Part shown: one piece after another, positions 1 to 64,000 of the stretch
How positions within the stretch are numbered: position 1 is the stretch's first letter
Layout of the letters: each line of letters starts with the position of its first letter
Assembly: GCF_017471675.1 (NCBI RefSeq)
Contig: NZ_JAFUSK010000068.1
Span: forward strand, 52,609-116,608
From: Pseudobutyrivibrio sp.
GTDB taxonomy: Bacteria; Bacillota; Clostridia; Lachnospirales; Lachnospiraceae
Length of the DNA stretch: 64,000 nt
Reading direction: 5' to 3'
Notes under the pieces: model-generated
The model's database searches: none
What the model was told of the DNA's origin: nothing
What the model saw: the letters and a program-made list of their open reading frames with translations, nothing else
Position numbers and translations under genes: made by a program

Positions 1-1
1 G

Positions 2-304
2 TTACAGTCATTAGATGAGACAGATTTTGCTATGCCGGTTATGCTACCACACGTAGTTAAACCAGATTATTCACCAGCTTTAAACGTAGATTCGTTGTCA
101 CAATTAGGAAATCTTACTGATGAAAATACATATTTACTGGTTACAGTAAGGGTACCAAAGAATCCAAAGGAAGCTTCTATTAACCTTAAGGCTCCTATCA
201 TCATCAATACAGATACAAACGTAGGTGACCAAATCATCATTGATGGAGATGAGCCAGTTCGATTCCTAATTCATGATGCAATACATGGAAAGGATGGTGA
301 GTAG
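2..304 (+). CDS. fliW: FliW, flagellar assembly factor (5' end outside window)
   Basis: The reading frame is open from base 2 to the stop at 302-304, so this is the C-terminal ~100 residues of a protein normally about 140-150 residues long. The visible part starts LQSLDETDFAMPVMLP and runs through a hydrophobic beta-rich stretch (YLLVTVRVP, IIINTDTN) typical of FliW. In Bacillus, FliW binds flagellin and also binds and antagonises CsrA, so that flagellin translation follows export. The stop lies only two bases before the csrA start, so the two are surely co-transcribed. The true start cannot be seen. The csrA pairing makes the call secure. Confidence 0.92.
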   Translation, partial: LQSLDETDFAMPVMLPHVVKPDYSPALNVDSLSQLGNLTDENTYLLVTVRVPKNPKEASINLKAPIIINTDTNVGDQIIIDGDEPVRFLIHDAIHGKDGE

Positions 305-306
305 CG

Positions 307-528
307 ATGTTGGCATTAACAAGAAAAACAGGCGACGCGATTATGATCAACAACAACATCGAGATTACAGTCCTTGAAGTTCGCGGCGATCAGGTCAAAA
401 TAGGAATTTCAGCTCCAAAGGAAGTGTCTATCTACCGCAAAGAAGTATACCTTGAAATCCAGAAAGAAAACGAAGCAGCCAAGGGAATCAGCATGGATGA
501 CCTTGAGGCACTTAAGAATTTGCTATAA
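307..528 (+). CDS. csrA: CsrA, translational regulator
   Basis: A 73-residue protein starting MLALTRKTGDAIMINNNIEI, the canonical CsrA N-terminus. The five-strand core and the GDQVKIGISAPKEVSIYRKEVY segment carrying the RNA-binding residues are intact. CsrA dimers bind GGA motifs, best in hairpin loops, and in Bacillus repress flagellin translation. The start follows the fliW stop directly. A likely target, the flagellin leader, is at 5557-5717. A repeat (535-652) and a terminator (about 680-722) follow it. Confidence 0.96.
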   Translation: MLALTRKTGDAIMINNNIEITVLEVRGDQVKIGISAPKEVSIYRKEVYLEIQKENEAAKGISMDDLEALKNLL

Positions 529-534
529 TCCGAC

Positions 535-652
535 GCGGCCTCGTAGGTTTTCGTGCTCCCGCAGGCCATCTCCCATACTTTCGCTCCGGTGCAGTAGCTC
601 CTCACTCGGTATGGGGCCCTCCTGCTCGCGCTTGCGTAGGTTGTGTGGCCGC
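535..652 (-). repeat. Family E composite palindrome, inverse orientation (E1)
   Basis: Bounded by GCGGCC (535-540) and GGCCGC (647-652). Its interior, read on the minus strand, has the family E order: GCGCGAGCAGG, a GGGCCCCATACC box, ACCGGAGCG, GGGAGATGG and CGGGAGCACG. It is the reverse complement, with variations, of the copy at 10019-10154. It lies in the csrA 3' region before the terminator and forms an inverted pair with the copy at 731-914. Confidence 0.8.
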
Positions 653-679
653 TTGGTATATAAAAGCGAAAGTTTATAA

Positions 680-722
680 TAGAAAGTTGACAGTACAAAT
701 TGCTGTAGGCTTTCTTTTTTTT
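680..722 (+). terminator. Probable intrinsic terminator after csrA
   Basis: GAAAG and ACAG pair with CTGT and CTTTC around a 3x3 internal loop, followed directly by a run of eight T. This would end the fliW-csrA transcript after it has passed the first family E repeat. Confidence 0.7.
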
Positions 723-730
723 GTTATCAA

Positions 731-914
731 GATACGGCTTCATAACCTTGGCAAGCGCGAGCAAGAGGTTGCTAAAGGTCCGGTGGACCTTTGCTTAGCA
801 ACGACCGGAGTGGAACGGAGAACCCCATGCAGTTAAGGAGGGACCCTTTAGGGAGGATTCCTTGGCTGCAATGGGAGATGGCTTGCGGGAGCACGAAAAA
901 TTAGGTGCCGTATC
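731..914 (+). repeat. Family E composite palindrome, forward orientation (E2)
   Basis: GATACGGC (731-738) pairs with GCCGTATC (907-914). Inside are CCTTGGCAAGCGCGAGC, a nested hairpin at 769-801 (TTGCTA/TAGCAA closing AAGGTCC/GGACCTT), ACCGGAGTGG, and GGGAGATGGCTTGCGGGAGC. The nested hairpin recurs with compensating changes at 63961-63993. It makes an inverted pair with E1. Short open frames crossing this region have no protein-like features. Confidence 0.8.
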
Positions 915-944
915 GTAATATTTAGAAAAATTTCACTGTAGCTA

Positions 945-972
945 TAAACTTTCGATAACGTGGTGACGATAA
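945..972 (+). promoter_or_regulatory. Sigma-28 (SigD/FliA) promoter for flaG-fliD-fliS
   Basis: TAAA at 945-948, 16 bases, then GACGATAA at 965-972, against the family consensus TAAA-N15-GCCGATAA. It lies about 100 bases upstream of flaG, just after repeat E2, and fits late flagellar expression. Confidence 0.75.
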
Positions 973-1072
973 TAAGATTAGAAAACTAAAAATTTCCCAT
1001 ATTACAAGGATGTATATTGCCTTACGGATTGAGGAGTGGGACCGAATTCGTATAGGCGTAAGGAGGAAAGAA

Positions 1073-1492
1073 ATGAAAATAGGCGAAGTAAGTAGCCAAG
1101 TTAGCTACCAGGGACAAGGAAGTTCAGTAAAAACAGCGCCAGCACAAGCAGTGCAAAAGGAAAGTGCAATAGTTGATTTCTCAGTTGCCAAGGAGTCCAA
1201 GGCAGCTGAATACGATAGAACCCTTTCGGCGGACCCTGAAAATGAAGGCGCTGAGAAAAATCCTGCAAAACAGGCAACATCTTCTTTGAAGGAAGCTGTT
1301 GAAAAAATCAATTCTGCAAATGGAAATGCAGAGGCTGTATTTGGTATCCATGAAGGCACTAATCGTGTCACTATCAAGATGGTAGACAAGGAGACCAAGG
1401 AAGTTATCAAGGAATTTCCAGCAGACAAGACTCTCGATCTTATCGCAAAGGCATGGGAGCTTGCAGGTATTATGGTTGATGAGAAGAGATAG
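1073..1492 (+). CDS. flaG: FlaG family flagellar protein
   Basis: A 139-residue protein. An upstream in-frame ATG at 1010 exists, but the ATG at 1073 has a strong AGGAGGAAAG ribosome site and gives the usual start MKIGEVSSQ. The N-terminal 70 residues are low-complexity and polar. The C-terminal 60 residues match the FlaG domain (VFGIHEGTNRVTIKMVDKE, then KEFPADKTLDLIAKAWELAG). FlaG genes commonly sit beside fliD and are linked to filament length or assembly, though the mechanism is poorly defined. It is 10 bases upstream of fliD and shares the sigma-28 promoter. Confidence 0.9.
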   Translation: MKIGEVSSQVSYQGQGSSVKTAPAQAVQKESAIVDFSVAKESKAAEYDRTLSADPENEGAEKNPAKQATSSLKEAVEKINSANGNAEAVFGIHEGTNRVTIKMVDKETKEVIKEFPADKTLDLIAKAWELAGIMVDEKR

Positions 1493-1502
1493 GAGGTAGA
1501 GT

Positions 1503-4061
1503 ATGCCTATTAGATTATCGGGCTTGGCATCTGGTCTCGACACCGAGGCTCTTGTAGGTGCCCTTGTATCTGCCTACAGTTATAAAAAAGATAAATATGT
1601 AAAGGCTCAGACCAAGCTGTCCTGGAAGCAGGATGCCTGGAAGACCCTAAATAGTAAGGTGTATGGATTCTACACAAATGTAGGTGCCATGCGTCTATCA
1701 TCTAATTATCAGGTGAAGAAGACCACAGTAAGTGATACCACAAAGGCCAAGGCTACAGCCAGTGGCGATGCCATTAATGGTACCCAGACACTGGAGATTA
1801 AAAAGCTTGCAAAGACAGCCTATATCACAGGTGCAAAGCTAGACGGTAGTGTTAGTGGCTCCACAACACTTGCTTCTCTCGGCGTGAAAAATAGTAATGC
1901 CATGGAGAAGGCTAGCATTTCTGTTAGAACTGGAACCAAGGCTACTAATATTGAGCTTGACAGTTCAATGACCATAAATCAGTTTGTTAATAAGCTTGCT
2001 GACGCAGGTGTTAATGCTAATTTTGATGAGAAGAATCAGCGATTCTACATTAGCTCTAAGACATCTGGTGCAGCAGGTGATTTCTCGATATCTGCCAATA
2101 GCTCACAGGGCTTGAATGCTTTGATGAAGCTTGGACTACTCTCCGACAGAGAAGTTGAGGATATCTCTAACACCACTGGTGGAAATATGGCCAAGAAGCT
2201 GTTTTCTACAGGTGAAACCGGCTATGATTATCTGCTTGATGAGTCGGAAATGCAGACTCTCTTAACAGATTTGAAAAACTATAAGAATGGTACAGCTACA
2301 TTCGACGATGACAAGAAAGCGCAGCTTGATGATTTAGAAGCTTATCTAAATACTAAGTATGCTAATTCTGAATATACTGTTACAACAAAGGGTGATGACG
2401 GCAAGGATGTTGTTAACACCTATACTTATGGAACAGATGGCGCCATTGATTTTAGTACAATCAGCGATGATGCTCTAAATGCACTTGCAAGCCAGGCTTA
2501 TAAGGATGCAGCATATGATACAACAGGAACTAAATCTACAGTCATCAGCAGAACCTTGACCTTTACAACAGGAGAGGGAAGCGAGGCTAAGACATATTCA
2601 TTTGTTAAGAATGTAGATGGCTTCAAGGATTTGATTAAGAGCATTCAGGAAGGTTCAGAAGACGAGGATATCGTAGCCTTAAAGGAATATCTTAACAAGA
2701 CATACGCTGATGAGGTGTACAAGACCACATCTACAAATGATGGAATCACAGTAGAAAAATATGGAACCGATGGAAACATCGACTGGGATGCACTGGTTAA
2801 TGATGAGGATAAGCTTACAGCTTTTGCCAACAGACTATATGCAGATTCTACTTATGATATGTCATCTGATGCAACCTACCAGGAAATCTCCAAGGCAGTA
2901 AATGCAGTGCGAGATGGATATGTTGCTATTGCATCTGCCAAGGCTCTTCCGCAGGAGACATCAGAGGAAATCGCTATTAGAGCACAAGCAATAGCAGATG
3001 CAGAGGCAAAGCTTAAGGAAGCCTTAGATGATCCTACTAATAAAAAGTGGGCTGATTATATTGAGCAGAACTTTGGTGCGCAAAACTCTGAATACGATAA
3101 GAGCTACAGCGATTTCTGGATTCAATCTGATAACATTGATTTAGCTAACAGCGTATTTTACCGAGTTGATTTAGCAGCCAATGTGGCAGCAGGAAATATA
3201 ACTATCGAAAATACGGATAGGGCAATCAAAATCGATGGGCAGGATGCAGTCATTACCTTAAATGGTGTTGAATATTCCAACGGTACTAATTCTATTACCG
3301 TAAATGGACTTACTATAGAGGCACTGGCTGAGACGACTGACGCCATCTCTGTAAATGTATCCAGCGATACTGATGCATTATATGACAAGGTAAAGGATTA
3401 CTTAACCACATACAACAGTCTGATGAATGAAATGCAAAAACTTTACAATGCAGATTCAGCTAAGGACTATGAACCACTTACTGATGATGAAAAGGCAGAA
3501 ATGTCTGAATCAGAAATCGAAAAGTGGGAGCAGAAGATTAAGGATTCCCTACTTAGAAGAGATGGCACCCTTTCAAGCATTATTTCTGCAATGACCATGT
3601 CAATGATGAGCACAGTGGAGATAAATGGCAAGACATATTCCTGGTCTACATTTGGTGTTCATACACTTGGTTCATTAAATGCAGAAAAGAATGAGGGCTA
3701 TGCTTATCATATTGATGGAGATACAGAGGACAGCTATACATCAGGTAATAAGGAAAAGCTTCGCGCAGCTTTAGCTGAAGAGCCTGAGGTTGTTATCGAA
3801 TTCCTAAAGAAAATAACAAGCAACCTGTACACGGCATTAGATGGCAAGATGAAATCATCTGCAATCAAATCTGTATACACTGTCTACAACGACAAGGAAA
3901 TGGCATCCGAATATTCTGATTACAGCAGAACAATCAAAACCTGGACTGACAGGGTAACAGACATGGAGGATGCATACTATAAGAAATTTGCTGCAATGGA
4001 AAAAGCTTTGGCAACATTGCAGGGCAATTCATCTTCAATATCATCGCTACTGGGCGGTTGA
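1503..4061 (+). CDS. fliD: FliD, flagellar filament cap (hook-associated protein 2)
   Basis: An 852-residue protein starting MPIRLSGLASGLDTEALVGA, the standard FliD_N start, with the FliD_C end (YDKVKDYLTTYNSLMNEMQ, YEPLTDDEKAEMSESEIEKW, SLLRRDGTL). FliD caps the growing filament and guides flagellin folding at the cell surface. It is long for the family (often 450-700 residues). The extra length is a central insert of roughly residues 215-560 containing two similar ~65-residue modules (about 2329-2530 and 2674-2870). The ribosome site GGAGGT overlaps the flaG stop. fliS follows after 50 bases. Confidence 0.95.
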   Translation: MPIRLSGLASGLDTEALVGALVSAYSYKKDKYVKAQTKLSWKQDAWKTLNSKVYGFYTNVGAMRLSSNYQVKKTTVSDTTKAKATASGDAINGTQTLEIKKLAKTAYITGAKLDGSVSGSTTLASLGVKNSNAMEKASISVRTGTKATNIELDSSMTINQFVNKLADAGVNANFDEKNQRFYISSKTSGAAGDFSISANSSQGLNALMKLGLLSDREVEDISNTTGGNMAKKLFSTGETGYDYLLDESEMQTLLTDLKNYKNGTATFDDDKKAQLDDLEAYLNTKYANSEYTVTTKGDDGKDVVNTYTYGTDGAIDFSTISDDALNALASQAYKDAAYDTTGTKSTVISRTLTFTTGEGSEAKTYSFVKNVDGFKDLIKSIQEGSEDEDIVALKEYLNKTYADEVYKTTSTNDGITVEKYGTDGNIDWDALVNDEDKLTAFANRLYADSTYDMSSDATYQEISKAVNAVRDGYVAIASAKALPQETSEEIAIRAQAIADAEAKLKEALDDPTNKKWADYIEQNFGAQNSEYDKSYSDFWIQSDNIDLANSVFYRVDLAANVAAGNITIENTDRAIKIDGQDAVITLNGVEYSNGTNSITVNGLTIEALAETTDAISVNVSSDTDALYDKVKDYLTTYNSLMNEMQKLYNADSAKDYEPLTDDEKAEMSESEIEKWEQKIKDSLLRRDGTLSSIISAMTMSMMSTVEINGKTYSWSTFGVHTLGSLNAEKNEGYAYHIDGDTEDSYTSGNKEKLRAALAEEPEVVIEFLKKITSNLYTALDGKMKSSAIKSVYTVYNDKEMASEYSDYSRTIKTWTDRVTDMEDAYYKKFAAMEKALATLQGNSSSISSLLGG

Positions 4062-4111
4062 TAAGTAAGTATTAAAAGCGAAACGAAAAGGATTTACGAG
4101 GGGGCGGTACT

Positions 4112-4522
4112 ATGACACCAATGAATGGTTACGATGCTTACGCAAAAAACAGGATACTCACAGCTAGTCCAGCAGAGTTGACATTGATGCTTTATGAAGG
4201 AGCAATCAAGTTTTGCAACATAGCCATTGTGGCTTGTGAAAATCATGATATCGAAAAAGCACATAACAATATTCGTAAGACTGATAGAATAATTGAAGAG
4301 TTCGAATTGACCCTGGATGATAAATATCCAGTGGCAAAAGACTTCCATGCAGTGTATAGTTATCTTAGGAGCTGCTTAAGACATGCCATGATAACTAAGG
4401 AACCTGATGAGCTGGAGGAAGTGCTAAAGCACTTGCGCACCATGAGGGACACTTGGAAGGATGTAATGAAGCTCACCGCCAACGGCAAAAAGGTGGATGG
4501 GCAGACAAACATAGCAGGTTAA
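4112..4522 (+). CDS. fliS: FliS, flagellin export chaperone
   Basis: A 136-residue helical protein with the FliS signature near the N-terminus (NGYDAYAKNRILTASPAEL, TLMLYEGAIKFCNIA) and the usual mid-region (AHNNIRKTDRIIEEFELTLD). FliS binds the C-terminal helices of flagellin in the cytoplasm and delivers it to the export apparatus. It is third in the flaG-fliD-fliS operon. The ATG at 4112 has a GAGGGGG ribosome site. A hairpin follows the stop. Confidence 0.95.
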   Translation: MTPMNGYDAYAKNRILTASPAELTLMLYEGAIKFCNIAIVACENHDIEKAHNNIRKTDRIIEEFELTLDDKYPVAKDFHAVYSYLRSCLRHAMITKEPDELEEVLKHLRTMRDTWKDVMKLTANGKKVDGQTNIAG

Positions 4523-4528
4523 TTTACG

Positions 4529-4550
4529 TAGCCCCTCTTGTGAGGGGCTA
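4529..4550 (+). terminator. Possible terminator hairpin after fliS
   Basis: TAGCCCCTC (4529-4537) pairs with GAGGGGCTA (4542-4550) around a four-base loop. The T-run is poor, so termination is uncertain. Confidence 0.5.
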
Positions 4551-4561
4551 TAGTTATGTAG

Positions 4562-4659
4562 GTTCTGTTCGCTGGTTACGGTAACAATCATTTATATACA
4601 CCGTCGCGGGATTGGCTCCTTGCGTATATAAATAATTGCTACCTACCAGCGTCTGGAAC
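4562..4659 (-). repeat. Family A element, inverse orientation (A1)
   Basis: Read on the minus strand it has an outer helix CGCTGGT/ACCAGCG, then a single A facing GTA, then helix GGTAGCAAT/ATTGTTACC continuing into an AT-rich stem. The order and the A/GTA internal loop match the forward copies. It lies between fliS and the next element, A2. Confidence 0.8.
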
Positions 4660-4683
4660 GTACTAGGGTTGCTGATAATGAGT

Positions 4684-4767
4684 ATTCGTAGTAGACAATA
4701 ATTGTTTTATTTAAGCGAAGCATTTCTAGCTGAGCGTAATGAAATAATTATTGTCTGCGTAACGAAT
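4684..4767 (+). repeat. Family A element (A2)
   Basis: Outer helix ATTCGT/ACGAAT, internal loop A/GTA, then a 13-pair helix starting G-C, U-G, then AGACAATAATT/AATTATTGTCT. It ends 21 bases before the ATG at 4789 and is followed by GGACTAGGAGG, which includes the ribosome site. It forms an inverted pair with A1. Confidence 0.85.
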
Positions 4768-4788
4768 ACGGACTAGGAGGAGATAGGT

Positions 4789-5271
4789 ATGGAAAATATG
4801 GATTATGTTGTAATGCTTAGGGAGTCACTTGAGAAGAAAGCTGATGTGCTAAGGGTGCTTAATATCAGAAATAAGGAGCAGGAGGCTATTCTAAAAGATC
4901 CTAATTCTACTCCAGATGATTTGGAGAAGAATATGAATATGAAGTCTGAGCTAATCGAGCGAATTATAATGCTTGATGATGGCTTCGAGCAGCTATTTAA
5001 CAGGGTTAAGGCTATTATAGAAACTGACAGGGATACCTATGCAGATGAAATCCGCCTGATGCAGGAGCTAATCAAAAAGGTGACAGCCCTTACAGCGGAT
5101 GTGGAAGCTTCAGAATATCGTAATAAGGAATACGCCAAAACCAGGTTTGCTAATGTAAAAAAAGAGATACGTGAAATCAAAAAATCCTCTGATGTGGTTT
5201 CATCTTATTATAAGCACATGATGAGCCCACAGACTACAGCGGACCCAGCTTTCCTTGATAAAAAGAAATAG
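4789..5271 (+). CDS. Probable FlgN/FliT-like flagellar chaperone
   Basis: A 160-residue, almost wholly helical protein rich in Lys and Glu with heptad-like spacing (ESLEKKADVLRVLNIRNKEQ, ELIERIIMLDDGFEQLFNRV, IREIKKSSDVVSSYYKHMM). The size, helical content and position between fliS and flagellin fit a FlgN- or FliT-type export chaperone, but no diagnostic motif is visible, so the name is by context. The start is set by the GGAGGAG site at 4776. Family A element A2 is directly upstream. A small hairpin (5274-5288) and a strong terminator (5431-5473) follow. Confidence 0.6.
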   Translation: MENMDYVVMLRESLEKKADVLRVLNIRNKEQEAILKDPNSTPDDLEKNMNMKSELIERIIMLDDGFEQLFNRVKAIIETDRDTYADEIRLMQELIKKVTALTADVEASEYRNKEYAKTRFANVKKEIREIKKSSDVVSSYYKHMMSPQTTADPAFLDKKK

Positions 5272-5430
5272 TGTCCTGCGAAGCAGGATTAATGTTAGAG
5301 AGTTCATTGCTTGCCCTTTGTTTTTGGTGGGCACGGCTGTGGGAGAAAAATGTGCTTTAAATATAGCTGATTGGTGGAAATAATAGCATTTTTAACAAAA
5401 AAATTGTTATAAATTTTAACAAAAATTAAA

Positions 5431-5473
5431 GTCGCGAAAAGCCAGTAAAATCAAGGCTTTAGCGGCTTTTTTC
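5431..5473 (+). terminator. Intrinsic terminator before the flagellin gene
   Basis: GTCGCGAAAAGCC pairs with GGCTTTAGCGGC across an 11-base loop, followed by six T (5467-5472). It separates the chaperone transcript from the flagellin unit. The rest of 5272-5530 is AT-rich with no gene. Confidence 0.85.
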
Positions 5474-5529
5474 TTATACCCCAAAAGTGGCCAAAATGGA
5501 ATAAAAATAAAAAATTTTCTAAAAAAGGC

Positions 5530-5556
5530 TAAAGTTTTCAGAATGTGTCTCGATAA
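5530..5556 (+). promoter_or_regulatory. Sigma-28 promoter for flagellin
   Basis: TAAA at 5530-5533, 15 bases, then CTCGATAA at 5549-5556, close to TAAA-N15-GCCGATAA. It gives a leader of about 155 bases before the flagellin start. Confidence 0.8.
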
Positions 5557-5640
5557 ATAAGGTGTAAGGAACAAATGAACTAATCAGCAGCACCTTACAA
5601 ATCGAATTCGAATCTTATTTAAATTTAATAACCAGGCCAG

Positions 5641-5710
5641 ACACGGATGTTGGGCTATCAAACAAAACGGATTTAAATGCTAAAAGGATTTAGCAGAATC
5701 TCATGGAGGA
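5641..5710 (+). promoter_or_regulatory. Candidate CsrA-binding region in the flagellin leader
   Basis: A 7-pair stem TGCTAAA/TTTAGCA (5678-5695) exposes AGGA as its loop. A second GGA lies in the ribosome site GGAGGA (5705-5710), about 19 bases away. An upstream ACACGGATGT (5641-5650) also resembles the CsrA consensus. Paired GGA sites with one over the ribosome site are how CsrA represses flagellin mRNA in Bacillus. Binding here is inferred. Confidence 0.65.
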
Positions 5711-5717
5711 ATTAACT

Positions 5718-7235
5718 ATGGTAGTACAACATAACATGCAGGCAGCTAATGCTTCAAGAACATTGAACATTACAACTGATTCTCAGTCTAAGTCTACAGA
5801 GAAGCTTTCATCTGGATATAAAATCAACAGAGCAGCAGATGACGCAGCTGGACTTTCAATTTCTGAGAAGATGAGAAGACAGATTCGTGGTTTGACCCAG
5901 GCTTCTACAAACGCATCAGACGGTGTATCTTCAGTACAGACAGCTGAAGGTGCCCTCACAGAAGTTCACGACATGCTTCAGAGAATGAACGAGTTAGCAG
6001 TACAGGCAGCTAACGGTACAAACTCAGAATCAGATCGTGACGATATCCAAAACGAAATTGATCAGCTTTCACAGGAAATCGATAGAATCGCTTCAACAAC
6101 AAAGTTCAACGAGACATTCTTACTTAAAGGCGACATCGGATTAAAGAAGATGTATATCGCAGCTCACGATGCAGGTCTTGAGGGAACATTGGTACAGAAC
6201 TCTACAAGAGCAACATTTACAATGGAGTCTCTAGAAGCTGGTGAGAGATATAGAATCGGTGGAACTCAGTATACTATCGGTGCTCAGACAAATGAAGAAG
6301 TAGCAAGAGCCCTTAAGTTCTCTGAGGGAATGTATGATAAGACAAAGGCCAACACAGTAGAAGATGGTTGGAATCTTACAGCTGGTGATACAATTTCTAT
6401 CGATGGAAAGACATATACAATTATCGATGGATCAGCAAGTGATGTTGCAAACGCCAAGGTTACAAATGGCTACCTTCATAATCTTATCGTTGAAGGTTCA
6501 ACTCTTAAATATAATGGTAATGAAGTAACAAGATTTGCTAAGCTTGATCACACAACTGGTATTGACAAGTCTAATGCAACACTTATTACAGCTACAGCAG
6601 CATACAACATGGTAGCAATCGAGCTTAAGGCAGCATCTTCTGTAGGTGCAACAGACGGCGCAGCAGATGTTGATAAATTTAAAGAGACAGATGCTTCTAA
6701 GCCAGGAGTTAAGGCTGGGAATTACGCTTGGAAGACAACAGAGATTGAGCAGACAGTTGGTGGTGAAACACAGAAGACAACTACAATCAGCTTCTCAATC
6801 GACAAAGGCCATGTAAACGTACAGAATGCACTTACACTTAACCTTCATGTTGGTGCTGATGCAGCAATGTCAAACAAGATTAACGTAGCAATCGAAGCGA
6901 TGAACTCTAAGTCAATCGGTATCAACGGTATCAACGTATCCGATGCAACTGGTAAGGCAGCTACATATGCAATCGATGCTATCGCAGATGCAATCCAGAG
7001 AGTTTCAGCACAGCGTGCAGAGCTTGGTGCTATCCAGAACAGATTAGAGCATTCTATTAGAAACCTTGACAACGTAGTTGAGAACACAGAAGCAGCTGAG
7101 TCTCGTATCCGTGATACAGATATGGCTGACACAATGGTTGAGTACTCTAAGAATAACATCCTCCAGCAGGCAGGTCAGTCAATGCTTGCTCAGGCAAACC
7201 AGGCTACACAGGGTGTTATGAACTTACTCCAGTAA
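5718..7235 (+). CDS. hag: Flagellin
   Basis: A 505-residue flagellin. The ATG at 5718 is preferred over the in-frame ATG at 5703 because the latter lies in the ribosome site, and it gives the standard start MVVQHNMQAANASRTLN. The conserved N-terminal D0/D1 region (KLSSGYKINRAADDAAGLSI, about residues 1-165) and C-terminal D1/D0 region (DAIQRVSAQRAELGAIQNRL to QATQGVMNLLQ, about 410-505) flank a variable surface domain with many Ser and Thr. It builds the filament after secretion. Two glycosyltransferases downstream suggest the protein is glycosylated. The hag symbol follows Bacillus; fliC is equivalent. Confidence 0.97.
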   Translation: MVVQHNMQAANASRTLNITTDSQSKSTEKLSSGYKINRAADDAAGLSISEKMRRQIRGLTQASTNASDGVSSVQTAEGALTEVHDMLQRMNELAVQAANGTNSESDRDDIQNEIDQLSQEIDRIASTTKFNETFLLKGDIGLKKMYIAAHDAGLEGTLVQNSTRATFTMESLEAGERYRIGGTQYTIGAQTNEEVARALKFSEGMYDKTKANTVEDGWNLTAGDTISIDGKTYTIIDGSASDVANAKVTNGYLHNLIVEGSTLKYNGNEVTRFAKLDHTTGIDKSNATLITATAAYNMVAIELKAASSVGATDGAADVDKFKETDASKPGVKAGNYAWKTTEIEQTVGGETQKTTTISFSIDKGHVNVQNALTLNLHVGADAAMSNKINVAIEAMNSKSIGINGINVSDATGKAATYAIDAIADAIQRVSAQRAELGAIQNRLEHSIRNLDNVVENTEAAESRIRDTDMADTMVEYSKNNILQQAGQSMLAQANQATQGVMNLLQ

Positions 7236-7261
7236 CCTAAGATTGATACCATAAATTAATC

Positions 7262-7287
7262 TCCCCACCTCATCAAAGAGGTGGGGA
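7262..7287 (+). terminator. Hairpin after flagellin, probable terminator
   Basis: TCCCCACCTC pairs with GAGGTGGGGA around a six-base loop. There is no T-run. Its 5' arm contains CCACCTCATC, the reverse complement of the end of the family C repeat at 7349-7395, so it may be part of that repeat. Confidence 0.55.
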
Positions 7288-7348
7288 AATTACTAAAGAG
7301 AACTAAAAATTAAATATTTAACAATGAAAACAATGCTTACATACCTAG

Positions 7349-7395
7349 CCTTCTCCTTGAGGAGAAGGGGGACCACGAAGTGGTGGATGAGGTGG
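7349..7395 (+). repeat. Family C palindromic repeat (C1)
   Basis: Two adjacent hairpins, CCTTCTCC/GGAGAAGG and ACCAC/GTGGT, followed by GGATGAGGTGG. The same plan recurs at 46466, 56727 and 63876. Similar short palindromes ending GATGAGG are common between genes in gut Clostridia, from memory. Confidence 0.75.
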
Positions 7396-7427
7396 TAAGA
7401 TTCATATAAGATAGAGAGGTAAGGCTT

Positions 7428-7925
7428 ATGGCATATTTTACAAGAAACAAGATGTTAACAATGGTTTTAGAGCTCTACACAGCCAACCACAGATTCGCTC
7501 AGGGAGGAACGGGTGATGATGCAGCTGATCTTCAAGTCCTAATCGGATGTCAGCAGAAAGCCTTAGTATTAGGAGAATACTTAGAATCCATGGGAATGGA
7601 TTATTCAGATATCGTAGAAAAATTTGAAAAATATTGCAACATGATTTACGATATAAGTGAAAACTTAAAAGACACAGAATTAGTAATGGACCATAAGGTT
7701 TCAATCGAAATGACCTTAAGTGATATCTTAAGTGAGATTGAAAATAGAATAATAGAAATAAAAAGTATTGATGTTTACGACTTTAGAGGACTCGTTGATG
7801 CACCTGGTGAGAAGGCCATCGTAGCAGGAGAAATCAATCGATTGATTGATAGCTGCTTAGGAAAGGTGGAAGGGCTCACAGAAGGAGAAGAGATGTACAG
7901 ACCACTAGTTGTTGGAACATATTAA
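7428..7925 (+). CDS. Unknown helical protein beside flagellin
   Basis: A 165-residue protein that I do not recognise. It is predicted to be mainly helical, acidic, without signal peptide or membrane segment. It starts MAYFTRNKMLTMVLELYTAN, and a GEYLESMGMDYSDIVEKFEK helix and a long SIEMTLSDILSEIENRIIEI helix are visible. It lies between flagellin and a glycosyltransferase and is followed by a terminator, so a role in flagellin handling or modification is possible but only from context. The GAGAGGTAAGG ribosome site supports the start. Confidence 0.85.
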   Translation: MAYFTRNKMLTMVLELYTANHRFAQGGTGDDAADLQVLIGCQQKALVLGEYLESMGMDYSDIVEKFEKYCNMIYDISENLKDTELVMDHKVSIEMTLSDILSEIENRIIEIKSIDVYDFRGLVDAPGEKAIVAGEINRLIDSCLGKVEGLTEGEEMYRPLVVGTY

Positions 7926-7937
7926 TATTAAAAATGC

Positions 7938-7966
7938 AAGGCTCGTCAGATGACGAGCCTTCTTCA
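7938..7966 (+). terminator. Intrinsic terminator hairpin
   Basis: AAGGCTCGTC pairs with GACGAGCCTT, an almost perfect long stem with a small loop, followed by CTTC. The T-run is short. It ends the 7428 gene and is only 25 bases before the next start. Confidence 0.65.
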
Positions 7967-7991
7967 GATTATGGGGATATGGGGGAAGAGC

Positions 7992-9860
7992 ATGAATAAC
8001 AAGCCAAAAACAAAGCTACTTACAATTTCACTTCTGTGTTGCGGTAGACCTGATACTACAGAGCGCTGCCTGAAATCGCTTATGCCAATAAGGGAAGCAA
8101 TCGACTCAGAGATTCAAGTGGTGGATACTGGATGTTCTAAAGAAACAAGGGCAATCATTGAAAAATATGCAGACGAGGTCTTTGAATTCACCTGGTGCAA
8201 CGATTTTGGCAAGGCAAGAAACTTTCAGCTGGATCAGGCCAACGGCAAGATGTTTTTGTACATTGATGATGATGAATGGTTTTTGGATTGCAAATATATT
8301 ATCGAATTTTTCAAGGAGCCAGATTGTACCAGCTACAATATTGGTGGCTATTTCCAAAGGAATTATCTGGATTTTGATGGCAGAGAATACCAGGATATTG
8401 AGGTTTGCAGAATGTGTTCGGTGACTCCTGAGACCACATTCAAAGGCAAGATTCATGAATATATTGAGCCGGCCTATGGCAATGCAATGTTTATGGATGC
8501 CAGGGCAGGGCACTTTGGATATGTACATGTATCTGACGAAGAAAATATAAAGCATTCCATGCGAAACATCCCGCTTATTGAGGAGATGATGGCAGAAGAA
8601 CCAGACAATATGCGCTGGCCTTATCAACTGGCTCAGGAATGGAAATCCATAAAACGATTTGAGGAAATGCTTAAGGTATGCACCGATGCTTATGAGAAAT
8701 TGAAGTCCATGGATGATAACGAAAGCCTGCGATACAGAGGTAGCTTCGTGTGTGGCATAGCTATCGCTTATCATCAGATGGATAGGAACGATGAGCTTAT
8801 TGAGCTTTATGAAAGAGAAGCCAAAAAGCCTGATATTATGGAAATTCCACTGGCCTGCATAGCCTTTTATGCAGCCACTGTATTTTTCAAAACTGAACAG
8901 GCACAAAAGTGCAAGGATAGCTGCAATTATTATCTAAAGATATATGAAAAATACAAAGGTGACCAGGGGGCTATGTTTATACAGGGTGGTCTGTTTTCTA
9001 ATGATTCCTTTGATGAAACTAAATCGAATATGATATATTGCTTCCTTATGGCTATCGGGCTGGAAGAAAACGACTATGGTCCACTGACCCATTATTACAG
9101 AAGGATAAACTGGAATTCTGAAATAGTAAGATTGAATCGCGGCTTTGTGGTGACACTTCTTAAGAAAGCTTCTGAAGTGGGCTACAAAAAGGAAATAAGC
9201 ACTGTATTAAACAAGTTCTTTACAACCGCAGGTTTCAGAGACATGATTGAATATCACATTGAAAATGTGAATGAACACCTAAATGAAGAAGAGCTTAGCA
9301 ATATTCTAAATGCCTTTAAAGGTACTTCTGGTGAAAAAGAGATAAAACTTTTTATAGGCATCAGAATTCTTGAAAAGCAATTTGCACAGATAGAAGAGTG
9401 GGACAGCTACAGCCAGCTTGTAGCAGAGCTTAAAAACTATGCCAACACCACACTTGAATGGCAAGCGCTACATGATTCCTTCTTTAACAAAAAGAATGAT
9501 GTTAAGCTTCCGGTGGACAGAACCACCATGCTAGGACAGGGCATACTACAATTCCTAGAGCATGCCGATGATGACGTAAAAGAAAGCCTCACTATCCTAA
9601 AGAATCTATTTGGAATCAGGCCAGCCATGACAGGGGCCATCAGCAAACTATCAAGACTTTACAGCGAACGCGCCAAAGTAATTAGCGCTCGCCAGCAAAA
9701 CCCCGAAAAGTTCGCGGAAATGTACAACCTGGAGGAGGCTCTACTTCACCAAATCGCCGACTTAGATGCCACAGGCCACACCGAAGAAGCCATCTCCACC
9801 TACCGCCAACTGGTGGACGTGCTACAGGCTAGCTTTGGGGTAGATACTTTGCACATATAA
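7992..9860 (+). CDS. Family 2 glycosyltransferase with a long helical C-terminal region
   Basis: A 622-residue protein. An in-frame ATG at 7950 lies inside the terminator hairpin; the ATG at 7992 follows GGGGGAAGAG and is preferred. Residues 1-210 form a GT-A domain: a LTISLLCCGRPDTTERCLKS start, VVDTGCSKETRAIIEKY, the GKARNFQLDQANG segment, and the nucleotide-sugar/metal motif in FLYIDDDEW. The remaining 400 residues are helical and TPR-like in appearance (RWPYQLAQEWKSIKRFEEML). GT2-TPR proteins beside flagellin genes often glycosylate flagellin. The substrate is unknown. The last 80 bases are C-rich. Confidence 0.85.
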   Translation: MNNKPKTKLLTISLLCCGRPDTTERCLKSLMPIREAIDSEIQVVDTGCSKETRAIIEKYADEVFEFTWCNDFGKARNFQLDQANGKMFLYIDDDEWFLDCKYIIEFFKEPDCTSYNIGGYFQRNYLDFDGREYQDIEVCRMCSVTPETTFKGKIHEYIEPAYGNAMFMDARAGHFGYVHVSDEENIKHSMRNIPLIEEMMAEEPDNMRWPYQLAQEWKSIKRFEEMLKVCTDAYEKLKSMDDNESLRYRGSFVCGIAIAYHQMDRNDELIELYEREAKKPDIMEIPLACIAFYAATVFFKTEQAQKCKDSCNYYLKIYEKYKGDQGAMFIQGGLFSNDSFDETKSNMIYCFLMAIGLEENDYGPLTHYYRRINWNSEIVRLNRGFVVTLLKKASEVGYKKEISTVLNKFFTTAGFRDMIEYHIENVNEHLNEEELSNILNAFKGTSGEKEIKLFIGIRILEKQFAQIEEWDSYSQLVAELKNYANTTLEWQALHDSFFNKKNDVKLPVDRTTMLGQGILQFLEHADDDVKESLTILKNLFGIRPAMTGAISKLSRLYSERAKVISARQQNPEKFAEMYNLEEALLHQIADLDATGHTEEAISTYRQLVDVLQASFGVDTLHI

Positions 9861-9870
9861 TAAATAATAC

Positions 9871-10004
9871 GACGGCATCCAAGTGTGACCTGCTCCCGCA
9901 GGGCACCCTCCATGCCTAACCATGGGAGCCCGCCGGCGTGGGCACCCACCCATGGTCAGGCATGGCGCCCCCCTGCTCGCGCCTGCCTAGGTTAAGTAGC
10001 CGTC
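9871..10004 (-). repeat. Family E composite palindrome, inverse orientation (E3)
   Basis: GACGGC (9871-9876) pairs with GCCGTC (9999-10004). The interior reads CTGCTCCCGCAGGGCACCC, CATGCC ... GGCATG, and CTGCTCGCGCCTGCC, the reverse complement of the plan at 23799-23940. A GC-rich central hairpin contains CCGCCGGCG. A 95-codon minus-strand frame runs through it but shows only palindrome-derived residues and is not a gene. Confidence 0.8.
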
Positions 10005-10018
10005 TTAGTTTTAGATGA

Positions 10019-10154
10019 GCTGGTATAACAGCATCACATCCTTGGCGAGTGCGAGGAAGAGGGCCCCATACCGAGCGAGGACCTACTGGACCGGAGTGAA
10101 AGTATGGGAGATGGCTTCCGGGAGCACGGAAACCTACGAGGCTGTTATACCAGC
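10019..10154 (+). repeat. Family E composite palindrome, forward orientation (E4)
   Basis: A perfect 14-base arm GCTGGTATAACAGC (10019-10032) pairs with GCTGTTATACCAGC (10141-10154). The interior is CCTTGGCGAGTGCGAGG, GGGCCCCATACC, GACCGGAGTG, GGGAGATGGCTTCCGGGAGC. It is preceded by TTAGATGAG and ends 11 bases before the next ATG. It pairs with E3 in inverted orientation. Confidence 0.85.
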
Positions 10155-10165
10155 GGGGTAAAAAT

Positions 10166-11323
10166 ATGAGAAAGATCTTAATGTATCGCTGGAAGGCGTA
10201 CAACTACAAGGATATAAAGTTTACCTTTGAGAAGATGGGGTACGAGGTTAAGGAGGTCTACCAGGAGCTTCTTAATTATGATGTGGATGAGGAGTTTGCG
10301 GCTAGGCTTAGGGGGATTATTAAGGCGGAGGTGTTTGACTTCGTATTTACGGTAAATTATTTTCCGCTGATTTCTAATGTATGCCAGGAGTGTGGCTTGC
10401 TTTATGTGTGTTGGAGCTGCGATAATCCGCTGATTTCTATGTATCATAAGTCGGTGTTTAATGATGTGAATCGCATTTTTCTGTTTGACCTTACCAATGT
10501 GGAAGAGTTTAAGGGGATGGGGGTAGAGCATGTGTACCATCTTCCGCTGGCGGTGAACCAAGAGAGACTGGATTATCTGTTTGCAAATAGCAAGGATGAA
10601 GAGATTTATCGTAATGATATTAGCTTTGTGGGTTCACTTTACGAGAAGAATTCCTACGATAAGATGGAATATACCCTGCCAGATTATTTGCGAGGTTATT
10701 TTGAAGCTACCATGGAGGCTCAACGAGACCTTCAGGGGGTTAACATCATAGATAGAATGCTTACTCCAGAGATACTGATGGAGCTAGAAAATTATTTTGA
10801 ATTAGAAAAATCAGAGGATTCTCTGTCTGATTTAAATTTAATATTTTCAGTAACAACTCTGGGATTTAAGATTGCAGAAAAGCAGCGAAGAAGGATATTA
10901 ATAGACCTATCTAAGCATCATAATGTAAGTATTTATTCCAATTCCAGAACCACTGACTTAATACGAGTTAATGATAAGGGAAGCGTGGATTATTGGAGCG
11001 AGATGCCTTTGGTTTTCAAAAACTCTAAGATAAATCTGAACATCACTATTCCAAATATTAAAAGCGGGGTGCCACTTCGTGTTTACGATATCTTAGGAAG
11101 CGGTGGCTTTTGCCTTACTAATTTCCAGGCGGAGCTGCCAATGCAGTTTGAAAATGAGAAGCATTTGGTGTGGTATTACAGTAACGAAGACCTCTACGAA
11201 AAGGCTGCCTACTACCTATCCCATGACAGTGAGCGGCTCGCCATCGTCGCAGCAGGAAGAGAATATGTAGCTACACAGTGTACCTATGAACGTAGATTGG
11301 AGGAAATAATAAAAAAGGCTTAA
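10166..11323 (+). CDS. CgeB/DUF3880-like glycosyltransferase
   Basis: A 385-residue protein. The N-terminal part (MRKILMYRWKAYNYKDIKFT, then FDFVFTVNYFPLISNVCQEC, YVCWSCDNPLISMY) resembles DUF3880. The C-terminal part (about residues 225-380) is a group-1 glycosyltransferase lobe with NLNITIPNIKSGVPLRVYDI and GSGGFCLTNFQAELP, the donor-binding end of CgeB-type enzymes. Such pairs act in glycosylation of spores, flagella or surface glycans. The location after flagellin and the GT2 gene suggests flagellin glycosylation. The spacer just upstream is filled by repeat E4. Confidence 0.8.
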   Translation: MRKILMYRWKAYNYKDIKFTFEKMGYEVKEVYQELLNYDVDEEFAARLRGIIKAEVFDFVFTVNYFPLISNVCQECGLLYVCWSCDNPLISMYHKSVFNDVNRIFLFDLTNVEEFKGMGVEHVYHLPLAVNQERLDYLFANSKDEEIYRNDISFVGSLYEKNSYDKMEYTLPDYLRGYFEATMEAQRDLQGVNIIDRMLTPEILMELENYFELEKSEDSLSDLNLIFSVTTLGFKIAEKQRRRILIDLSKHHNVSIYSNSRTTDLIRVNDKGSVDYWSEMPLVFKNSKINLNITIPNIKSGVPLRVYDILGSGGFCLTNFQAELPMQFENEKHLVWYYSNEDLYEKAAYYLSHDSERLAIVAAGREYVATQCTYERRLEEIIKKA

Positions 11324-11330
11324 TCGGGAA

Positions 11331-11371
11331 GACGCACCCATTGTGATTGCCTGCGGCAAATGGGGTGCGTC
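11331..11371 (+). terminator. Terminator hairpin after the 10166 gene
   Basis: GACGCACCCATT pairs with AATGGGGTGCGTC with one bulged base. The apical loop contains TGCCTGCGGCA. A second hairpin follows directly. Confidence 0.65.
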
Positions 11372-11380
11372 GTGGCAAAC

Positions 11381-11414
11381 AAAATGACTCAATCATTCGA
11401 TTGAGCCATTTTAT
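11381..11414. terminator. Bidirectional terminator between convergent genes
   Basis: AAAATGACTCAATC pairs with GATTGAGCCATTTT around a four-base loop. A/T runs on both sides let it serve both the plus-strand 10166 gene and the minus-strand 11415 gene. Confidence 0.85.
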
Positions 11415-12692
11415 TTACAAGCCATAATTCACCATCATACCTGAATAAGCACTAGTTGCATAAGGTGCAGCCAGAGACTTTCCAGGATTCTTGTATTCTA
11501 CAACGGCCTTGTCTACATAAGCCATTGGATTAATTGACGCCTTAGAGGCTGCTCTTGAAATAGAAGCCTTTAGCTCATTAAGGGTGTCGAAAGCGCCTCT
11601 GCTATCGATTCCATTTATTGTATCAGCCAAGGTATCTTTATCAAGAGTAAGGTGACCTAAGCTGTCTGATGTAATGCCTACCTGTGCAAGTCCATCAGCC
11701 TGATTTCGTGCAATAGAAGAAATCTCGTTAAATAAGGTTCGATTCTGGTGGGCACCATTGTATTTAAGTCCGATATCAATCATTCCATTGTAGCTGTCTA
11801 ATAGCTGGTTGATTCCTTTGGAAAGGGCTTCAGTGTCGTTCATCAATCCAACCTGAACCGCACCTGTTGATGGAGCCTTAAGAACCAACTCATAAGTCTT
11901 GTTAACAGTAAATGTATTAGAAAGTGATTCGTGGGCATTGCCATTTAGTTTAAAGCTGGAATTAGATGGCTGCTGTGTAATATTATCTATACCCAAGGTG
12001 TTAAGCTCACGCCATGATATAGAAGAAGAAATATTAAACAGCGAATTCTCATCATCAACCTTTCCAGTTGCCTTAGAAGTAATCTGGATTGCCTTAGAAC
12101 CTGTTCTATCGTCAGAAATAAGCATAGCGCTAAGTCCAACATCAGAGGTGTTGAGCAATCTGACAATCTTGTTCTGGACGTTAAGATTGGCTTCACCCTT
12201 GTTAACATTAAACTGGAACTCGTAGGAATGATTTCTGATGTCCAAATCAAATGAATATTGACCTTCAGCAAAATCATGCCCTTCACTAGGTAAGAAATTA
12301 CCGGTGTTAACCTGTGGTTTGGCTAGCTCCTCTACCTCGATAGTAAATGGATCTGCAACTGAATCATCATCACCTACATAAAGAGCCTCTACTGAATCTG
12401 GCTGCGAAGATGAAGCAATCCTCTTGTCCAATACAGATGAAATATCCTCCCCGGCGGAAGAAAGATTAGATACTGAAAGAGCCATAGAATTAGCATGCTC
12501 TTTAATATCAATGGCAAACTGACCCATATCCTCGGTGTCCTTAATCTTATACAGAGGAGAATCTTTGTTGGCTTTGACTATTTTATTGTACGTGTCGCGT
12601 AATTCGCTCTTTTTATGAGATTCGTAACGATTGCCTATGTTGTCGCCATAGGTAGTCATGAAATAATTATACGCAGTATCAATGCGTGCCAT
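11415..12692 (-). CDS. Second FliD-like flagellar protein
   Basis: A 425-residue protein on the opposite strand to the main flagellar operon. It lacks the usual FliD N-terminal motif and starts MARIDTAYNYFMTTYGDNIG. Its middle and C-terminal regions have the beta-rich composition and closing helices of FliD or hook-associated proteins (FTIEVEELAKPQVNTGNFLP, KGINQLLDSYNGMIDIGLKY, LAQVGITSDSLGHLTLDKDT). In this family the latter segments form the FliD_C core. A minus-strand AAAGGAGGGG ribosome site precedes the ATG. It may be a secreted cap or junction-like protein. Assignment is moderate because the N-terminus is atypical. Confidence 0.65.
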   Translation of the reverse strand: MARIDTAYNYFMTTYGDNIGNRYESHKKSELRDTYNKIVKANKDSPLYKIKDTEDMGQFAIDIKEHANSMALSVSNLSSAGEDISSVLDKRIASSSQPDSVEALYVGDDDSVADPFTIEVEELAKPQVNTGNFLPSEGHDFAEGQYSFDLDIRNHSYEFQFNVNKGEANLNVQNKIVRLLNTSDVGLSAMLISDDRTGSKAIQITSKATGKVDDENSLFNISSSISWRELNTLGIDNITQQPSNSSFKLNGNAHESLSNTFTVNKTYELVLKAPSTGAVQVGLMNDTEALSKGINQLLDSYNGMIDIGLKYNGAHQNRTLFNEISSIARNQADGLAQVGITSDSLGHLTLDKDTLADTINGIDSRGAFDTLNELKASISRAASKASINPMAYVDKAVVEYKNPGKSLAAPYATSAYSGMMVNYGL

Positions 12693-12810
12693 AAGACGCC
12701 CCTCCTTTCTTCCTTGAAATTAGTGCCTTCGACAATCCTTTGTCTATGCCAGGGCCTAGAAACCGATACTTATAGTTACTATCATAATACCATAAGTCAA
12801 GTATTTTGAA

Positions 12811-12864
12811 AACCCCCTAGATTTAGTAACGTTGTCAGATAACTTTACCAAAATCTAGGGGGTT
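12811..12864 (-). terminator. Terminator of the lipoprotein gene
   Basis: CCCCCTAGATTT and AAATCTAGGGGG form a 12-pair stem with a long inner loop. On the minus strand the stem is followed by TTTTC. It closes the 12869 gene and is upstream of the 11415 gene. The remaining 12693-12810 spacer should hold the 11415 promoter, but I cannot assign one. Confidence 0.8.
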
Positions 12865-12868
12865 ACTA

Positions 12869-14215
12869 TTAATTAAATGAGAATCGTGTTGTATTGCTAC
12901 CGTATTTATAGGTAGATAAAAATTCTTCAAATTCATTAAAGGACTTAGGAAATTCTAAGTCAAACTTCTTAGCAATTTCGCCGTTGTACAGCTTAATACA
13001 TTCATCAGTATCGCCATAGCCTATTTTAATAGTAGCGATATCGTCGCCATTAAATACTCTCACAGCCTTCTTTCCAGCTGAATAGCCAAGGGAATAAGGA
13101 TCCATGAAAAGAGTAACAAGTGAATTCTGCCCGATGTTAGTGTCACCAGCTACAACTACCACATCCTGCTCAGTTGCAATAGAACCTATAATAGACATTT
13201 GGTCTGTAAGCATGCTTTCGTATGGAACATAGATGGCTGAGCATTCGCTGCAGGCTTCTTTAATTCTATCTTCCAAAGTGATTTCTGATTCAATATCAGT
13301 GGAATCCTTTTGAGAGTCGTCTTCATCTTCAGAAGAATCTTCTTCTGCATCATCAGATGAGGCAGCCACTGTCTTAGGGCCAGTCCAAAAATCTGAAATA
13401 AGAGCAACTCTAGTAGATGATGGTGAATTCAAACCAAACAGTGGATCTTCACCAAGACCGATAACCTCGTTGTCCATACCCTCTTTTGCAGAAAAAGCAA
13501 CGTATTTGCTAGGGCTGAGAGCAGTAGAGCTCTCTTCCTTATCACTACTTACGGCAGTGTTGGTGGCTGGAATTAAATATTCCTTCCATGGAATACCAGC
13601 CTGATCAAGATAAGCTTCAAAAATTTCGTTTTGATAGATGGCATCAGTATCTTCTGGTGAAAAAAGGATGCCGACAGTCTGCAAATCCTTAGTGGCTTCT
13701 ATCATAAGTGAAACCTGGTCAACGATGCTTGGCTTACTGCTTACGCCAGTGATGTTACGGCCTGTGGTCTTGTCCCAGGATTTACCATTGAGACTGGCGA
13801 TACGAAGAGTTCCCTTAAAATCAACAATGTTAGTTGCAACAATTGGAATGGTCTCGGTAGCATCTGCAGCAGCAGAAAGAGCAGATTTACCAGTGGTGAA
13901 AATCATATCGGCACCACTTTTGACTGCATCAGCTGCTATAACATCGCTAGGAGTCTCCTCTGTAGCATAGGCTGTGTTAATAGTGAAGTGGTCATCCCCA
14001 ATATAATCTGTAAGGGCATCTGAAAATCCTTGTAAAAGAATTTCGTCCATCTTATTGTCTTTTGATAAAAGTGCTGATATATTATATGAATATGAATCTT
14101 CAGTAGATTCCTCGCTAGTGTCGTTTTCAGGCTCAGTCTCAGTCTTTCCAGCACAAGCGCTTAAGGATAGACACAAGCTTGCCGCTAATATTATACTTAA
14201 AAATCTTTTTTTCAT
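12869..14215 (-). CDS. Substrate-binding lipoprotein (TrpX/YnjB-like, ABC_sub_bind)
   Basis: A 448-residue secreted lipoprotein. The ATG at 14215 (minus) has an AAAGGA ribosome site; an upstream TTG at 14230 is less likely. It has a classic lipoprotein signal MKKRFLSIILAASLCLSLS with lipobox LSAC. The mature protein has a periplasmic-binding fold of the ABC_sub_bind type (ADMIFTTGKSALSAAADATE, IVATNIVDFKGTLRI, VGILFSPEDTDAIYQNEIFE, VVVAGDTNIGQNSLVTLF). An acidic Ser/Asp/Glu-rich insert (about 13271-13370) is unusual. No permease or ATPase gene lies beside it, so its transporter is elsewhere or absent. The ligand is unknown. Confidence 0.85.
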   Translation of the reverse strand: MKKRFLSIILAASLCLSLSACAGKTETEPENDTSEESTEDSYSYNISALLSKDNKMDEILLQGFSDALTDYIGDDHFTINTAYATEETPSDVIAADAVKSGADMIFTTGKSALSAAADATETIPIVATNIVDFKGTLRIASLNGKSWDKTTGRNITGVSSKPSIVDQVSLMIEATKDLQTVGILFSPEDTDAIYQNEIFEAYLDQAGIPWKEYLIPATNTAVSSDKEESSTALSPSKYVAFSAKEGMDNEVIGLGEDPLFGLNSPSSTRVALISDFWTGPKTVAASSDDAEEDSSEDEDDSQKDSTDIESEITLEDRIKEACSECSAIYVPYESMLTDQMSIIGSIATEQDVVVVAGDTNIGQNSLVTLFMDPYSLGYSAGKKAVRVFNGDDIATIKIGYGDTDECIKLYNGEIAKKFDLEFPKSFNEFEEFLSTYKYGSNTTRFSFN

Positions 14216-14289
14216 AGGTATTCCTTTCAACGATTCAGTTACTAAATAATAGTTTGTTATCCCAAATTAGTCAAATAGGAGTATTAATA

Positions 14290-15018
14290 ATGAATCATTT
14301 TATAAAAGGTATTATAGACTCTCTTATAGAGTTATTATACCCAAACAAATGTATATCTTGCGATAAAGTTTTATTGAAAATAGAAAAAGAAGTAGGGTTT
14401 TGCAAAGCCTGCGCTAAGAAAATTAAACTGGTAGGTCCACATTATTGTTTGAAATGTGGCGTGCCAGTAGATAATAATGAAGAGCATTGTAAAAGCTGCA
14501 ATAGCACCAGTAATTTCTTTGTTCAGAACAAGGCTATATTCAGATATACCGGGGAAATGAAGAATGCCATGTATCGCTTCAAATATGCTAACAGAAGATG
14601 CTATGGAAAGGTGTTTGCTTATCATGCCATAAAAAATTATGGAAGCTGGATTAAAGAAAAGGGATTCGATGCAATTGTGCCTGTTCCTATGTATGATAAA
14701 AAAGAGAAAAAGCGAGGCTATAATCAGGCCAAGGTATTTGCAGATGCATTAAGTGAGGTTACAAACATACCAGTTGCAGATGGAATTGTTGGACGAAAAG
14801 CAGATACTGTGGCGATGAAACAGTTAAATAGGCTAAAAAGAACGAAAAATCTGTTAAAAGCTTTCACAATGGTAAAAAATGATGTACAATTTAGAAAAGT
14901 ACTTATAGTTGATGATATTTATACAACTGGTTCAACTTTGAATGAGGTGTCCAGAGTTTTAAAGGATGGGGGAGTAAAAGAAGTCTATGGCCTGTGCATC
15001 TGCATTGGTCAGCTATAG
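14290..15018 (+). CDS. comF: ComF family phosphoribosyltransferase-like protein
   Basis: A 242-residue protein. The ATG at 14290 is preceded by AGGAG, so an upstream in-frame ATG at 14254 is rejected. Four CxxC pairs near the N-terminus (CISC, CKAC, CLKC, CKSC) form the zinc-binding part. The C-terminal half has the phosphoribosyltransferase motif VLIVDDIYTTGSTLNEV and the KKKRGYNQAKVFA-type segment seen in ComFC. In Bacillus, comFC supports DNA uptake and is followed by yvyF and flgM. The same comF-yvyF order appears here. Confidence 0.92.
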   Translation: MNHFIKGIIDSLIELLYPNKCISCDKVLLKIEKEVGFCKACAKKIKLVGPHYCLKCGVPVDNNEEHCKSCNSTSNFFVQNKAIFRYTGEMKNAMYRFKYANRRCYGKVFAYHAIKNYGSWIKEKGFDAIVPVPMYDKKEKKRGYNQAKVFADALSEVTNIPVADGIVGRKADTVAMKQLNRLKRTKNLLKAFTMVKNDVQFRKVLIVDDIYTTGSTLNEVSRVLKDGGVKEVYGLCICIGQL

Positions 15019-15041
15019 TAGCTAGTCAGGAGGTATTATCT

Positions 15042-15452
15042 ATGGATGTACGTAATTGCAGAACTTGTGGTAGATTATTCAACTATATTGGTGGACCACC
15101 TAATATGTGTCCAGCCTGTCGTGATGAACTTGAGAAGAAGTTTCAGGTTGTAAAGGAATACATCAGAGATAATCCTAAAGCTTCTATACAGCAGATTTCC
15201 GATGATAATGAAGTAACAACAAATCAGATTCTTCAGTGGATTAGAGAGGAAAGGCTACAGTTTACAGATGATTCTGACATTGGAATCGAGTGCGAAAATT
15301 GTGGTGCAACTATAAAAACAGGCCGTTTCTGCGAGAACTGTAAGAATACTATGGCTAGTAATTTGAGCTCAGCTATAGAAAAACCAAAGGAACCAGAACC
15401 ACCAAAGAAGAAGCCTGAGAACAAGAATAAGATGCGTTTCTTAGAAAAATAA
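15042..15452 (+). CDS. yvyF: YvyF-like flagellar operon protein
   Basis: A 136-residue protein starting MDVRNCRTCGRLFNYIGGPP at 15042, with a CAGGAGG ribosome site. It has an N-terminal zinc ribbon (CRTCG, CPACR), a central helix-turn-helix-like segment (KASIQQISDDNEVTTNQILQ), a second zinc ribbon (CENCG, CENCK) and a Lys/Pro/Glu-rich tail. This matches the family called flagellar operon protein in Firmicutes. It follows comF, as in Bacillus, but flgM is not next to it here. A good terminator follows. Confidence 0.88.
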   Translation: MDVRNCRTCGRLFNYIGGPPNMCPACRDELEKKFQVVKEYIRDNPKASIQQISDDNEVTTNQILQWIREERLQFTDDSDIGIECENCGATIKTGRFCENCKNTMASNLSSAIEKPKEPEPPKKKPENKNKMRFLEK

Positions 15453-15467
15453 TAAATGTATAAATTA

Positions 15468-15506
15468 AAATACCTGCTAGCAAAAGCTAGTAGGTATTTC
15501 TTTTTG
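15468..15506 (+). terminator. Intrinsic terminator after yvyF
   Basis: AATACCTGCTAGC and GCTAGTAGGTATT form a 13-pair stem with an AAAA loop, followed by TCTTTTTG. Confidence 0.92.
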
Positions 15507-15517
15507 TGGGTGATTTA

Positions 15518-15630
15518 TGCTATACTCATTCTGTATGATTAGGTAGGTTTTACTTAAACATCAATTATAAGTAGATCTGGCATTGCCAGATACGCCTTAG
15601 TATAAATGCAAAGCCTAGTCAAATACCTAC
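15518..15630 (+). promoter_or_regulatory. Extended -10 promoter and structured leader
   Basis: TGCTATACT at 15518-15526 is a good extended -10 element. The transcript would begin near 15533 and fold at once: GTAGGTTT (15543-15550) can pair with AAATACCTAC (15621-15630), enclosing ACTTA/TAAGT and a TCTGGC/GCCAGA hairpin. GATTAGG (15538-15544) can alternatively pair with CCTAGTC (15614-15620). The leader precedes the membrane-protein and cdaA genes. I cannot assign it to a known riboswitch class. Confidence 0.5.
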
Positions 15631-15645
15631 AAAAGAGGTCAACAC

Positions 15646-16089
15646 ATGATTAATGAAGAACGTGTTAAACACATGACTTCTATGGCTATATTTGAAAAGG
15701 AATATGGTCCGGATTATCAGCCGATGCTCAGATACTCCAAAAAGGAGTATGTGGCACTCCATGGATGGGGAGGCTTTCTTGCAGGTACAATATTCTTTGG
15801 CATTATTTATGTTGCCATAGTGTTATATATTGCAGGTAATGTACTTGAAAACATTACAACTATGTACATTTTGCTAATGGTATTAGCCGGGCTTTTGGCG
15901 TATGCTCTATATATTATTGTGCATGTACACAACACCCGTCGCAGGGCTGCCAAGCAATACCGTAGGGGCAAAAGGCTTATTAAGGAGCTGGCTTCTAAGT
16001 ATTCAAGGCTTAACCTTATGTATGAGGATGAGGTGCAGCAGACCAAACCATTACTTGCTAGAAACAACAAAGATTTACTTGAGGATTAA
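15646..16089 (+). CDS. Small two-helix membrane protein, unknown
   Basis: A 147-residue protein that I do not recognise. A cytoplasmic-looking N-terminus of ~45 residues precedes two hydrophobic segments (about residues 48-70 and 76-96: FLAGTIFFGIIYVAIVLYIA and MYILLMVLAGLLAYALYIIV). A basic, helical tail follows (NTRRRAAKQYRRGKRLIKEL). It overlaps its successor closely and heads the likely operon that continues into cdaA. The start has a GAGGT site. Confidence 0.85.
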   Translation: MINEERVKHMTSMAIFEKEYGPDYQPMLRYSKKEYVALHGWGGFLAGTIFFGIIYVAIVLYIAGNVLENITTMYILLMVLAGLLAYALYIIVHVHNTRRRAAKQYRRGKRLIKELASKYSRLNLMYEDEVQQTKPLLARNNKDLLED

Positions 16090-16092
16090 TTG

Positions 16093-17004
16093 ATGAACGC
16101 ATTTATTAGATTAAGAGACGATATACGTAAGTTTATACTCTCTAGAGAGATGCTATTTTTAAAAATATGGAGTGCTTTAGTGGCTTTTGTAGGCCTTATT
16201 TGTATAAAGGCTAATTTTGGCTACAACAAAACCATCAGTCAAACATGGCTACTTATTATAATTGCAATCTTATGTGCGTTTTTCCCAATTCAGGGAGTAT
16301 CCATAGTGCTTACAGTTATATTGCTAGTGGATTTGCTATCTCTTAGCACTGAGGCGGCTATAGTTGCCCTTGCTCTTGTAGTGGCATCTTATTTGGTGTG
16401 CGCTTATTTTAGAAGCAAGAATACATATAACACAGTAGTAGTGCCTATTTGCTATTCATTCCATTCGCCTTTTGTTATTTCTCTTGGCGCTGGGCTTCTT
16501 TCTAATATTAATGAGCTTTGCAGTGTTATCTGCGGTTCTATCACAGCATACTACTTACATATTATTAAGGATAATGCGGCAGCTATTATAGATGAAACAT
16601 CAGATGTGTCAGTTGTGGCGCTGCTTAATGAACAGATGCTTAAGGGCAGGATGTTTTACTTTTTCCTTGTATCTATGATAGCTATGTTTTTGATTGTTTA
16701 CATGCTTCGTCAGTCCAATATTAACATGTCATGGATAGTTGCTAATCTGGCAGGTGTGATAGTGGAATTTCTTATTATGCTTGTTGGCTATTTACTTACC
16801 AGTCAAAAGGGCGAGATACCAGGTCTTGTTCTTGGTAACATTATCGTAATCATTGTTGGAATAATACTTAATTACTTTATCTTGGATTTGGACTACTCAA
16901 GAATAGAAAAGGTTCAGTTTGAAGATGATGATTATTACTACTATGTAACTGCGGTTCCTAAAATCAGAATCGTAGAGGAAGAAAAAGAAGTTAAGAAAAT
17001 ATAA
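16093..17004 (+). CDS. Polytopic membrane protein, unknown
   Basis: A 303-residue protein with about seven or eight hydrophobic segments (for example WLLIIIAILCAFFPIQGVSI, FFLVSMIAMFLIVYMLR, GLVLGNIIVIIVGIILNYF) and an acidic, Tyr-rich cytoplasmic tail (EDDDYYYYVT). The ATG at 16093 is preferred over the TTG just before it. It is three bases after the previous stop and 30 bases before cdaA. I do not recognise a family. Position suggests a cell-envelope role linked to the c-di-AMP operon, but this is unproven. Confidence 0.85.
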   Translation: MNAFIRLRDDIRKFILSREMLFLKIWSALVAFVGLICIKANFGYNKTISQTWLLIIIAILCAFFPIQGVSIVLTVILLVDLLSLSTEAAIVALALVVASYLVCAYFRSKNTYNTVVVPICYSFHSPFVISLGAGLLSNINELCSVICGSITAYYLHIIKDNAAAIIDETSDVSVVALLNEQMLKGRMFYFFLVSMIAMFLIVYMLRQSNINMSWIVANLAGVIVEFLIMLVGYLLTSQKGEIPGLVLGNIIVIIVGIILNYFILDLDYSRIEKVQFEDDDYYYYVTAVPKIRIVEEEKEVKKI

Positions 17005-17034
17005 ACCCCTTTAGGGTAGTTAGGAAGTGAATCT

Positions 17035-17901
17035 GTGGTTGATTTCGTGAATGCTGTAGATGCCTTCATCGATGACTATTTCAATGTAAATATTCCAGAT
17101 GTTTCCATCACAGATATTATTGAGATTATCATAATTACATATTTTATGTATCACCTGTTAGTGTGGGTGAAAAACAGCAGAGTTTGGATGCTTATTAGAG
17201 GTGTTCTTATTATCATGCTGTTTTTTGTGATTGCAGCTATCTTCCAAATGAACACTATCCTTTGGTTGGGCGAAAGACTGATTTCAGTAGCGGTTACAGT
17301 GCTTATTGTGGTGTTCCAGCCAGAGCTTCGTAGGGCACTGGAGCAGATTGGACGAAGAAAGATTACATCAATGTTTTCTTGGAATCTGCTGAAAACGGGG
17401 GCTAAGAAGTTTGATGATTCTACCATCACAGGTATGGTTACAGCCTGCTATGAAATGGGAGCAGTAAAGACAGGCGCTCTTATTGTTGTTGAAAATGATA
17501 TGCAGCTGACTGAATTCGAGAGAACAGGTATCAGCCTGGATGCTCTTGTAACAAGACAGCTTCTAATAAATATTTTTGAGAAAAACACACCTTTGCATGA
17601 TGGTGCTGTAATAGTTAGAGGAGATAGAGTGGTTTCGGCTACCTGCTATTTACCTTTATCTGATAACATGGCGCTATCTAAGGATTTGGGAACCAGACAC
17701 AGGGCTGCAGTTGGTATTAGTGAGGTTTCTGATTCTCTTACAATCGTTGTTTCCGAGGAGACTGGTACAGTTTCTTATGCAAGAGAGGGACGCATTGTTA
17801 GAGATGTAAAAGAAGACGAATTGATTGCAGAGCTTAAACGAATCCAAAATCCTGACACAGAAGAATCAGCTGGCGTAGGTGCGGCGGAAAAGGAGGGATA
17901 G
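17035..17901 (+). CDS. cdaA: CdaA, membrane diadenylate cyclase
   Basis: A 288-residue enzyme with a GTG start after AGGAAG. The N-terminus has three hydrophobic segments (about residues 22-85). The DAC domain carries the catalytic DGA motif in LHDGAVIV (about 187-194) and the RHR motif in GTRHRAAVG (about 219-227). It converts two ATP into c-di-AMP at the membrane. The order cdaA-cdaR-glmM is the classic Firmicutes arrangement, where CdaR and GlmM bind and tune CdaA and link potassium and cell-wall homeostasis. Confidence 0.97.
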   Translation: MVDFVNAVDAFIDDYFNVNIPDVSITDIIEIIIITYFMYHLLVWVKNSRVWMLIRGVLIIMLFFVIAAIFQMNTILWLGERLISVAVTVLIVVFQPELRRALEQIGRRKITSMFSWNLLKTGAKKFDDSTITGMVTACYEMGAVKTGALIVVENDMQLTEFERTGISLDALVTRQLLINIFEKNTPLHDGAVIVRGDRVVSATCYLPLSDNMALSKDLGTRHRAAVGISEVSDSLTIVVSEETGTVSYAREGRIVRDVKEDELIAELKRIQNPDTEESAGVGAAEKEG

Positions 17902-17902
17902 T

Positions 17903-19174
17903 ATGAAGCAGAAGATTATTACAGCCCTCACAAAGGACGTCGGATTAAAGATACTTGCATTTATATTTGCATTTTTGCTATGGCTGGTGGTTGTCAATAT
18001 TGATGACCCAACCCAGACCAGGACATTCACATCGGTTGTTACAGTTACCAATGGGGATGTGCTTAAATCTGCTGGTAAGCTATATGAAATAAAGGATGGA
18101 ATCAATACAGTCAGCTTCAGAGTTACTGCTAAGCGTTCCATTATTGAAAAGCTTTCCCCTTCAGATTTTTCAGCTGTTGCTGATATGAACAATCTGGAAA
18201 ATGAGGAGAGAATTCCTGTAACAATAGCGGCAAAGTCTTACGCTAATTACATCACTATTTCCAGCAAGCAGAATTATTTGTATGTTGTACTTGAGGATGA
18301 GAAGACTCAGAGGTTTGTTGTTAGCGCACAAACTACAGGTACTGTAGAAGAAGGACTTGCGGTTGATACTGTTACCAGCAGTCCAACTGTGCTTACAGTT
18401 ACAGGTCCAGAAGATGTGGTTTCTACCATCAGTTCGGTGGTTGCTACAGCTAATATTAGCGGGGTAACAAGCAACTTTACAGAGAGTGTAATACCTAAGT
18501 TTTATACAGAACGAGGAGATGAGGTAGATGCCAAAGAGCTTACTCTTTCGGTGTCAACGATATCAGTGAGTGTCTCTTTCCTGAATACTAAAGCGGTAGA
18601 TGTAGTTGTTAAAACAAGCGGAACACTTCCGGAAGGTTTAACACTTGATTCTATAAAGACTGATCCATCATCAGTAATGATTATAGGTGAAACTAGTGCT
18701 CTTAATGATGTCACCAGCGTCACCATTCCAGAGTCGGTAATCAACCTATCCGATGTGACAGGTTCGTTTATCACCACAGTAGATATTAGTTCTTATCTGC
18801 CTACGGGAGTTACCCTGGCGGATAGTTCTAGTGCAAAGGTTACCATAACAGTACTGATGGCAGGGGAAACCTCCTCTACCTTAGATGTAACTGCAGAAAA
18901 TATAGAGTTTAGAAACGTTCCTGAGGGAATGTCGGTAGCTCTTAATAGCAGTGATGTTAAGGTAAATGTATTTGGCAGTGAAGCAGAGCTGGATGCTCTT
19001 AAGACAAAAGGTGTAAAAGGCTATGTGGACTGTTCTGGAATTGCTGTTGGCGAATCGCAAAATGCTGTTTTACAGTTTGAAAATATTGAAGGAGTCACCA
19101 TTCAAAATACATCGGTGACAGTAAATGTAACCGAGGATGATTCTAAAACATCCCACGCTACAGAGGATAATTAA
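17903..19174 (+). CDS. cdaR: CdaR, YbbR-domain regulator of CdaA
   Basis: A 423-residue protein. The ATG at 17903 follows GGAGGGA; an upstream in-frame ATG is inside cdaA and is rejected. It has one N-terminal membrane anchor ([20 protein letters not shown], about residues 12-31), then an extracytoplasmic region built of YbbR repeats of about 80 residues (for example [54 protein letters not shown], and a fourth after [13 protein letters not shown]). CdaR homologues bind CdaA across the membrane. It is one base after the cdaA stop. Confidence 0.93.
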
Positions 19175-19182
19175 GGAGTAAT

Positions 19183-20532
19183 ATGGGAAGATTATTTGGA
19201 ACAGACGGAGTCAGAGGTGTAGCTGGCTCAGAACTTACAATCGAGCTTGCTAAGCAGTTAGGCCAGGCAGGTGCTTATGTACTTACAAAGGAAGCAAGCC
19301 ATCAGCCTACTATTATCGTAGGATGTGACACTAGAATTTCAGGAACAATGCTTGCATCTGCGCTTATGAGTGGTATCTGCTCAGTTGGTGCAAATGCTGT
19401 ATATGTAGGTGTTCTTCCAACGCCTGCAATTGCTTATCTTACTAGAAAGCACAAGGTTGATGCTGGTGTAGTTATTTCTGCTAGCCACAACCCAATGGAA
19501 TTTAATGGAATTAAGTTCTTCAATGGAGAGGGCTTTAAGCTTTCAGATGCATTAGAGGACGAGATTCAGGCTCTTATCGAAAATGATATGAAGGAGGTTA
19601 ATCTTCCTACGGGAGCAGAAATAGGAAAGATTGATTACAGATTCGATCTTGGAAGAGAGTATGTAGATTTCCTTAAGAACACAGTGCCTATCGACCTTTC
19701 AGGGCTTAAGATTGTTATTGACTGTGCAGAGGGCGCTTCTTACAGAACAAGCGTTGCTTGCCTTTCAGAGATGGGTGCAGAGCTTATTACAATCCATAAC
19801 AATCCTGATGGAACTAACATCAATTCTAACTGCGGAAGCACTCACATGGATGAGCTTAGAGCTAGAGTAGTTGCTGAGAATGCACAGGTTGGTCTCGCTT
19901 TTGATGGTGATGCAGATAGAATGCTTGCAGTAGATGAAAAGGGACGCCTTGTAGATGGTGACCAGGTAATGGCTATCTGTGCTAAGCACATGAAGGATAA
20001 GGGAACTCTTAAGAAGAATACCTGCGTTGTTACTGTAATGACTAACCTTGGCTTTACACTTATGGCTAAGGAGCAGGGCATTAATGTAGAGTCTACAAAG
20101 GTTGGCGATAGATATGTATTAGAGAACATGCTTGCAAATGGCTACAATATCGGTGGCGAGCAGAGTGGTCATGTTATCTTTTTAGATGACAATACTACAG
20201 GTGATGGACTTTTATCAGCACTTCATTTATTGCGTGTTATGGTAGAAACCGGCAAGTCACTTTCAGAGCTTGCATCTATCATGGAAGTATTGCCACAGGC
20301 TCTTGTTAATGCAAAGGTTCCTAATCATAAGAAAGAGAGCTACATGGAGTACCCTGAAATTGCAAAGGCAATCGAAGCTTTGGGCGAGAAGTTTGCCGGA
20401 GAAGGACGCGTGCTTATTCGTCCGTCAGGTACAGAGCCATTGGTTCGTGTTATGATTGAAGGCAAGAATCAGGAAGAAATCGAGGCAGACGCCCACGCGC
20501 TCGCCGACTTGATTACTAAGACAATTTTATAA
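19183..20532 (+). CDS. glmM: GlmM, phosphoglucosamine mutase
   Basis: A 449-residue enzyme, full family length. It converts GlcN-6-P to GlcN-1-P for UDP-GlcNAc and peptidoglycan synthesis. It shows the [11 protein letters not shown] start, the phosphoserine loop [11 protein letters not shown] (about residues 99-109), the metal-binding DGDADR (about 241-246), and the sugar-phosphate loop [12 protein letters not shown]. The GGAG site fits the start. It may also supply GlcN-1-P to the PtmE-like enzyme encoded at 42476. The end of the gene is C-rich, and family A element A3 follows. Confidence 0.97.
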
Positions 20533-20541
20533 AGTATATTC

Positions 20542-20622
20542 AAATCCAGTTAACAATCTTTTTTGTTCTGTAAGGAACATCTAGTGACTGAAAGAACAAA
20601 ATAGATTGTGAACGTAGGATTT
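20542..20622 (+). repeat. Family A element (A3)
   Basis: Outer helix AAATCC/GGATTT, internal loop A/GTA, helix GTTAACAATCT/AGATTGTGAAC with one mismatch, then TTGTTCT/AGAACAA and the loop GGAACATCTAGTGACTG. It ends 20 bases before the HPr-like gene. Confidence 0.85.
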
Positions 20623-20642
20623 GTCTCAGACTAGGATTAGAT

Positions 20643-20909
20643 ATGGTTTCAAAGAAAGTAAAAATAGTTAATGCGACGGGATTGCATCTGAGACCAGCAG
20701 GGGTCTTATGTGAAACCGCCATGAAATATAAATGTAAAATAACCTTCACAACAGATAATAACTACGAGGCAAATGCTAAATCAGTTCTCGGCGTGCTTGG
20801 TGCCTGTGTTAAATCAGGAGACGAAATCGTTATCCACTGTGAAGGTGAAGATGAAAACGAAGCCCTTGCTGATATGGTATCGTCCATTGAAAGCGGATTA
20901 GGCGAGTAA
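20643..20909 (+). CDS. HPr family phosphocarrier protein
   Basis: An 88-residue protein with the HPr fold: the active-site segment NATGLHLRPAG with the phosphorylated His15, and the regulatory serine segment NAKSVLGVLG with Ser47. HPr passes phosphate from enzyme I to sugar PTS proteins, and its seryl form acts in catabolite control. It stands alone, with no ptsI beside it, and could be HPr itself or a Crh-like paralogue. Having both His and Ser argues for HPr. Family A elements flank it on both sides. Confidence 0.9.
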   Translation: MVSKKVKIVNATGLHLRPAGVLCETAMKYKCKITFTTDNNYEANAKSVLGVLGACVKSGDEIVIHCEGEDENEALADMVSSIESGLGE

Positions 20910-20986
20910 TCGTAATGAGGAAGTAACCTTGTATTAAGGTTAATTCATAGACAAAAAAGTAGCTTGATTTTATAAGTTGATAAATA

Positions 20987-21072
20987 GGTTGTAGCTAACA
21001 AGCTATTATAATTCTAAAGCGGAGCTTTTTATGCGGAGCGTAGAATTCATAATGCTTGTGAGCGTAACAACC
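20987..21072 (+). repeat. Family A element with an extra enclosing stem (A4)
   Basis: Outer helix GGTTGT/ACAACC, A/GTA loop, helix GCTAACAAGC/GCTTGTGAGC, then ATTATAATTCT/AGAATTCATAAT, and an inner part with repeated GCGGAGC. A further stem, GCTTGATTT (20962-20970) with AAATCAAGC (21089-21097), encloses the whole element. It ends 48 bases before leuA. Confidence 0.85.
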
Positions 21073-21120
21073 GAGAGATGCACTAGGTAAATCAAGCGAG
21101 AGAAAAGACTAGGAGGAAGA

Positions 21121-22812
21121 ATGATGTTGAACTACAAGAGATACAAAGCTAACCCTGTTTTGGATTTTCCAGAGCGTACATGGCCAAACAAGCAGATTGA
21201 AAAAGCTCCAATTTGGTGTTCAGTAGATCTACGAGATGGCAATCAAGCACTGGTTGAACCTATGAACGTTGATGAAAAAATGGAACTTTTCGACCTCCTA
21301 CTAAAGCTAGGCTTCAAAGAAATTGAGATTGGCTTCCCTGCTGCAAGCCAGATAGAATTTGATTTTTTAAGACAACTTGTTAAGGAAAACAAAATCCCTT
21401 CAGATGTAAAGGTGCAGGTACTTTCACAGTGCCGTGAGGAATTAATCGACCGTACATTTGAGGCAATCCAGGGCATTCCAAATGTTGTTTTCCATATTTA
21501 CAATTCTACATCTACATTACAAAGAGATGTTGTATTCAAGGCCGATAAGGAAGAAATCATCGAGATTGCCAAGGCTGGAACCCAGATGGTAAAGGATAGA
21601 TTGGATAGATACGATGGCAATCTTCAGCTTGAATATTCACCAGAATCCTTCACAGGAACTGAGGTGGATTTTGCACTTGAGATTTGTACAGCAGTGCAGG
21701 ACACATGGGATAATGCAACAGATGCACCTATTATATTTAATTTACCTGCAACTGTTGAAATGAATACACCTAATGTTTACGCAGACCAGATAGAATGGAT
21801 GAGCACACATTTTAAGGACAGAGATAATATCATCCTTTCAATACATCCACATAATGATAGAGGTACAGGCGTTGCTATTACAGAGCTTGGCTTACTTGCT
21901 GGAGCAGACCGTGTAGAGGGTACTCTTCTTGGTAATGGCGAGCGTACAGGTAATGTAGATATTCTTACAATCGCTTACAACATGTTCTCACAGGGAATCA
22001 ACCCTGAGCTTAATATCGAGGATATTAAGGAAATAGTTGAGGTTTGTGAGCGAGTTACAAAGATGCCAACAGACGCAAGACATCCTTATGCAGGAGAGCT
22101 TGTGTTTACAGCATTCTCAGGTTCACACCAGGATGCTATTAATAAGGGTGTGGCGGCTATGAGAGAACGCCAGAACCCATATTGGGAAGTACCATATCTT
22201 CCAATTGACCCTGCAGATATTGGTAGAAAGTACGAGCCAGTTGTTCGTATTAACAGCCAGTCTGGTAAGGGTGGTGTTGCATTTGTTATGGATTCTGTAT
22301 ATGGCTACAAGCTTCCAAAGAAGATGCAGCGTGAGTTTGCTGATGTTATTCAGCGTATATCTGAAAAAGATGGTGGCGAGGTTACACCTCAGCGCATTAT
22401 GGAAGCCTTCAAGACAGCTTATCTTGAAAACAAGCAGCCACTTACACTTGAGTATGTTGTTATCAAGGATGATAAGGATACTGACGATACAGTTGCTGTT
22501 CTTGATTTCAGCTATCATGGTGAGAAGTTCCATTCAGAGGCTGAAGGAAACGGACCTATCGATGCTGTTAAGCTTGCTATTAAGCAGTGCGTACCAGAGC
22601 TTGATTTCACACTTATCGATTACACCGAGCATACACTTGCTCAGTCACAGGGCTCAGGTGCAAAGGCGGCAGCATATATCGAAATGCGTGACGAACGTCA
22701 TGGCAATACAACATTCGGTGTTGGCGTAAGCTCTAACATCACCCGTGCTTCAATTAGAGGTATGTTCAGTGCATACAATCGCCTGATTGCAAAGGCAAAG
22801 GATTATGTATAA
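21121..22812 (+). CDS. leuA: 2-isopropylmalate synthase
   Basis: A 563-residue enzyme for the first step of leucine synthesis, acetyl-CoA plus 2-oxoisovalerate. It belongs to the longer LeuA type with an N-terminal extension (YKANPVLDFPERTWPNKQI). The DmpG/HMGL-like barrel shows WCSVDLRDGNQAL, SIHPHNDRGTGVAITELGLL and GNGERTGNVDILTIAYNMF. The C-terminal regulatory domain starts near SYHGEKFHSEAEG. No other leucine genes are beside it. The start has a strong AGGAGGAAG site after element A4. It lies just before the rhamnose genes with a 14-base gap to rfbD. Confidence 0.96.
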   Translation: MMLNYKRYKANPVLDFPERTWPNKQIEKAPIWCSVDLRDGNQALVEPMNVDEKMELFDLLLKLGFKEIEIGFPAASQIEFDFLRQLVKENKIPSDVKVQVLSQCREELIDRTFEAIQGIPNVVFHIYNSTSTLQRDVVFKADKEEIIEIAKAGTQMVKDRLDRYDGNLQLEYSPESFTGTEVDFALEICTAVQDTWDNATDAPIIFNLPATVEMNTPNVYADQIEWMSTHFKDRDNIILSIHPHNDRGTGVAITELGLLAGADRVEGTLLGNGERTGNVDILTIAYNMFSQGINPELNIEDIKEIVEVCERVTKMPTDARHPYAGELVFTAFSGSHQDAINKGVAAMRERQNPYWEVPYLPIDPADIGRKYEPVVRINSQSGKGGVAFVMDSVYGYKLPKKMQREFADVIQRISEKDGGEVTPQRIMEAFKTAYLENKQPLTLEYVVIKDDKDTDDTVAVLDFSYHGEKFHSEAEGNGPIDAVKLAIKQCVPELDFTLIDYTEHTLAQSQGSGAKAAAYIEMRDERHGNTTFGVGVSSNITRASIRGMFSAYNRLIAKAKDYV

Positions 22813-22826
22813 AAGGAAGTATTAAA

Positions 22827-23687
22827 ATGAGAAAAATTTTAGTGACTGGCTGCAATGGTCAGCTTGGTCGTGCCATTCAGAAGGAATATGGCAATGAAGT
22901 AGAGTTTATTTTGACTGATGTTGCCACAGGGGAAAACATTTTACCCCTCAACATCATGGATTTGGATGAAGTGCTAAGCTTCGTTGAAGACAAGCAGCCA
23001 GATGTAATCATCAACTGCGCAGCTGCTACAAATGTAGATGGCTGCGAGAAGGACTGGGATTTTGCTTATAAGCTTAACGCACTTGGTCCTAGAAACTTGG
23101 CTATTGCAGCTACAAAGGTAGGCGCAAAGCTAGTTCATGTCAGCACAGATTACGTTTTCCCTGGCAACGCAACAAAGCCTATCACAGAATTTGACCAGCC
23201 AGCACCAATCAGTGCTTATGGTAAGACCAAGTATGAGGGTGAGAAGTTTGTACAGCAGTTTGCAGATAAGTGGTTCATCGTTCGTACAGCATGGCTATAC
23301 GGCGATGGCAAAAACTTTGTAAAGACTATGCTTAGCCTTGCAGAGACTCATGATGAGCTTTCTGTAGTATGCGACCAACTTGGTTCTCCAACATCAGCAG
23401 CCGAGCTTGCTAGAATGATTCATCATTTAGAGCCAACTGAAAACTATGGAGTGTTCCACGGTACCTGCGAAGGCGATACCAACTGGGCTGATTTCACAGA
23501 AGAAATCTTTAAGCTTAAGGGTATTAATGTAAAGGTTAATCACGTAACTAGCGAGGAATATAAACGCATGAATCCAGCTAGTGCAGATAGACCTCACTAT
23601 AGCATCCTAGACAACTACATGCTTCGTCTCACCACAGACTACCGCATGGCCGACTGGCACGACGCCCTCCGCGAATACCTAGCGTAG
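22827..23687 (+). CDS. rfbD: dTDP-4-dehydrorhamnose reductase
   Basis: A 286-residue short-chain dehydrogenase that makes dTDP-L-rhamnose in the final pathway step. It has the nucleotide-binding start KILVTGCNGQLGRAI, VHVSTDYVFPG, and the YGKTKYEGE catalytic Tyr and Lys (about residues 131 and 135). The other three rhamnose genes lie at 23962, 26528 and 27663, not in a tight operon but each after a repeat-filled spacer. The last 50 coding bases (23631-23680) contain 21 C and 5 T. Confidence 0.95.
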   Translation: MRKILVTGCNGQLGRAIQKEYGNEVEFILTDVATGENILPLNIMDLDEVLSFVEDKQPDVIINCAAATNVDGCEKDWDFAYKLNALGPRNLAIAATKVGAKLVHVSTDYVFPGNATKPITEFDQPAPISAYGKTKYEGEKFVQQFADKWFIVRTAWLYGDGKNFVKTMLSLAETHDELSVVCDQLGSPTSAAELARMIHHLEPTENYGVFHGTCEGDTNWADFTEEIFKLKGINVKVNHVTSEEYKRMNPASADRPHYSILDNYMLRLTTDYRMADWHDALREYLA

Positions 23688-23750
23688 GACGTAATCGCTA
23701 TACTTCGTACCAGCGGAAATATCGTTTTAAATAAATTAATCGTCAACCTT

Positions 23751-23770
23751 AATAATTCTTAAGAATTATT
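23751..23770. repeat. Perfect 20-base palindrome
   Basis: AATAATTCTT followed by AAGAATTATT, perfectly self-complementary, in the spacer before rfbB. It could be an operator or simply a stem. No nearby regulator gene supports either choice. Confidence 0.6.
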
Positions 23771-23798
23771 ATTAGAAATATAGGTTATAGTAAATATA

Positions 23799-23940
23799 GC
23801 TTTTTCTTTCGTTAACTTGATAGGCGCGAGCAGGGGAGTGCCATGCCGAGCATGGTGGGGACCCACGCCGGCGGGGAGGCCCCATGCGAAGGTATGGAGG
23901 GTGCCCTGCGGGAGCTTAGAAAAAGTAAATTAGAAAAAGC
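23799..23940 (+). repeat. Family E composite palindrome (E5)
   Basis: Outer arms GCTTTTTCT (23799-23807) and AGAAAAAGC (23932-23940). The interior reads GGCGCGAGCAGGGGAG, CCATGCCGAGCATGG, CCCACGCCGGCGGGG, GGTATGGAGGGTGCCCTGCG, GGGAGC, the forward version of E3. It ends 21 bases before rfbB. Confidence 0.8.
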
Positions 23941-23961
23941 GTAGGTTAAGGAGAAAAAAAT

Positions 23962-25047
23962 ATGAGAACATATTTAGTTACAGGTGGAGCTGGATTCATT
24001 GGCTCAAACTACATTCATTACATGTTTAAGAAGTACGATAACGAAATCCGCATTATCAATGTTGATAAGCTTACTTATGCAGGTAACCTTGAGAACCTTA
24101 AGGATATCGAAAACCGCGATAACTATACATTTGTTAAGGCCGACATCTGCGATAAGGAAGCCATCCGCAAGATTTTTGCTGAGAACGATATTGATAGAGT
24201 TGTTCATTTTGCAGCAGAGTCTCACGTTGATCGTTCTATTAAGGACCCTGAGGTTTTCGTTCAGACAAACGTACTTGGAACAGCTGTAATGCTTAACTGT
24301 GCAAAGGAAGCATGGGAGCTTCCTGATGGTACATTTAAGGAAGGCAAGAAGTTCCTTCACGTATCTACAGATGAAGTTTACGGTTCTCTTCCAGATGATG
24401 AGAATGCCTTTTTCTATGAGACAACTCCATACGATCCACATTCACCATACTCAGCTTCAAAGGCTAGTTCAGATATGCTTGTAAAGGCTTATATGGATAC
24501 ATATAAGTTCCCTGCAAATATTACAAACTGCTCTAATAACTATGGCCCTTACCAGTTCCCTGAGAAGCTTATTCCACTAATCATCAATAATGCACTTCAC
24601 GGCAAGGATCTTCCTGTATACGGCGATGGTAAGAACGTTCGTGACTGGTTATTCGTAGAGGACCATGCTAAGGGAATCGATATGGTTCAGGAAAAGGGTA
24701 AGCTTTTTGAGACATACAATATCGGTGGACATAACGAAAAGCAGAATATTGAAATCATCCACATCATCCTTGATACACTTCAGGATATGCTTCCAGAGGA
24801 TGATGAGCGTCAGAAGCTTGTATCTGAGGACCTTATCAAGTATGTAGCAGATAGAAAGGGACATGACCGTCGTTACGCTATCGCTCCAGATAAGATTAAG
24901 GCCGAGGTAGGCTGGGAGCCAGAGACATGCTTCGAGGAAGGTATCAAGAAGACAATCGAGTGGTTCTTCGAGCATGAGGATTGGATGAATAACGTAACAT
25001 CCGGCGACTACCAGAAATACTATAACGACATGTACGAAGGAAAATAG
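23962..25047 (+). CDS. rfbB: dTDP-glucose 4,6-dehydratase
   Basis: A 361-residue enzyme that converts dTDP-glucose to dTDP-4-keto-6-deoxyglucose. It has the Rossmann start YLVTGGAGFIGSNYI, DRVVHFAAESHVDRSI, the catalytic VSTDEVYG loop, YSASK (Tyr and Lys near residues 163 and 167), and the SNNYGPYQFPEKLIPL motif typical of RmlB. AAGGAG precedes the start. Family A element A5 follows. Confidence 0.97.
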   Translation: MRTYLVTGGAGFIGSNYIHYMFKKYDNEIRIINVDKLTYAGNLENLKDIENRDNYTFVKADICDKEAIRKIFAENDIDRVVHFAAESHVDRSIKDPEVFVQTNVLGTAVMLNCAKEAWELPDGTFKEGKKFLHVSTDEVYGSLPDDENAFFYETTPYDPHSPYSASKASSDMLVKAYMDTYKFPANITNCSNNYGPYQFPEKLIPLIINNALHGKDLPVYGDGKNVRDWLFVEDHAKGIDMVQEKGKLFETYNIGGHNEKQNIEIIHIILDTLQDMLPEDDERQKLVSEDLIKYVADRKGHDRRYAIAPDKIKAEVGWEPETCFEEGIKKTIEWFFEHEDWMNNVTSGDYQKYYNDMYEGK

Positions 25048-25075
25048 CGTAACAGTAATAGAAAATGCTTAAGTA

Positions 25076-25158
25076 GGCTGTAGCTGACAAAAATTATGAT
25101 TCTAAAGGAAGACATGTTAGTCGACCGTAGAATTATAATGTTTGTCGGCGTAACAGCC
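25076..25158 (+). repeat. Family A element (A5)
   Basis: Outer helix GGCTGT/ACAGCC, A/GTA loop, helix GCTGACAAA/TTTGTCGGC with a G-U pair, then ATTATGATTCT/AGAATTATAAT, and an inner GAC/GTC stem. It is followed by GGGAGAACAACTAC and then the glf start. Confidence 0.88.
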
Positions 25159-25172
25159 GGGAGAACAACTAC

Positions 25173-26294
25173 ATGAAAAAATACGACTACTTAGTGGTGG
25201 GCGCAGGCCTATTTGGCGCAGTATTCTCGTACGAAGCCATGAAACGAGGCAAATCCGTTTTAGTAATCGACCGCCGCGACCACATTGCAGGAAATATATA
25301 TACAAAGGAAGAGGATGGCATTAATGTACATGTTTACGGTGCCCATATCTTCCACACAAGCGATAAGAAAATCTGGGAGTACATGAATCAGTTCGCTGAA
25401 TTCAATAATTACATTAACTCCCCAGTTGCAGTATATGGTGATGAGCTTTACAATCTTCCATTTAACATGAATACATTTTCAAAGATGTGGGGGATTAAGA
25501 CTCCAGCAGAGGCAAAGGCTAAGATTGCTGAGCAGATTAAAGAGCTGAATATCACTGAGCCAAAGAATTTGGAAGAACAGGCTCTTTCATTAGTTGGTAC
25601 TGATGTTTACGAAAAGCTTATCAAGGGCTACACACAAAAGCAGTGGGGTCGTCCATGTGATGAGCTTCCAGCATTCATCATCAAGAGATTGCCACTTAGA
25701 TTTACATACGATAACAACTACTTTAATGATAGATTCCAGGGCATCCCAATGGGTGGATACACTCAGATTGTAGAGAAGATGCTAAAGGGTGCCGACGTGG
25801 TACTTAGCCAGGATTATTTTGAACTTGCTAAGTCAGGAAAGCTTTCTGATGGTAGTGAAGTTGCTTGGGATAAGCTGGTATTTACAGGTCAGATCGATGA
25901 GTATTACGATAGCTGCTATGGCCCACTTGAGTATCGTTCAGTTCGCTTTGAAACTGAAAAGCTTGATTGCGATAATTATCAGGGCAATGCCGTAGTTAAC
26001 TACACTGCAGCAGATGTGCCATACACTCGTATTATCGAGCATAAGCACTTTGAATTTGGTACACAGCCTACCACAATCATTTCCAAGGAATATTCATCTG
26101 AATGGCAGCCAGGCGTAGAGCCTTACTACCCAGTAAATAACGACAAAAACAATGCCGTTTACGCTAAATACGCTGCTAAGGCATCCGATGAAAAGAACGT
26201 AATCTTCGGCGGCCGCCTAGGCCAATACAAATACTACGACATGGACAAAGTCGTAGCCGCCGCCCTAGCCGTGGTAGCAGAAGAATTTGCATAA
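25173..26294 (+). CDS. glf: UDP-galactopyranose mutase
   Basis: A 373-residue flavoenzyme that interconverts UDP-galactopyranose and UDP-galactofuranose, so the surface glycan likely contains galactofuranose. It has the FAD-binding start YLVVGAGLFGAVFSYEA, then VHVYGAHIFHTSD, GYTQKQWGRPCDELP with the conserved KQW segment, and the closing FGGRLGQYKYYDMD. The start is set by GGGAG after element A5. The final coding bases are C-rich. Confidence 0.96.
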   Translation: MKKYDYLVVGAGLFGAVFSYEAMKRGKSVLVIDRRDHIAGNIYTKEEDGINVHVYGAHIFHTSDKKIWEYMNQFAEFNNYINSPVAVYGDELYNLPFNMNTFSKMWGIKTPAEAKAKIAEQIKELNITEPKNLEEQALSLVGTDVYEKLIKGYTQKQWGRPCDELPAFIIKRLPLRFTYDNNYFNDRFQGIPMGGYTQIVEKMLKGADVVLSQDYFELAKSGKLSDGSEVAWDKLVFTGQIDEYYDSCYGPLEYRSVRFETEKLDCDNYQGNAVVNYTAADVPYTRIIEHKHFEFGTQPTTIISKEYSSEWQPGVEPYYPVNNDKNNAVYAKYAAKASDEKNVIFGGRLGQYKYYDMDKVVAAALAVVAEEFA

Positions 26295-26313
26295 ATAAAT
26301 TTATTATTTAAAT

Positions 26314-26510
26314 AGGCAGCACAAAAACTATAGAGCAAAGATTCATGAAGTGATTTTATTCTTTTTAGAGGCCTTCTTTTTCACTCGTTACTTAGATGGT
26401 CTCGTAGAGAGCATCTTATGTAACGTAAGTAGAAAAAGCAGAGCGAAAGCGTGCCGAAAAAGAGAATAAAATCAGTGAATGAAGATTTGTGCATAGACTA
26501 AATTGCTGCC
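26314..26510 (+). repeat. Family B structured element upstream of rfbA (B1)
   Basis: Nested stems: outer GGCAGC/GCTGCC, then a long ATTCA...TGATTTTATTC helix, then CTTTTTC/GAAAAAG and CGTTAC/GTAACG. The conserved core TTAGATGG/GCATCTTA carries a TCTC/GAGA tip. GCGAAAGC follows as a GNRA mini-hairpin. It ends 17 bases before the rfbA start. Confidence 0.85.
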
Positions 26511-26527
26511 GTATTTAGGAGGAAAAT

Positions 26528-27406
26528 ATGAAGGGTATTATTTTAGCAGGTGGTTCAGGTACAAGACTTTATCCACTTACAAAGGCTATCAGCAAGCAGA
26601 TTATGCCAATCTACGATAAACCAATGATTTATTATCCATTGTCTACTTTGATGCTTGCCGGTATCCGCGAGGTACTTATAATTTCTACACCAAGAGATCT
26701 TCCAGTATTTAAGGAATTGCTTGGTGACGGTAGCCAGCTTGGCATGGACATTCAGTATGCAATTCAGGAGGCTCCAAACGGCCTTGCTGAGGCATTTATT
26801 ATTGGTGCTGATTTCATCGGAAAGGATGCAGTAGCACTTGTACTTGGCGATAATATTTTTTATGGTCAGTCATTCTCAAAGGTTCTTCTTTCAGCTGCAA
26901 ACCGTACTGAGAACGAGCCAGGGGCTACAATCTTTGGTTACTATGTACGTGACCCAAGAGAGTATGGTGTAGTAGAGTTCGATGAAAATGGTGTTGCAAT
27001 TTTTATCGAAGAAAAGCCAGCACAGCCTAAGAGTAATTACGCTGTTCCAGGTCTTTATTTCTACGATAATTCAGTTGTAGAGATTGCAAAGACTATCAAG
27101 CCATCAGCACGTGGTGAGCTTGAAATCACTGCTGTTAATAACGAATATCTTAACCGTGGCAACCTCCATGTAGAGACACTTGGCCGTGGTTTTGCATGGC
27201 TTGATACAGGAAACCATGATATGCTTCTTGCTGCTGCCGAATTCGTCAGCACATTCCAAAAGCGCCAGGGTATGTACGTATCATGTATCGAAGAAATCGC
27301 TTACAAGCGTGGCTTCATCAATAAGGACCAGCTTCTTAAGCTCGCTGAGCCCCTCATGAAAACCGACTACGGCAAATACCTGGTAGACGTAGCCAACGGA
27401 CTATAA
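26528..27406 (+). CDS. rfbA: Glucose-1-phosphate thymidylyltransferase
   Basis: A 292-residue enzyme that makes dTDP-glucose from glucose-1-phosphate and dTTP. It has the signature [17 protein letters not shown] (about residues 8-24), the [19 protein letters not shown] segment, and the [17 protein letters not shown] motif characteristic of RmlA. AGGAGG precedes the start. The leader is filled by family B element B1. The gene ends in a C-rich run. Confidence 0.97.
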
Positions 27407-27412
27407 AACGTC

Positions 27413-27452
27413 CCACCGCCTAAACGGTCACCGCAGATGACTGTCGTGGTGG
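27413..27452 (+). repeat. Family C-like palindrome (C2)
   Basis: CCACCG and CGTGGTGG arms flank GTCACCGCAGATGACTG, close to the GTCACCGCAGGTGAC hairpin of the copy at 63876. It follows the rfbA stop directly and precedes element B2. Confidence 0.6.
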
Positions 27453-27476
27453 AGATAAGATTAATATTTTGTAAAA

Positions 27477-27648
27477 CTAAAGAGCAAAATTCGAGTGCAG
27501 ATAATTATATTGAATTAACAGACCTTTAGGACCCATCCCTACTTAGATGGTGCGTTAGCAGCATCTTACGTAGGGCAATGAGGGCCGCAAGAGCGAAAGC
27601 GTGTCAGTTAATCAATATAATTAGCTGTATGAAGAATTTTGAACATAG
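27477..27648 (+). repeat. Family B structured element upstream of rfbC (B2)
   Basis: It shares the outer AAAGAGCAAAATTC/GAATTTTGAACATAG region with B1. The next helix is ATTATATTGAATTAACAGAC with its complement. The core is CCCTACTTAGATGG/GCATCTTACGTAGGG, so the flanking helix changed on both sides relative to other copies. The tip stem is TGC/GCA. GCGAAAGC mini-hairpin follows. It ends 14 bases before rfbC. Confidence 0.85.
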
Positions 27649-27662
27649 AGTAGAGGTTAGAA

Positions 27663-28244
27663 ATGGCAATTACAGTAGAGAAAAATGTAAATGGAATAGA
27701 GGGCTTATGTGTTATCACTCCTAAGGTGTTTGGTGATGACCGAGGCTACTTTATGGAAACATATAATGAGAATGATATGAAGGCTGAAGGCTTAGATTAT
27801 GAGTTTGTGCAGGATAATCAGTCAGCTTCAAAGAAGGGTGTACTTCGTGGTCTTCATTTTCAGAAGAACTTCCCACAGGATAAGCTTGTTAGAGTTATCT
27901 CTGGCGAGGTTTACGATGTGGCAGTGGATTTGCGTGAGGGTTCAAAGACTTTTGGCCAGCACTATGGAATTCTTCTTTCAGCTGAGAATAAAAAGCAGTT
28001 CATGATTCCAAAAGGATTTGCACATGGATTCTTAGTTGTTAGCGATTATGCAGAGTTCTGCTATAAGGTTACTGATTTTTATCATCCAAATGATGAGGGC
28101 GGTCTCATGTTTAATGACCCTGATATCAATGTACAGTGGCCTATTCCAGAGGGAATGACAGAGGCAGATTTAATCCTTTCTGATAAGGATAAGGTAAATG
28201 CTTCTTTCAAAGATTATTGTAAAGAGCACAATATGACAGTTTAG
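27663..28244 (+). CDS. rfbC: dTDP-4-dehydrorhamnose 3,5-epimerase
   Basis: A 193-residue cupin enzyme, normal family length. It has the motif RGYFMETYNENDMKAEGLD, the catalytic-His segment VLRGLHFQKN, VRVISGEVYDVAVDLREGS, and IPKGFAHGFLVVSD. It epimerises dTDP-4-keto-6-deoxyglucose at C3 and C5. GAGGTTAG precedes the start. It is followed at 33 bases by the cell-wall hydrolase gene. Confidence 0.96.
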   Translation: MAITVEKNVNGIEGLCVITPKVFGDDRGYFMETYNENDMKAEGLDYEFVQDNQSASKKGVLRGLHFQKNFPQDKLVRVISGEVYDVAVDLREGSKTFGQHYGILLSAENKKQFMIPKGFAHGFLVVSDYAEFCYKVTDFYHPNDEGGLMFNDPDINVQWPIPEGMTEADLILSDKDKVNASFKDYCKEHNMTV

Positions 28245-28277
28245 TTTTAGCTTGAATAAAGGGAGATGTATTAAAAA

Positions 28278-31193
28278 ATGAATGGAATATGGGAGACAAT
28301 TAAGTTCTTCATTGCAAGTCATAAGGTGGCCAGTATTGCGGTAGCAAGTGTGGTTGGCGTGTCTGCAGTGGGTGCAGGCGGATATGGAATCTATAATCTT
28401 GTGACTGCAGATGACGCAGCAGCGGTAGTCACCGTGGAGGATGATTATCAGGCTGAGGACGTATATATCCCAGAATTTAAAAATGTAGTAATCACAAGCG
28501 AGTCTTTGGAAAAGGATTTGACTGTGTATATTTCTGATGTTAATGACAATCCTGTTGCAGGCGTGCCATTCCAGGTGAAGCTTCTTACAAAGGAGGCTGC
28601 TGAGGGATTGCAGTCTTATGTGGATGCAATCAAAGATTTGGATGGTCAGATAGCAGAGTATACCAAGGATTATGCTGATATGGATATTTCGGCTGAGGAA
28701 TCTTCTGCTGCGGATGATTCATCAGCAGGTGCAGATAGCAGCGATAGCAATGCGCTTCCTGTTGATGGAGATGGCATTGATTTTGATAAGCTTAAGGAGC
28801 AGCAGGATAAAAAGCGTGCAGCACATGAGGCTGAGGAAAATGCTAAGGCTGCTGAAAAGTCGGAAGCTTCTACAGAGGAATCTTCTGAAAGCGAAGAGAC
28901 AGAGGCCAAAGGCGAGCAAGAAGCTATTGATGCATCAGAGCTTCCAAGTGATTCAGCAAAGATTACTAAGATTCTCCAGGACAGAAATGTTGATGTCACT
29001 GTAACAGATAAGGATGGAAATGTAATCGAGACACAGCATGGCGATATCAGTTCTGATCCTTTATATACACTTTGCCTTGATAAGGAGACAGCGGTTCAGT
29101 CTTATGCAGTGGCTCTTAAGGAGGCAGAGGGAACAGTTTACACAGATGATGACGAAGATGGTGTTATCTCTGAGACTGACATGGAACCAGGTGAGTATGT
29201 TCTTTGCTTACTCAATGATGTTGATTCCCAGGTTTGTTACGAGCCTACCAACTATTCTACAGAGGCAGAGGTAAAGGATAAGGTAGAGTTTAAGGTTCAA
29301 AAGGAAATCACTAAGCAGATTAAAAAGGATAATGCTGCCGAGGATGGACAGAAGAAGGAAAAGGTACCTGTAGAGGAGACACTTAAGGATACAGTTGAGT
29401 TTGTTGAATCTAGGAAGGTAGAAAATGGTCATTCTGCAAAGTCTACAACTGATGTAGTAGCACCTAAGACAACTGCAAAGGCCAGCAAGGCCACACTAAA
29501 GACAGATAAAGGCTTGCTAACAAGAAAGCATATATTAAAGGCTGCTACACCTGATAAGTTTAAGATTACTATCAACTATGAATTACGAGGCACAGATGAC
29601 AAGGTCGTAAAGACTGTAGCCATCGAAAATGCCAAGGAATATGCAAAGGATGCTACTATTTCCCATACAGCACCTGATACATACAAAGATGGAGAAGTAA
29701 CTTATAAGAAGGTTTCAGGCCCATCGCCAGCATTCGAAAAGGTTACAAAGGATGCTACTTATACATTTGTGTATAGGGCTGAAAAGAAGGAAGAGACTAA
29801 GCCTGCTGATACACCAAATCCAGAAGAGCCAAAGAAGGAAGAGGAAAAGCCTGAAAATCCTGCGCCTTCAGAAGAGAATAAAGACAGTAAAGATGATAGC
29901 AAGGGACAAGGCGATTCAGATAATAGTGGCGAGGGCCAGGGTGACCAAGGCGAAGGTGGTTCCGATAATGGTGGAGAAACTGGAGACAAAACAAGCTATC
30001 GCGCCCGCGGTGCAGTAGCAGTTAAGTTCAACATCAAGGACAAGCTTCTTGCGGCAAAGATTAGAAGAATCATTGCTACAAACGCTACTACAGGTGCTAA
30101 GGAAGAGACTGCATCTATCGACATCTCTTACAAAGAAGGTGTATTTACAGTAAATGCTACAGCAGGTGCTCTTGCAAAGCTTACTGTAAATGGAGCAGAT
30201 GTTGCAATTAAGGATTCCAAGACAGCTACATTTGCTGCAACAAAGGATGGAGATTATGCATTCGTAGCAACTCCAAAATGGAGCGACAATGTAGGAGCTA
30301 CAGATAGTGAATTATTAAAGGCAACATTTAGTGTCTCTGGTTTTGGTACTGCTACAACAGATCAGCTTAAGGACAAGGAAGGAAACTTATTGTTCTTAGA
30401 TGAAGGTCTTACAAAGCCAGCCACTGCAGCAGATTATCAGGCAGGTAAGGCTTATTACTACAAGGCTGCAACATATACATATTATGGATGGCAGTCAATT
30501 GATGGAAATACATTCTACTTCGATAAGAATGGTAACAAGGTAACAGGCTCTCAGGTAATTCAGGGAGTTCAGTATGATTTCGGTGCTGATGGAGTGCTCA
30601 TCGTAAAGGGCAACGGAATCGACGTTTCAAAATATCAGGGTAACATCGATTGGAAGGCGGCAAAATCAGCAGTAAACTTTGCAATCATCAGATGTGGTTA
30701 TCGTGGTATGTATGATGGACAGCTACATGAGGACCCATATTTCTATAAGAATATGTCTGGTGCCAAGGCAGCTGGAATCAACGTAGGTGTTTACATCTAC
30801 TCAACAGCTCTTAATGAGGCCGAGGCTGTACAGGAAGCTTCTATGGCAGTTGCCATGGCAGGCCGCGCAGGTGGATGCTCATATCCAATCTATTTGGATA
30901 TGGAGGATACTGTAAGAGGACAGAGCAAGCTTTCAGTAGAACAGAGAATGGCTATTGTAAATGCATTCTGTTCAACAGTTCAGTCATCAGGCTACAAGGC
31001 AGGCTTGTACTGCAGCAAGAACTGGATGACAGCTAGAATGAATGCTAGCGCAATTCCTGGTTCATGTAGTATTTGGATTGCCCAATATAATACATCATGC
31101 ACATATTCAGGTAGAAAGAATATGTGGCAGTATTCTAGCAAGGGTTCTGTTCCTGGAATCAAGGGTCATGTGGATATGAATAAGAGCTTTTAA
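28278..31193 (+). CDS. Membrane-anchored surface protein with GH25 lysozyme domain
   Basis: A 971-residue protein. An uncleaved-looking N-terminal membrane segment (VASIAVASVVGVSAVGAGGY, about residues 16-40) is followed by a long Glu/Asp/Ser/Lys-rich stalk, a MucBP-like module (ITINYELRGTDDKVVKT to ATYTFVYRAE), a Pro/Glu/Gly-rich linker, and a choline-binding-like repeat (YYGWQSIDGNTFYFDKNG). A C-terminal GH25 domain (about 775-965) has the catalytic start GNGIDVSKYQGNIDW and YLDMED. GH25 enzymes cleave peptidoglycan glycan strands. It is encoded between rhamnose and sugar-transferase genes, so it may remodel the wall where the polysaccharide attaches. Confidence 0.88.
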   Translation: MNGIWETIKFFIASHKVASIAVASVVGVSAVGAGGYGIYNLVTADDAAAVVTVEDDYQAEDVYIPEFKNVVITSESLEKDLTVYISDVNDNPVAGVPFQVKLLTKEAAEGLQSYVDAIKDLDGQIAEYTKDYADMDISAEESSAADDSSAGADSSDSNALPVDGDGIDFDKLKEQQDKKRAAHEAEENAKAAEKSEASTEESSESEETEAKGEQEAIDASELPSDSAKITKILQDRNVDVTVTDKDGNVIETQHGDISSDPLYTLCLDKETAVQSYAVALKEAEGTVYTDDDEDGVISETDMEPGEYVLCLLNDVDSQVCYEPTNYSTEAEVKDKVEFKVQKEITKQIKKDNAAEDGQKKEKVPVEETLKDTVEFVESRKVENGHSAKSTTDVVAPKTTAKASKATLKTDKGLLTRKHILKAATPDKFKITINYELRGTDDKVVKTVAIENAKEYAKDATISHTAPDTYKDGEVTYKKVSGPSPAFEKVTKDATYTFVYRAEKKEETKPADTPNPEEPKKEEEKPENPAPSEENKDSKDDSKGQGDSDNSGEGQGDQGEGGSDNGGETGDKTSYRARGAVAVKFNIKDKLLAAKIRRIIATNATTGAKEETASIDISYKEGVFTVNATAGALAKLTVNGADVAIKDSKTATFAATKDGDYAFVATPKWSDNVGATDSELLKATFSVSGFGTATTDQLKDKEGNLLFLDEGLTKPATAADYQAGKAYYYKAATYTYYGWQSIDGNTFYFDKNGNKVTGSQVIQGVQYDFGADGVLIVKGNGIDVSKYQGNIDWKAAKSAVNFAIIRCGYRGMYDGQLHEDPYFYKNMSGAKAAGINVGVYIYSTALNEAEAVQEASMAVAMAGRAGGCSYPIYLDMEDTVRGQSKLSVEQRMAIVNAFCSTVQSSGYKAGLYCSKNWMTARMNASAIPGSCSIWIAQYNTSCTYSGRKNMWQYSSKGSVPGIKGHVDMNKSF

Positions 31194-31206
31194 TCAAAGG
31201 TCAAAT

Positions 31207-32595
31207 ATGCTTATGAATAATACAAATACAAATATTGAAACTCAAAAAAAGATATTTAGATTTGCAAGCAGCGTGGTATTAGTCACTGTACTAGCCACGC
31301 TCTTTGGCGTTATGTGGTACGAGCAATTTAGAATGATGATGCCACTGTTCTTCTTAACTATTGGTAACTATTTGATGATAGGACTATACACAGTTCTTAG
31401 CATTCTTGTTATCAACACCTTTAAGGGATTTAGCATAGGAAGTGGCAGAATATCAATTCTTTGCATGTCGCAGGCCATAGCGATGGGGCTTGTGAATATG
31501 TTGGAGTTTGTAATCCTTCTTTTGATGACACGTATAAAAGCGTTGGTATGGATTATGCTTGCATATATGCTTGCTCTTACAGTGATTGATGCTTTTGCAG
31601 TATTTCTTGTGACCTATCTTAGTACTAAGATTTACAGGGGAATCTTCCCACCATTTTCTATCTTAAACATTTATGGTGAGTACGAAAATGACTTGGTTTT
31701 CAAGATGAATCGTAGAGCTGACAAGTATCGTATTACTGGTGAAATGAGTTGCCGCGAGCCCCTTGAGAAGATTACAAATGAGCTAAAGAATTATGATGCA
31801 GTGCTTATTAATGATGTACCATCAGAGATTCGTAATGATATTGTAAAGGCATGCTTTGCAACAGATAAGCGAGTTTATTTCACACCAAAGATTTCAGATA
31901 TTCTTATTAAGGGCTCAGAAGAGGTAAATCTTTTTGATACCCCTCTTTATCTATGTAAGAATGTTGGAATGGATGCTATTTCTGCAGCAGTTAAAAGAAT
32001 TGGTGATATTGTTATTTCCGGGTTTGGAATTATACTTACATCTCCAATTATGATAATAACAGCTATACTTATCCACACATACGATGGCGGTCCTGTATTT
32101 TATAAACAAACCAGATGCACCATTGGTGGAAAAGAATACAAGATTATGAAATTCCGTTCTATGATTACTGATGCTGAAAAGGACGGTAAGGCTCGCCTTG
32201 CCAGTGTTAATGACGACAGAATCACTCCAATAGGACACTTTATCCGTGCTACTCGTATTGATGAGTTGCCACAGTTTTTCAATATCCTTAAGGGGGAAAT
32301 GTCCTTTGTAGGGCCTCGTCCAGAGCGTCCTGAAATCATAGCAGAATACGTGAAGGAAGTGCCAGAGTTTGCATTTCGTACACACGTTAAGGCTGGTCTT
32401 ACAGGCTATGCACAGGTTTACGGCAAGTACAACACTACCAGCTACGACAAGCTTAAGCTTGATATGATTTATTGTGAGAAATGTTCAGTGTTACTGGATA
32501 TCCAACTTATCCTTATGACTCTTCGTGTAATCTTTACTAAGGACGCCACTGAAGGCGTAGCCGAAGGGGAGACTAACGCAAACGTACATAAGTAA
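31207..32595 (+). CDS. Undecaprenyl-phosphate sugar phosphotransferase (initiating)
   Basis: A 462-residue polyprenyl-phosphate sugar transferase. Four or five N-terminal membrane segments (about residues 15-145) precede a cytosolic domain and the C-terminal bacterial sugar transferase domain (about 255-460). The latter starts with the membrane helix and GGPVFYKQTRCTIGGKEYKI, and has KFRSMITDAE, RATRIDELPQFFNILKGEMS, VGPRPERPE, and GLTGYAQVYGKYNTTSYDKL. It transfers a sugar phosphate to undecaprenyl phosphate to start a repeat unit. A paralogue at 55366 is broken. Confidence 0.93.
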   Translation: MLMNNTNTNIETQKKIFRFASSVVLVTVLATLFGVMWYEQFRMMMPLFFLTIGNYLMIGLYTVLSILVINTFKGFSIGSGRISILCMSQAIAMGLVNMLEFVILLLMTRIKALVWIMLAYMLALTVIDAFAVFLVTYLSTKIYRGIFPPFSILNIYGEYENDLVFKMNRRADKYRITGEMSCREPLEKITNELKNYDAVLINDVPSEIRNDIVKACFATDKRVYFTPKISDILIKGSEEVNLFDTPLYLCKNVGMDAISAAVKRIGDIVISGFGIILTSPIMIITAILIHTYDGGPVFYKQTRCTIGGKEYKIMKFRSMITDAEKDGKARLASVNDDRITPIGHFIRATRIDELPQFFNILKGEMSFVGPRPERPEIIAEYVKEVPEFAFRTHVKAGLTGYAQVYGKYNTTSYDKLKLDMIYCEKCSVLLDIQLILMTLRVIFTKDATEGVAEGETNANVHK

Positions 32596-32609
32596 TGACG
32601 GTGGCCTGG

Positions 32610-32690
32610 AGTCTGTTACGGTAACGAAAAATTATGTTCTCCGCTCACTGATGTGATGCTCCGAAAATAATTTTTCGTTACCTACAGACT
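32610..32690 (-). repeat. Family A element, inverse orientation (A6)
   Basis: Read on the minus strand: outer helix AGTCTGT/ACAGACT, A/GTA loop, then GGTAACGAAAAATTAT with its complement. It follows the sugar transferase stop and makes an inverted pair with A7. Confidence 0.85.
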
Positions 32691-32714
32691 TGGGATACTC
32701 GTAAACTATAAGTA

Positions 32715-32795
32715 GGATGTAGATAACAAAAATTTATTGTCTGTAAGGAACATCTAGTGACTGGAAGATAATAAATTTTTGTTATCGTAACATCC
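32715..32795 (+). repeat. Family A element (A7)
   Basis: Outer helix GGATGT/ACATCC, A/GTA loop, helix GATAACAAAAATTTATT with its complement, and inner GGAACATCTAGTGACTG. It is followed by GGGAGAATGACTAC, like the sequence after A5. Confidence 0.88.
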
Positions 32796-32813
32796 GGGAG
32801 AATGACTACGACT

Positions 32814-34016
32814 ATGAAAAAAGCGCTTATGCACGCCCATACGGCGTATATGGTGACACAATTTAATATAGACAACATTAAGATTTTGCAGGACTTGGGT
32901 TATACCGTGGACGTGGCTTGCTGTTGGAAGGATGATGACAGCGCACTCAGTCCAGAGGCTATGGTACAGCGTAGAAAGAAGCTGGATGATTTAGGCTGTA
33001 GAGTAATTGAAACAGCCAGCCTAAGAAAGATATTTAATATCGGCGAATTATCAAAGGCTTATAAGCAGATAAAGGCTGAGGTAGAGGCTAATCAGTACGA
33101 GATAGTTCATACTCAGTCGCCTATAGGAGGCGTTATCTGTCGTCTTGCTTGTAGAAAGGCAAGAAAGCAGTACGGCACCAAGGTGATATATGCAGCCCAT
33201 GGTTTCCATTTCTTCAAGGGAGCATCAGCTATCAACTGGCTCATTTATCACAACGTGGAAAAGTGGTGTGCACGATTTACCGATTTGTTGATAACTATCA
33301 ACAAGGAAGATTATGAAAATGCCAAGAAGTTCAAGGCGAAGGAAGTTGTTTACGTGCCAGGGGCTGGGGTAGACACTCATAAATTTGTGGCAAGCGAAGG
33401 CGCCCGCAATAAGATTCGCAGCGAGCTTGGTATCAAGGATGATGAAATTGTTCTTCTATCTGTTGGAGAGCTGATTCCTAGAAAGAATCATGCCGAGGTG
33501 CTAAGAGCTCTTAAAATTATGAAGGACCGAGGGGTTCTTGCACATGAGGACTGCGATGAGCGTGTTCAGCCTAAGTACAAGATTAAATACCTCATAGCTG
33601 GCAGAGGCAAGATAGAGATAGAATTAAAAGAGCAGATAAAGACCCTGGGTCTTACTGATAATGTAGAGATGTTAGGATTTAGGACAGACATTGCAGATGT
33701 TTTTGCAGCTAGTGATATCTATGTATTTCCTTCTCACCAGGAAGGTCTTCCAGTAGCTTTGATGGAGGCTATGAGCGTGGGAATGCCTGTGGTATGTAGC
33801 AAAATTAGGGGTAACACAGATCTTATCGTAGATGGCGAAGGCGGATATCTTTTTGATTCAAAGGATGCCAAATCATTAGTAGCTGCCCTAAACAAAGCCT
33901 TGGTTGATAACGAAACCAGACGAGCCGAAATGGGTCAAATCAACGTAGAAACCATGAAGTCTTTCGATAAAGAACGCGTCAACGAAGTAATGAAAGAGTT
34001 ATATAGTAACATATAA
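32814..34016 (+). CDS. Family 4 glycosyltransferase
   Basis: A 400-residue protein. Two in-frame ATGs exist at 32802 and 32814; the second is chosen because GGGAG lies at a workable distance, as in glf. It starts MKKALMHAHTAYMVTQFNID. It has the GT-B fold: an acceptor-side N-terminus and a C-terminal lobe with LLSVGELIPRKNHAEVLRAL, IAGRGKIEIELKEQIKTLGL, and the donor-binding EGLPVALMEAMSVGMPVVCS. It likely adds a sugar to the undecaprenyl-linked repeat unit. The end of the gene is C-rich. Confidence 0.9.
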   Translation: MKKALMHAHTAYMVTQFNIDNIKILQDLGYTVDVACCWKDDDSALSPEAMVQRRKKLDDLGCRVIETASLRKIFNIGELSKAYKQIKAEVEANQYEIVHTQSPIGGVICRLACRKARKQYGTKVIYAAHGFHFFKGASAINWLIYHNVEKWCARFTDLLITINKEDYENAKKFKAKEVVYVPGAGVDTHKFVASEGARNKIRSELGIKDDEIVLLSVGELIPRKNHAEVLRALKIMKDRGVLAHEDCDERVQPKYKIKYLIAGRGKIEIELKEQIKTLGLTDNVEMLGFRTDIADVFAASDIYVFPSHQEGLPVALMEAMSVGMPVVCSKIRGNTDLIVDGEGGYLFDSKDAKSLVAALNKALVDNETRRAEMGQINVETMKSFDKERVNEVMKELYSNI

Positions 34017-34063
34017 AATTTCTAGGTGAGTAAATTGTGGTTAGCATAATAGTTAATAGATGA

Positions 34064-34150
34064 GTTGACTGTAGATAACAATATAATAGTTTTCTGTAAG
34101 TGACATCAGTCACTGGAAGAAATCTATTTATTGTTAGCGTAACAGTCAAC
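34064..34150 (+). repeat. Family A element (A8)
   Basis: Outer helix GTTGACTGT/ACAGTCAAC, A/GTA loop, helix GATAACAAT/ATTGTTAGC with one mismatch, and the clearest apical hairpin of the family, AGTGAC/GTCACT around ATCA. TAGATGAG is just upstream and GGATTAGGGAG just downstream, 16 bases before the ATG. Confidence 0.88.
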
Positions 34151-34166
34151 GGATTAGGGAGTTTTT

Positions 34167-35261
34167 ATGAAGGTATTGCATATTTCGAAGTCTAATACAT
34201 ATAGCGGCATGGAGAATGTTGCTATAAACATTATTAAGTCTATGCCTGAGGAAATCCACAGCGTGTATTTAACTGCTACAGGCTCTGTGGAGACAAAGCT
34301 GTTAGAACAGGACATAGAATACATTGGGGTTGAGAAGGTGGATGAGGATATTATTAAGCGCACCATTGATGAGGTGAAGCCTGATATCATCCATGCCTAT
34401 GAATACGATTGCAGCCTAATGTGTACCAAGGTTACAGACACTATTCCAATTATAAGCCATCTGTATTCTGTGCCTAAATGGGTGCAGAAGATTGGTCCAA
34501 AGTCAGTTATATACGGAAGTGCCTGCAAGAATTTTGCCAAAATCATTATTCCTAATAAGAGGGTTGAAGATAAGGCCTGGTTCAAGGATAAAATGGCAGG
34601 TAAGACAGTGGTGCTGGGCACTCCATTCAATGCCGTCAAGACATTTGAAAAGGGTTATGTAGCAGGCACCGAGATGAGTAAGGAAAAGCTGGATAGCTTT
34701 AAATCAGACCTTCTGTTTGTAGGCTATCTTACAGATAATAAGAATCCATACGAATTCGTCAGGATTGTAAATGAAGTAAGAAACACCCATCCGGATGTTA
34801 AGGCTGTCATGGTAGGTGGCGGCGATTTGGGTAGCGAATGTCTGGAGCTAATCGGCAAGATGAATCTTAATGATAACATTAAGATGGTAGGTCTGCAGCA
34901 TAATCCTTATGTCTATATGAATCAGACTAAGATTCTGGTTGCTCCATCCAAGTTTGAGGGCTTTGGAATGGCAGCAGCAGAGGCTATGGCCTTTGGTAAG
35001 CCAGTACTTGCCAGCAAGGTTGGTGGATTTGTGTTAACCGTGGACGACGATTGTGGAAAAATCTGTGGCACAGACAAGAAGCCTGTGGATAGAGATGCCT
35101 TCGTCAAAAATATCATAGAGCTTCTTGATAACAGCGAGATATATCGTATGAAGTCTGAAGGAGCCAGAAAGCGTGCAAAGGATTTGAATAACTTTGACAC
35201 ATACATGGAAGAAGTTTTAAAGATTTATGAAGATACTTACAAAACTGCTAGACAAAATTAA
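34167..35261 (+). CDS. Family 4 glycosyltransferase
   Basis: A 364-residue GT-B enzyme. It starts MKVLHISKSNTYSGMENVAI. The C-terminal lobe has VGYLTDNKNPYEFVRIVNEV, VMVGGGDLGSECLELIGKMN, and the donor-binding KFEGFGMAAAEAMAFGKPVL. The start has GGGAG after element A8. The gene overlaps the flippase by 35 bases and its end is not C-rich. The two are one transcription unit. Confidence 0.9.
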   Translation: MKVLHISKSNTYSGMENVAINIIKSMPEEIHSVYLTATGSVETKLLEQDIEYIGVEKVDEDIIKRTIDEVKPDIIHAYEYDCSLMCTKVTDTIPIISHLYSVPKWVQKIGPKSVIYGSACKNFAKIIIPNKRVEDKAWFKDKMAGKTVVLGTPFNAVKTFEKGYVAGTEMSKEKLDSFKSDLLFVGYLTDNKNPYEFVRIVNEVRNTHPDVKAVMVGGGDLGSECLELIGKMNLNDNIKMVGLQHNPYVYMNQTKILVAPSKFEGFGMAAAEAMAFGKPVLASKVGGFVLTVDDDCGKICGTDKKPVDRDAFVKNIIELLDNSEIYRMKSEGARKRAKDLNNFDTYMEEVLKIYEDTYKTARQN

Positions 35262-36591
35262 GAGTGCAGATTTCATATTGGTGACACTTTCAACAGTGGC
35301 ATGCTCTGCTATGTCATTTGTATTTAGTGTCTATAATAAAAGAATTGTTGCAACATACCCACTTGGAATATATAGCACATGTCTGCTTGCCCAGACATAT
35401 ATGAATTACGCGCAGTTTGGTGTGTTAAATGCTTATAACAGGGATTATCCTCAGGCTCTTGGCAGGAAGGATTATGCCGAGGCAAATAGGCTTAAGAACA
35501 CAGCAATGACATTTATGCTTATGGTGTATGCCATAGTGTTTGTAGTTTTTGAACTGTGGGTGGCTATCTATTACGGTGGCAGGATTGGAAAAGATGTGGA
35601 TAGCACATATTATGCATTTGGCTACATGCTTTGTCCTATTATGATTCTTCTTAAGAGCTTTGATGATATGTCAAATGCCACTGTCAGAATGAACGGCCAT
35701 TATAATAAATCGGCTGTCATTGGTTTTGTAAGAACAGTACTTGCTCTTATAATAGGTGTTATTGCTATCAATGTGGCAGGATATTATGGTCTGTATGCCA
35801 TGACACTTTCATCTGCAGCTCTTGGCATAATTATGTTTAGAAGCGAGGCGTTCAAGGGTGCAAAGCTGACATTTGATTGGCAGTTTATGAAGGTGATGAT
35901 AATAGGAGGATTGCCACTTCTTATTAACAGCCTTATTTGGACCATCGTTCAATCTGTAGATAAATTCGTAATCCTTGGATTTTTGTCAACTGAGGATTTA
36001 GGTGTGTATTCGGTGCCACTGATGGGATTTACCACCATGGTGCTTGTACCACAGACCATATCCCAGGTGTTTTATATCAAGATTAGCCATCTGTATGGAG
36101 CTAATCACAATGAGACAGAGCTTCTTGAAAAGGCTGCATATTTCAGCAGGGTTACATCCTTTATATCAGGAGGCGCCTGCCTGTTTGTATATTTTGTAAT
36201 GCCTATATTTGTTCACTTCTTTATGCCTATGTATACAGAAGGTACAGCGGCTACCCAGATACTGGTAGTGGGTGTTGCAATCTATGCAACAACCATGCTT
36301 TACGGAAATATTTTTTCGGTGTTAAAGCTTAACAAATCATTGATTGCAAACTCAGTGGCGCTTTGCATTTTCAATGCCATCTTTTCTAGTGCCCTGGTGC
36401 TTTTTGTTGAGCGCAGTATCAATATGGTAGCAATCGGAACAGGATTGTCCTACGCACTGTACTCACTGCTTCTTGTTATTAAGCTGTCTAGGAGATTTAA
36501 GTTCTCATTTTGGAAGCTGATAGTAAATAGCTGGGGGCCAGCGGTTGGGATAATGATTCCAGGGCTTTTGATTTACAGATTGATTTTTTAG
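35227..36591 (+). CDS. Wzx-type polysaccharide flippase
   Basis: A 454-residue membrane protein with about 12 hydrophobic segments, the size and look of the polysaccharide flippase branch of the MATE/MOP superfamily. It has ADFILVTLSTVACSAMSFVF near the start, an IIGGLPLLINSLIWTIVQSV segment with the conserved DKF near it, and paired C-terminal helices. It would move undecaprenyl-linked repeat units across the membrane to the Wzy-type polymerase encoded at 52053. Confidence 0.9.
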   Translation: MKILTKLLDKIKSADFILVTLSTVACSAMSFVFSVYNKRIVATYPLGIYSTCLLAQTYMNYAQFGVLNAYNRDYPQALGRKDYAEANRLKNTAMTFMLMVYAIVFVVFELWVAIYYGGRIGKDVDSTYYAFGYMLCPIMILLKSFDDMSNATVRMNGHYNKSAVIGFVRTVLALIIGVIAINVAGYYGLYAMTLSSAALGIIMFRSEAFKGAKLTFDWQFMKVMIIGGLPLLINSLIWTIVQSVDKFVILGFLSTEDLGVYSVPLMGFTTMVLVPQTISQVFYIKISHLYGANHNETELLEKAAYFSRVTSFISGGACLFVYFVMPIFVHFFMPMYTEGTAATQILVVGVAIYATTMLYGNIFSVLKLNKSLIANSVALCIFNAIFSSALVLFVERSINMVAIGTGLSYALYSLLLVIKLSRRFKFSFWKLIVNSWGPAVGIMIPGLLIYRLIF

Positions 36592-36677
36592 AGAAACCAG
36601 CGTTGGTTCAATTTGACAATATAAGCACTTCTATTTAAAATTAATAGAATGCATTAATAGGGATAAGAGGTTTTATT

Positions 36678-37565
36678 TTGAAGAAAACTTTGTTTATAGG
36701 ATGTGTGGAAAGTTCATACGTATTACTGGAAGCTATGCTTAAGGCAGGCTTTGTGGTGGCAGGAATTGTTACTATGGAACAATCTGCAATCAATGCAGAT
36801 TTTAAATCATTAGTACCTCTTGCAGATGAATATAATATCCCATGCATTTGCACTAAGAATGTTAATGACGAAGAAACAGTAGGATTTATCAGAAAAATAT
36901 CACCAGAGGTTATATATTGCTTTGGCTGGTCCAGATTAATCGGTAAGGAAATTTTATCTATACCAAAGTATGGCGTGGTTGGATTTCATCCAGCGGCTTT
37001 GCCATGTAATAAAGGGCGCCATCCTCTTATTTGGGCCCTTGTGTTAGGCCTTAAGGAGACTGCATCCACATTTTTCATCATGGATGAAGGGGCTGATACA
37101 GGAGATATTATAAGCCAGAAGCCTGTAGCTATATCAGATACAGATGATGCGGCAGATTTGTACGCTCATGTGCTTGAGGTGGCAAAGGAGCAGGTGCTTG
37201 AGTTTACCAAGGCTTTTGCTGAGGATAGAGTGGAGCCTAAGAAGCAGGATTCTACAGCTGGAAATGCCTGGAGAAAGCGTGGTCGCATGGATGGCCAGAT
37301 AGATTGGCGCATGTCAGCAAAGGCTATTTATAACCTGGTTAGAGGTCTTACCCATCCTTATGTGGGGGCACATTTTATGGCTGGGGATGCTGAGATAAAG
37401 GTATGGAAATGTCAGGCTATTGCTACAGAAGATCATGCCAATATCGAGCCTGGTAAAATTATAAAGGTTAATTCTAATACAGATTATATTATAAAAGCTT
37501 ATGACGGGCTGGTTCACATATTAGATTCGGACCCGGTTGATTTAAATGAAGGAGAGTATCTTTAA
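36678..37565 (+). CDS. Formyltransferase of the Met-tRNA/ArnA type, probable sugar N-formyltransferase
   Basis: A 295-residue protein with a TTG start after GAGG. The N-terminal formyl_trans domain has CFGWSRLIGKEILSIPKYGV, the catalytic His region GFHPAALPCNKGRHPLIW, and the catalytic Asp segment MDEGADTGDI. It has a C-terminal domain of the Fmt type (RGLTHPYVGAHFMAG). In a glycan locus such enzymes use 10-formyl-THF to formylate an amino sugar. Its stop overlaps the start of a deacetylase, so it may formylate what that enzyme exposes. A 76-base gap before it holds no repeat. Confidence 0.82.
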   Translation: MKKTLFIGCVESSYVLLEAMLKAGFVVAGIVTMEQSAINADFKSLVPLADEYNIPCICTKNVNDEETVGFIRKISPEVIYCFGWSRLIGKEILSIPKYGVVGFHPAALPCNKGRHPLIWALVLGLKETASTFFIMDEGADTGDIISQKPVAISDTDDAADLYAHVLEVAKEQVLEFTKAFAEDRVEPKKQDSTAGNAWRKRGRMDGQIDWRMSAKAIYNLVRGLTHPYVGAHFMAGDAEIKVWKCQAIATEDHANIEPGKIIKVNSNTDYIIKAYDGLVHILDSDPVDLNEGEYL

Positions 37566-38233
37566 TGAAAGTACTTGTTATTTCGCCACATCCAGATGAT
37601 GAGACCTTAGGCGCTGGCGGAACTTTACTTAAGCTAAAAGAAGAAGGTCATAAAATCTATTGGCTTAATGTTACTAACATGAAGACAGATTATGGCTATA
37701 CTAAAGAGCGTGTGGCAGAGCGCAATGCCGAAATCGAGGCTGTTGCAGCTGCATATAAGGTGGATGGTTTCTACAATATGGAATTACAGCCTGCAGGTGT
37801 AGATGGTTACGATTTAGGTGAGCTGATACCAGAGTTTAAGAGCATATTTGAAGAGGTTAAGCCAGATGTGCTTTTCATGCCATATCAGTATGATGTTCAC
37901 TCTGACCACAGGGTGATTTTTGATGCAGTTTATTCTTGTACTAAATCATTCAGGGCACCATATCTTAAGACTGTGCTTTGTATGGAAATAATATCTGAAA
38001 CTGACCAGGCAGAAGGTTCCCACGGATTTATCCCAAATGTTTTCGTGGATGTGACTGACTACCTGGATAAGAAAATAGAAATAATGAAAACCTATAAGAG
38101 CGAAATCGATGCCAGTCCATTCCCTCGTAACGAGGATGCAATCAGAGGCTTGGCAGCTTATCGCGGGGCAACAGCTCATTATAAATATAGCGAGGCTTTT
38201 TATCTGGTAAGAAGTCGCGTGGATAGTTTTTAG
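37565..38233 (+). CDS. PIG-L/LmbE family N-deacetylase
   Basis: A 222-residue zinc deacetylase. It has the family motif SPHPDDETLGAGG (about residues 7-19) with the zinc-binding residues and the second zinc His in VHSDHRVIFDAVY. This family removes acetyl groups from GlcNAc-like sugars. It overlaps the formyltransferase (ATG within TAATG), giving a deacetylate-then-formylate pair. The substrate is not known; candidates are an amino sugar of the repeat unit or a nonulosonic acid precursor. Its end is T-rich (11 C and 17 T in 38171-38230) and it is followed at 8 bases by the next gene. Confidence 0.88.
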   Translation: MKVLVISPHPDDETLGAGGTLLKLKEEGHKIYWLNVTNMKTDYGYTKERVAERNAEIEAVAAAYKVDGFYNMELQPAGVDGYDLGELIPEFKSIFEEVKPDVLFMPYQYDVHSDHRVIFDAVYSCTKSFRAPYLKTVLCMEIISETDQAEGSHGFIPNVFVDVTDYLDKKIEIMKTYKSEIDASPFPRNEDAIRGLAAYRGATAHYKYSEAFYLVRSRVDSF

Positions 38234-38241
38234 GAGAGAAA

Positions 38242-39672
38242 ATGTACACTATATGTTTTATGGCAAGGCGTCCTTTCGAGGATTTTTCGCCAGCCGTATA
38301 CAAGAAATTAAAAGAAGCTCATGACGATGTTAAGGGCGTGTTTATCACCTGCGACAAGCAGGAATCAGCTTACGTCTGGGCTAAGTTTAACGAAGAAGAA
38401 AAAAAGGATATCCAGGTTTGTGAGATTTCTGAATTCATGAACAAGCATTGGGACGAATTCACAATAGAAAAGCTTGCTGAAATGGAAGCTAAGTATGATG
38501 CAAGACCTATTTGGAAGTACATCTACACAGACAGATATTTGATTTATAGAGATTATGATTACTGCGTGCATACAGCTGCAGGTCTTTTTGCGTTTTGGGA
38601 ATATGTGTTTAACACATATCATGTGGATTTCTTCTATGATGAGGTTATCGCCACACTTCTTACATACGCAGCTTATTTAGTTGGTAAGAAGACAAATACA
38701 GGCTATTATTCACTGATGTTTATGAGAGCCTGTGGTATGGATTTGACTCATCATTATATCTTAAATGACCCATTTGAGAAGATGTATGATATGCCAGAGG
38801 ATTACGCAAATATCCCTGTCACTGAAGAACAGCGTGCTGCTGCAGAGGCATACTTGACCAAGTTTGAGGAGCAGCACTCTAAGCCTGCATTTATGAAGTT
38901 CTCAGGAACAAAGCCTAAATGGAAGCCAATCTTTTTTGCGTTACCATTTTTCTACCTGAGACAGAGATTCTTCAATCCTCTTACCAGGGATAAAGGCTCA
39001 TATATATATTACAAGTGTTATGAGCACACAATGGATCAGCTGGTATTCTATCTTAGATATTCTAAGGGTAAGAAATATTTTAAGAAGGCTGATTACAGCA
39101 AGAAGTTCGTGTACTTCCCACTTCACATGCAGCCTGAAGCAACAACAATTGTGTGTGCTCAGAAGTATGAGAAACAGCTGTATTTTATCGATAGTCTGGT
39201 AAAATCCTTGCCAGCAGATACTATGCTTTATGTTAAGGAGCATTATTCATTCTTAGGAATTCGTGATAACAGCTTTTACGAGCAGCTGCAGATTTATCCT
39301 AATGTGGTTCTTATTGACCCATGGGAGGATTCAATCAAGCTTATTGAAAAGAGTGAATGTGTAGCCACTCTTACAGGTACTGCAGGTCAGGAAGCCATGA
39401 TGCTTCGCCATCCGGTATTTATGAGTGGAGACATTATTTATAAAGGCGCCCCAGGTGTTATGTACCTAGAGGAAGTATTTGGTAACTACGAAAAGATGAT
39501 GAGTGAATATAAGCGCCCAACCAGAGATGAGGTTATCCAATACATGGCAGTCTACATGAGCCACGCAAGGCTCGGTAACACCTACGTCCTAAGCGAAGAT
39601 CGTCTTTCCGACGAAAACCTCGCAAACGTAGCCGAGTCGATGTATTCGTATTTCGTAGAGATGAAATCGTAG
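38242..39672 (+). CDS. Capsule synthesis (PF05159-like) protein, possible sugar transferase
   Basis: A 476-residue soluble-looking protein. The C-terminal half resembles capsule polysaccharide synthesis proteins of the KpsS/KpsC type (KFVYFPLHMQPEATTIVCAQ, IDSLVKSLPADTMLYVKEHY, IDPWEDSIKLIEKSECVATL, TGTAGQEAMMLRHPVFMSG). In that family the HxQPE-type and STGLA-type segments belong to a CMP-sugar-dependent GT-B fold. Here it could transfer a nonulosonic acid, given the neuB and neuA types in the locus. The function is inferred. The gene end is C-rich and element B3 follows. Confidence 0.75.
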   Translation: MYTICFMARRPFEDFSPAVYKKLKEAHDDVKGVFITCDKQESAYVWAKFNEEEKKDIQVCEISEFMNKHWDEFTIEKLAEMEAKYDARPIWKYIYTDRYLIYRDYDYCVHTAAGLFAFWEYVFNTYHVDFFYDEVIATLLTYAAYLVGKKTNTGYYSLMFMRACGMDLTHHYILNDPFEKMYDMPEDYANIPVTEEQRAAAEAYLTKFEEQHSKPAFMKFSGTKPKWKPIFFALPFFYLRQRFFNPLTRDKGSYIYYKCYEHTMDQLVFYLRYSKGKKYFKKADYSKKFVYFPLHMQPEATTIVCAQKYEKQLYFIDSLVKSLPADTMLYVKEHYSFLGIRDNSFYEQLQIYPNVVLIDPWEDSIKLIEKSECVATLTGTAGQEAMMLRHPVFMSGDIIYKGAPGVMYLEEVFGNYEKMMSEYKRPTRDEVIQYMAVYMSHARLGNTYVLSEDRLSDENLANVAESMYSYFVEMKS

Positions 39673-39725
39673 GTGGTATGTATCATATAAGTCTGTTTTT
39701 AGTATTTAGAAATATAAGGATTGGA

Positions 39726-39855
39726 AGAATAATATAAGACTCAAGCAAGACCTTCTCGAACCGTCGTTACTTAGATGGTCCGATAGGAGCATCTTATGTA
39801 ACGCAACGAGTGAGAGCAGAGCGAAAGCGTGTCTGCTGGAGTTTTATATTATTCT
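39726..39855 (+). repeat. Family B structured element upstream of legB-type gene (B3)
   Basis: Outer helix AGAATAATATAAGACTC with its complement, then CTCG/CGAG, CGTCGTTAC/GTAACGCAACG, the conserved TTAGATGG/GCATCTTA core with a TCC/GGA tip, and GCGAAAGC. A reading frame could begin inside it at 39810, but that start is rejected. It ends 20 bases before the ATG. Confidence 0.88.
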
Positions 39856-39875
39856 GGAAAGCCGTAGGAGGTCAA

Positions 39876-40853
39876 ATGAGTAAAGTATTAGTTACAGGTT
39901 CAGATGGATTTATTGGTTCTCACTTAGTTGAAGAATTAGTTAAAAAGGGATATGAGGTAAGAGCTTTTGTATATTACAATTCCTTCAATAATTGGGGATG
40001 GCTCGACACTCTTCCAAAGGATATTATGGATCACGTAGAGGTATTCGCAGGCGATGTCCGCGACCCTAACGGTGTTAGAGAGTCTATGAAGGGTGTAGAT
40101 GCAGTATTCCATCTTGCAGCCCTTATTGCAATCCCCTTTAGTTATCATAGCCCAGATGCTTATGTAGATACTAATATCAAGGGAACACTTAACGTGCTTC
40201 AGGCTGCTAGAGACCTTGGCACACGTGTACTTGTTACATCTACATCAGAGGTTTATGGTACAGCTCAGTACGTACCAATCGATGAGAAGCACCCTTACCA
40301 GGGTCAGTCACCATATTCAGCTACTAAGATTGGTGCAGATAGATTGGCAGAGTCATTCTATCGCTCATTTGATTTGCCTGTTACAATCGTGCGTCCATTT
40401 AATACATTTGGTCCACGTCAGTCAGCTCGTGCGGTAATTCCTACAATCATCACACAGCTTCTTGTAGGTAAGGAAGAGATTAAGCTTGGTTCATTAACAC
40501 CAACACGTGATTTCAACTATGTTAAGGATACAGCCCATGGCTTCATCGCCATGTACGAAAGCGATAAGACTATCGGTCAGGAAATCAATATTGCAACACA
40601 GAAGGAAATCTCAATCGGACAGCTTGCCGAAGAGCTTATCCGCCAGATTAATCCAAATGCAAAGATTATCTGCGACGAAGATCGCCTCCGTCCAGAAAAG
40701 TCTGAGGTAAATCGTCTCCTTGGCTCTAACCAAAAAATCCTTCAGCTCACAGACTGGAAGCCTCAGTACACCTTCGAACAAGGCCTCGCCGAAACCATCG
40801 CCTTCCTCCGTGAGAACTTAGATAAGTACAAGGTAGATATTTATAACATTTAA
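39876..40853 (+). CDS. legB: LegB-type NAD-dependent 4,6-dehydratase
   Basis: A 325-residue extended SDR. The ATG at 39876 follows AGGAGG and gives MSKVLVTGSDGFIGSHLVEE; 22 extra codons upstream lie in element B3. It has the GxxGxxG motif, AVFHLAALIAIPFSYHSPDA, VTSTSEVYGTA, YSATK, and RPFNTFGPRQSARAVIPTI. This is the pattern of the nonulosonic-pathway 4,6-dehydratases (LegB in Campylobacter acts on GDP-GlcNAc). It pairs with the aminotransferase at 41041 and the PtmE-type enzyme at 42476. Each gene has its own family B leader. Confidence 0.85.
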   Translation: MSKVLVTGSDGFIGSHLVEELVKKGYEVRAFVYYNSFNNWGWLDTLPKDIMDHVEVFAGDVRDPNGVRESMKGVDAVFHLAALIAIPFSYHSPDAYVDTNIKGTLNVLQAARDLGTRVLVTSTSEVYGTAQYVPIDEKHPYQGQSPYSATKIGADRLAESFYRSFDLPVTIVRPFNTFGPRQSARAVIPTIITQLLVGKEEIKLGSLTPTRDFNYVKDTAHGFIAMYESDKTIGQEINIATQKEISIGQLAEELIRQINPNAKIICDEDRLRPEKSEVNRLLGSNQKILQLTDWKPQYTFEQGLAETIAFLRENLDKYKVDIYNI

Positions 40854-40874
40854 TATATTAACAAATTTAGATGA

Positions 40875-41021
40875 GCTGTAGCAGAAGGCATATACACATA
40901 CATAAGACCTTCTTGAGCCGTCGTTACTTAGATGGTCCCAAAGGGAGCATCTTATGTAACGCAACGAGCGAAAGCAGAGCGCGAGCGTGTCGTTGTATGT
41001 GTATATGACTTATGCGGCAGC
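40875..41021 (+). repeat. Family B structured element upstream of legC-type gene (B4)
   Basis: TAGATGAG precedes it. Outer GCTG/CAGC and ATACACATACA/TGTATGTGTAT helices, then CGTCGTTAC/GTAACGCAACG, core TTAGATGG/GCATCTTA with a TCCC/GGGA tip, then two GNRA mini-hairpins GCGAAAGC and GCGCGAGC. It ends 19 bases before the ATG. Confidence 0.9.
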
Positions 41022-41040
41022 GGATTAGAGGTGTTTCAAA

Positions 41041-42207
41041 ATGGCAGATGAATTCATTGCACTTTCAGTTCCTAATTTAAAGGGAAATGAATTGAAGTAC
41101 GTTACCGATGCAGTAGAGACTGAGTGGGTATCCACAGCAGGCCCTTATGTGTCAGATTTTGAGAAAAAGGTGGCAGAGTACGTTCATACTCCAGCTGCTG
41201 TCAGCACACAGAATGGTACATCAGCACTTCACATTAGCCTTATGCTTTGTGGCGTAAAGCCAGGTGATGCTGTAATCGTTCCTACACTGACATTTATTGC
41301 AGCAGTAAATCCTACAAAGTACGCAGGTGCTGAGCCTGTATTCATGGACTGTGATGATAGCCTTTGCATGGATCCTGTAAAGCTTAAGAGATTCTGTGAA
41401 GAAGAGTGTGATTTCACAGATGGTAGATTAATTGATAAGCAAACAGGTCGTCAGATTAAGGCTATGGTAGTGGTGCATGTATTTGGTAACATGGCAGACA
41501 TGGAAGCCATCATGCCAATCGCTGAAAAGTATAATATCAAGGTTATTGAGGATGCCACAGAGGCGCTTGGAACTTATTATACTGAAGGAAAGTATGCTGG
41601 TAAGTTTGCAGGTACAATCGGTACAATAGGATGCTATTCATTTAATGGAAATAAGATTATCACCACAGGTGGTGGCGGTATGATTGTCTCTAACGATGAG
41701 GCACTGCTTGCTCATGCTAAGCATCTGACTACTCAGGCAAAGGCAGATCAGGCTAATTTCATCCATGATGAAATCGGCTATAACTATAGACTTACAAATC
41801 TTCAGGCTGCACTGGGCCTTGCTCAGATGGAACAGTTAGAGGATTTCATCAAGGTTAAGACAAAGAATTATCATTTGTATAAAGAGGCAATTGATAAGAT
41901 GCCAGGTCTTCACGTGCAGGATTTCCGCCCAGGTATCCGCAGTAACTACTGGTTCTACTCAGTTGTATTTGAAAACGATGAAACTGGCCGTGATAAGCTT
42001 ATCGAAGCCCTTAAGGAAGAGCATATTCAGTCTCGTCCTATCTGGGGTCTTATCTCCGACCAGCTTCCATACGAGGGCGCCCGCACCTACGACCTAACCT
42101 GCGCCCCATGGTACTGGCACCGCGTAGTCAACGTCCCATGCTCAACCAACCTGGACGAGTCCGGCGTACGTCGTGTAATAGATGTAATTAAAAATTTCAG
42201 TGAATAA
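41041..42207 (+). CDS. legC: LegC-type PLP-dependent aminotransferase
   Basis: A 388-residue DegT-family aminotransferase. It starts MADEFIALSVPNLKGNELKY. It has STQNGTSALHISLMLCGVKPGDAVIVPTLT in overlapping parts, KVIEDATEALGTYYTEGKYA, and the PLP-lysine segment CYSFNGNKIITTGGGGMIV. It would aminate the 4-keto sugar made by the legB product. The last bases are strikingly C-rich (30 C and 11 T in 42081-42150), and family A element A9 begins at the stop codon. Confidence 0.88.
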   Translation: MADEFIALSVPNLKGNELKYVTDAVETEWVSTAGPYVSDFEKKVAEYVHTPAAVSTQNGTSALHISLMLCGVKPGDAVIVPTLTFIAAVNPTKYAGAEPVFMDCDDSLCMDPVKLKRFCEEECDFTDGRLIDKQTGRQIKAMVVVHVFGNMADMEAIMPIAEKYNIKVIEDATEALGTYYTEGKYAGKFAGTIGTIGCYSFNGNKIITTGGGGMIVSNDEALLAHAKHLTTQAKADQANFIHDEIGYNYRLTNLQAALGLAQMEQLEDFIKVKTKNYHLYKEAIDKMPGLHVQDFRPGIRSNYWFYSVVFENDETGRDKLIEALKEEHIQSRPIWGLISDQLPYEGARTYDLTCAPWYWHRVVNVPCSTNLDESGVRRVIDVIKNFSE

Positions 42208-42286
42208 AATTCAGATAACAATAAAATATTTCTGGAATGAACATCTAGTGATTGAAAGAAATATTTTATTGTTATCGTAGAATTTT
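42206..42286 (+). repeat. Family A element overlapping the legC stop (A9)
   Basis: Outer helix AAAATTC/GAATTTT, A/GTA loop, and a perfect long helix GATAACAATAAAATATTTCT with its complement, capped by GGAATGAACATCTAGTGATTG. The outer helix sequence differs completely from other copies while pairing is kept. Element B5 follows in the same spacer. Confidence 0.9.
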
Positions 42287-42308
42287 ATGGAGTAAAAAAT
42301 TTAGATGA

Positions 42309-42461
42309 GCAATCTGGAATTGACATATATATAAACTAAGACTGACCTTCTTGAGCCGTCGTTACTTAGATGGCACGTAGTGGCATCTTACGTAACGCAA
42401 CGAGCGAAAGCAGAGTGCAAACGTGTCAGTTGTGTTTATATATATGGCAATGTAAGATTGC
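42309..42461 (+). repeat. Family B structured element upstream of ptmE-type gene (B5)
   Basis: TAGATGAG precedes it. Outer GCAATCT/AGATTGC, then TATATATAAAC/GTTTATATATA, then CGTCGTTAC/GTAACGCAACG, core TTAGATGG/GCATCTTA with a CAC/GTG tip, then GCGAAAGC and GTGCAAAC, the second being a compensated GNRA variant of GCGCGAGC. It ends 14 bases before the ATG. Confidence 0.9.
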
Positions 42462-42475
42462 GGAGTAGATTATTT

Positions 42476-43516
42476 ATGGAAAATGTATTCATTAAAGAAG
42501 ATGACACAATTTTACATGCTATGCGTACAATTGATGCAAGCAGCCGCCGCACAGTGTTCATTGTGGACGATAATAATAAGCTGCTTGCAGCTCTTTCAGA
42601 GGGTGATGTTCGTAGATATATCTTGTCAGGTGGAGATTTAAATGAGCCTGTTAAGTTGATAGCTAATTATAAGCCAAGAAGTCTGAAGGAAGAGGAGAAA
42701 GAGGATGCTCGTAACTTCCTCTATCGTCATAACATCGAAGGTCTTCCTATTGTTGATGATGAGGGCCATGTAATTGATACAGTCTTCTGGAGTGAGAATC
42801 ATTATAAAAAGCATTCTACCCTTAGTACCCCTGTTGTTATGATGGCAGGTGGCAAGGGCACACGTCTTTATCCATATACAAGAATCCTTCCAAAACCTCT
42901 TATTCCTGTGGGGGAGAAGCCTATTGCGGAGCTTATTATGGATAGCTTTGCAGACTATGGAATCGATAGAATGATAATGATTGTTAATCATAAAAAGAAT
43001 ATGATTAAGTCTTATTTTGGCGAGGCTGAGAGGCCTTATAGTATTGATTTCGTAGATGAGGACACACCTCTTGGTACAGGGGGCGGCCTTGCGCTTTTGA
43101 GAGGAAAGATTGATGAGACATTTATCCTTACTAATTGCGATATCTTAATTGAAGAGGATTACTCGAAGATTTATGAGCATCATAAAAAAGAGGGTAATTT
43201 GATTACTATGGTGTGCTCTCTTAGAAACTTCCAGGTTGCTTATGGCGTGGTAGAATTTGGTGAGCATGGCAATATCTTAGATATGAAAGAAAAGCCGGAG
43301 TTTAGCTTCTTTACAAACACTGGCATTTATATAGTTGAGCCAGAGGTTATTGATTATATCAAGGACGGGGAGTTCATTGGCTTCCCGGATATCATCAATA
43401 GACTTAAGGACGATGGTAAAAAAGTTGGCGTATATCCAATCAACGAAAATACATGGATGGATATGGGACAGCTGGACGAGCTAAGCAAGATGGAGCGTAG
43501 ACTTGCAGGAAGATAG
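42476..43516 (+). CDS. ptmE: PtmE-type sugar-1-phosphate nucleotidyltransferase with CBS domains
   Basis: A 346-residue protein. The start MENVFIKEDDTILHAMRTID at 42476 is outside element B5; an in-frame ATG at 42380 inside it is rejected. Two CBS domains (about residues 1-118, ending KHSTLSTPV) are followed by a nucleotidyltransferase: MMAGGKGTRLYPYTRILPKP, VDEDTPLGTGGGLALL, the TNCDILIEEDY metal site. In Campylobacter, PtmE makes GDP-GlcN for legionaminic acid. The same fusion beside legB and legC types supports that role. Confidence 0.85.
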   Translation: MENVFIKEDDTILHAMRTIDASSRRTVFIVDDNNKLLAALSEGDVRRYILSGGDLNEPVKLIANYKPRSLKEEEKEDARNFLYRHNIEGLPIVDDEGHVIDTVFWSENHYKKHSTLSTPVVMMAGGKGTRLYPYTRILPKPLIPVGEKPIAELIMDSFADYGIDRMIMIVNHKKNMIKSYFGEAERPYSIDFVDEDTPLGTGGGLALLRGKIDETFILTNCDILIEEDYSKIYEHHKKEGNLITMVCSLRNFQVAYGVVEFGEHGNILDMKEKPEFSFFTNTGIYIVEPEVIDYIKDGEFIGFPDIINRLKDDGKKVGVYPINENTWMDMGQLDELSKMERRLAGR

Positions 43517-43537
43517 GCTTGCCTGAAAGGATTAATA

Positions 43538-45205
43538 GTGGAAAAAGTAAAACAGTATTTTTCAGATATGAATAAAGAGAAGGGCTTACAGATTGGTGCA
43601 GTTGTACTGGCAGCAGTGGGAATCATTGGGGCTTTAGTATTTTTCTTTACTAATTGCATGAATCTAACAGCTACCAAAAGATATAATGCTTATTTTGCAC
43701 TTATATTTATTGTGATGATTGCACTTACAGTTTATCTTGCAAGGATTCTAGTGCTAAATAAGAATTGGTCTTACCCTAGGCTGTTTGTGATACTGGCTAT
43801 CGGCTGGACATTTTGTATGCAGCTTGTAATGCCTCCTATTTCGGGACCTGACGAGGTGCAGCATTATTACAGTGCTTATCATTGTTCTAATATCATGCTT
43901 GGAATGAAGGATCATAATCTTAGCATGGATACCAGTAAGCTTGGAAGCTGGGTTCAGGATGAATCATTCTTCTACATGCGTGCGGAAGATTATTATATGA
44001 TGCCATATTTGGATGTTACATTCCCTTATCAGTATGCAATACTTGCCCAGGGCAATTTTATAAAGCATGCTGATGAGATGCAGGAAAATATAGAATGTAA
44101 AATCGCACCATCAAAGGCATCTAGATATTTGGTATCAGGTGCTGGTATTACCGTGGCAAGATTACTTGGATTTGGCTTTGCCGGGGTAATATTTATGGGA
44201 AGATTTTTCAATTCCCTATCACTTATAATTGCAGGCTACATAGCACTTAAGCTTCTTCCGGTGGGAAAGCATCAGTTCTTTACTTTTGCACTGTTCCCAG
44301 GGGTGCTTCATATATGCAGCTCTTATTCATATGATAATATGAGCATTTTGTTCTCACTTGCATTGTTTACATTAGTGCTATATTACAGTCAACCTCATGT
44401 TAAGCTACATGCTTGGGATATTATTATTCTGGCAGGCTGTGTAGTTATATTGATTCCTAACAAGATAGTTTATGCTCTTTTTGTAGTATGGTTTTTTGCC
44501 ATTCCACTTAAGAAATGGTGGACAGATGTGGTGCTTTCCAAGAAGTGGTATGAATATATAATTCTTGGTGTGCTTGGTCTTGGCGTTGTAGTTGTAGCAA
44601 AGAAAGTAGTTACTAAATATTACTACTTTATAATGCAAAATGTATTCTGGAAATGGTCTGGAAATACAATTGAAACAGATACAACAAGGGAAGCACTCAG
44701 TTGGGAATATTTTGTTGATCATAAATTAGAGGTGCTTAAGTTCACATGGGAAGGAATTAAGGTAGATTTTTGGTACAACATCAACCACATTATTGGTCGC
44801 GAGCTTGGTCATATTAAGCTTAACGCTGAAGTGCCATGGGTTTGCATTATTGTAATGTTGCTATGTTTACTCGTGGGTCTGATTTTCATCAAGGGTAAGC
44901 GAATCAAAAAATGGCAGATGGTGGTTCTAGGTTTAGGCTTAGTGATGTGTGTAGTGGCTATTTTCATTGGATGCATGACTAGATTCACACCAGCAGAAGG
45001 AAGCCAGAGAATCCAGATTTCATTTAGATATTTGATTCCAGTGTACATGTGTATGTGCATAGGACTTGGAACGGATGCCAAGGAAAATAAGTTGGCATTA
45101 GCATTGATTTATATTCAAAACATTATGCTAATTTTCTCTATGTGTGGATTGTTACATTTCTTGTTCCACTTAAGAGATGGAATGCCAGCTCCGTTTGAAT
45201 TTTAA
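43538..45205 (+). CDS. DUF2142-like polytopic membrane protein
   Basis: A 555-residue protein with about 12 hydrophobic segments and a GTG start after GAAAGG. It shows the DUF2142 pattern: an early GPDEVQHYYSAYH segment on the outside, then KLLPVGKHQFFTFALFPGVL and YDNMSILFSLALFTLVLYY. These proteins resemble GT-C fold glycosyltransferases and are common in polysaccharide loci. A role in adding a sugar on the outer face is possible but unproven. An intrinsic terminator follows, and its end is not C-rich. Confidence 0.82.
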   Translation: MEKVKQYFSDMNKEKGLQIGAVVLAAVGIIGALVFFFTNCMNLTATKRYNAYFALIFIVMIALTVYLARILVLNKNWSYPRLFVILAIGWTFCMQLVMPPISGPDEVQHYYSAYHCSNIMLGMKDHNLSMDTSKLGSWVQDESFFYMRAEDYYMMPYLDVTFPYQYAILAQGNFIKHADEMQENIECKIAPSKASRYLVSGAGITVARLLGFGFAGVIFMGRFFNSLSLIIAGYIALKLLPVGKHQFFTFALFPGVLHICSSYSYDNMSILFSLALFTLVLYYSQPHVKLHAWDIIILAGCVVILIPNKIVYALFVVWFFAIPLKKWWTDVVLSKKWYEYIILGVLGLGVVVVAKKVVTKYYYFIMQNVFWKWSGNTIETDTTREALSWEYFVDHKLEVLKFTWEGIKVDFWYNINHIIGRELGHIKLNAEVPWVCIIVMLLCLLVGLIFIKGKRIKKWQMVVLGLGLVMCVVAIFIGCMTRFTPAEGSQRIQISFRYLIPVYMCMCIGLGTDAKENKLALALIYIQNIMLIFSMCGLLHFLFHLRDGMPAPFEF

Positions 45206-45211
45206 AATAAG

Positions 45212-45239
45212 TATCGCCCAAAATAATGGGCGATATTTG
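45212..45239 (+). terminator. Intrinsic terminator
   Basis: TATCGCCCA (45212-45220) pairs with TGGGCGATA (45227-45235) around AAATAA, followed by TTTG. This is the only conventional terminator I see in the 28-62 kb part. Confidence 0.8.
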
Positions 45240-45274
45240 TGCGTTTAAAAATATAGATAGATTTGAGAGAATAA

Positions 45275-46477
45275 ATGGACAGACATATATTGATTATATG
45301 CCAGTATTTTTATCCCGAGCAGTTTAGGATAAATGATATGGCATTTGAGTGGGTAAAAAGAGGCTACAAGGTCACTGTAGTGACAGGTCTCCCAAATTAC
45401 CCAGAGGGGAAAATATTTGAAGGCTACGGCCTTTTCAAGAAAAGGCATGAAATAATAAATGGTGTAGAGGTTTATAGAATTCCACTGATACCTAGGGGAA
45501 ATGGAAAGCTTGGATTAGTGCTTAATTACTTTAGCTTCCCATTTTTCGGATTCTTTTGGAACATGTTTACACATATCAAGGCTGATGAAGTATACATGTT
45601 TGAAACATCGCCAATGAATCAATGTAAGGTTGGCGTTGCTTATGCTAAGAAGCATAAGGTACCTTGCTATTTGTATGTACAGGACCTATGGCCAGAAAAT
45701 GTAGAGATGATAACAGGCATCCATTCGCCACTTTTAGTAAAGCCAATTGAGCGAATGGTGAGAAAGATATATAAGGGTTGCACCCATATATGGGGAACCA
45801 GCCCAAGCTTCGTAGATTCAATTCGTAAATACGTAGATGAAGAAGAGCAGGATAAGGCAAGCTTTTGGCCACAGTATGCAGAAGAATTCTACGAGCCAAA
45901 GGAAAAGATTGCACACAAAGGCTTTAATGTAATATTTACAGGAAATATTGGCCAGGCCCAGGGACTTGAAATACTTCCAAAGGCTGCAGCTATCATTAGA
46001 AGTGAAGGGGTAAAGGATATTAGGTTTACCATAGTTGGTGATGGCAGAGCTAGAGAAAGCTTTAAGGAAAGCATCACTGCAGCAGGAGTGTGGGACTTAT
46101 TTGAATTTGCAGGTAGAGTAAAGCCTACCGAGGTTCCAGGAATACTTGCCAAGGGTGACGCAGCTTTTATCTCATTTGCAGATGACGAGCTTTTCGCCAA
46201 AACTATTCCTGCTAAGCTGCAATCCTACATGGCTTGCGCAATGCCAATCATTGCCTCAGCCAAGGGCGAGACAGCCAGGGTAATCGCCGAAGCAAAATGT
46301 GGAATGTGCTCAGACATAGGAGATGCAAGAGCCTTAGCTATGAACATCATAGCCATGCGCAACCTCCCAACACCTATCCGCCTTCAAATGGGCGAAAACG
46401 CCCTAGCCTACAACCAGGAGCACTTTTCCAAGAAAAAACTTATGGACTACATGGACACTTTTCTGGCTTCTCCATAA
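45275..46477 (+). CDS. Family 4 glycosyltransferase, WcaI/WbuB-like
   Basis: A 400-residue GT-B enzyme starting MDRHILIICQYFYPEQFRIN. It has GLPNYPEGKIFEGYGLFKKR in the N-terminal lobe, YLYVQDLWPENVEMITG, FTGNIGQAQGLEILPKAAAI, and KTIPAKLQSYMACAMPIIAS in the donor lobe. This is the pattern of WbuB-like fucosaminyl or related transferases, though the sugar cannot be told here. Repeat C3 begins inside the last codons, so the C-terminal residues LASP come from the repeat. Confidence 0.9.
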   Translation: MDRHILIICQYFYPEQFRINDMAFEWVKRGYKVTVVTGLPNYPEGKIFEGYGLFKKRHEIINGVEVYRIPLIPRGNGKLGLVLNYFSFPFFGFFWNMFTHIKADEVYMFETSPMNQCKVGVAYAKKHKVPCYLYVQDLWPENVEMITGIHSPLLVKPIERMVRKIYKGCTHIWGTSPSFVDSIRKYVDEEEQDKASFWPQYAEEFYEPKEKIAHKGFNVIFTGNIGQAQGLEILPKAAAIIRSEGVKDIRFTIVGDGRARESFKESITAAGVWDLFEFAGRVKPTEVPGILAKGDAAFISFADDELFAKTIPAKLQSYMACAMPIIASAKGETARVIAEAKCGMCSDIGDARALAMNIIAMRNLPTPIRLQMGENALAYNQEHFSKKKLMDYMDTFLASP

Positions 46478-46516
46478 GTAGGGAGAAGCTGTCACCGAAG
46501 GTGACTGATGAGGGTA
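46466..46516 (+). repeat. Family C palindrome overlapping the gene end (C3)
   Basis: GCTTCTCC/GGGAGAAGC and GTCACC/GGTGAC hairpins followed by TGATGAGGG. It starts within the last four codons of the 45275 gene, and GAGGG lies 6 bases before the ATG of the 46521 gene. Confidence 0.8.
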
Positions 46517-46520
46517 TGAA

Positions 46521-47351
46521 ATGAAAACAGCATTATCCACAGTAATCTACAAACAAGCCCACCCTTATCTACAGGACCTACTAACATCCGTGGATAACCA
46601 ATCCGATAAGGACTTCGACTTGTTGATAATTAACGACAACTACACAAAGGAAGAGCTTGAAAAGGTAGAAACGCAAATACAAAGTACCGTTCATGGCATC
46701 AATGTCCACATCGAGGACCTAAGTGAAAGAAAGCTTAGCATTGCAGGCACTCGTATCGAAATGCTAAAAACTGCCAAGCGCCTAGGCTATGAAAGCCTAG
46801 TCCTTGTAGACGCCGACGATACAATTTCGCCTACAAGAATGGAAAGCTTTATTAAGTCTTTTGAATTAGACAAAGACTGCGTATTCTTTTATAATAAGTT
46901 CGTTACTGAAACAGGTGAGGATGTGTTTAAAACTTTGCCTGAAGCAGTAGAAGATATCAAGCCAATAGCGCAAGCTAATTTCCTTGGATTATCAAATACC
47001 GGCATTAGGCTAACAAGTCTAAACGCTGACTTCTTAGATAGCCTGAATGAAGGTGCAGTAGCAGTATTTGACTGGTATTTGTTTAGCAGAATCATTATGG
47101 ATATTGGTACAGGTGCTTATGTAGATAATGCAGCTACAATCTATCGTATTTATGATGACAACACTGCAGGCACTACTAGAGATTTAAATAAAGAGTACGA
47201 TGTAAAGACTACTCATTACAATAATCTGGCAAAGCGCTACGATTATTTCAAACAATTGTCAGCTAAGCTAAGTAAGATTGATAAATCGACACTTACGCTT
47301 TCAAATAACCATCAGGGATACTGGTGGAGTGATATTAGTATGGAGGATTAA
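46521..47351 (+). CDS. Family 2 glycosyltransferase
   Basis: A 276-residue GT-A enzyme starting MKTALSTVIYKQAHPYLQDL. It has DLLIINDNYTKEELEKV, and the YESLVLVDADDTISPTR motif that carries the DxD-like metal site (VDADD). It is short, with no membrane segments. Its ribosome site GAGGG is supplied by repeat C3. The stop is two bases before the neuB-type start, and the ribosome site of neuB overlaps its last codons. Confidence 0.88.
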   Translation: MKTALSTVIYKQAHPYLQDLLTSVDNQSDKDFDLLIINDNYTKEELEKVETQIQSTVHGINVHIEDLSERKLSIAGTRIEMLKTAKRLGYESLVLVDADDTISPTRMESFIKSFELDKDCVFFYNKFVTETGEDVFKTLPEAVEDIKPIAQANFLGLSNTGIRLTSLNADFLDSLNEGAVAVFDWYLFSRIIMDIGTGAYVDNAATIYRIYDDNTAGTTRDLNKEYDVKTTHYNNLAKRYDYFKQLSAKLSKIDKSTLTLSNNHQGYWWSDISMED

Positions 47352-47353
47352 TT

Positions 47354-48406
47354 ATGAGATTTAACTATGCCGATTTAGTAGCAGGAAATCAGAGACCATA
47401 CGTCATTGCGGAGCTTGGTGCTAACCACAATGGTGATATGGATTTAGCTAGAACACTTATAAAGACAGCAAAGGAGTGCGGTGCAGATGCTGTTAAGCTT
47501 CAGTCTTGGACAGTAGATGATCTTTTCTCTAAGAAGAAGTACGAGGATAACTACTTCCTTGGCGATGACTATCGCAATCGTACAGATTACACACTTAAGT
47601 CTATTATGGAAAAGTATGCTGTATCTAAGGAACAGCATATTGAGCTTAAGAAATACTGTGATGAGTTAGACATCGATTTCTGTTCTACACCATTTTCAAT
47701 GGCAGGAGCAGATATGCTTGTTGACGAGCTGCATGTTCCATTCCTTAAGATTGCATCACTTGACGTAGAGAATATCCCATTCCTTAAGCACGTAGGTAGC
47801 AAGGGAGTACCTGTTGTTATTTCTACAGGTCTTACAGGTATGGATGATGTATGCGCAGCAATCCAGGCTCTTGAGGAAGGTGGATGCCACGAAATCGCAA
47901 TTCTTCACTGCGTATCTATGTACCCACCAACTGACGAAATCGTAAACCTTAACAACATGGATATGTATAACATGGTATTCGATTATCCAGTTGGATATTC
48001 TGATCACACAATTGGTACAGTTGCACCAATCATGAGTATCGCAAAGAATGCTTGCATTATTGAAAAGCATTTCACAATGGATAAGAACATGGAAGGCTGG
48101 GATCACAAAGTTAGTGCAGATCCAGCTGAGCTTAAGGCTATTTGTGATGCTGCAAGAAGCGGTTACAACATGCTCGGAAGCTACCGCAAGGTAGTAGTTG
48201 AAGACGAGAAGCGCCGCGAGGAATTCAAGCGTTCTATCGTTGCTAAGCACGACATGCCAGCAGGCCATGTACTTACAATGGACGACCTTGACTACAAGCG
48301 CCCAGGCACAGGCATCTCACCAAAGTACTACGAAATGGTTCTCGGTCGTACACTCAAGCATGACGTTAAGTACGACGACATCTTCCAGTGGGGCGATCTT
48401 TCATAG
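47354..48406 (+). CDS. legI: NeuB/LegI-type nonulosonic acid synthase
   Basis: A 350-residue enzyme that condenses PEP with a 6-carbon N-acyl sugar to make a 9-carbon sugar acid. It has the IAELGANHNGDMDLARTLI start, DAVKLQSWTVDDLF, DFCSTPFSMAGADML, KIASLDVENIPFLKHV, and GYSDHTIGTVAP with conserved His. A C-terminal SAF antifreeze-like domain begins near KRSIVAKHDMPAGHVLTMDD. It is the committed enzyme of sialic, legionaminic or pseudaminic pathways. The legB and legC types here favour legionaminic acid. Two family A elements follow. Confidence 0.92.
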   Translation: MRFNYADLVAGNQRPYVIAELGANHNGDMDLARTLIKTAKECGADAVKLQSWTVDDLFSKKKYEDNYFLGDDYRNRTDYTLKSIMEKYAVSKEQHIELKKYCDELDIDFCSTPFSMAGADMLVDELHVPFLKIASLDVENIPFLKHVGSKGVPVVISTGLTGMDDVCAAIQALEEGGCHEIAILHCVSMYPPTDEIVNLNNMDMYNMVFDYPVGYSDHTIGTVAPIMSIAKNACIIEKHFTMDKNMEGWDHKVSADPAELKAICDAARSGYNMLGSYRKVVVEDEKRREEFKRSIVAKHDMPAGHVLTMDDLDYKRPGTGISPKYYEMVLGRTLKHDVKYDDIFQWGDLS

Positions 48407-48426
48407 TACATAATAGTTTATAATGT

Positions 48427-48514
48427 GCTTGTAGCTATCAAGCTCTAAGTGTTGCCTAAGCGTAGCTTTCTATGCGTAGCGTGGCAATATCTTAGGCTTG
48501 ATAGTGTAACAAGC
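48427..48514 (+). repeat. Family A element (A10)
   Basis: Outer helix GCTTGT/ACAAGC, A/GTA loop, helix GCTATCAAGC/GCTTGATAGT, then TAAGTGTTGCC/GGCAATATCTTA, and inner repeated GCGTAGC. Here both the P1 and P2 helices differ from A11, 11 bases away, while pairing is kept. Confidence 0.88.
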
Positions 48515-48524
48515 TTTCAGATGA

Positions 48525-48605
48525 GGCTGTAGATAACAAGCTATTATGTTTCTCAAGCGAATAATCTATGAGCGGAGAAATATAATGCTTGTTATCGTAA
48601 CAGCC
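48525..48605 (+). repeat. Family A element (A11)
   Basis: Outer helix GGCTGT/ACAGCC, A/GTA loop, perfect helix GATAACAAGC/GCTTGTTATC, then TTATGTTTCT/AGAAATATAA. CAGATGAG is upstream and GGACTA downstream. It ends 20 bases before the neuA-type start and is a direct repeat of A10 in the same spacer. Confidence 0.9.
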
Positions 48606-48625
48606 GGACTAAAGGATAGAGGAAA

Positions 48626-49327
48626 ATGATAGCATTTATACCAGCTAGGGGCGGCTCCAAAGGAGTCCCAGGCAAAAATATAAAAGAAATTTGCGGCAAG
48701 CCTCTGATTGCTCACACAATTGAGGCTGCCCTTAAAGCAGACAAAATAGATAGAGTAATCGTTACTACAGATGACGAAGATATTGCCCGTGTTGCCAGGG
48801 AAGCAGGCGCAGAGGTTCCATTTATGCGTCCAGCTGAGCTTGCCAGCGATACAGCCTCTGCTGTAGATGTGTATCTTCATGCAGCAGAATTTGTGGCAAA
48901 TGAAACAGGCGAGCCTGTAGAGAAGTTTATGGTGCTTCTTCCAACAGCACCTCTTCGTGACGAAAAGAATATTAACGAGGCTATAGAGCAGTTTGAAAAG
49001 GATGGTGCCACTACTCTTATTTCATTTACAGAGGCAGAGTGCCCAGTGGGATGGTATCATACCATGGATGAAGAGGGACGTATTAAGAATGCCGGCTTTG
49101 GCGCCAAGGGTTCTAACGTAGCTAACCGTCAGACTAACGCTACATATTACATCCCAAATGGAGCAATCTATATCTTGGATTACAAGCTTCTTAAGGAACA
49201 GCGCACCTACTACTGCGATAACACTTATGCTTATATTATGAGCAGAGCTGATTCAATTGACATTGATTATCCAATCGATTTTGAAATAGCAGAATTTATG
49301 ATGAAAAAGAAATTAGGAAATAACTAA
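48626..49327 (+). CDS. legF: NeuA/LegF-type CMP-nonulosonate cytidylyltransferase
   Basis: A 233-residue enzyme that activates the nonulosonic acid with CTP. It has the NeuA start AFIPARGGSKGVPGKNIKEI, DRVIVTTDDEDIARVARE, the VLLPTAPLRDEKNI segment with the LQPT-like motif, and DIDYPIDFEIAE near the end. Its product would feed a sugar transferase such as the 38242 gene product. The stop overlaps the next start by one base. AGAGGAAA is its ribosome site. Confidence 0.92.
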   Translation: MIAFIPARGGSKGVPGKNIKEICGKPLIAHTIEAALKADKIDRVIVTTDDEDIARVAREAGAEVPFMRPAELASDTASAVDVYLHAAEFVANETGEPVEKFMVLLPTAPLRDEKNINEAIEQFEKDGATTLISFTEAECPVGWYHTMDEEGRIKNAGFGAKGSNVANRQTNATYYIPNGAIYILDYKLLKEQRTYYCDNTYAYIMSRADSIDIDYPIDFEIAEFMMKKKLGNN

Positions 49328-50499
49328 TGATATTAATTAGAGCATTGGCCTTTCTATTGCACTTTACATTGGTGCCAGTAGCTGTAGGCAGACTAATTAC
49401 ATATAGGGCAAGAACTAATTGGATTGCCGATTATCTGGTAGGTTTCTTCGGTAATCTGGCAATCTTTTATGTTTTGTATACCGTGATTGAGTGGATACAA
49501 AACTGGTGCACATTAAATGATCCATTGCATGGAGCTTATACTATGTTGCTCAGAGTATATGGCATAGTGATGATTGTTCTTTTTATAGCTTGGCTATGGT
49601 TAGATAGAAAGCAAATCTTAAGAACTTACATGAAGATGAGATTTAAGGTTGCAGGAGTTAGGGAACAAATACGGGAGAATAGATTTAATGTAGTCTATGC
49701 AATGATTTTTTTGCTAATTCTTGCATTACAATTATATATGGCTTATGGATATGAGATTAATGAATGGTCATATGATGATTATGATTATGTTGTTACTAGT
49801 AAAGACACAATAGAGTCTGATACATTATCATGGGTTAATTATATCGATGGTACAATTCCTAATGTGCAGGAAAAAAGAGCTGTTGCATCATGGGGAACAT
49901 ATGTGGCAATGCTTTCATCTACAACAGGATTTGAGGTAACAACTGTTTATCATACAATTCTACCTGTTTTTTTATTGTTACTTGCTTATATTAATTTTTA
50001 TTATATCGCTACCTTTTTGTTTCAAAAATTAGAAGATAGATTTGTATTTTTGATAGTGTTATCAGTAAGCTATATATTTGGGTTATATTCACATTATTCC
50101 ACAACCTTTAGATTGCTTGGTGCATTGTGGCAAGGAAAAGCGGTACTTTCTGTGATTGCGGTGCCTTTCTTTATGCTTTACTTGATTAGGGCATATAAGA
50201 AAGAAGTAAAAACTATATATATGTTGCCTATTGCTGCAGTATCATTGGGGATAAGTTCTCTTACTTCGTTAGCGGTACTGTTTGTGCCAATATTTACAGT
50301 GTTAATTTGGGCTATGATGTGTGTATATCATAGAAAGGTATATGGCGTTAAATATTTGTTGGCTAGTTTAGTTGGTCCCATATATGTAAGTATTTTCTAT
50401 GTACTAATTTGGATGCTAAAGCAGGATATGCAAAGTTATGATTTTAAGTATTTTAAGAATAGAAAAAGAAATGAATGGTGGCTTCAATGGTTTCACTAA
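49327..50499 (+). CDS. Polytopic membrane protein, possibly the N-terminal half of a split gene
   Basis: A 390-residue membrane protein with about nine hydrophobic segments (MILIRALAFLLHFTLVPVAV first). An outward loop carries NEWSYDDYDYVVTSKDTIES and VQEKRAVASWGTYVAMLSST. It resembles DUF6077-type GT-C-like proteins, which are usually longer and whose C-terminal half would look like the start of the next frame. It ends abruptly with KRNEWWLQWFH in the middle of what looks like a domain. The next frame overlaps by 25 bases in another phase and has no ribosome site. A single indel here would join them. Confidence 0.75.
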   Translation: MILIRALAFLLHFTLVPVAVGRLITYRARTNWIADYLVGFFGNLAIFYVLYTVIEWIQNWCTLNDPLHGAYTMLLRVYGIVMIVLFIAWLWLDRKQILRTYMKMRFKVAGVREQIRENRFNVVYAMIFLLILALQLYMAYGYEINEWSYDDYDYVVTSKDTIESDTLSWVNYIDGTIPNVQEKRAVASWGTYVAMLSSTTGFEVTTVYHTILPVFLLLLAYINFYYIATFLFQKLEDRFVFLIVLSVSYIFGLYSHYSTTFRLLGALWQGKAVLSVIAVPFFMLYLIRAYKKEVKTIYMLPIAAVSLGISSLTSLAVLFVPIFTVLIWAMMCVYHRKVYGVKYLLASLVGPIYVSIFYVLIWMLKQDMQSYDFKYFKNRKRNEWWLQWFH

Positions 50500-52028
50500 A
50501 GTATTTCTTTAGTATGACAAAGGCGTATTGGGGAAGCATAGGCTTCGCCTTTCTGTTCACCATTTCGTTGATTGCCATACTATTTTTAGAGAAAGAAAAA
50601 ATAAAACGATACACCTTTCTATGGTATTCATTATTGGTGTTAGTTTTCATATATAATCCCCTTACGTTATTTTTATGTAGGAAATTTTTAGAGCCAACTA
50701 CTTTTGATCAATACTACCTCAGGTTTTACAGCTTAATTCCAGTGATGGCTGTTATTGCATATATGTTCACACTGCTTTTAAAAAGGCTAAATGGTATTAA
50801 GAAGCTTGCAGGCTTAATAGGTGCATGTGCTCTAATTGCAGTACTTGGAAATTGCATTTACACTGAGGATTGGTTTACAAAGGCAGAGAATCGTAATAAG
50901 GTGCCGCAGGATGTGGTAACGATTTGCGATTTATTTGCAGAGGATGATTCTGAGGTTATCAGAATTATGGCACCTCAGGATATCGCAGTTTACTTAAGGC
51001 AGATGGATAGCAGATTTTCCATGCCATATTCCCGCTCACTTCCTGATGAGGCCTACGAGCTTACTAACGAGAAACCAGACCCATCAGAAGTGGTAAGCTA
51101 TGCTAAGGAAAATAATGTAAGCTATGTGGTTGTCTCAGCCATAGATGGAGTGTTAAACACATATCTAAATTATGGATTTAAGCTGTATGGACGCACTGCC
51201 CACTATGCGGTGCTTATTCCTTTCGAGCCCACCTGGATCCTTACTGAATACCCAATGTCATCCGGTGACCAGGGAATGTGCTATACTATGGAAAATACAT
51301 CTGACGGTACACTTATTGTTATCGATGGCGGTGATGCAGCTAATGAGCAAACTGTCAGAGCTGCTATCAATAAAAGAGGTGGTACAGTAGATGCCTGGAT
51401 AGTTACCCACTATCATCAGGACCATGTGGATTCATTCAACGCTATATATGCTGACCCTCAGGGAATAGATATTAAAGAAGTATATACCACACCGCTTGAT
51501 GCAGATAAGTTTTATTCTGTAGCCCAGGAATGGGATGATGTAGATTCCTTTGACACATTTATGGAAATAACAAAGGAAGCAGATAACATCAACTACGTTT
51601 CAAGAGATGATGTACTTACATTTGATGATTTAACAATCACATTCTTCAATGCTTATGATGATGTGGTGATAGATTGCGGTGAAGACATTCCAAACAATGA
51701 TTCACTGGTATTTAAAATGGAAACGCCAATGCGAAGTGTGCTTATCTGCGGTGACTGTCACAGCAGGTATATGGCAGATTATTTGGTAAAAACCTATGGT
51801 GACAAGCTTAAATCGGATATTCTTCAGTGTGGTCACCATGGCAACAATAGTATGCCAGAGGATACAGGCTTTTACGAAACAGTGGCACCAGAGGCTGCTA
51901 TATTTGATACACCTGATAAGATTATGACCAGCCCTAATTACACTGCAGGTGCTCTTGCAGCTTATCTGCAGCAGTTGGGAAGTAGAATCATCTGGTATAA
52001 ATCTGCACCAAATGTGTTTGGACTATAA
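50475..52028 (+). CDS. Membrane segment fused to a metallo-beta-lactamase domain
   Basis: A 517-residue frame. The first 130 residues are four or five membrane helices (LKYFFSMTKAYWGSIGFAFL, YYLRFYSLIPVMAVIAYMF). A short soluble linker follows, then a metallo-beta-lactamase fold (about 265-515) with the zinc motif THYHQDHVDS, ICGDCHSRYM and QCGHHGNNS, similar to the hydrolase part of ComEC. A MBL domain on a polysaccharide-locus membrane protein is unusual. The lack of a ribosome site and the overlap with the previous frame suggest that the two were one gene of about 900 codons. Confidence 0.8.
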   Translation: MVASMVSLKYFFSMTKAYWGSIGFAFLFTISLIAILFLEKEKIKRYTFLWYSLLVLVFIYNPLTLFLCRKFLEPTTFDQYYLRFYSLIPVMAVIAYMFTLLLKRLNGIKKLAGLIGACALIAVLGNCIYTEDWFTKAENRNKVPQDVVTICDLFAEDDSEVIRIMAPQDIAVYLRQMDSRFSMPYSRSLPDEAYELTNEKPDPSEVVSYAKENNVSYVVVSAIDGVLNTYLNYGFKLYGRTAHYAVLIPFEPTWILTEYPMSSGDQGMCYTMENTSDGTLIVIDGGDAANEQTVRAAINKRGGTVDAWIVTHYHQDHVDSFNAIYADPQGIDIKEVYTTPLDADKFYSVAQEWDDVDSFDTFMEITKEADNINYVSRDDVLTFDDLTITFFNAYDDVVIDCGEDIPNNDSLVFKMETPMRSVLICGDCHSRYMADYLVKTYGDKLKSDILQCGHHGNNSMPEDTGFYETVAPEAAIFDTPDKIMTSPNYTAGALAAYLQQLGSRIIWYKSAPNVFGL

Positions 52029-52052
52029 CTAGTCAAAAGAATTGAGAAAGAT

Positions 52053-53318
52053 ATGGAAATAATTACAAAGAATAAAAAGCTAATATCAGCAATAATAATA
52101 GCAGCAATATTTTTTGCAAGATGTAACCTGGGGCTTACTTATAACAAAGGTTTTATGCTTACAAATGTAGCATTTACAGGCGTAGCAATCCTTTTCATTG
52201 GTGCACTTATGCTTAAGGACAAAACAATTGCAAAAGCATCTACATTAAACCTTGCTACCCTTTGGATTGTTGCATTTTCGTTGTTAGTATTCATCTATGG
52301 ACATTACAACATAGGAACACCGCTTGATTTTTACAGCAGACAGTACGCACTACTTACTATAGTTCCATCACTATGTATTATGGTTATTTTGTATTATAAT
52401 CATAAGGATTTGCTGGATATATTATCGCTGTCAGGGGCATTTTTGATTGTAACATCACTTATTACTAGCTTATTATTTGATCCTGTTTGGTCTGAATGGG
52501 TGGATGGAACAATTTCAGAATCCCGTGTTGGTACAACGCCAGCTGGTACTTGTGTAGATACAGCCAATATTATATTGGTATGTCTAGTTCCTATTCTTTA
52601 TAATATATATGCTAACAAGAAGCTAAAACAGTTTGGGTGGGCAGTAGTGCTTGGAATTTTCCAGATATTTGCATCTGGTTCCAAATCATCTATGATTCCA
52701 CTTGTATTTGTTTTTGTTATAATGATTGTTGGCTCATCTAAGGATAAACAGATTTTAAAGCGGAATCTTATTATATTGGCGGCCGCCATGGTAATTGGCG
52801 TGATCCTTGTTATGACTGTTCCGCTTCTGTACAGAATAGTTGGAAGTAGATTTGTGGAATTATTTACTGGTGTAAATGATACAGAATTTGATTTGCACAC
52901 AAGCACAGGACAGAGAATGGCTGTTGCAGCAGCTTTTAAGGAACATTTCTGGGAAGCACCACTATTTGGACATGGTTTTTATGCTTTTAAAGCTATGCCA
53001 TATTCCAATTTAGAAGAATACCGTGAAAACGGTGTGACTATGTATAAGCATTTACAGATACATAACAATTTCATGGAGATTTTATTCTCATATGGTATTG
53101 TAGGATTTGTACTTTATTATTGGTTCCCAGTTTATCTGCTAATCAAGACCTTTGTGTCTAAAAACAGACAAGTATGCATACTGGTTCTATCCCTTTTAGT
53201 TTCAGTATTCTTTATGGATATAGGGCTTGATATGTATTACAAATATATAACATCATACTTAGTATATTTTATTGCCTTTGTTCTAATCAAAACAGCAGGC
53301 AAAAATCAGGAGGATTAA
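52053..53318 (+). CDS. Wzy/O-antigen ligase-type polymerase
   Basis: A 421-residue membrane protein with about ten hydrophobic segments. The large outer loop contains TGQRMAVAAAFKEHFWEAP, LFGHGFYAFKAMPYSNLEEY, then KHLQIHNNFMEILFSYGIVG, the pattern of O-antigen ligase/polymerase (Wzy_C) proteins whose conserved His lies in HNNF. It would polymerise flipped repeat units outside the membrane. GAGAAAG is the ribosome site. The gene is followed at three bases by an oxidoreductase gene, so they are co-transcribed. Confidence 0.88.
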   Translation: MEIITKNKKLISAIIIAAIFFARCNLGLTYNKGFMLTNVAFTGVAILFIGALMLKDKTIAKASTLNLATLWIVAFSLLVFIYGHYNIGTPLDFYSRQYALLTIVPSLCIMVILYYNHKDLLDILSLSGAFLIVTSLITSLLFDPVWSEWVDGTISESRVGTTPAGTCVDTANIILVCLVPILYNIYANKKLKQFGWAVVLGIFQIFASGSKSSMIPLVFVFVIMIVGSSKDKQILKRNLIILAAAMVIGVILVMTVPLLYRIVGSRFVELFTGVNDTEFDLHTSTGQRMAVAAAFKEHFWEAPLFGHGFYAFKAMPYSNLEEYRENGVTMYKHLQIHNNFMEILFSYGIVGFVLYYWFPVYLLIKTFVSKNRQVCILVLSLLVSVFFMDIGLDMYYKYITSYLVYFIAFVLIKTAGKNQED

Positions 53319-53321
53319 ACG

Positions 53322-54401
53322 ATGAAGTATGCAATTATTGGATGTGGACGTATTTCTCCAAACCATGTAGTAGCATCACAGAAGACAGGACTTGATTTAG
53401 TTGCACTTTGTGATTTGGACCTAAAAAACACTCTCGACAAGATAAGAAAATTCGACTTGGACGAGAATTATGTTAAGCAATATACAGATTATAAGCAGAT
53501 GCTAAAAGAGCAGAAGCCAGAATTAGTAGCCATCGCTACAGAATCTGGTAAGCACGCAGCTATCGCTCTTGATTGTATCGAGGCAGGCTGTAATGTAATC
53601 ATCGAAAAGCCAATCGCTCTTTCACTTGAGGATGCAGACAAGATTATTGAAGCTGGACATCGCAAGGGCGTTAAGGTATGCGCATGTCATCAGAACAGAT
53701 TTAATAAATCTATCCAGATGATTCGTGAAGCTTTAGAGAAGGGAAGATTCGGAAAGCTTCTTTATGGTACAGCTCATATTCGTTGGGCTAGGGATCATGA
53801 ATATTATGATAGAGCCAGCTGGAGAGGTACATGGGAGCAGGATGGTGGTGCACTTATGAATCAGTGTATCCACGATATCGATTTGCTTCGTTGGATGATG
53901 GGTGACGATGTTGTTCGTGTTATTGGTATGACTGATAGATTAAAGCATCCATACATTCAGGCTGAGGATTTAGGTATCGCTTTGGTGCAGTTTGCTAATG
54001 GTAGCTATGGTATCATTGAAGGAACAACAGATGTGTTCCCTAAGAATCTTGAGGAAACACTTTACATATTTGGTGACAAGGGAACTGTAAAAGCCGGTGG
54101 CGATGCAGTTAACCTTCTTGAGGAGTGGAACTTCTCAGATTATATCGATGAGCCAGAAGAGGTTAAGAAGGAATGCTCAGAACTTCCTCCTAATGTATAT
54201 GGCTTTGGTCACACAAAGCTTTACAGGGATGTTATCGATGCAATTGAAAACGACAGAGAGCCATACGTAAATGGCGAGGCAGGCCGCCGCGCACTTGAAA
54301 TGGTTCTTGCAATTTATAAATCAGCTGCAACTGGTGAGCCAGTAGACCTTCCAATGAAAGAATGCAGCACTAGGGATTTTGTTGGACGATTCGATAAATA
54401 A
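53322..54401 (+). CDS. Gfo/Idh/MocA oxidoreductase, WbpB/WlbA-like
   Basis: A 359-residue NAD(P)-dependent enzyme. It has the Rossmann start YAIIGCGRISPNHVVASQKT, the GCNVIIEKPIALSLEDADKI motif with the catalytic Lys, and the C-terminal RGTWEQDGGALMNQCIHDID characteristic of WbpB/WlbA-type 3-dehydrogenases of UDP-sugar acids. Such enzymes make a 3-keto sugar that a DegT-type aminotransferase then aminates; a DegT-like gene follows immediately, overlapping by one base. The pair suggests a 3-amino sugar. AGGAGG supports the start. Confidence 0.85.
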   Translation: MKYAIIGCGRISPNHVVASQKTGLDLVALCDLDLKNTLDKIRKFDLDENYVKQYTDYKQMLKEQKPELVAIATESGKHAAIALDCIEAGCNVIIEKPIALSLEDADKIIEAGHRKGVKVCACHQNRFNKSIQMIREALEKGRFGKLLYGTAHIRWARDHEYYDRASWRGTWEQDGGALMNQCIHDIDLLRWMMGDDVVRVIGMTDRLKHPYIQAEDLGIALVQFANGSYGIIEGTTDVFPKNLEETLYIFGDKGTVKAGGDAVNLLEEWNFSDYIDEPEEVKKECSELPPNVYGFGHTKLYRDVIDAIENDREPYVNGEAGRRALEMVLAIYKSAATGEPVDLPMKECSTRDFVGRFDK

Positions 54402-55369
54402 TGGAAAAAGAATACGGGGGATGCCTCCCACTAGAACTTAACAAACTAAACATTGATTTATTCAAAGGCTTTGATAGCGTTGCTCTTAATTCTGGACGCA
54501 ACGCCATCGCCTATGCCTGTTTAGAAGGCGGCTTTACTCACTGTTATATACCTTATTATACTTGCAAAACAGTTGAGGCTGGTTTGAAGGAAGTAGGGGT
54601 AACACCACTTTATTACAACATCGACGAAAGCTTTATGCCGGTTACTCCAAAGGAAGGGTTCAACGATAAGGCTTTATTCGTATATACGAATTACTTTGGA
54701 ATAATGACTCATGTGATGCAAATGGATATCATTGCAGAGCATTCACATGTTTTATTTGATAATACGCAAGGATTTTACACCAAACCTATGCGTGGAACTT
54801 ACAGTGCATACAGCTGCCGTAAGTTTTTCGGCGTTCCTGATGGTGCATATCTGGTAAGTGATTCATTAAAGAGACTTAACATACCACAGGGAAGCAGTGC
54901 AGATAATGCCACATTTTTACTTAAGGCTATTGAGGCTGGACCTAATGCAGCTTATGCCATGTCCAAGGACAATGAAGAGCATATTAATGAAGAGGGCATG
55001 GCTTACATGTCACCTCTTACAAATGCACTTATGTCAGCTGTTAATACTGAATCTGTTGAAAAACAGAGATTATCAAATTTCGAAAGATTACACAGTAAAC
55101 TAGAAGCTTATAATAGGCTAAATATTAGTATAGAAAATGGTGCGCCTATGGTTTACCCTCTTTTAGTTGAAAAGGAAGGGGTCAGGGAGACATTAGTTGA
55201 AAACAACATATTTGTACCTCGTTGGTGGAGATGGATTGTAGAATCACCTGACACTAACGATTTCGAAAAGAAGTTATCAAGGTTTTTAGTGCCACTTCCA
55301 GTGACACAGATATATGACATTAATGATATGGATTATATTGCAAACAAAGTATTGGAGATAATCGCGTGA
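54401..55369 (+). CDS. DegT-like PLP-fold protein, divergent
   Basis: A 322-residue protein related to DegT/DnrJ sugar aminotransferases but shorter than the usual 360-400. It has the N-terminal LNSGRNAIAYACLEGGFTHC (PLP-binding-like GRNAI), HVLFDNTQGFYTKP where the family has D.AQ, and AYSCRKFFGVPDGAYLVSD, in which a Lys sits where the PLP lysine is expected. It may be an aminotransferase acting on the product of the previous gene. The divergent motifs make activity uncertain. Its start overlaps the previous stop; its stop overlaps the next GTG start. Confidence 0.7.
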   Translation: MEKEYGGCLPLELNKLNIDLFKGFDSVALNSGRNAIAYACLEGGFTHCYIPYYTCKTVEAGLKEVGVTPLYYNIDESFMPVTPKEGFNDKALFVYTNYFGIMTHVMQMDIIAEHSHVLFDNTQGFYTKPMRGTYSAYSCRKFFGVPDGAYLVSDSLKRLNIPQGSSADNATFLLKAIEAGPNAAYAMSKDNEEHINEEGMAYMSPLTNALMSAVNTESVEKQRLSNFERLHSKLEAYNRLNISIENGAPMVYPLLVEKEGVRETLVENNIFVPRWWRWIVESPDTNDFEKKLSRFLVPLPVTQIYDINDMDYIANKVLEIIA

Positions 55370-56724
55370 AAAATAAAAACACAGTTAGAAAGATAGAAAG
55401 CGCAATCGAGCTTGCTATCATGGCAATTGCATATTATCTTGTGTGGAAATACCAGATTTTCGACAGTGAATATTTTTACCCATTTTTAGGTCGTGGAAAA
55501 TACGTACTGATGGGAATTTATTTTGTACTGATGCTTGTTATCATACATCTATGTGAAGGATTCAAGTACGGAATTCTAAAGATTGCAGATGTACTGTTTT
55601 CTCAATGGATAGCAATATTTATTGTAAATGCGGTAACATATTTTCAACTTTGCCTTATGGCAAATGTAATGATTCCTGTAGCACCGATGCTTAGGTTGAC
55701 GTTAGGAGATTTTGTAATCTCAGGAATTAGTGTATATATTTTCTTTGCAATTTACCAAAGTCATTCCAAGGCAAGTAAGCTATTGATGGTATACGGCAAT
55801 AAGGAATCAGTAAGCTTGAAGCTTAAAATGGACACACGTTCAGACAGTTATAATATCAGACGTATTGTGAGCATTGATGAAGGAATGGATTCTATTATTG
55901 AGATGCTTGCTGATTATGATGGAATAGTTATTTCCGATGTTAGTGCCGAGCAGCGTAACGATTTGTTAAAATACTGCTACATGCACGAAATTGAAACATA
56001 TATTACACCAAAGATTTCCGATGTTATTATTGCGGGCGGCGAGGGTATTCATCAATTTGATACGCCACTTGTTATGATTAACACTACAGGTCTTACACCA
56101 GAACAGAGAAGTATCAAGAGATTCTTCGATGTAGTTCTTTGCTCTATAGCGTCAGTTGTTCTTTCGCCACTTATGCTTATTATTGCAATTGCAATCAAGC
56201 TTGAGGATCATGGCCCTGTATTTTACAAGCAAGCCAGAGTTACTAGAGATGGCAAAGTATTTGATATTCTCAAATTCAGAAGTATGGTTGAGGATGCGGA
56301 GCAGCGTCCAGCCACAGATGATGATGACAGAATCACAAAGGTTGGTCATGTAATCAGAGCCACCCGTGTGGATGAGCTTCCACAGCTGTTCAATATTATT
56401 AAGGGAGATATGTCCATCGTTGGTCCACGTCCCGAGCGTATTGAACATGTTCAGAAATACACAGAAGCCATTCATTAGTTTTAATTCCGTAGCAATGTAA
56501 AGGGCGGTCTTACAGGTTATGCTCAGATATACTGAAAATACAATACATCAGCATATGATAAGATCAAGCTTGATCTTATGTACATTGAAAACTATAGCTT
56601 TCTACTTGACATTAAGCTCATCCTGATGACTATCAGAATTGTGTTCAAGAAGGAAAGCACCGAAGGATTCGACAAAGTAGTAACCGCCGACGAAATCTTA
56701 GAAACATTAAATCAAAACAAATAA
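55366..56724 (+). pseudogene. Second undecaprenyl-phosphate sugar transferase, broken by three stops
   Basis: The GTG-started frame encodes 370 residues ending KYTEAIH at a TAG (56476-56478), inside the sugar transferase domain. The same phase continues with TAA (56482-56484), then the intact family tail RSNVKGGLTGYAQIY, a TGA (56533-56535), and KYNTSAYDKIKLDLMYIENY down to a final TAA at 56722. No shift in frame is needed. It is the family's C-terminal segment, as in the intact paralogue at 31207. Total length without the stops would be 452 residues. The domain is truncated and probably inactive. Readthrough or sequence error cannot be excluded. Confidence 0.9.
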
Positions 56725-56726
56725 AA

Positions 56727-56771
56727 GCCTTCCCCCTCTGGGGGAAGGTGCCCCGCAGGGGCGGATGAGGG
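56727..56771 (+). repeat. Family C palindrome (C4)
   Basis: CCTTCCCCC/GGGGGAAGG and GCCCC/GGGGC hairpins followed by GGATGAGGG. It follows the broken sugar transferase, and GAGGG lies 5 bases before the ATG at 56777. Confidence 0.8.
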
Positions 56772-56776
56772 TTAAC

Positions 56777-57934
56777 ATGCCAATATACACACCAAAAATA
56801 ACAAGAGAATATAAGCGTTGCACCCAATGCGTCATGGACACCACAGATTCTATGATTGAATTCGACGAACAAGGTGTCTGCGACCACTGCCGCAATTTCG
56901 AAAAAAATATTAAACCATACTGGGATCCAACAAAGGAAAATCGTGAAGAGCTAGAACGTATAGCTGCCCAAATCCGCAAGGATGGCGAGGGCAAGGATTA
57001 TGATTGTATCCTTGGTATGTCAGGCGGAGCAGATAGCTCTTATCTTGCCTACATAGCAAAGGAAATCATGCATCTTCGTCCACTTATCTACGTAGTAGAT
57101 ACAGGCTGGAATCTTAATGTTGCAGTTGAAAATATAGAAAAGATTGTCAAGGGCATGGACCTTGATATGTATACTGATGTTATTAATTGGAAGGAGATGA
57201 GCGACTTCCAATTATCTATGTTTAAATCAGGAATCAGTAGCTGTGATGCTCCACAGGATCATGCTATTTTCGCATCTCTTTACAATTATGCTGTAAAGCA
57301 TAAGATTAAGTGGGTTCTTACAGGTTCCAACAACAGTACAGAATTTGTACGACCACCTGTAGAATGGATATATATGAACGACCTGAGAATGTACAAGGAC
57401 ATTCATAAGAAATTTGGCAAGCGTCCTATGAAGACATACCCTACATGTGGAATCCTTAAGTATAGATTACTGTACAAATATGTTTATGGAATGAAGCGTT
57501 TCTATCCTTTGGATTATGTAGTATATGATAAGGCCAAAGCTGAAGAGTTCTTACATGAAAAGTACGGCTGGACTAAATACGAAAACAAACATTACGAGAA
57601 CGTATTTACCAGATTCTTCGAGGGCTATTATCTTCCATACAAGTTTGGATTTGATACTAGAAAGAATGTATTCTCTACTCAAATCCTTGCAGGTACTATG
57701 ACTAGAGAAGAAGCTTTAGAAAAGCTTAAGACTAATCCATACGATACAGACCAGATGGAGCAGGATAAGGAGTATATCGCTAAGAAGCTTGGTGTAACCA
57801 CAGAGGAATTTGATGAAATCATCAACTCTCCAGCCCACACTCCAGAGGACTACAAAAACTCCATGTGGATGATCCGTCTAGGCGTCAAAATAAGCCAGAT
57901 GCTAGGCATTGAAAAACGTAACATGCGATTTTAA
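56777..57934 (+). CDS. N-acetyl sugar amidotransferase (WbpG/PseA/PtmG-like)
   Basis: A 385-residue protein. The ATG at 56777 follows GAGGG from repeat C4; an upstream ATG lies inside the repeat. It has a CTQC and CDHC zinc-type pair, the ATP-pyrophosphatase loop ILGMSGGADSSYLAYIAKEI, and GSNNSTEFVRPP and YPTCGILKYRLLYKYVYG. This family converts an acetamido group to an acetamidino group using ATP and ammonia. The HisH/HisF-like genes at 58086 and 58707 would supply the ammonia. Its acceptor may be a nonulosonic acid or the 3-amino sugar. The end is C-rich. Confidence 0.88.
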   Translation: MPIYTPKITREYKRCTQCVMDTTDSMIEFDEQGVCDHCRNFEKNIKPYWDPTKENREELERIAAQIRKDGEGKDYDCILGMSGGADSSYLAYIAKEIMHLRPLIYVVDTGWNLNVAVENIEKIVKGMDLDMYTDVINWKEMSDFQLSMFKSGISSCDAPQDHAIFASLYNYAVKHKIKWVLTGSNNSTEFVRPPVEWIYMNDLRMYKDIHKKFGKRPMKTYPTCGILKYRLLYKYVYGMKRFYPLDYVVYDKAKAEEFLHEKYGWTKYENKHYENVFTRFFEGYYLPYKFGFDTRKNVFSTQILAGTMTREEALEKLKTNPYDTDQMEQDKEYIAKKLGVTTEEFDEIINSPAHTPEDYKNSMWMIRLGVKISQMLGIEKRNMRF

Positions 57935-57983
57935 GGTAAAAGTTAGCTTGTAACATAACAGGCCCTGTAATTAGACAAAGTAA

Positions 57984-58067
57984 GCCTGTAGCTAACAAGC
58001 ATAAATGTTTCTGAAGGAGACATTCTAGTCGACGAAAGAAATATTTATGCTTGTTAGCGTAACAGGC
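57984..58067 (+). repeat. Family A element (A12)
   Basis: Outer helix GCCTGT/ACAGGC, A/GTA loop, helix GCTAACAAGC/GCTTGTTAGC, then ATAAATGTTTCT with AGAAATATTTAT, and an inner GAC/GTC stem. A frame could begin inside it at 58047, but that start is rejected. It ends 18 bases before the hisH-like ATG. Confidence 0.9.
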
Positions 58068-58085
58068 GTAGGATTGAGAGAGACT

Positions 58086-58697
58086 ATGGTAGCAATTATA
58101 AATTATGGTCTAGGTAACTTAGGTTCAATCGCCAACATGCTTAAAGTTATTGGCGAAAAGAGCGTAATCACTGCAGACCCAGAAAAAATCAAAGCAGCAG
58201 ATAGAATCATCCTGCCCGGTGTAGGTGCATTCGATGCAGGCATGAGCAAACTTAACGAATCAGGCGTTGTGGATGTCATTAAGGAACAGGCTAATGCTGG
58301 TAAGCCAATCCTTGGAATCTGCCTTGGCATGCAGCTTCTAGGAAATGCATCAGAGGAAGGTGAACTTCCAGGACTTGGGCTTATAGATTTCAGCTGTAAG
58401 AGATTTGATATTCCTGCAGAAATGAATCTTAAAGTGCCACACATGGGATGGGATATTGTAGAGTTCAAAAAGGATGTTCCACTAATAGATGGAATTGAAG
58501 GACGTCAAAGATATTACTTCGTTCATACATATCATGCTGTTTGTAACAATTCAGAGGATGTAATGATGACCTGTGATTATGGTTATGAATTTGCATGCGC
58601 TGTTAATAAGGGTAATGTTTACGGTGTGCAGTTCCATCCAGAAAAGAGTCATGATTTTGGAATGAGACTATTCGAAAATTTCTGCAAAAAATGCTAA
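58086..58697 (+). CDS. HisH-like glutamine amidotransferase
   Basis: A 203-residue class I glutaminase starting MVAIINYGLGNLGSIANMLK. It has the catalytic Cys in LGICLGMQLLG (about residue 82) and the HPEKSHD segment with catalytic His and Glu. Beside an amidotransferase and a HisF-like protein it is the glycan version of HisH, as in O-antigen loci, and not the histidine enzyme; no other histidine genes are here. It releases ammonia that is channelled through the HisF-like protein. Confidence 0.92.
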   Translation: MVAIINYGLGNLGSIANMLKVIGEKSVITADPEKIKAADRIILPGVGAFDAGMSKLNESGVVDVIKEQANAGKPILGICLGMQLLGNASEEGELPGLGLIDFSCKRFDIPAEMNLKVPHMGWDIVEFKKDVPLIDGIEGRQRYYFVHTYHAVCNNSEDVMMTCDYGYEFACAVNKGNVYGVQFHPEKSHDFGMRLFENFCKKC

Positions 58698-58706
58698 GAG
58701 GTAGCT

Positions 58707-59477
58707 ATGTTTAATAGACCAAGAATTATCCCTGTTCTTCTTATTGATGACAGAGATTTAATAAAAACAATTAATTTTAAAAAGCCAACATATCTAGGAG
58801 ACCCAGTCAACGCTCTTAAGATTTTCAATCGTAAGGGTATTGATGAAATGGCTGTATTAGATATATCTGCCAGCAAAAAGGGAATCGAGCCAGATTTTGA
58901 GCTGCTTACAGATATGGCATCTGAAGCATTTATGCCACTTTCATATGGCGGCGGTATCAAGACTCTTGAGCAGGTTCGAAAGCTTCTTGCCATAGGCTAT
59001 GAGAAGGTTGTACTTAACACCAGTCTTGTAGAGGATGAACATCTTGTTAGGGATGCAGTAGCACTTGCAGGTTCACAGTCTGTTGTGGCATCTATTGATG
59101 CAAAGCTTGTAAAAGGTCAATACAAATGTGTCATCTGCGATGGTACAAAAGTTATAGATATGACACCTGTAGAGCTGGCCAAACACGCTGCAGAGCTTGG
59201 TGTTGGTGAAATTTTCCTTAACAGTATCGACAGAGATGGAATGATGACAGGTTATGATACAGACCTTATAAATCAGGTCGTTAATGCGGTAGATATCCCT
59301 GTCACAGCTTGCGGTGGTGCAGGTTCTATATCGGACCTTAAGGATGCACTTGTCAATGGACATGCCCATGCAGCAGCAGGCGGCAGTATGTTTGTGTACT
59401 ATGGCAGATTAAAGGCAGTGCTGATTACAGCTCCAACAGAGCAGGAGCTTACAGAGGCGGGAATATACACAGAATGA
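58707..59477 (+). CDS. HisF-like ammonia-channelling protein
   Basis: A 256-residue (beta/alpha)8-barrel protein starting MFNRPRIIPVLLIDDRDLIK. It keeps the first catalytic-type Asp (VLLIDDRD) and INSIDRDGMMTGYD with the second one, but the usual HisF start CLDVKDGRVVKG is replaced, which supports a specialised role. GGIKTLEQVRKLLAIGYEKV and VTACGGAGSISDLKDALVNG form phosphate-binding loops. It is nine bases after the HisH-like gene and partners it. The next gene overlaps its stop. Confidence 0.9.
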   Translation: MFNRPRIIPVLLIDDRDLIKTINFKKPTYLGDPVNALKIFNRKGIDEMAVLDISASKKGIEPDFELLTDMASEAFMPLSYGGGIKTLEQVRKLLAIGYEKVVLNTSLVEDEHLVRDAVALAGSQSVVASIDAKLVKGQYKCVICDGTKVIDMTPVELAKHAAELGVGEIFLNSIDRDGMMTGYDTDLINQVVNAVDIPVTACGGAGSISDLKDALVNGHAHAAAGGSMFVYYGRLKAVLITAPTEQELTEAGIYTE

Positions 59478-60676
59478 AAATATTACTTATAGATGTTAAT
59501 TGTAAATACAGCTCCACAGGCAAGATAGTATATGATTTGTATAATAGGCTTAACGCTGATGGGCATGAAGCCAGAATTGCTTACGGCCGTGGAGATGTTA
59601 TAGACGAGCAAGGTATTTACAAATTTGGCATAGATTCAGAAACAAAAAAGCATGCATTGCTTACTAGAATTACTGGAAAGAATGGCTATTATTCTCCAAA
59701 ATCTACCAAGCGTTTGATTCAGTATATAGAAGAATTTAAGCCTGACCTTATACATATACATGAATTACATGCATATTTTGTAAATCATTTGGAATTGCTA
59801 GACTATCTTAGACAAAAGCAGATTCCGATAGTGTGGACTTTTCACTGCGAATACATGTACACAGGAAAATGTGGATTTGCATATGAATGCCAGGGTTACA
59901 AAACAGGATGTGGCAACTGCCCATATCTGCGTGAATATGTAAGTTCATTTGGAATAGATAAAACTGCCCAGATGCTTTCTGACAAAAAGGCAGCTATGGC
60001 AGGGCTTAATATAAAATCAATCGTCACACCATCTAAATGGTTGGCGGATAAAACAAAAGAAACCTATTTAGGTCATTATCGTATATGCGTTATCAATAAT
60101 GGAATAGATACATCTGGAATCTTTTATCCTAGGCCAAAGGATGCGGATTTACGCAGGGCATTTGGTATAGGCGAAGATGACAGATTAGTTCTTGCTGTTG
60201 CCCCTAACATCATGGATGTTAGAAAAGGAGGACAGATGGTTTTAGATTTGGCTAAGACAATGCCAGATACACAGTTTGTCCTAGTAGGTGCAGATGAAAC
60301 CAAAAGAATAGAAAAAAATGTTCAGCTAATCAGCAGAACTAAAAATCAGGACGAACTTGCTAAGTGGTACTCCGAGGCAAATGTATTTATTATTTGCAGC
60401 AAGGCAGAAAATTTCCCTACCACCTGTGTGGAAGCATTGTGTTGCGGTACCCCTGTAGTTGGACTTGATGAATGTGGTACAAAAGAAACTGCACCACAGC
60501 CTTATGGCACATTTGTGTCAAACGATGCATATGTACTTGAAACACTAAAAGCTGCAATAGATATTCAGTTGGATAAAGGGCTTACAAGCAAAGAGATTCG
60601 TAAGTTTGCTGTGGAGCATTATGATAATAGCGTAATGTATAAAAGCTATTTAGATATTTATAATTCAAGGAGTTAA
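59474..60676 (+). CDS. Family 4 glycosyltransferase, WcaL-like
   Basis: A 400-residue GT-B enzyme starting MKILLIDVNCKYSSTGKIVY. It has the TFHCEYMYTGKCGFAYECQG segment with several Cys and CGNCPYLREY, typical of putative colanic-acid-type transferases of the WcaL group. The donor lobe shows LAVAPNIMDVRKGGQMVLDL and KAENFPTTCVEALCCGTPVV. The Cys cluster CGFAYEC/GCGNC may bind metal. It overlaps the HisF-like gene and is three bases before the next start. Confidence 0.9.
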   Translation: MKILLIDVNCKYSSTGKIVYDLYNRLNADGHEARIAYGRGDVIDEQGIYKFGIDSETKKHALLTRITGKNGYYSPKSTKRLIQYIEEFKPDLIHIHELHAYFVNHLELLDYLRQKQIPIVWTFHCEYMYTGKCGFAYECQGYKTGCGNCPYLREYVSSFGIDKTAQMLSDKKAAMAGLNIKSIVTPSKWLADKTKETYLGHYRICVINNGIDTSGIFYPRPKDADLRRAFGIGEDDRLVLAVAPNIMDVRKGGQMVLDLAKTMPDTQFVLVGADETKRIEKNVQLISRTKNQDELAKWYSEANVFIICSKAENFPTTCVEALCCGTPVVGLDECGTKETAPQPYGTFVSNDAYVLETLKAAIDIQLDKGLTSKEIRKFAVEHYDNSVMYKSYLDIYNSRS

Positions 60677-60678
60677 GT

Positions 60679-61836
60679 ATGAAAATACTACACATAGGAT
60701 TGCCATCCCATTTTACTGAGGGAATGCTTTATCAGGAGAATATGCTTATTGCGATGAATAGAGCAGATGGTCATGATGTGACAATTATTACAGATGTATA
60801 TCATTATGAGGGAAGCAAACTTGTAGAGGGACCAGAAGAAGACCGTGTCATGGATAATGGCGCCCGTCTAATTCGACTCAAATATGATAGAGTTTTTCAT
60901 AGCGATTTATGGACAGAAAAGATTCAAAAATGCCGTAAGCTGAAAAAATATCTTAATGAAATACAGCCTGATACAATTCTATACCATGGAGTGTGTGGCT
61001 ATGAGATGATGGATGTGGCAGAATATTGCAAGAAGCACACAGAGTGTCATTTTTATATGGATAGCCATGAGGATTACACTAATTCTGCAATGACTTTTGC
61101 TAGTAAGATTTTTTATAAAACGATACATGGATATTTTGTTCACAAGGCATTGCCAGAGGTAGACAAGATTCTTTACTTAGGTGTGCAGATGCGAGATTGG
61201 CTCAAGGATATTTATGCAATTCCTGATAGCATGATGGAATTCATGGCAATCGGGGGTATAATATACACACCTGAGCAACAGACTGAAGCCAGACAGGATA
61301 TCATCAACAGATATGCCCTTCCACAGGATGCCATAATCATGGCTCACTCTGGAAAGCTTTCTGCTGGTAAGCGCACAGCAGAGCTACTTAGAGCATTTTC
61401 AAAGGTACAGGATCCACGCATGGCTCTGTTCGTGTTTGGCTCAATACCAGATGATATGGAATCTACTATACGTCCTCTTATTGATGCAGATAGCCGCATT
61501 CATTTTATGGGGTGGAAGGTTAATAAGGAGATTGAGCAGTTCCTTGCTGGTGTTGATTTGTATTGTCAGCCAGGGGGACAGTCTTCTACATTTGAAACAG
61601 CTATGTGCTGTGGATGTGCTAACATGACATACCCACATGAAACATATAAGGATGAAACATATTCTGATTGCAATGGAGAAAACTATTTCTTTGTAGAGAC
61701 AGAGGAAGATATGGAAGCGGTGTTTAAGAGAATTCTTGACAATCCACTTGTGTTAGAGCAGACAAAAGCAAAATCGTTTGCATTTGCAAAGCTTCAGTTT
61801 GATTATGAAACTATTGCAAGAAGAATTTATACCTAG
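60679..61836 (+). CDS. Family 4 glycosyltransferase
   Basis: A 385-residue GT-B-like protein starting MKILHIGLPSHFTEGMLYQE. It has a VTIITDVYHYEGSKLVEGPE segment, CHFYMDSHEDYTNSAMTF, the donor-lobe IMAHSGKLSAGKRTAELLRA, and GGQSSTFETAMCCGCANMTY in place of the usual E-rich donor motif. This altered motif makes the donor type uncertain. It is nine bases before the next gene, in the same run. Confidence 0.82.
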   Translation: MKILHIGLPSHFTEGMLYQENMLIAMNRADGHDVTIITDVYHYEGSKLVEGPEEDRVMDNGARLIRLKYDRVFHSDLWTEKIQKCRKLKKYLNEIQPDTILYHGVCGYEMMDVAEYCKKHTECHFYMDSHEDYTNSAMTFASKIFYKTIHGYFVHKALPEVDKILYLGVQMRDWLKDIYAIPDSMMEFMAIGGIIYTPEQQTEARQDIINRYALPQDAIIMAHSGKLSAGKRTAELLRAFSKVQDPRMALFVFGSIPDDMESTIRPLIDADSRIHFMGWKVNKEIEQFLAGVDLYCQPGGQSSTFETAMCCGCANMTYPHETYKDETYSDCNGENYFFVETEEDMEAVFKRILDNPLVLEQTKAKSFAFAKLQFDYETIARRIYT

Positions 61837-61845
61837 AGGAATGAT

Positions 61846-62829
61846 ATGACAAACAAAGAACTATTTGATAAATTTTGCGAAGATAATTATGTGTGTATAT
61901 ATTCTAAGCCTTGGTGGCTGGATGCCATTGTAGGTCCAGAGAACTGGGATGTATGGATATATGAAAAGGGCGGTAGAGTTTGGGCTGCCATGCCATATTA
62001 TCTTGAAGAAAAAAATGGAATTAGACGTATTACAAAACCACCTCTTACTCAGACTAATGGTCTTATTGTTAGTTATCCAAAGGATCCACAGTCTCTTGCC
62101 AAGCGTGCAAGCTATGAAGAAGAGATATGTGATGCTGCAATTGAGTTCATCGAGTCTTTGGGGCTGGATTTATACGAGCAGCAGTTCCAGTATAAATATT
62201 CTAACTTCCTTCCATTCTTCTGGCATTTTTATAATGTCATTCCAAGATACACTTATGTTATCGAGAACACATCAGACATGGAACGTGTAGATGCTGGAAT
62301 CAGCAGTAAATATAAAAACATGATTAGAAAGGGCGAAAAGAACGTCCATCATTTTGGAACAATAGATGCAGATACATTCTATACAGAGCATGAAAAGATT
62401 TTTGCAAGACAGGGATTGCCTGTTCCTTTCACAAGAGAACAATGGCATAGAGTGTATGATGCAGCATATTCTCATGGCGCTGGTGAAGTGTTTGCAGCTC
62501 TTTCAGAGAATGATGAGGTGCTTTCGCTCAGCTTTTTGATTTGGGATGAGGAGAGCCTTTATCTAGATGCAGGTGGTCCAATCCCAGAACATAGCCGCCT
62601 ACAGACATACGATGCCCTTGTTCATAAATCTATTGAGAAGGCCCATGAGAAAGGGCTTAAGTTTGATTTTGAAGGTAGCGTGGTAAAACAGATTAACCAT
62701 AGCTTTAGAGAATATGGTGGTCGCCCAATAGAATACTATCGTTTTAGAAAAGTATTTAATCCAGATATCATTCGTAAAGAAGCAGAGGATACAATAAAAA
62801 GATGCAGCCAGAATTCGAATATACAGTAG
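61846..62829 (+). CDS. GNAT/FemAB-like acyltransferase
   Basis: A 327-residue protein of the Acetyltransf_6 (FemAB-like GNAT) type. It starts MTNKELFDKFCEDNYVCIYS, and has SSKYKNMIRKGEKNVHHFGT, VFAALSENDEVLSLSFLIWD, and SLYLDAGGPIPEHSRLQTY with KFDFEGSVVKQINHSFREYG, the C-terminal GNAT pattern. It could add an acyl or aminoacyl group to a glycan sugar. The acceptor is unknown. The next frame overlaps its end by 28 bases. Confidence 0.8.
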   Translation: MTNKELFDKFCEDNYVCIYSKPWWLDAIVGPENWDVWIYEKGGRVWAAMPYYLEEKNGIRRITKPPLTQTNGLIVSYPKDPQSLAKRASYEEEICDAAIEFIESLGLDLYEQQFQYKYSNFLPFFWHFYNVIPRYTYVIENTSDMERVDAGISSKYKNMIRKGEKNVHHFGTIDADTFYTEHEKIFARQGLPVPFTREQWHRVYDAAYSHGAGEVFAALSENDEVLSLSFLIWDEESLYLDAGGPIPEHSRLQTYDALVHKSIEKAHEKGLKFDFEGSVVKQINHSFREYGGRPIEYYRFRKVFNPDIIRKEAEDTIKRCSQNSNIQ

Positions 62830-63875
62830 ACTTAAAATATAAAAATATATTGATTATAATGCCTAAGTTCTATAGCTATCAGGCTAAGATACATGATGAT
62901 TTGATAGCTAGAGGAGCTAATGTGGCTTTTTATGATGAGGAGCCAGAAAGAGGCAAGTTTCTAATACTGAAGAATCTTGAGAAGCTATTAAAAAAAGACA
63001 ATATCTTTAAGAAGTTTAATCAGCAGCTTAAGGAGAAGATTATTGCGGAGATGCCAGCTGGTGGTTACGATTATTTTCTTGTTATAAGGGGAAATGTACT
63101 TACAGAAGATATTATAAGGGATATTAAGGAACAGGCTCTTAAGCCAGGAGCCAAGACGATATTCTATGCTTGGGATTCATTTGAAAACATGCGTCATAAA
63201 GGTGAGCTTGGCAGAATATTTGACAGACGCGCTACATTTGATTCGGTAGATGCTAAGAATAACAGCGATTATGAGCTATTGCCATTATTTTACACAGATG
63301 AATTTGATGCTAATCAGGTAAAGCATGCTATTGATAATAAATATGATTATGTAAGTGTGGCAGCGTTCTATCCATTTAGATACAGATATTATAAAGCTTT
63401 AAAAGAAGCTAATCCTGACAAGAAACTGGCACTTAAGCTTTATCTAGCTCCTAGTGTATATCGAGGAAAAAAGCTTAAAGATCCAAAGCTAGTAAAGAAT
63501 CTAGATATGGATATTGTAAGCTTTACTCCATTTGAAGCTGAGTACATCAGAAATCTGTGCTTATCTTCTAAAGCAGTGGTGGATTTTGCTCAGGAAAACC
63601 AGCAGGGTTTGACAATGCGTACAATGGAGACCCTTGGAATCAAGAGAAAGTTGGTAACAAACAACATATATTTAAAGGACTATGAGTTCTATAATGAAGA
63701 CAATGCAGTAATTCTTGAGGACTTACCAGCCAAGGCTGACGCCGCCGAATCCACTGGCGACTACTCAGCCTTCGTCCTCCCAGACGCAGACTGGCTAGAT
63801 AAACCATATGCGGAAAACGAATCAATCCGCAAGAAATACAGCATCCACGCATGGCTAGACAACCTCTTCGCCTAG
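62802..63875 (+). CDS. CgeB-like protein of polysaccharide locus
   Basis: A 357-residue protein. It starts MQPEFEYTVDLKYKNILIIM by the longest frame; a later ATG at 62861 is possible because no good ribosome site precedes either. YDYFLVIRGNVLTEDIIRDI, TIFYAWDSFENMRHKGELGR, and FTPFEAEYIRNLCLSSKAVV with TMRTMETLGIKRKLVTNN in the C-terminal half resemble CgeB- and lipopolysaccharide-type transferases. It is probably a glycosyltransferase. The gene ends in a C-rich, T-poor run and repeat C5 follows directly. Confidence 0.72.
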   Translation: MQPEFEYTVDLKYKNILIIMPKFYSYQAKIHDDLIARGANVAFYDEEPERGKFLILKNLEKLLKKDNIFKKFNQQLKEKIIAEMPAGGYDYFLVIRGNVLTEDIIRDIKEQALKPGAKTIFYAWDSFENMRHKGELGRIFDRRATFDSVDAKNNSDYELLPLFYTDEFDANQVKHAIDNKYDYVSVAAFYPFRYRYYKALKEANPDKKLALKLYLAPSVYRGKKLKDPKLVKNLDMDIVSFTPFEAEYIRNLCLSSKAVVDFAQENQQGLTMRTMETLGIKRKLVTNNIYLKDYEFYNEDNAVILEDLPAKADAAESTGDYSAFVLPDADWLDKPYAENESIRKKYSIHAWLDNLFA

Positions 63876-63924
63876 GCTTCTCCCTTAGTAGGGAGAAGCT
63901 GTCACCGCAGGTGACTGATGAGGG
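63876..63924 (+). repeat. Family C palindrome (C5)
   Basis: GCTTCTCCC/GGGAGAAGC and GTCACC/GGTGAC hairpins followed by TGATGAGGG, a near copy of C3. It begins one base after the last stop codon. Confidence 0.8.
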
Positions 63925-63941
63925 TATGAATTAAGAAAATA

Positions 63942-64000
63942 GGCTTCCCCCCTTGAGGGGTTGCTAGATGTCCAGTGGACATCTGTTTAGCAACGACCGG
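63942..64000 (+). repeat. Family E-like element cut by window end (E6)
   Basis: CCCCCC/GGGG stem, then TTGCTA (63961) ... TAGCAA (63993) closing GATGTCC/GGACATC, then CGACCGG. The same hairpin plan is inside E2 at 769-801 with AAGGTCC/GGACCTT, so the inner stem covaries. The rest lies outside the window. Confidence 0.7.

Follow-up and report, generated by a model that had tools for sequence, protein, structure and literature searches.

The window analysed here, a stretch of 64,000 nucleotides from a Pseudobutyrivibrio genome (G000), carries a set of hairpins in the spacers between its genes, raising the question of whether these are leader RNAs of the operons in which they lie or copies of a mobile DNA element. 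The original prediction listed twelve structured repeats, and alignment and folding confirmed 12 of 12: every copy folds better than its shuffles, with RNA folding z-scores from -4.27 to -11.41 and no shuffle folding equally well. The first minus-strand copy, previously placed at 4562, was corrected to 4570-4651. The copies are:

4570..4651 (-): copy 1, antisense to the operon, spacer of a FliS gene and a FlgN-like gene; head-to-head with copy 2
4682..4769 (+): copy 2, sense, 5' of the FlgN-like gene (a match under Pfam's cut-off)
20541..20623 (+): copy 3, sense, spacer of a phosphomannomutase-type gene and an HPr gene
20987..21072 (+): copy 4, sense, preceding leuA, the alpha-isopropylmalate synthase gene
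25076..25158 (+): copy 5, sense, upstream of glf (UDP-galactopyranose mutase)
32610..32690 (-): copy 6, antisense, arranged head-to-head with copy 7
32715..32795 (+): copy 7, sense, 5' of a glycosyltransferase gene
34064..34150 (+): copy 8, sense, upstream of a glycosyltransferase gene
42204..42288 (+): copy 9, sense, adjoining the stop of a DegT-type aminotransferase gene
48427..48514 (+): copy 10, sense, 3' of a NeuB-family gene; in tandem with copy 11, which follows it
48525..48605 (+): copy 11, sense, second tandem copy, 5' of a cytidylyltransferase gene
57984..58067 (+): copy 12, sense, preceding a glutamine amidotransferase gene

A blind scan of both strands of the window for the pattern helix, A, 54-93 nt, GTA, helix gave 11 matches, namely nine of the twelve copies and two others, at 38555 and 56933, that look like chance. 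The copies at 20542, 20987 and 34064, visible in the alignment and the folds, were missed by the strict rule of the scan. As controls, six swapped motif pairs gave no matches each, and a match occurred in 3 of 20 first-order Markov simulations.

The fold and its conserved parts

The hairpin is about 85 nt long, with a body of about 70 nt, and is built from an outer helix, usually of at least 6 bp, the A/GTA loop, a long helix in which CAA/TTG is nearly invariant, and a cap. A search of the window's genome, with 150 of 1914 candidates scored, points to about 86 good copies. From a set of 91 matches in this genome four opposite-strand shadows were dropped, and 84 of the remaining 87 make up the set used below (A3).

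The claim that the helices covary was borne out. RNAalifold assigned 29 pairs to the 12 window copies, 25 of which are changed on both sides, and in the 84 copies 94.3% of cells are paired, with a covariation score of 0.725 that fell to 0.088 or less when the partners were slid by 1-3 columns. This strong covariation supports the selection on structure, in RNA or in single-stranded DNA, that the original prediction had proposed. Its statement that only the internal loop stays fixed proved too strong, as the CAA/TTG pairs, the GA/GA cap and the flanks are conserved too. The C-G, A-T and A-T pairs of CAA/TTG in the second helix are present in 84, 83 and 84 of 84 copies, and the pairs beside the loop are G-C in 74/84 and T-A in 80/84. 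GA/GA mismatches, sought anywhere in the apical part, were found in 61 of the 84 copies, the next commonest apical content occurring in 10. Outer helices of at least 10 bp are present in 7 of the 84 anchored copies. Analyses of flanks, of body and outer-helix identity and of start-codon distance were made with the 72 of 84 anchored copies with at least 5 bp; in these a weakly inverted flank, TTAG...CTA(A), is conserved. The TGTAG seen in many copies lies inside the fold, spanning the outer helix and the loop A, and its position is occupied by TCCAG in copy 3 and TTCAG in copy 9.

Distribution, gain and loss of the copies

Searching Lachnospiraceae genomes, as suggested with the original prediction, revealed that the repeat is genus-wide, with copies in 28 of the 29 Pseudobutyrivibrio genomes and in none of 297 sampled genomes of other Lachnospiraceae, for which 15 candidates per genome were scored under strict filters. 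The counts within the genus, obtained by scoring 74 and then 150 candidates per genome, are lower bounds; G012 carries at least 71 copies. The view that this is not a named family stands: no Rfam model matched the window at or above its gathering score, and a permissive search of two copies returned a single non-credible match (E 4.9). Carriage by phages was considered and rejected: viral contigs gave 0 and 3 pattern matches, and a model search of those three was empty.

Between related genomes, copies are gained, lost, nested, tandemly repeated and inverted in place. The pyrB-pyrI copy is a gain in one clade of six genomes, the 20 other parsed loci being empty (2 of 28 loci, with an unparsed gene boundary, were left out). 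For the same reason 1 of 29 loci was left out at the Der site, which is empty in 13 of 28, and 3 of 29 at plsY-gpsA, empty in 11 of 26. At guaB the outer helix of the element is itself the terminator stem, a GC-rich hairpin with a T tract; of 26 loci, 12 are filled and 10 are plain hairpins, and the 3 with an unparsed gene boundary were left out, two of them having model matches. In G008 and G015 the guaB hairpin has a short loop and is more probably a relic of deletion than a site before insertion, because the sister group and G016 are filled. Inversion in place was seen, the same pair being oppositely oriented in G000 and G006, and the same element in G003 and G028. One possible 6-bp target-site duplication was found, at plsY-gpsA, and none could be established, which counts against mobility, as does the lack of near-identical copies in the window's genome, where the best body pair is 92% identical.

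We also considered whether the body moves by itself. Outer-helix identity was 0.64 for the most similar bodies vs about 0.55, and body and outer helix were uncorrelated (Mantel r 0.008, p 0.44); since neighbouring body segments, used as a control, were equally uncorrelated (Mantel r 0.05), the weak link was withdrawn as general evidence, and single cases remain. Two candidate footprints were likewise rejected. Small hairpins with the TGA...GG flank and no body gave 34 matches in stretches of the window's genome, and the one that is short-looped looks like chance; a short A..GTA loop was found in 1 of 42 terminator-like hairpins. By eye, G011 has a bodyless small hairpin at purF-purB.

No mobilising enzyme was found, which also speaks against mobility. 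Y1_Tnp (PF01797, the RAYT-type transposase) has no match in G000, on which ground membership of the REP/RAYT system was rejected, and across the genus it is present in 10 of 29 genomes and missing from 19. RVT_1 is patchy as well, with two matches in the window's genome and none in 14 of the 29 genomes, including G008, G014 and the copy-rich G012, in which neither Y1 nor a reverse transcriptase was matched.

Strand asymmetry, gene context and rival readings

The strand with A...GTA conserves its fold through compensatory change whichever way the neighbouring operon reads. In the body, on the element's own + strand, G.T pairs outnumber A.C by 90 to 1 in the window's genome, and the 12 antisense copies keep this asymmetry on their own + strand (16 to 0), so the fold is not kept solely as operon mRNA. 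In other genomes the asymmetry is weaker (44 G.T, 4 A.C), and the antisense group at the Der site (5 distinct rows) has 6 G.T and 1 A.C. One-sided A.G mismatches are also skewed, 22 to 3 and 2 to 18. The outer helix, unlike the body, is nearly all Watson-Crick and has no G.T preference (5 G.T, 5 A.C).

In the window's genome 56 copies are sense and 12 antisense, and in 36 of 72 copies a start codon with a Shine-Dalgarno-like motif lies 14-48 nt past the outer helix, an arrangement that resembles regulatory RNA and weighs against the mobile reading. None of the 87 copies in G000 lies between divergent genes; among 25 copies of G012, chosen to include exceptions and examined for a replication bias, 13 are sense, 6 antisense and 6 have opposed neighbours, one of the 25 looking divergent. 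Neighbours were taken from a mechanical ORF finder (at least 70 aa), so some neighbours are misclassified, as with L099:2017, a 'convergent' copy that sits behind purF; in most relatives purF is followed by purB. By eye, no T tract follows the listed sense copies between genes. A promoter in the 5' flank was disfavoured: TATAAT within one mismatch is enriched beside the element (25 of 72 copies vs 13 and 13 of 72 further upstream), but TTGACA is not (5, 7 and 3 of 72).

The main rival, possible but doubtful, is a cis-acting regulatory RNA: a sense leader hairpin between cistrons, near the Shine-Dalgarno of the next gene, at which a bound protein or ligand would tune translation, stability or read-through, the whole family forming one large regulon. 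The orientation and start-codon distances favour it, and G.T tolerance together with the GA/GA cap is RNA-like. Nevertheless, orthologous sites are often empty, the neighbouring genes have unrelated functions, Rfam offers no match, and the antisense copies hold their fold on the strand that is not mRNA. The original prediction had allowed for either a mobile element or a leader RNA; the empty and filled sites, nesting and inversions strengthen the mobile half of that statement, and the antisense copies weaken a pure mRNA leader.

Covariation could also arise by mutation, if template switching at an imperfect inverted repeat during replication copied changes from arm to arm with no selection on a folded strand. 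The in-place inversions and short-repeat deletions show replication slippage at these sites, and the nearly complete Watson-Crick pairing of the outer helix, free of strand bias, fits this process, which may act there. As an account of the family it is quite improbable, as it would not predict the G.T excess of the body, the one-sided A.G mismatches or the conservation of the A/GTA loop and the GA/GA cap. Still less credible is an RNA-mediated mobile element, in which a reverse transcriptase would copy the + strand RNA into DNA with terminator-like hairpins as targets: the fold kept on one strand, the copies inside terminator stems and the two RVT_1 matches agree with it, but the genomes lacking RVT_1 include copy-rich ones.

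We read the repeat as a new REP/MITE-like family acting via a single-stranded form, and give a probability of about 0.58 to its being a genus-specific, short, non-coding mobile hairpin. A putative trans-acting recombinase or transposase would recognise the folded single strand, most simply single-stranded DNA in replication or transposition, and its likely marks are the A/GTA loop, the CAA/TTG pairs and the GA/GA cap. Selection would leave copies where they do least harm, in transcribed, untranslated spacers from stop codon to Shine-Dalgarno and in terminator stems, and some copies were perhaps co-opted in place as leaders or terminators. A bolder version, which we judge unlikely, is a mobile hairpin of a new kind: a folded single-stranded body of about 70 nt that would enter, invert and exchange within other hairpin stems, be they those of terminators, of operon hairpins or of further copies, the A/GTA loop being the junction and the putative recombinase unrelated to Y1 or reverse transcriptases.

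One repeat family appears both mobile-like and strictly constrained as a structured single strand, with many empty and filled orthologous sites, making testable the old question of whether such repeats persist as substrates of DNA recombination or as regulators acting as RNA. The repeat is, besides, a further structured family, present throughout a rumen genus and covered by no Rfam model; its enzyme, if found, may reveal a new way of moving hairpin DNA.

Comparison with known systems

Integron attC sites are recognised as folded single-stranded DNA, their structure being conserved above their sequence. Unlike them, the Pseudobutyrivibrio hairpin was not accompanied by cassette arrays in the stretches inspected around its copies. 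It is comparable to the LoaP element, a small UNCG-type antitermination hairpin that Firmicutes RNAs carry in leader regions and that is associated with long biosynthetic operons (PMC12691694); identity with it was rejected, given the different fold and the sole NusG-type match in the window's genome, which at 93.5 bits is under the LoaP cut-off of 125. In the Bacillus cereus group the bcr repeats are interspersed, some being MITE-like and some of conserved structure, and about half are transcribed, in UTRs or operon spacers (PMC3446304). Both families are interspersed in Firmicutes; they are likened by description, and no family link is claimed.

A close frame is that of REP/BIME elements, described as many-copy intergenic hairpins of the GTAG and CGTC superfamilies with G.T pairs in their stems, 20-40 bp long, lying between unidirectional or convergent genes and forming oppositely oriented dimers, the CGTC superfamily having no dedicated transposase; these descriptions name other phyla, and Firmicutes, Clostridi and Butyrivibrio are not mentioned in the paper (PMC3733652). 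The Pseudobutyrivibrio hairpin differs in its length of about 85 nt with A/GTA loop, long helix and GA/GA cap, in its mostly sense position close upstream of start codons, in a genome with no Y1 match, and in having no unpaired terminal GTAG or CGTC tag. Like REP elements, it is intergenic, avoids divergent gene pairs in G000 and forms dimers of opposite orientation, with six inverted pairs in the window's genome.

The fold and its strand

All 12 listed copies of family A, the intergenic hairpin repeat of about 85 nt, are present in the window. Every copy folds far better than its own shuffles (z -4.27 to -11.41), and 25 of the 29 consensus pairs across the 12 show two-sided changes. Rfam gave no gathering-score match in the window, and a permissive Rfam search with two copies gave no credible weak match.

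The anatomy was described from 84 copies (alignment A3) of G000, the window's own genome (3.10 Mb, 92 contigs). The outer helix is mostly at least 6 bp long, with 98.0% of its cells paired, and reaches at least 10 bp in 7 of the 84 anchored copies; at the guaB site it is the terminator stem itself. It leads to the internal loop, a single A opposite GTA, followed by a second helix with an invariant or near-invariant CAA/TTG and a further helix beyond. The cap reads x-GA-stem-loop-stem-GA-x in 61 of the 84, any other 2x2 content being found in at most 10. Conservation extends past the element by about 8 nt on its 5' side and 6 nt on its 3' side. Among 72 copies, the flanks carry TGA before and GG after the outer helix in 29 (typically TTTAGATGA...GGACTA, whose TAG and CTA could pair with each other), TA...GAG in 14, AA...GTA in 3 and other types in 26.

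If the fold operated in operon mRNA only, antisense copies would be expected to tolerate A.C, which is G.U in their mRNA, and not G.T on the element strand. Counting body cells, which are non-independent events because the copies are related, we found 90 G.T and 1 A.C in the 84 copies, 16 and 0 in the 12 antisense copies, and 44 and 4 in 54 distinct rows of other loci, nearly all from other genomes. The A.G mismatches were also one-sided (A.G 22 vs G.A 3 at one pair, 2 vs 18 at another), whereas the outer helix lacked such bias (G.T 5, A.C 5). Thus, constraint on the body acts on the strand of the element itself. The strand test speaks for a role as DNA or as an independent RNA, and the sense copies (56 vs 12 antisense) may also act in mRNA.

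Distribution, neighbours and accompanying repeats

Using model R1, we found about 86 strong copies in G000. At E <= 1e-4 this model matched 28 of the 29 genomes of Pseudobutyrivibrio, a genus of Lachnospiraceae, and none of 32 other relatives. The counts at this threshold were 0 in G020, 1 in G007 and 4 in G004, and three genomes of 1-3 contigs carry at least 50, 71 and 146 copies. A search of 299 sampled genomes of the family with model R2 gave matches in 2, both Pseudobutyrivibrio. For the Der protein of G000, the best named matches are Pseudobutyrivibrio (90-100% identity), with up to 80% outside the genus among the matches listed.

Of 87 copies in G000, 58 lie sense between two genes, 12 are antisense to both neighbours, 12 have an opposed downstream neighbour, 5 lie at a contig or stretch end and none separates a divergent pair. 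For 36 of 72 copies, the next 60 nt contain a start codon with an SD-like motif, at 14-48 nt from the outer helix (median 24.5). There are 6 close inverted pairs, all head-to-head (5' ends facing), and 8 close tandem pairs. The adjoining window genes are functionally unrelated to each other: fliS, flgN-like, phosphomannomutase-type, HPr, leuA, sugar epimerase, glf, glycosyltransferases, DegT aminotransferase, neuB, cytidylyltransferase and glutamine amidotransferase. Elsewhere, judged from translations alone, the neighbours include pyr, pur, fab, flg, rnc-smc and rpmA-obg genes.

Other repeats in the window and elsewhere in G000:
26353-26471, 27520-27621, 39732-39849, 40889-41007, 42327-42443: second repeat family, five copies
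46465-46527, 63875-63937: 63-nt repeat, 90% identical, two small hairpins and then directly ATG
764-808, 63956-64000: 45-nt inverted-repeat-like element, two copies, 84% alike
536-576, 9873-9913, also stretches L094 (near 1116) and L099 (minus strand, near 16631): CTCCCGCAGG repeat or its complement

Copies of the second family are about 65-79% alike over 66 nt, and their conserved region spans 86-88 nt; they contain ...CGTTACTTAGATGG...AGCATCTTATGTAACGCAACGAG... and also resemble a structured RNA or hairpin. In two G000 loci the CTCCCGCAGG repeat directly adjoins what appear to be 3' halves of family A. Just 5' of family A copies in six stretches (L018, L080, L087, L099, L100, L117) lies another repeat, CTCGCGCTTGCCTAGG... 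or one close to it, as if the two were travelling or accumulating together.

Empty, filled, inverted and nested sites

Between pyrB and pyrI, family A is full, nested or a remnant in six genomes and missing from 20 other parsed loci (19 genomes). Because the six carriers form one clade (support 0.93, three-gene tree), the simplest account is a single gain; the remnants in G015 and G023 fit deletions between TGT repeats of both arms. The Der site is empty in 13 of 28 genomes, including G023, whose sister G008 is filled. There, G000, G008, G015, G016 and G021 share a (-)(+) pair, the corresponding pair of G006 is inverted as one unit, and G003 and G028 hold the same element in opposite orientations. 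At plsY-gpsA, 15 of 26 loci are filled (14 by model matches, G014 by eye) and 11 empty; 12 of the 15 have exactly the outer helix GCTGGT/ACCAGC, with bodies of different cap types.

Of 26 guaB terminators, 12 carry family A inside the stem, in the guaB direction in G013 and G017 and oppositely in the others; the rest comprise 10 plain short-loop hairpins, 3 other long hairpins and 1 not parsed. The stems of G000 and G008 differ at two pairs, both compensated. In G014 (L158), G002 (L162) and G024 (L170), long hairpins without a model match occupy the stem position that family A has in other genomes, and are perhaps diverged copies or other families at the same place.

Nested copies were seen by eye in seven G000 loci (L018, L023, L038, L086, L090, L107, L109). 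In L107, L086, L038 and L090 the inner and outer elements have identical outer-helix letters, suggestive of local duplication and not of independent insertion.

Proposed mobility and known repeats

We read family A as a REP/MITE-like hairpin that a putative enzyme would recognise as a folded single strand; its insertion step is putative. No Y1 transposase match was found in G000, 19 of the 29 genus genomes lack one, and in G012 (at least 71 copies, 99% complete) we found neither Y1 nor reverse transcriptase. Because replication through inverted repeats can yield in-place inversion and internal deletion, family A may undergo both without a dedicated enzyme. As a general argument, bodies moving independently of stems failed its control, a test of adjacent segments within the body; single cases were kept, among them 92% identical bodies in unrelated stems and the outer helix common to different bodies at the gpsA site.

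Among the papers listed in literature searches, with subscription journals thinly covered, none describes family A in its title or abstract. Among the bcr repeats of Bacillus cereus are MITE-like families and families of conserved structure, which are partly transcribed (PMC3446304). REP elements are intergenic, avoid divergent spacers, form opposite-orientation dimers and contain G.T pairs, all as family A does, and their CGTC superfamily also has no dedicated transposase (PMC3733652). Unlike REPs, family A is biased to the sense orientation and lacks a Y1 transposase, and its length, internal loop and cap differ from theirs.
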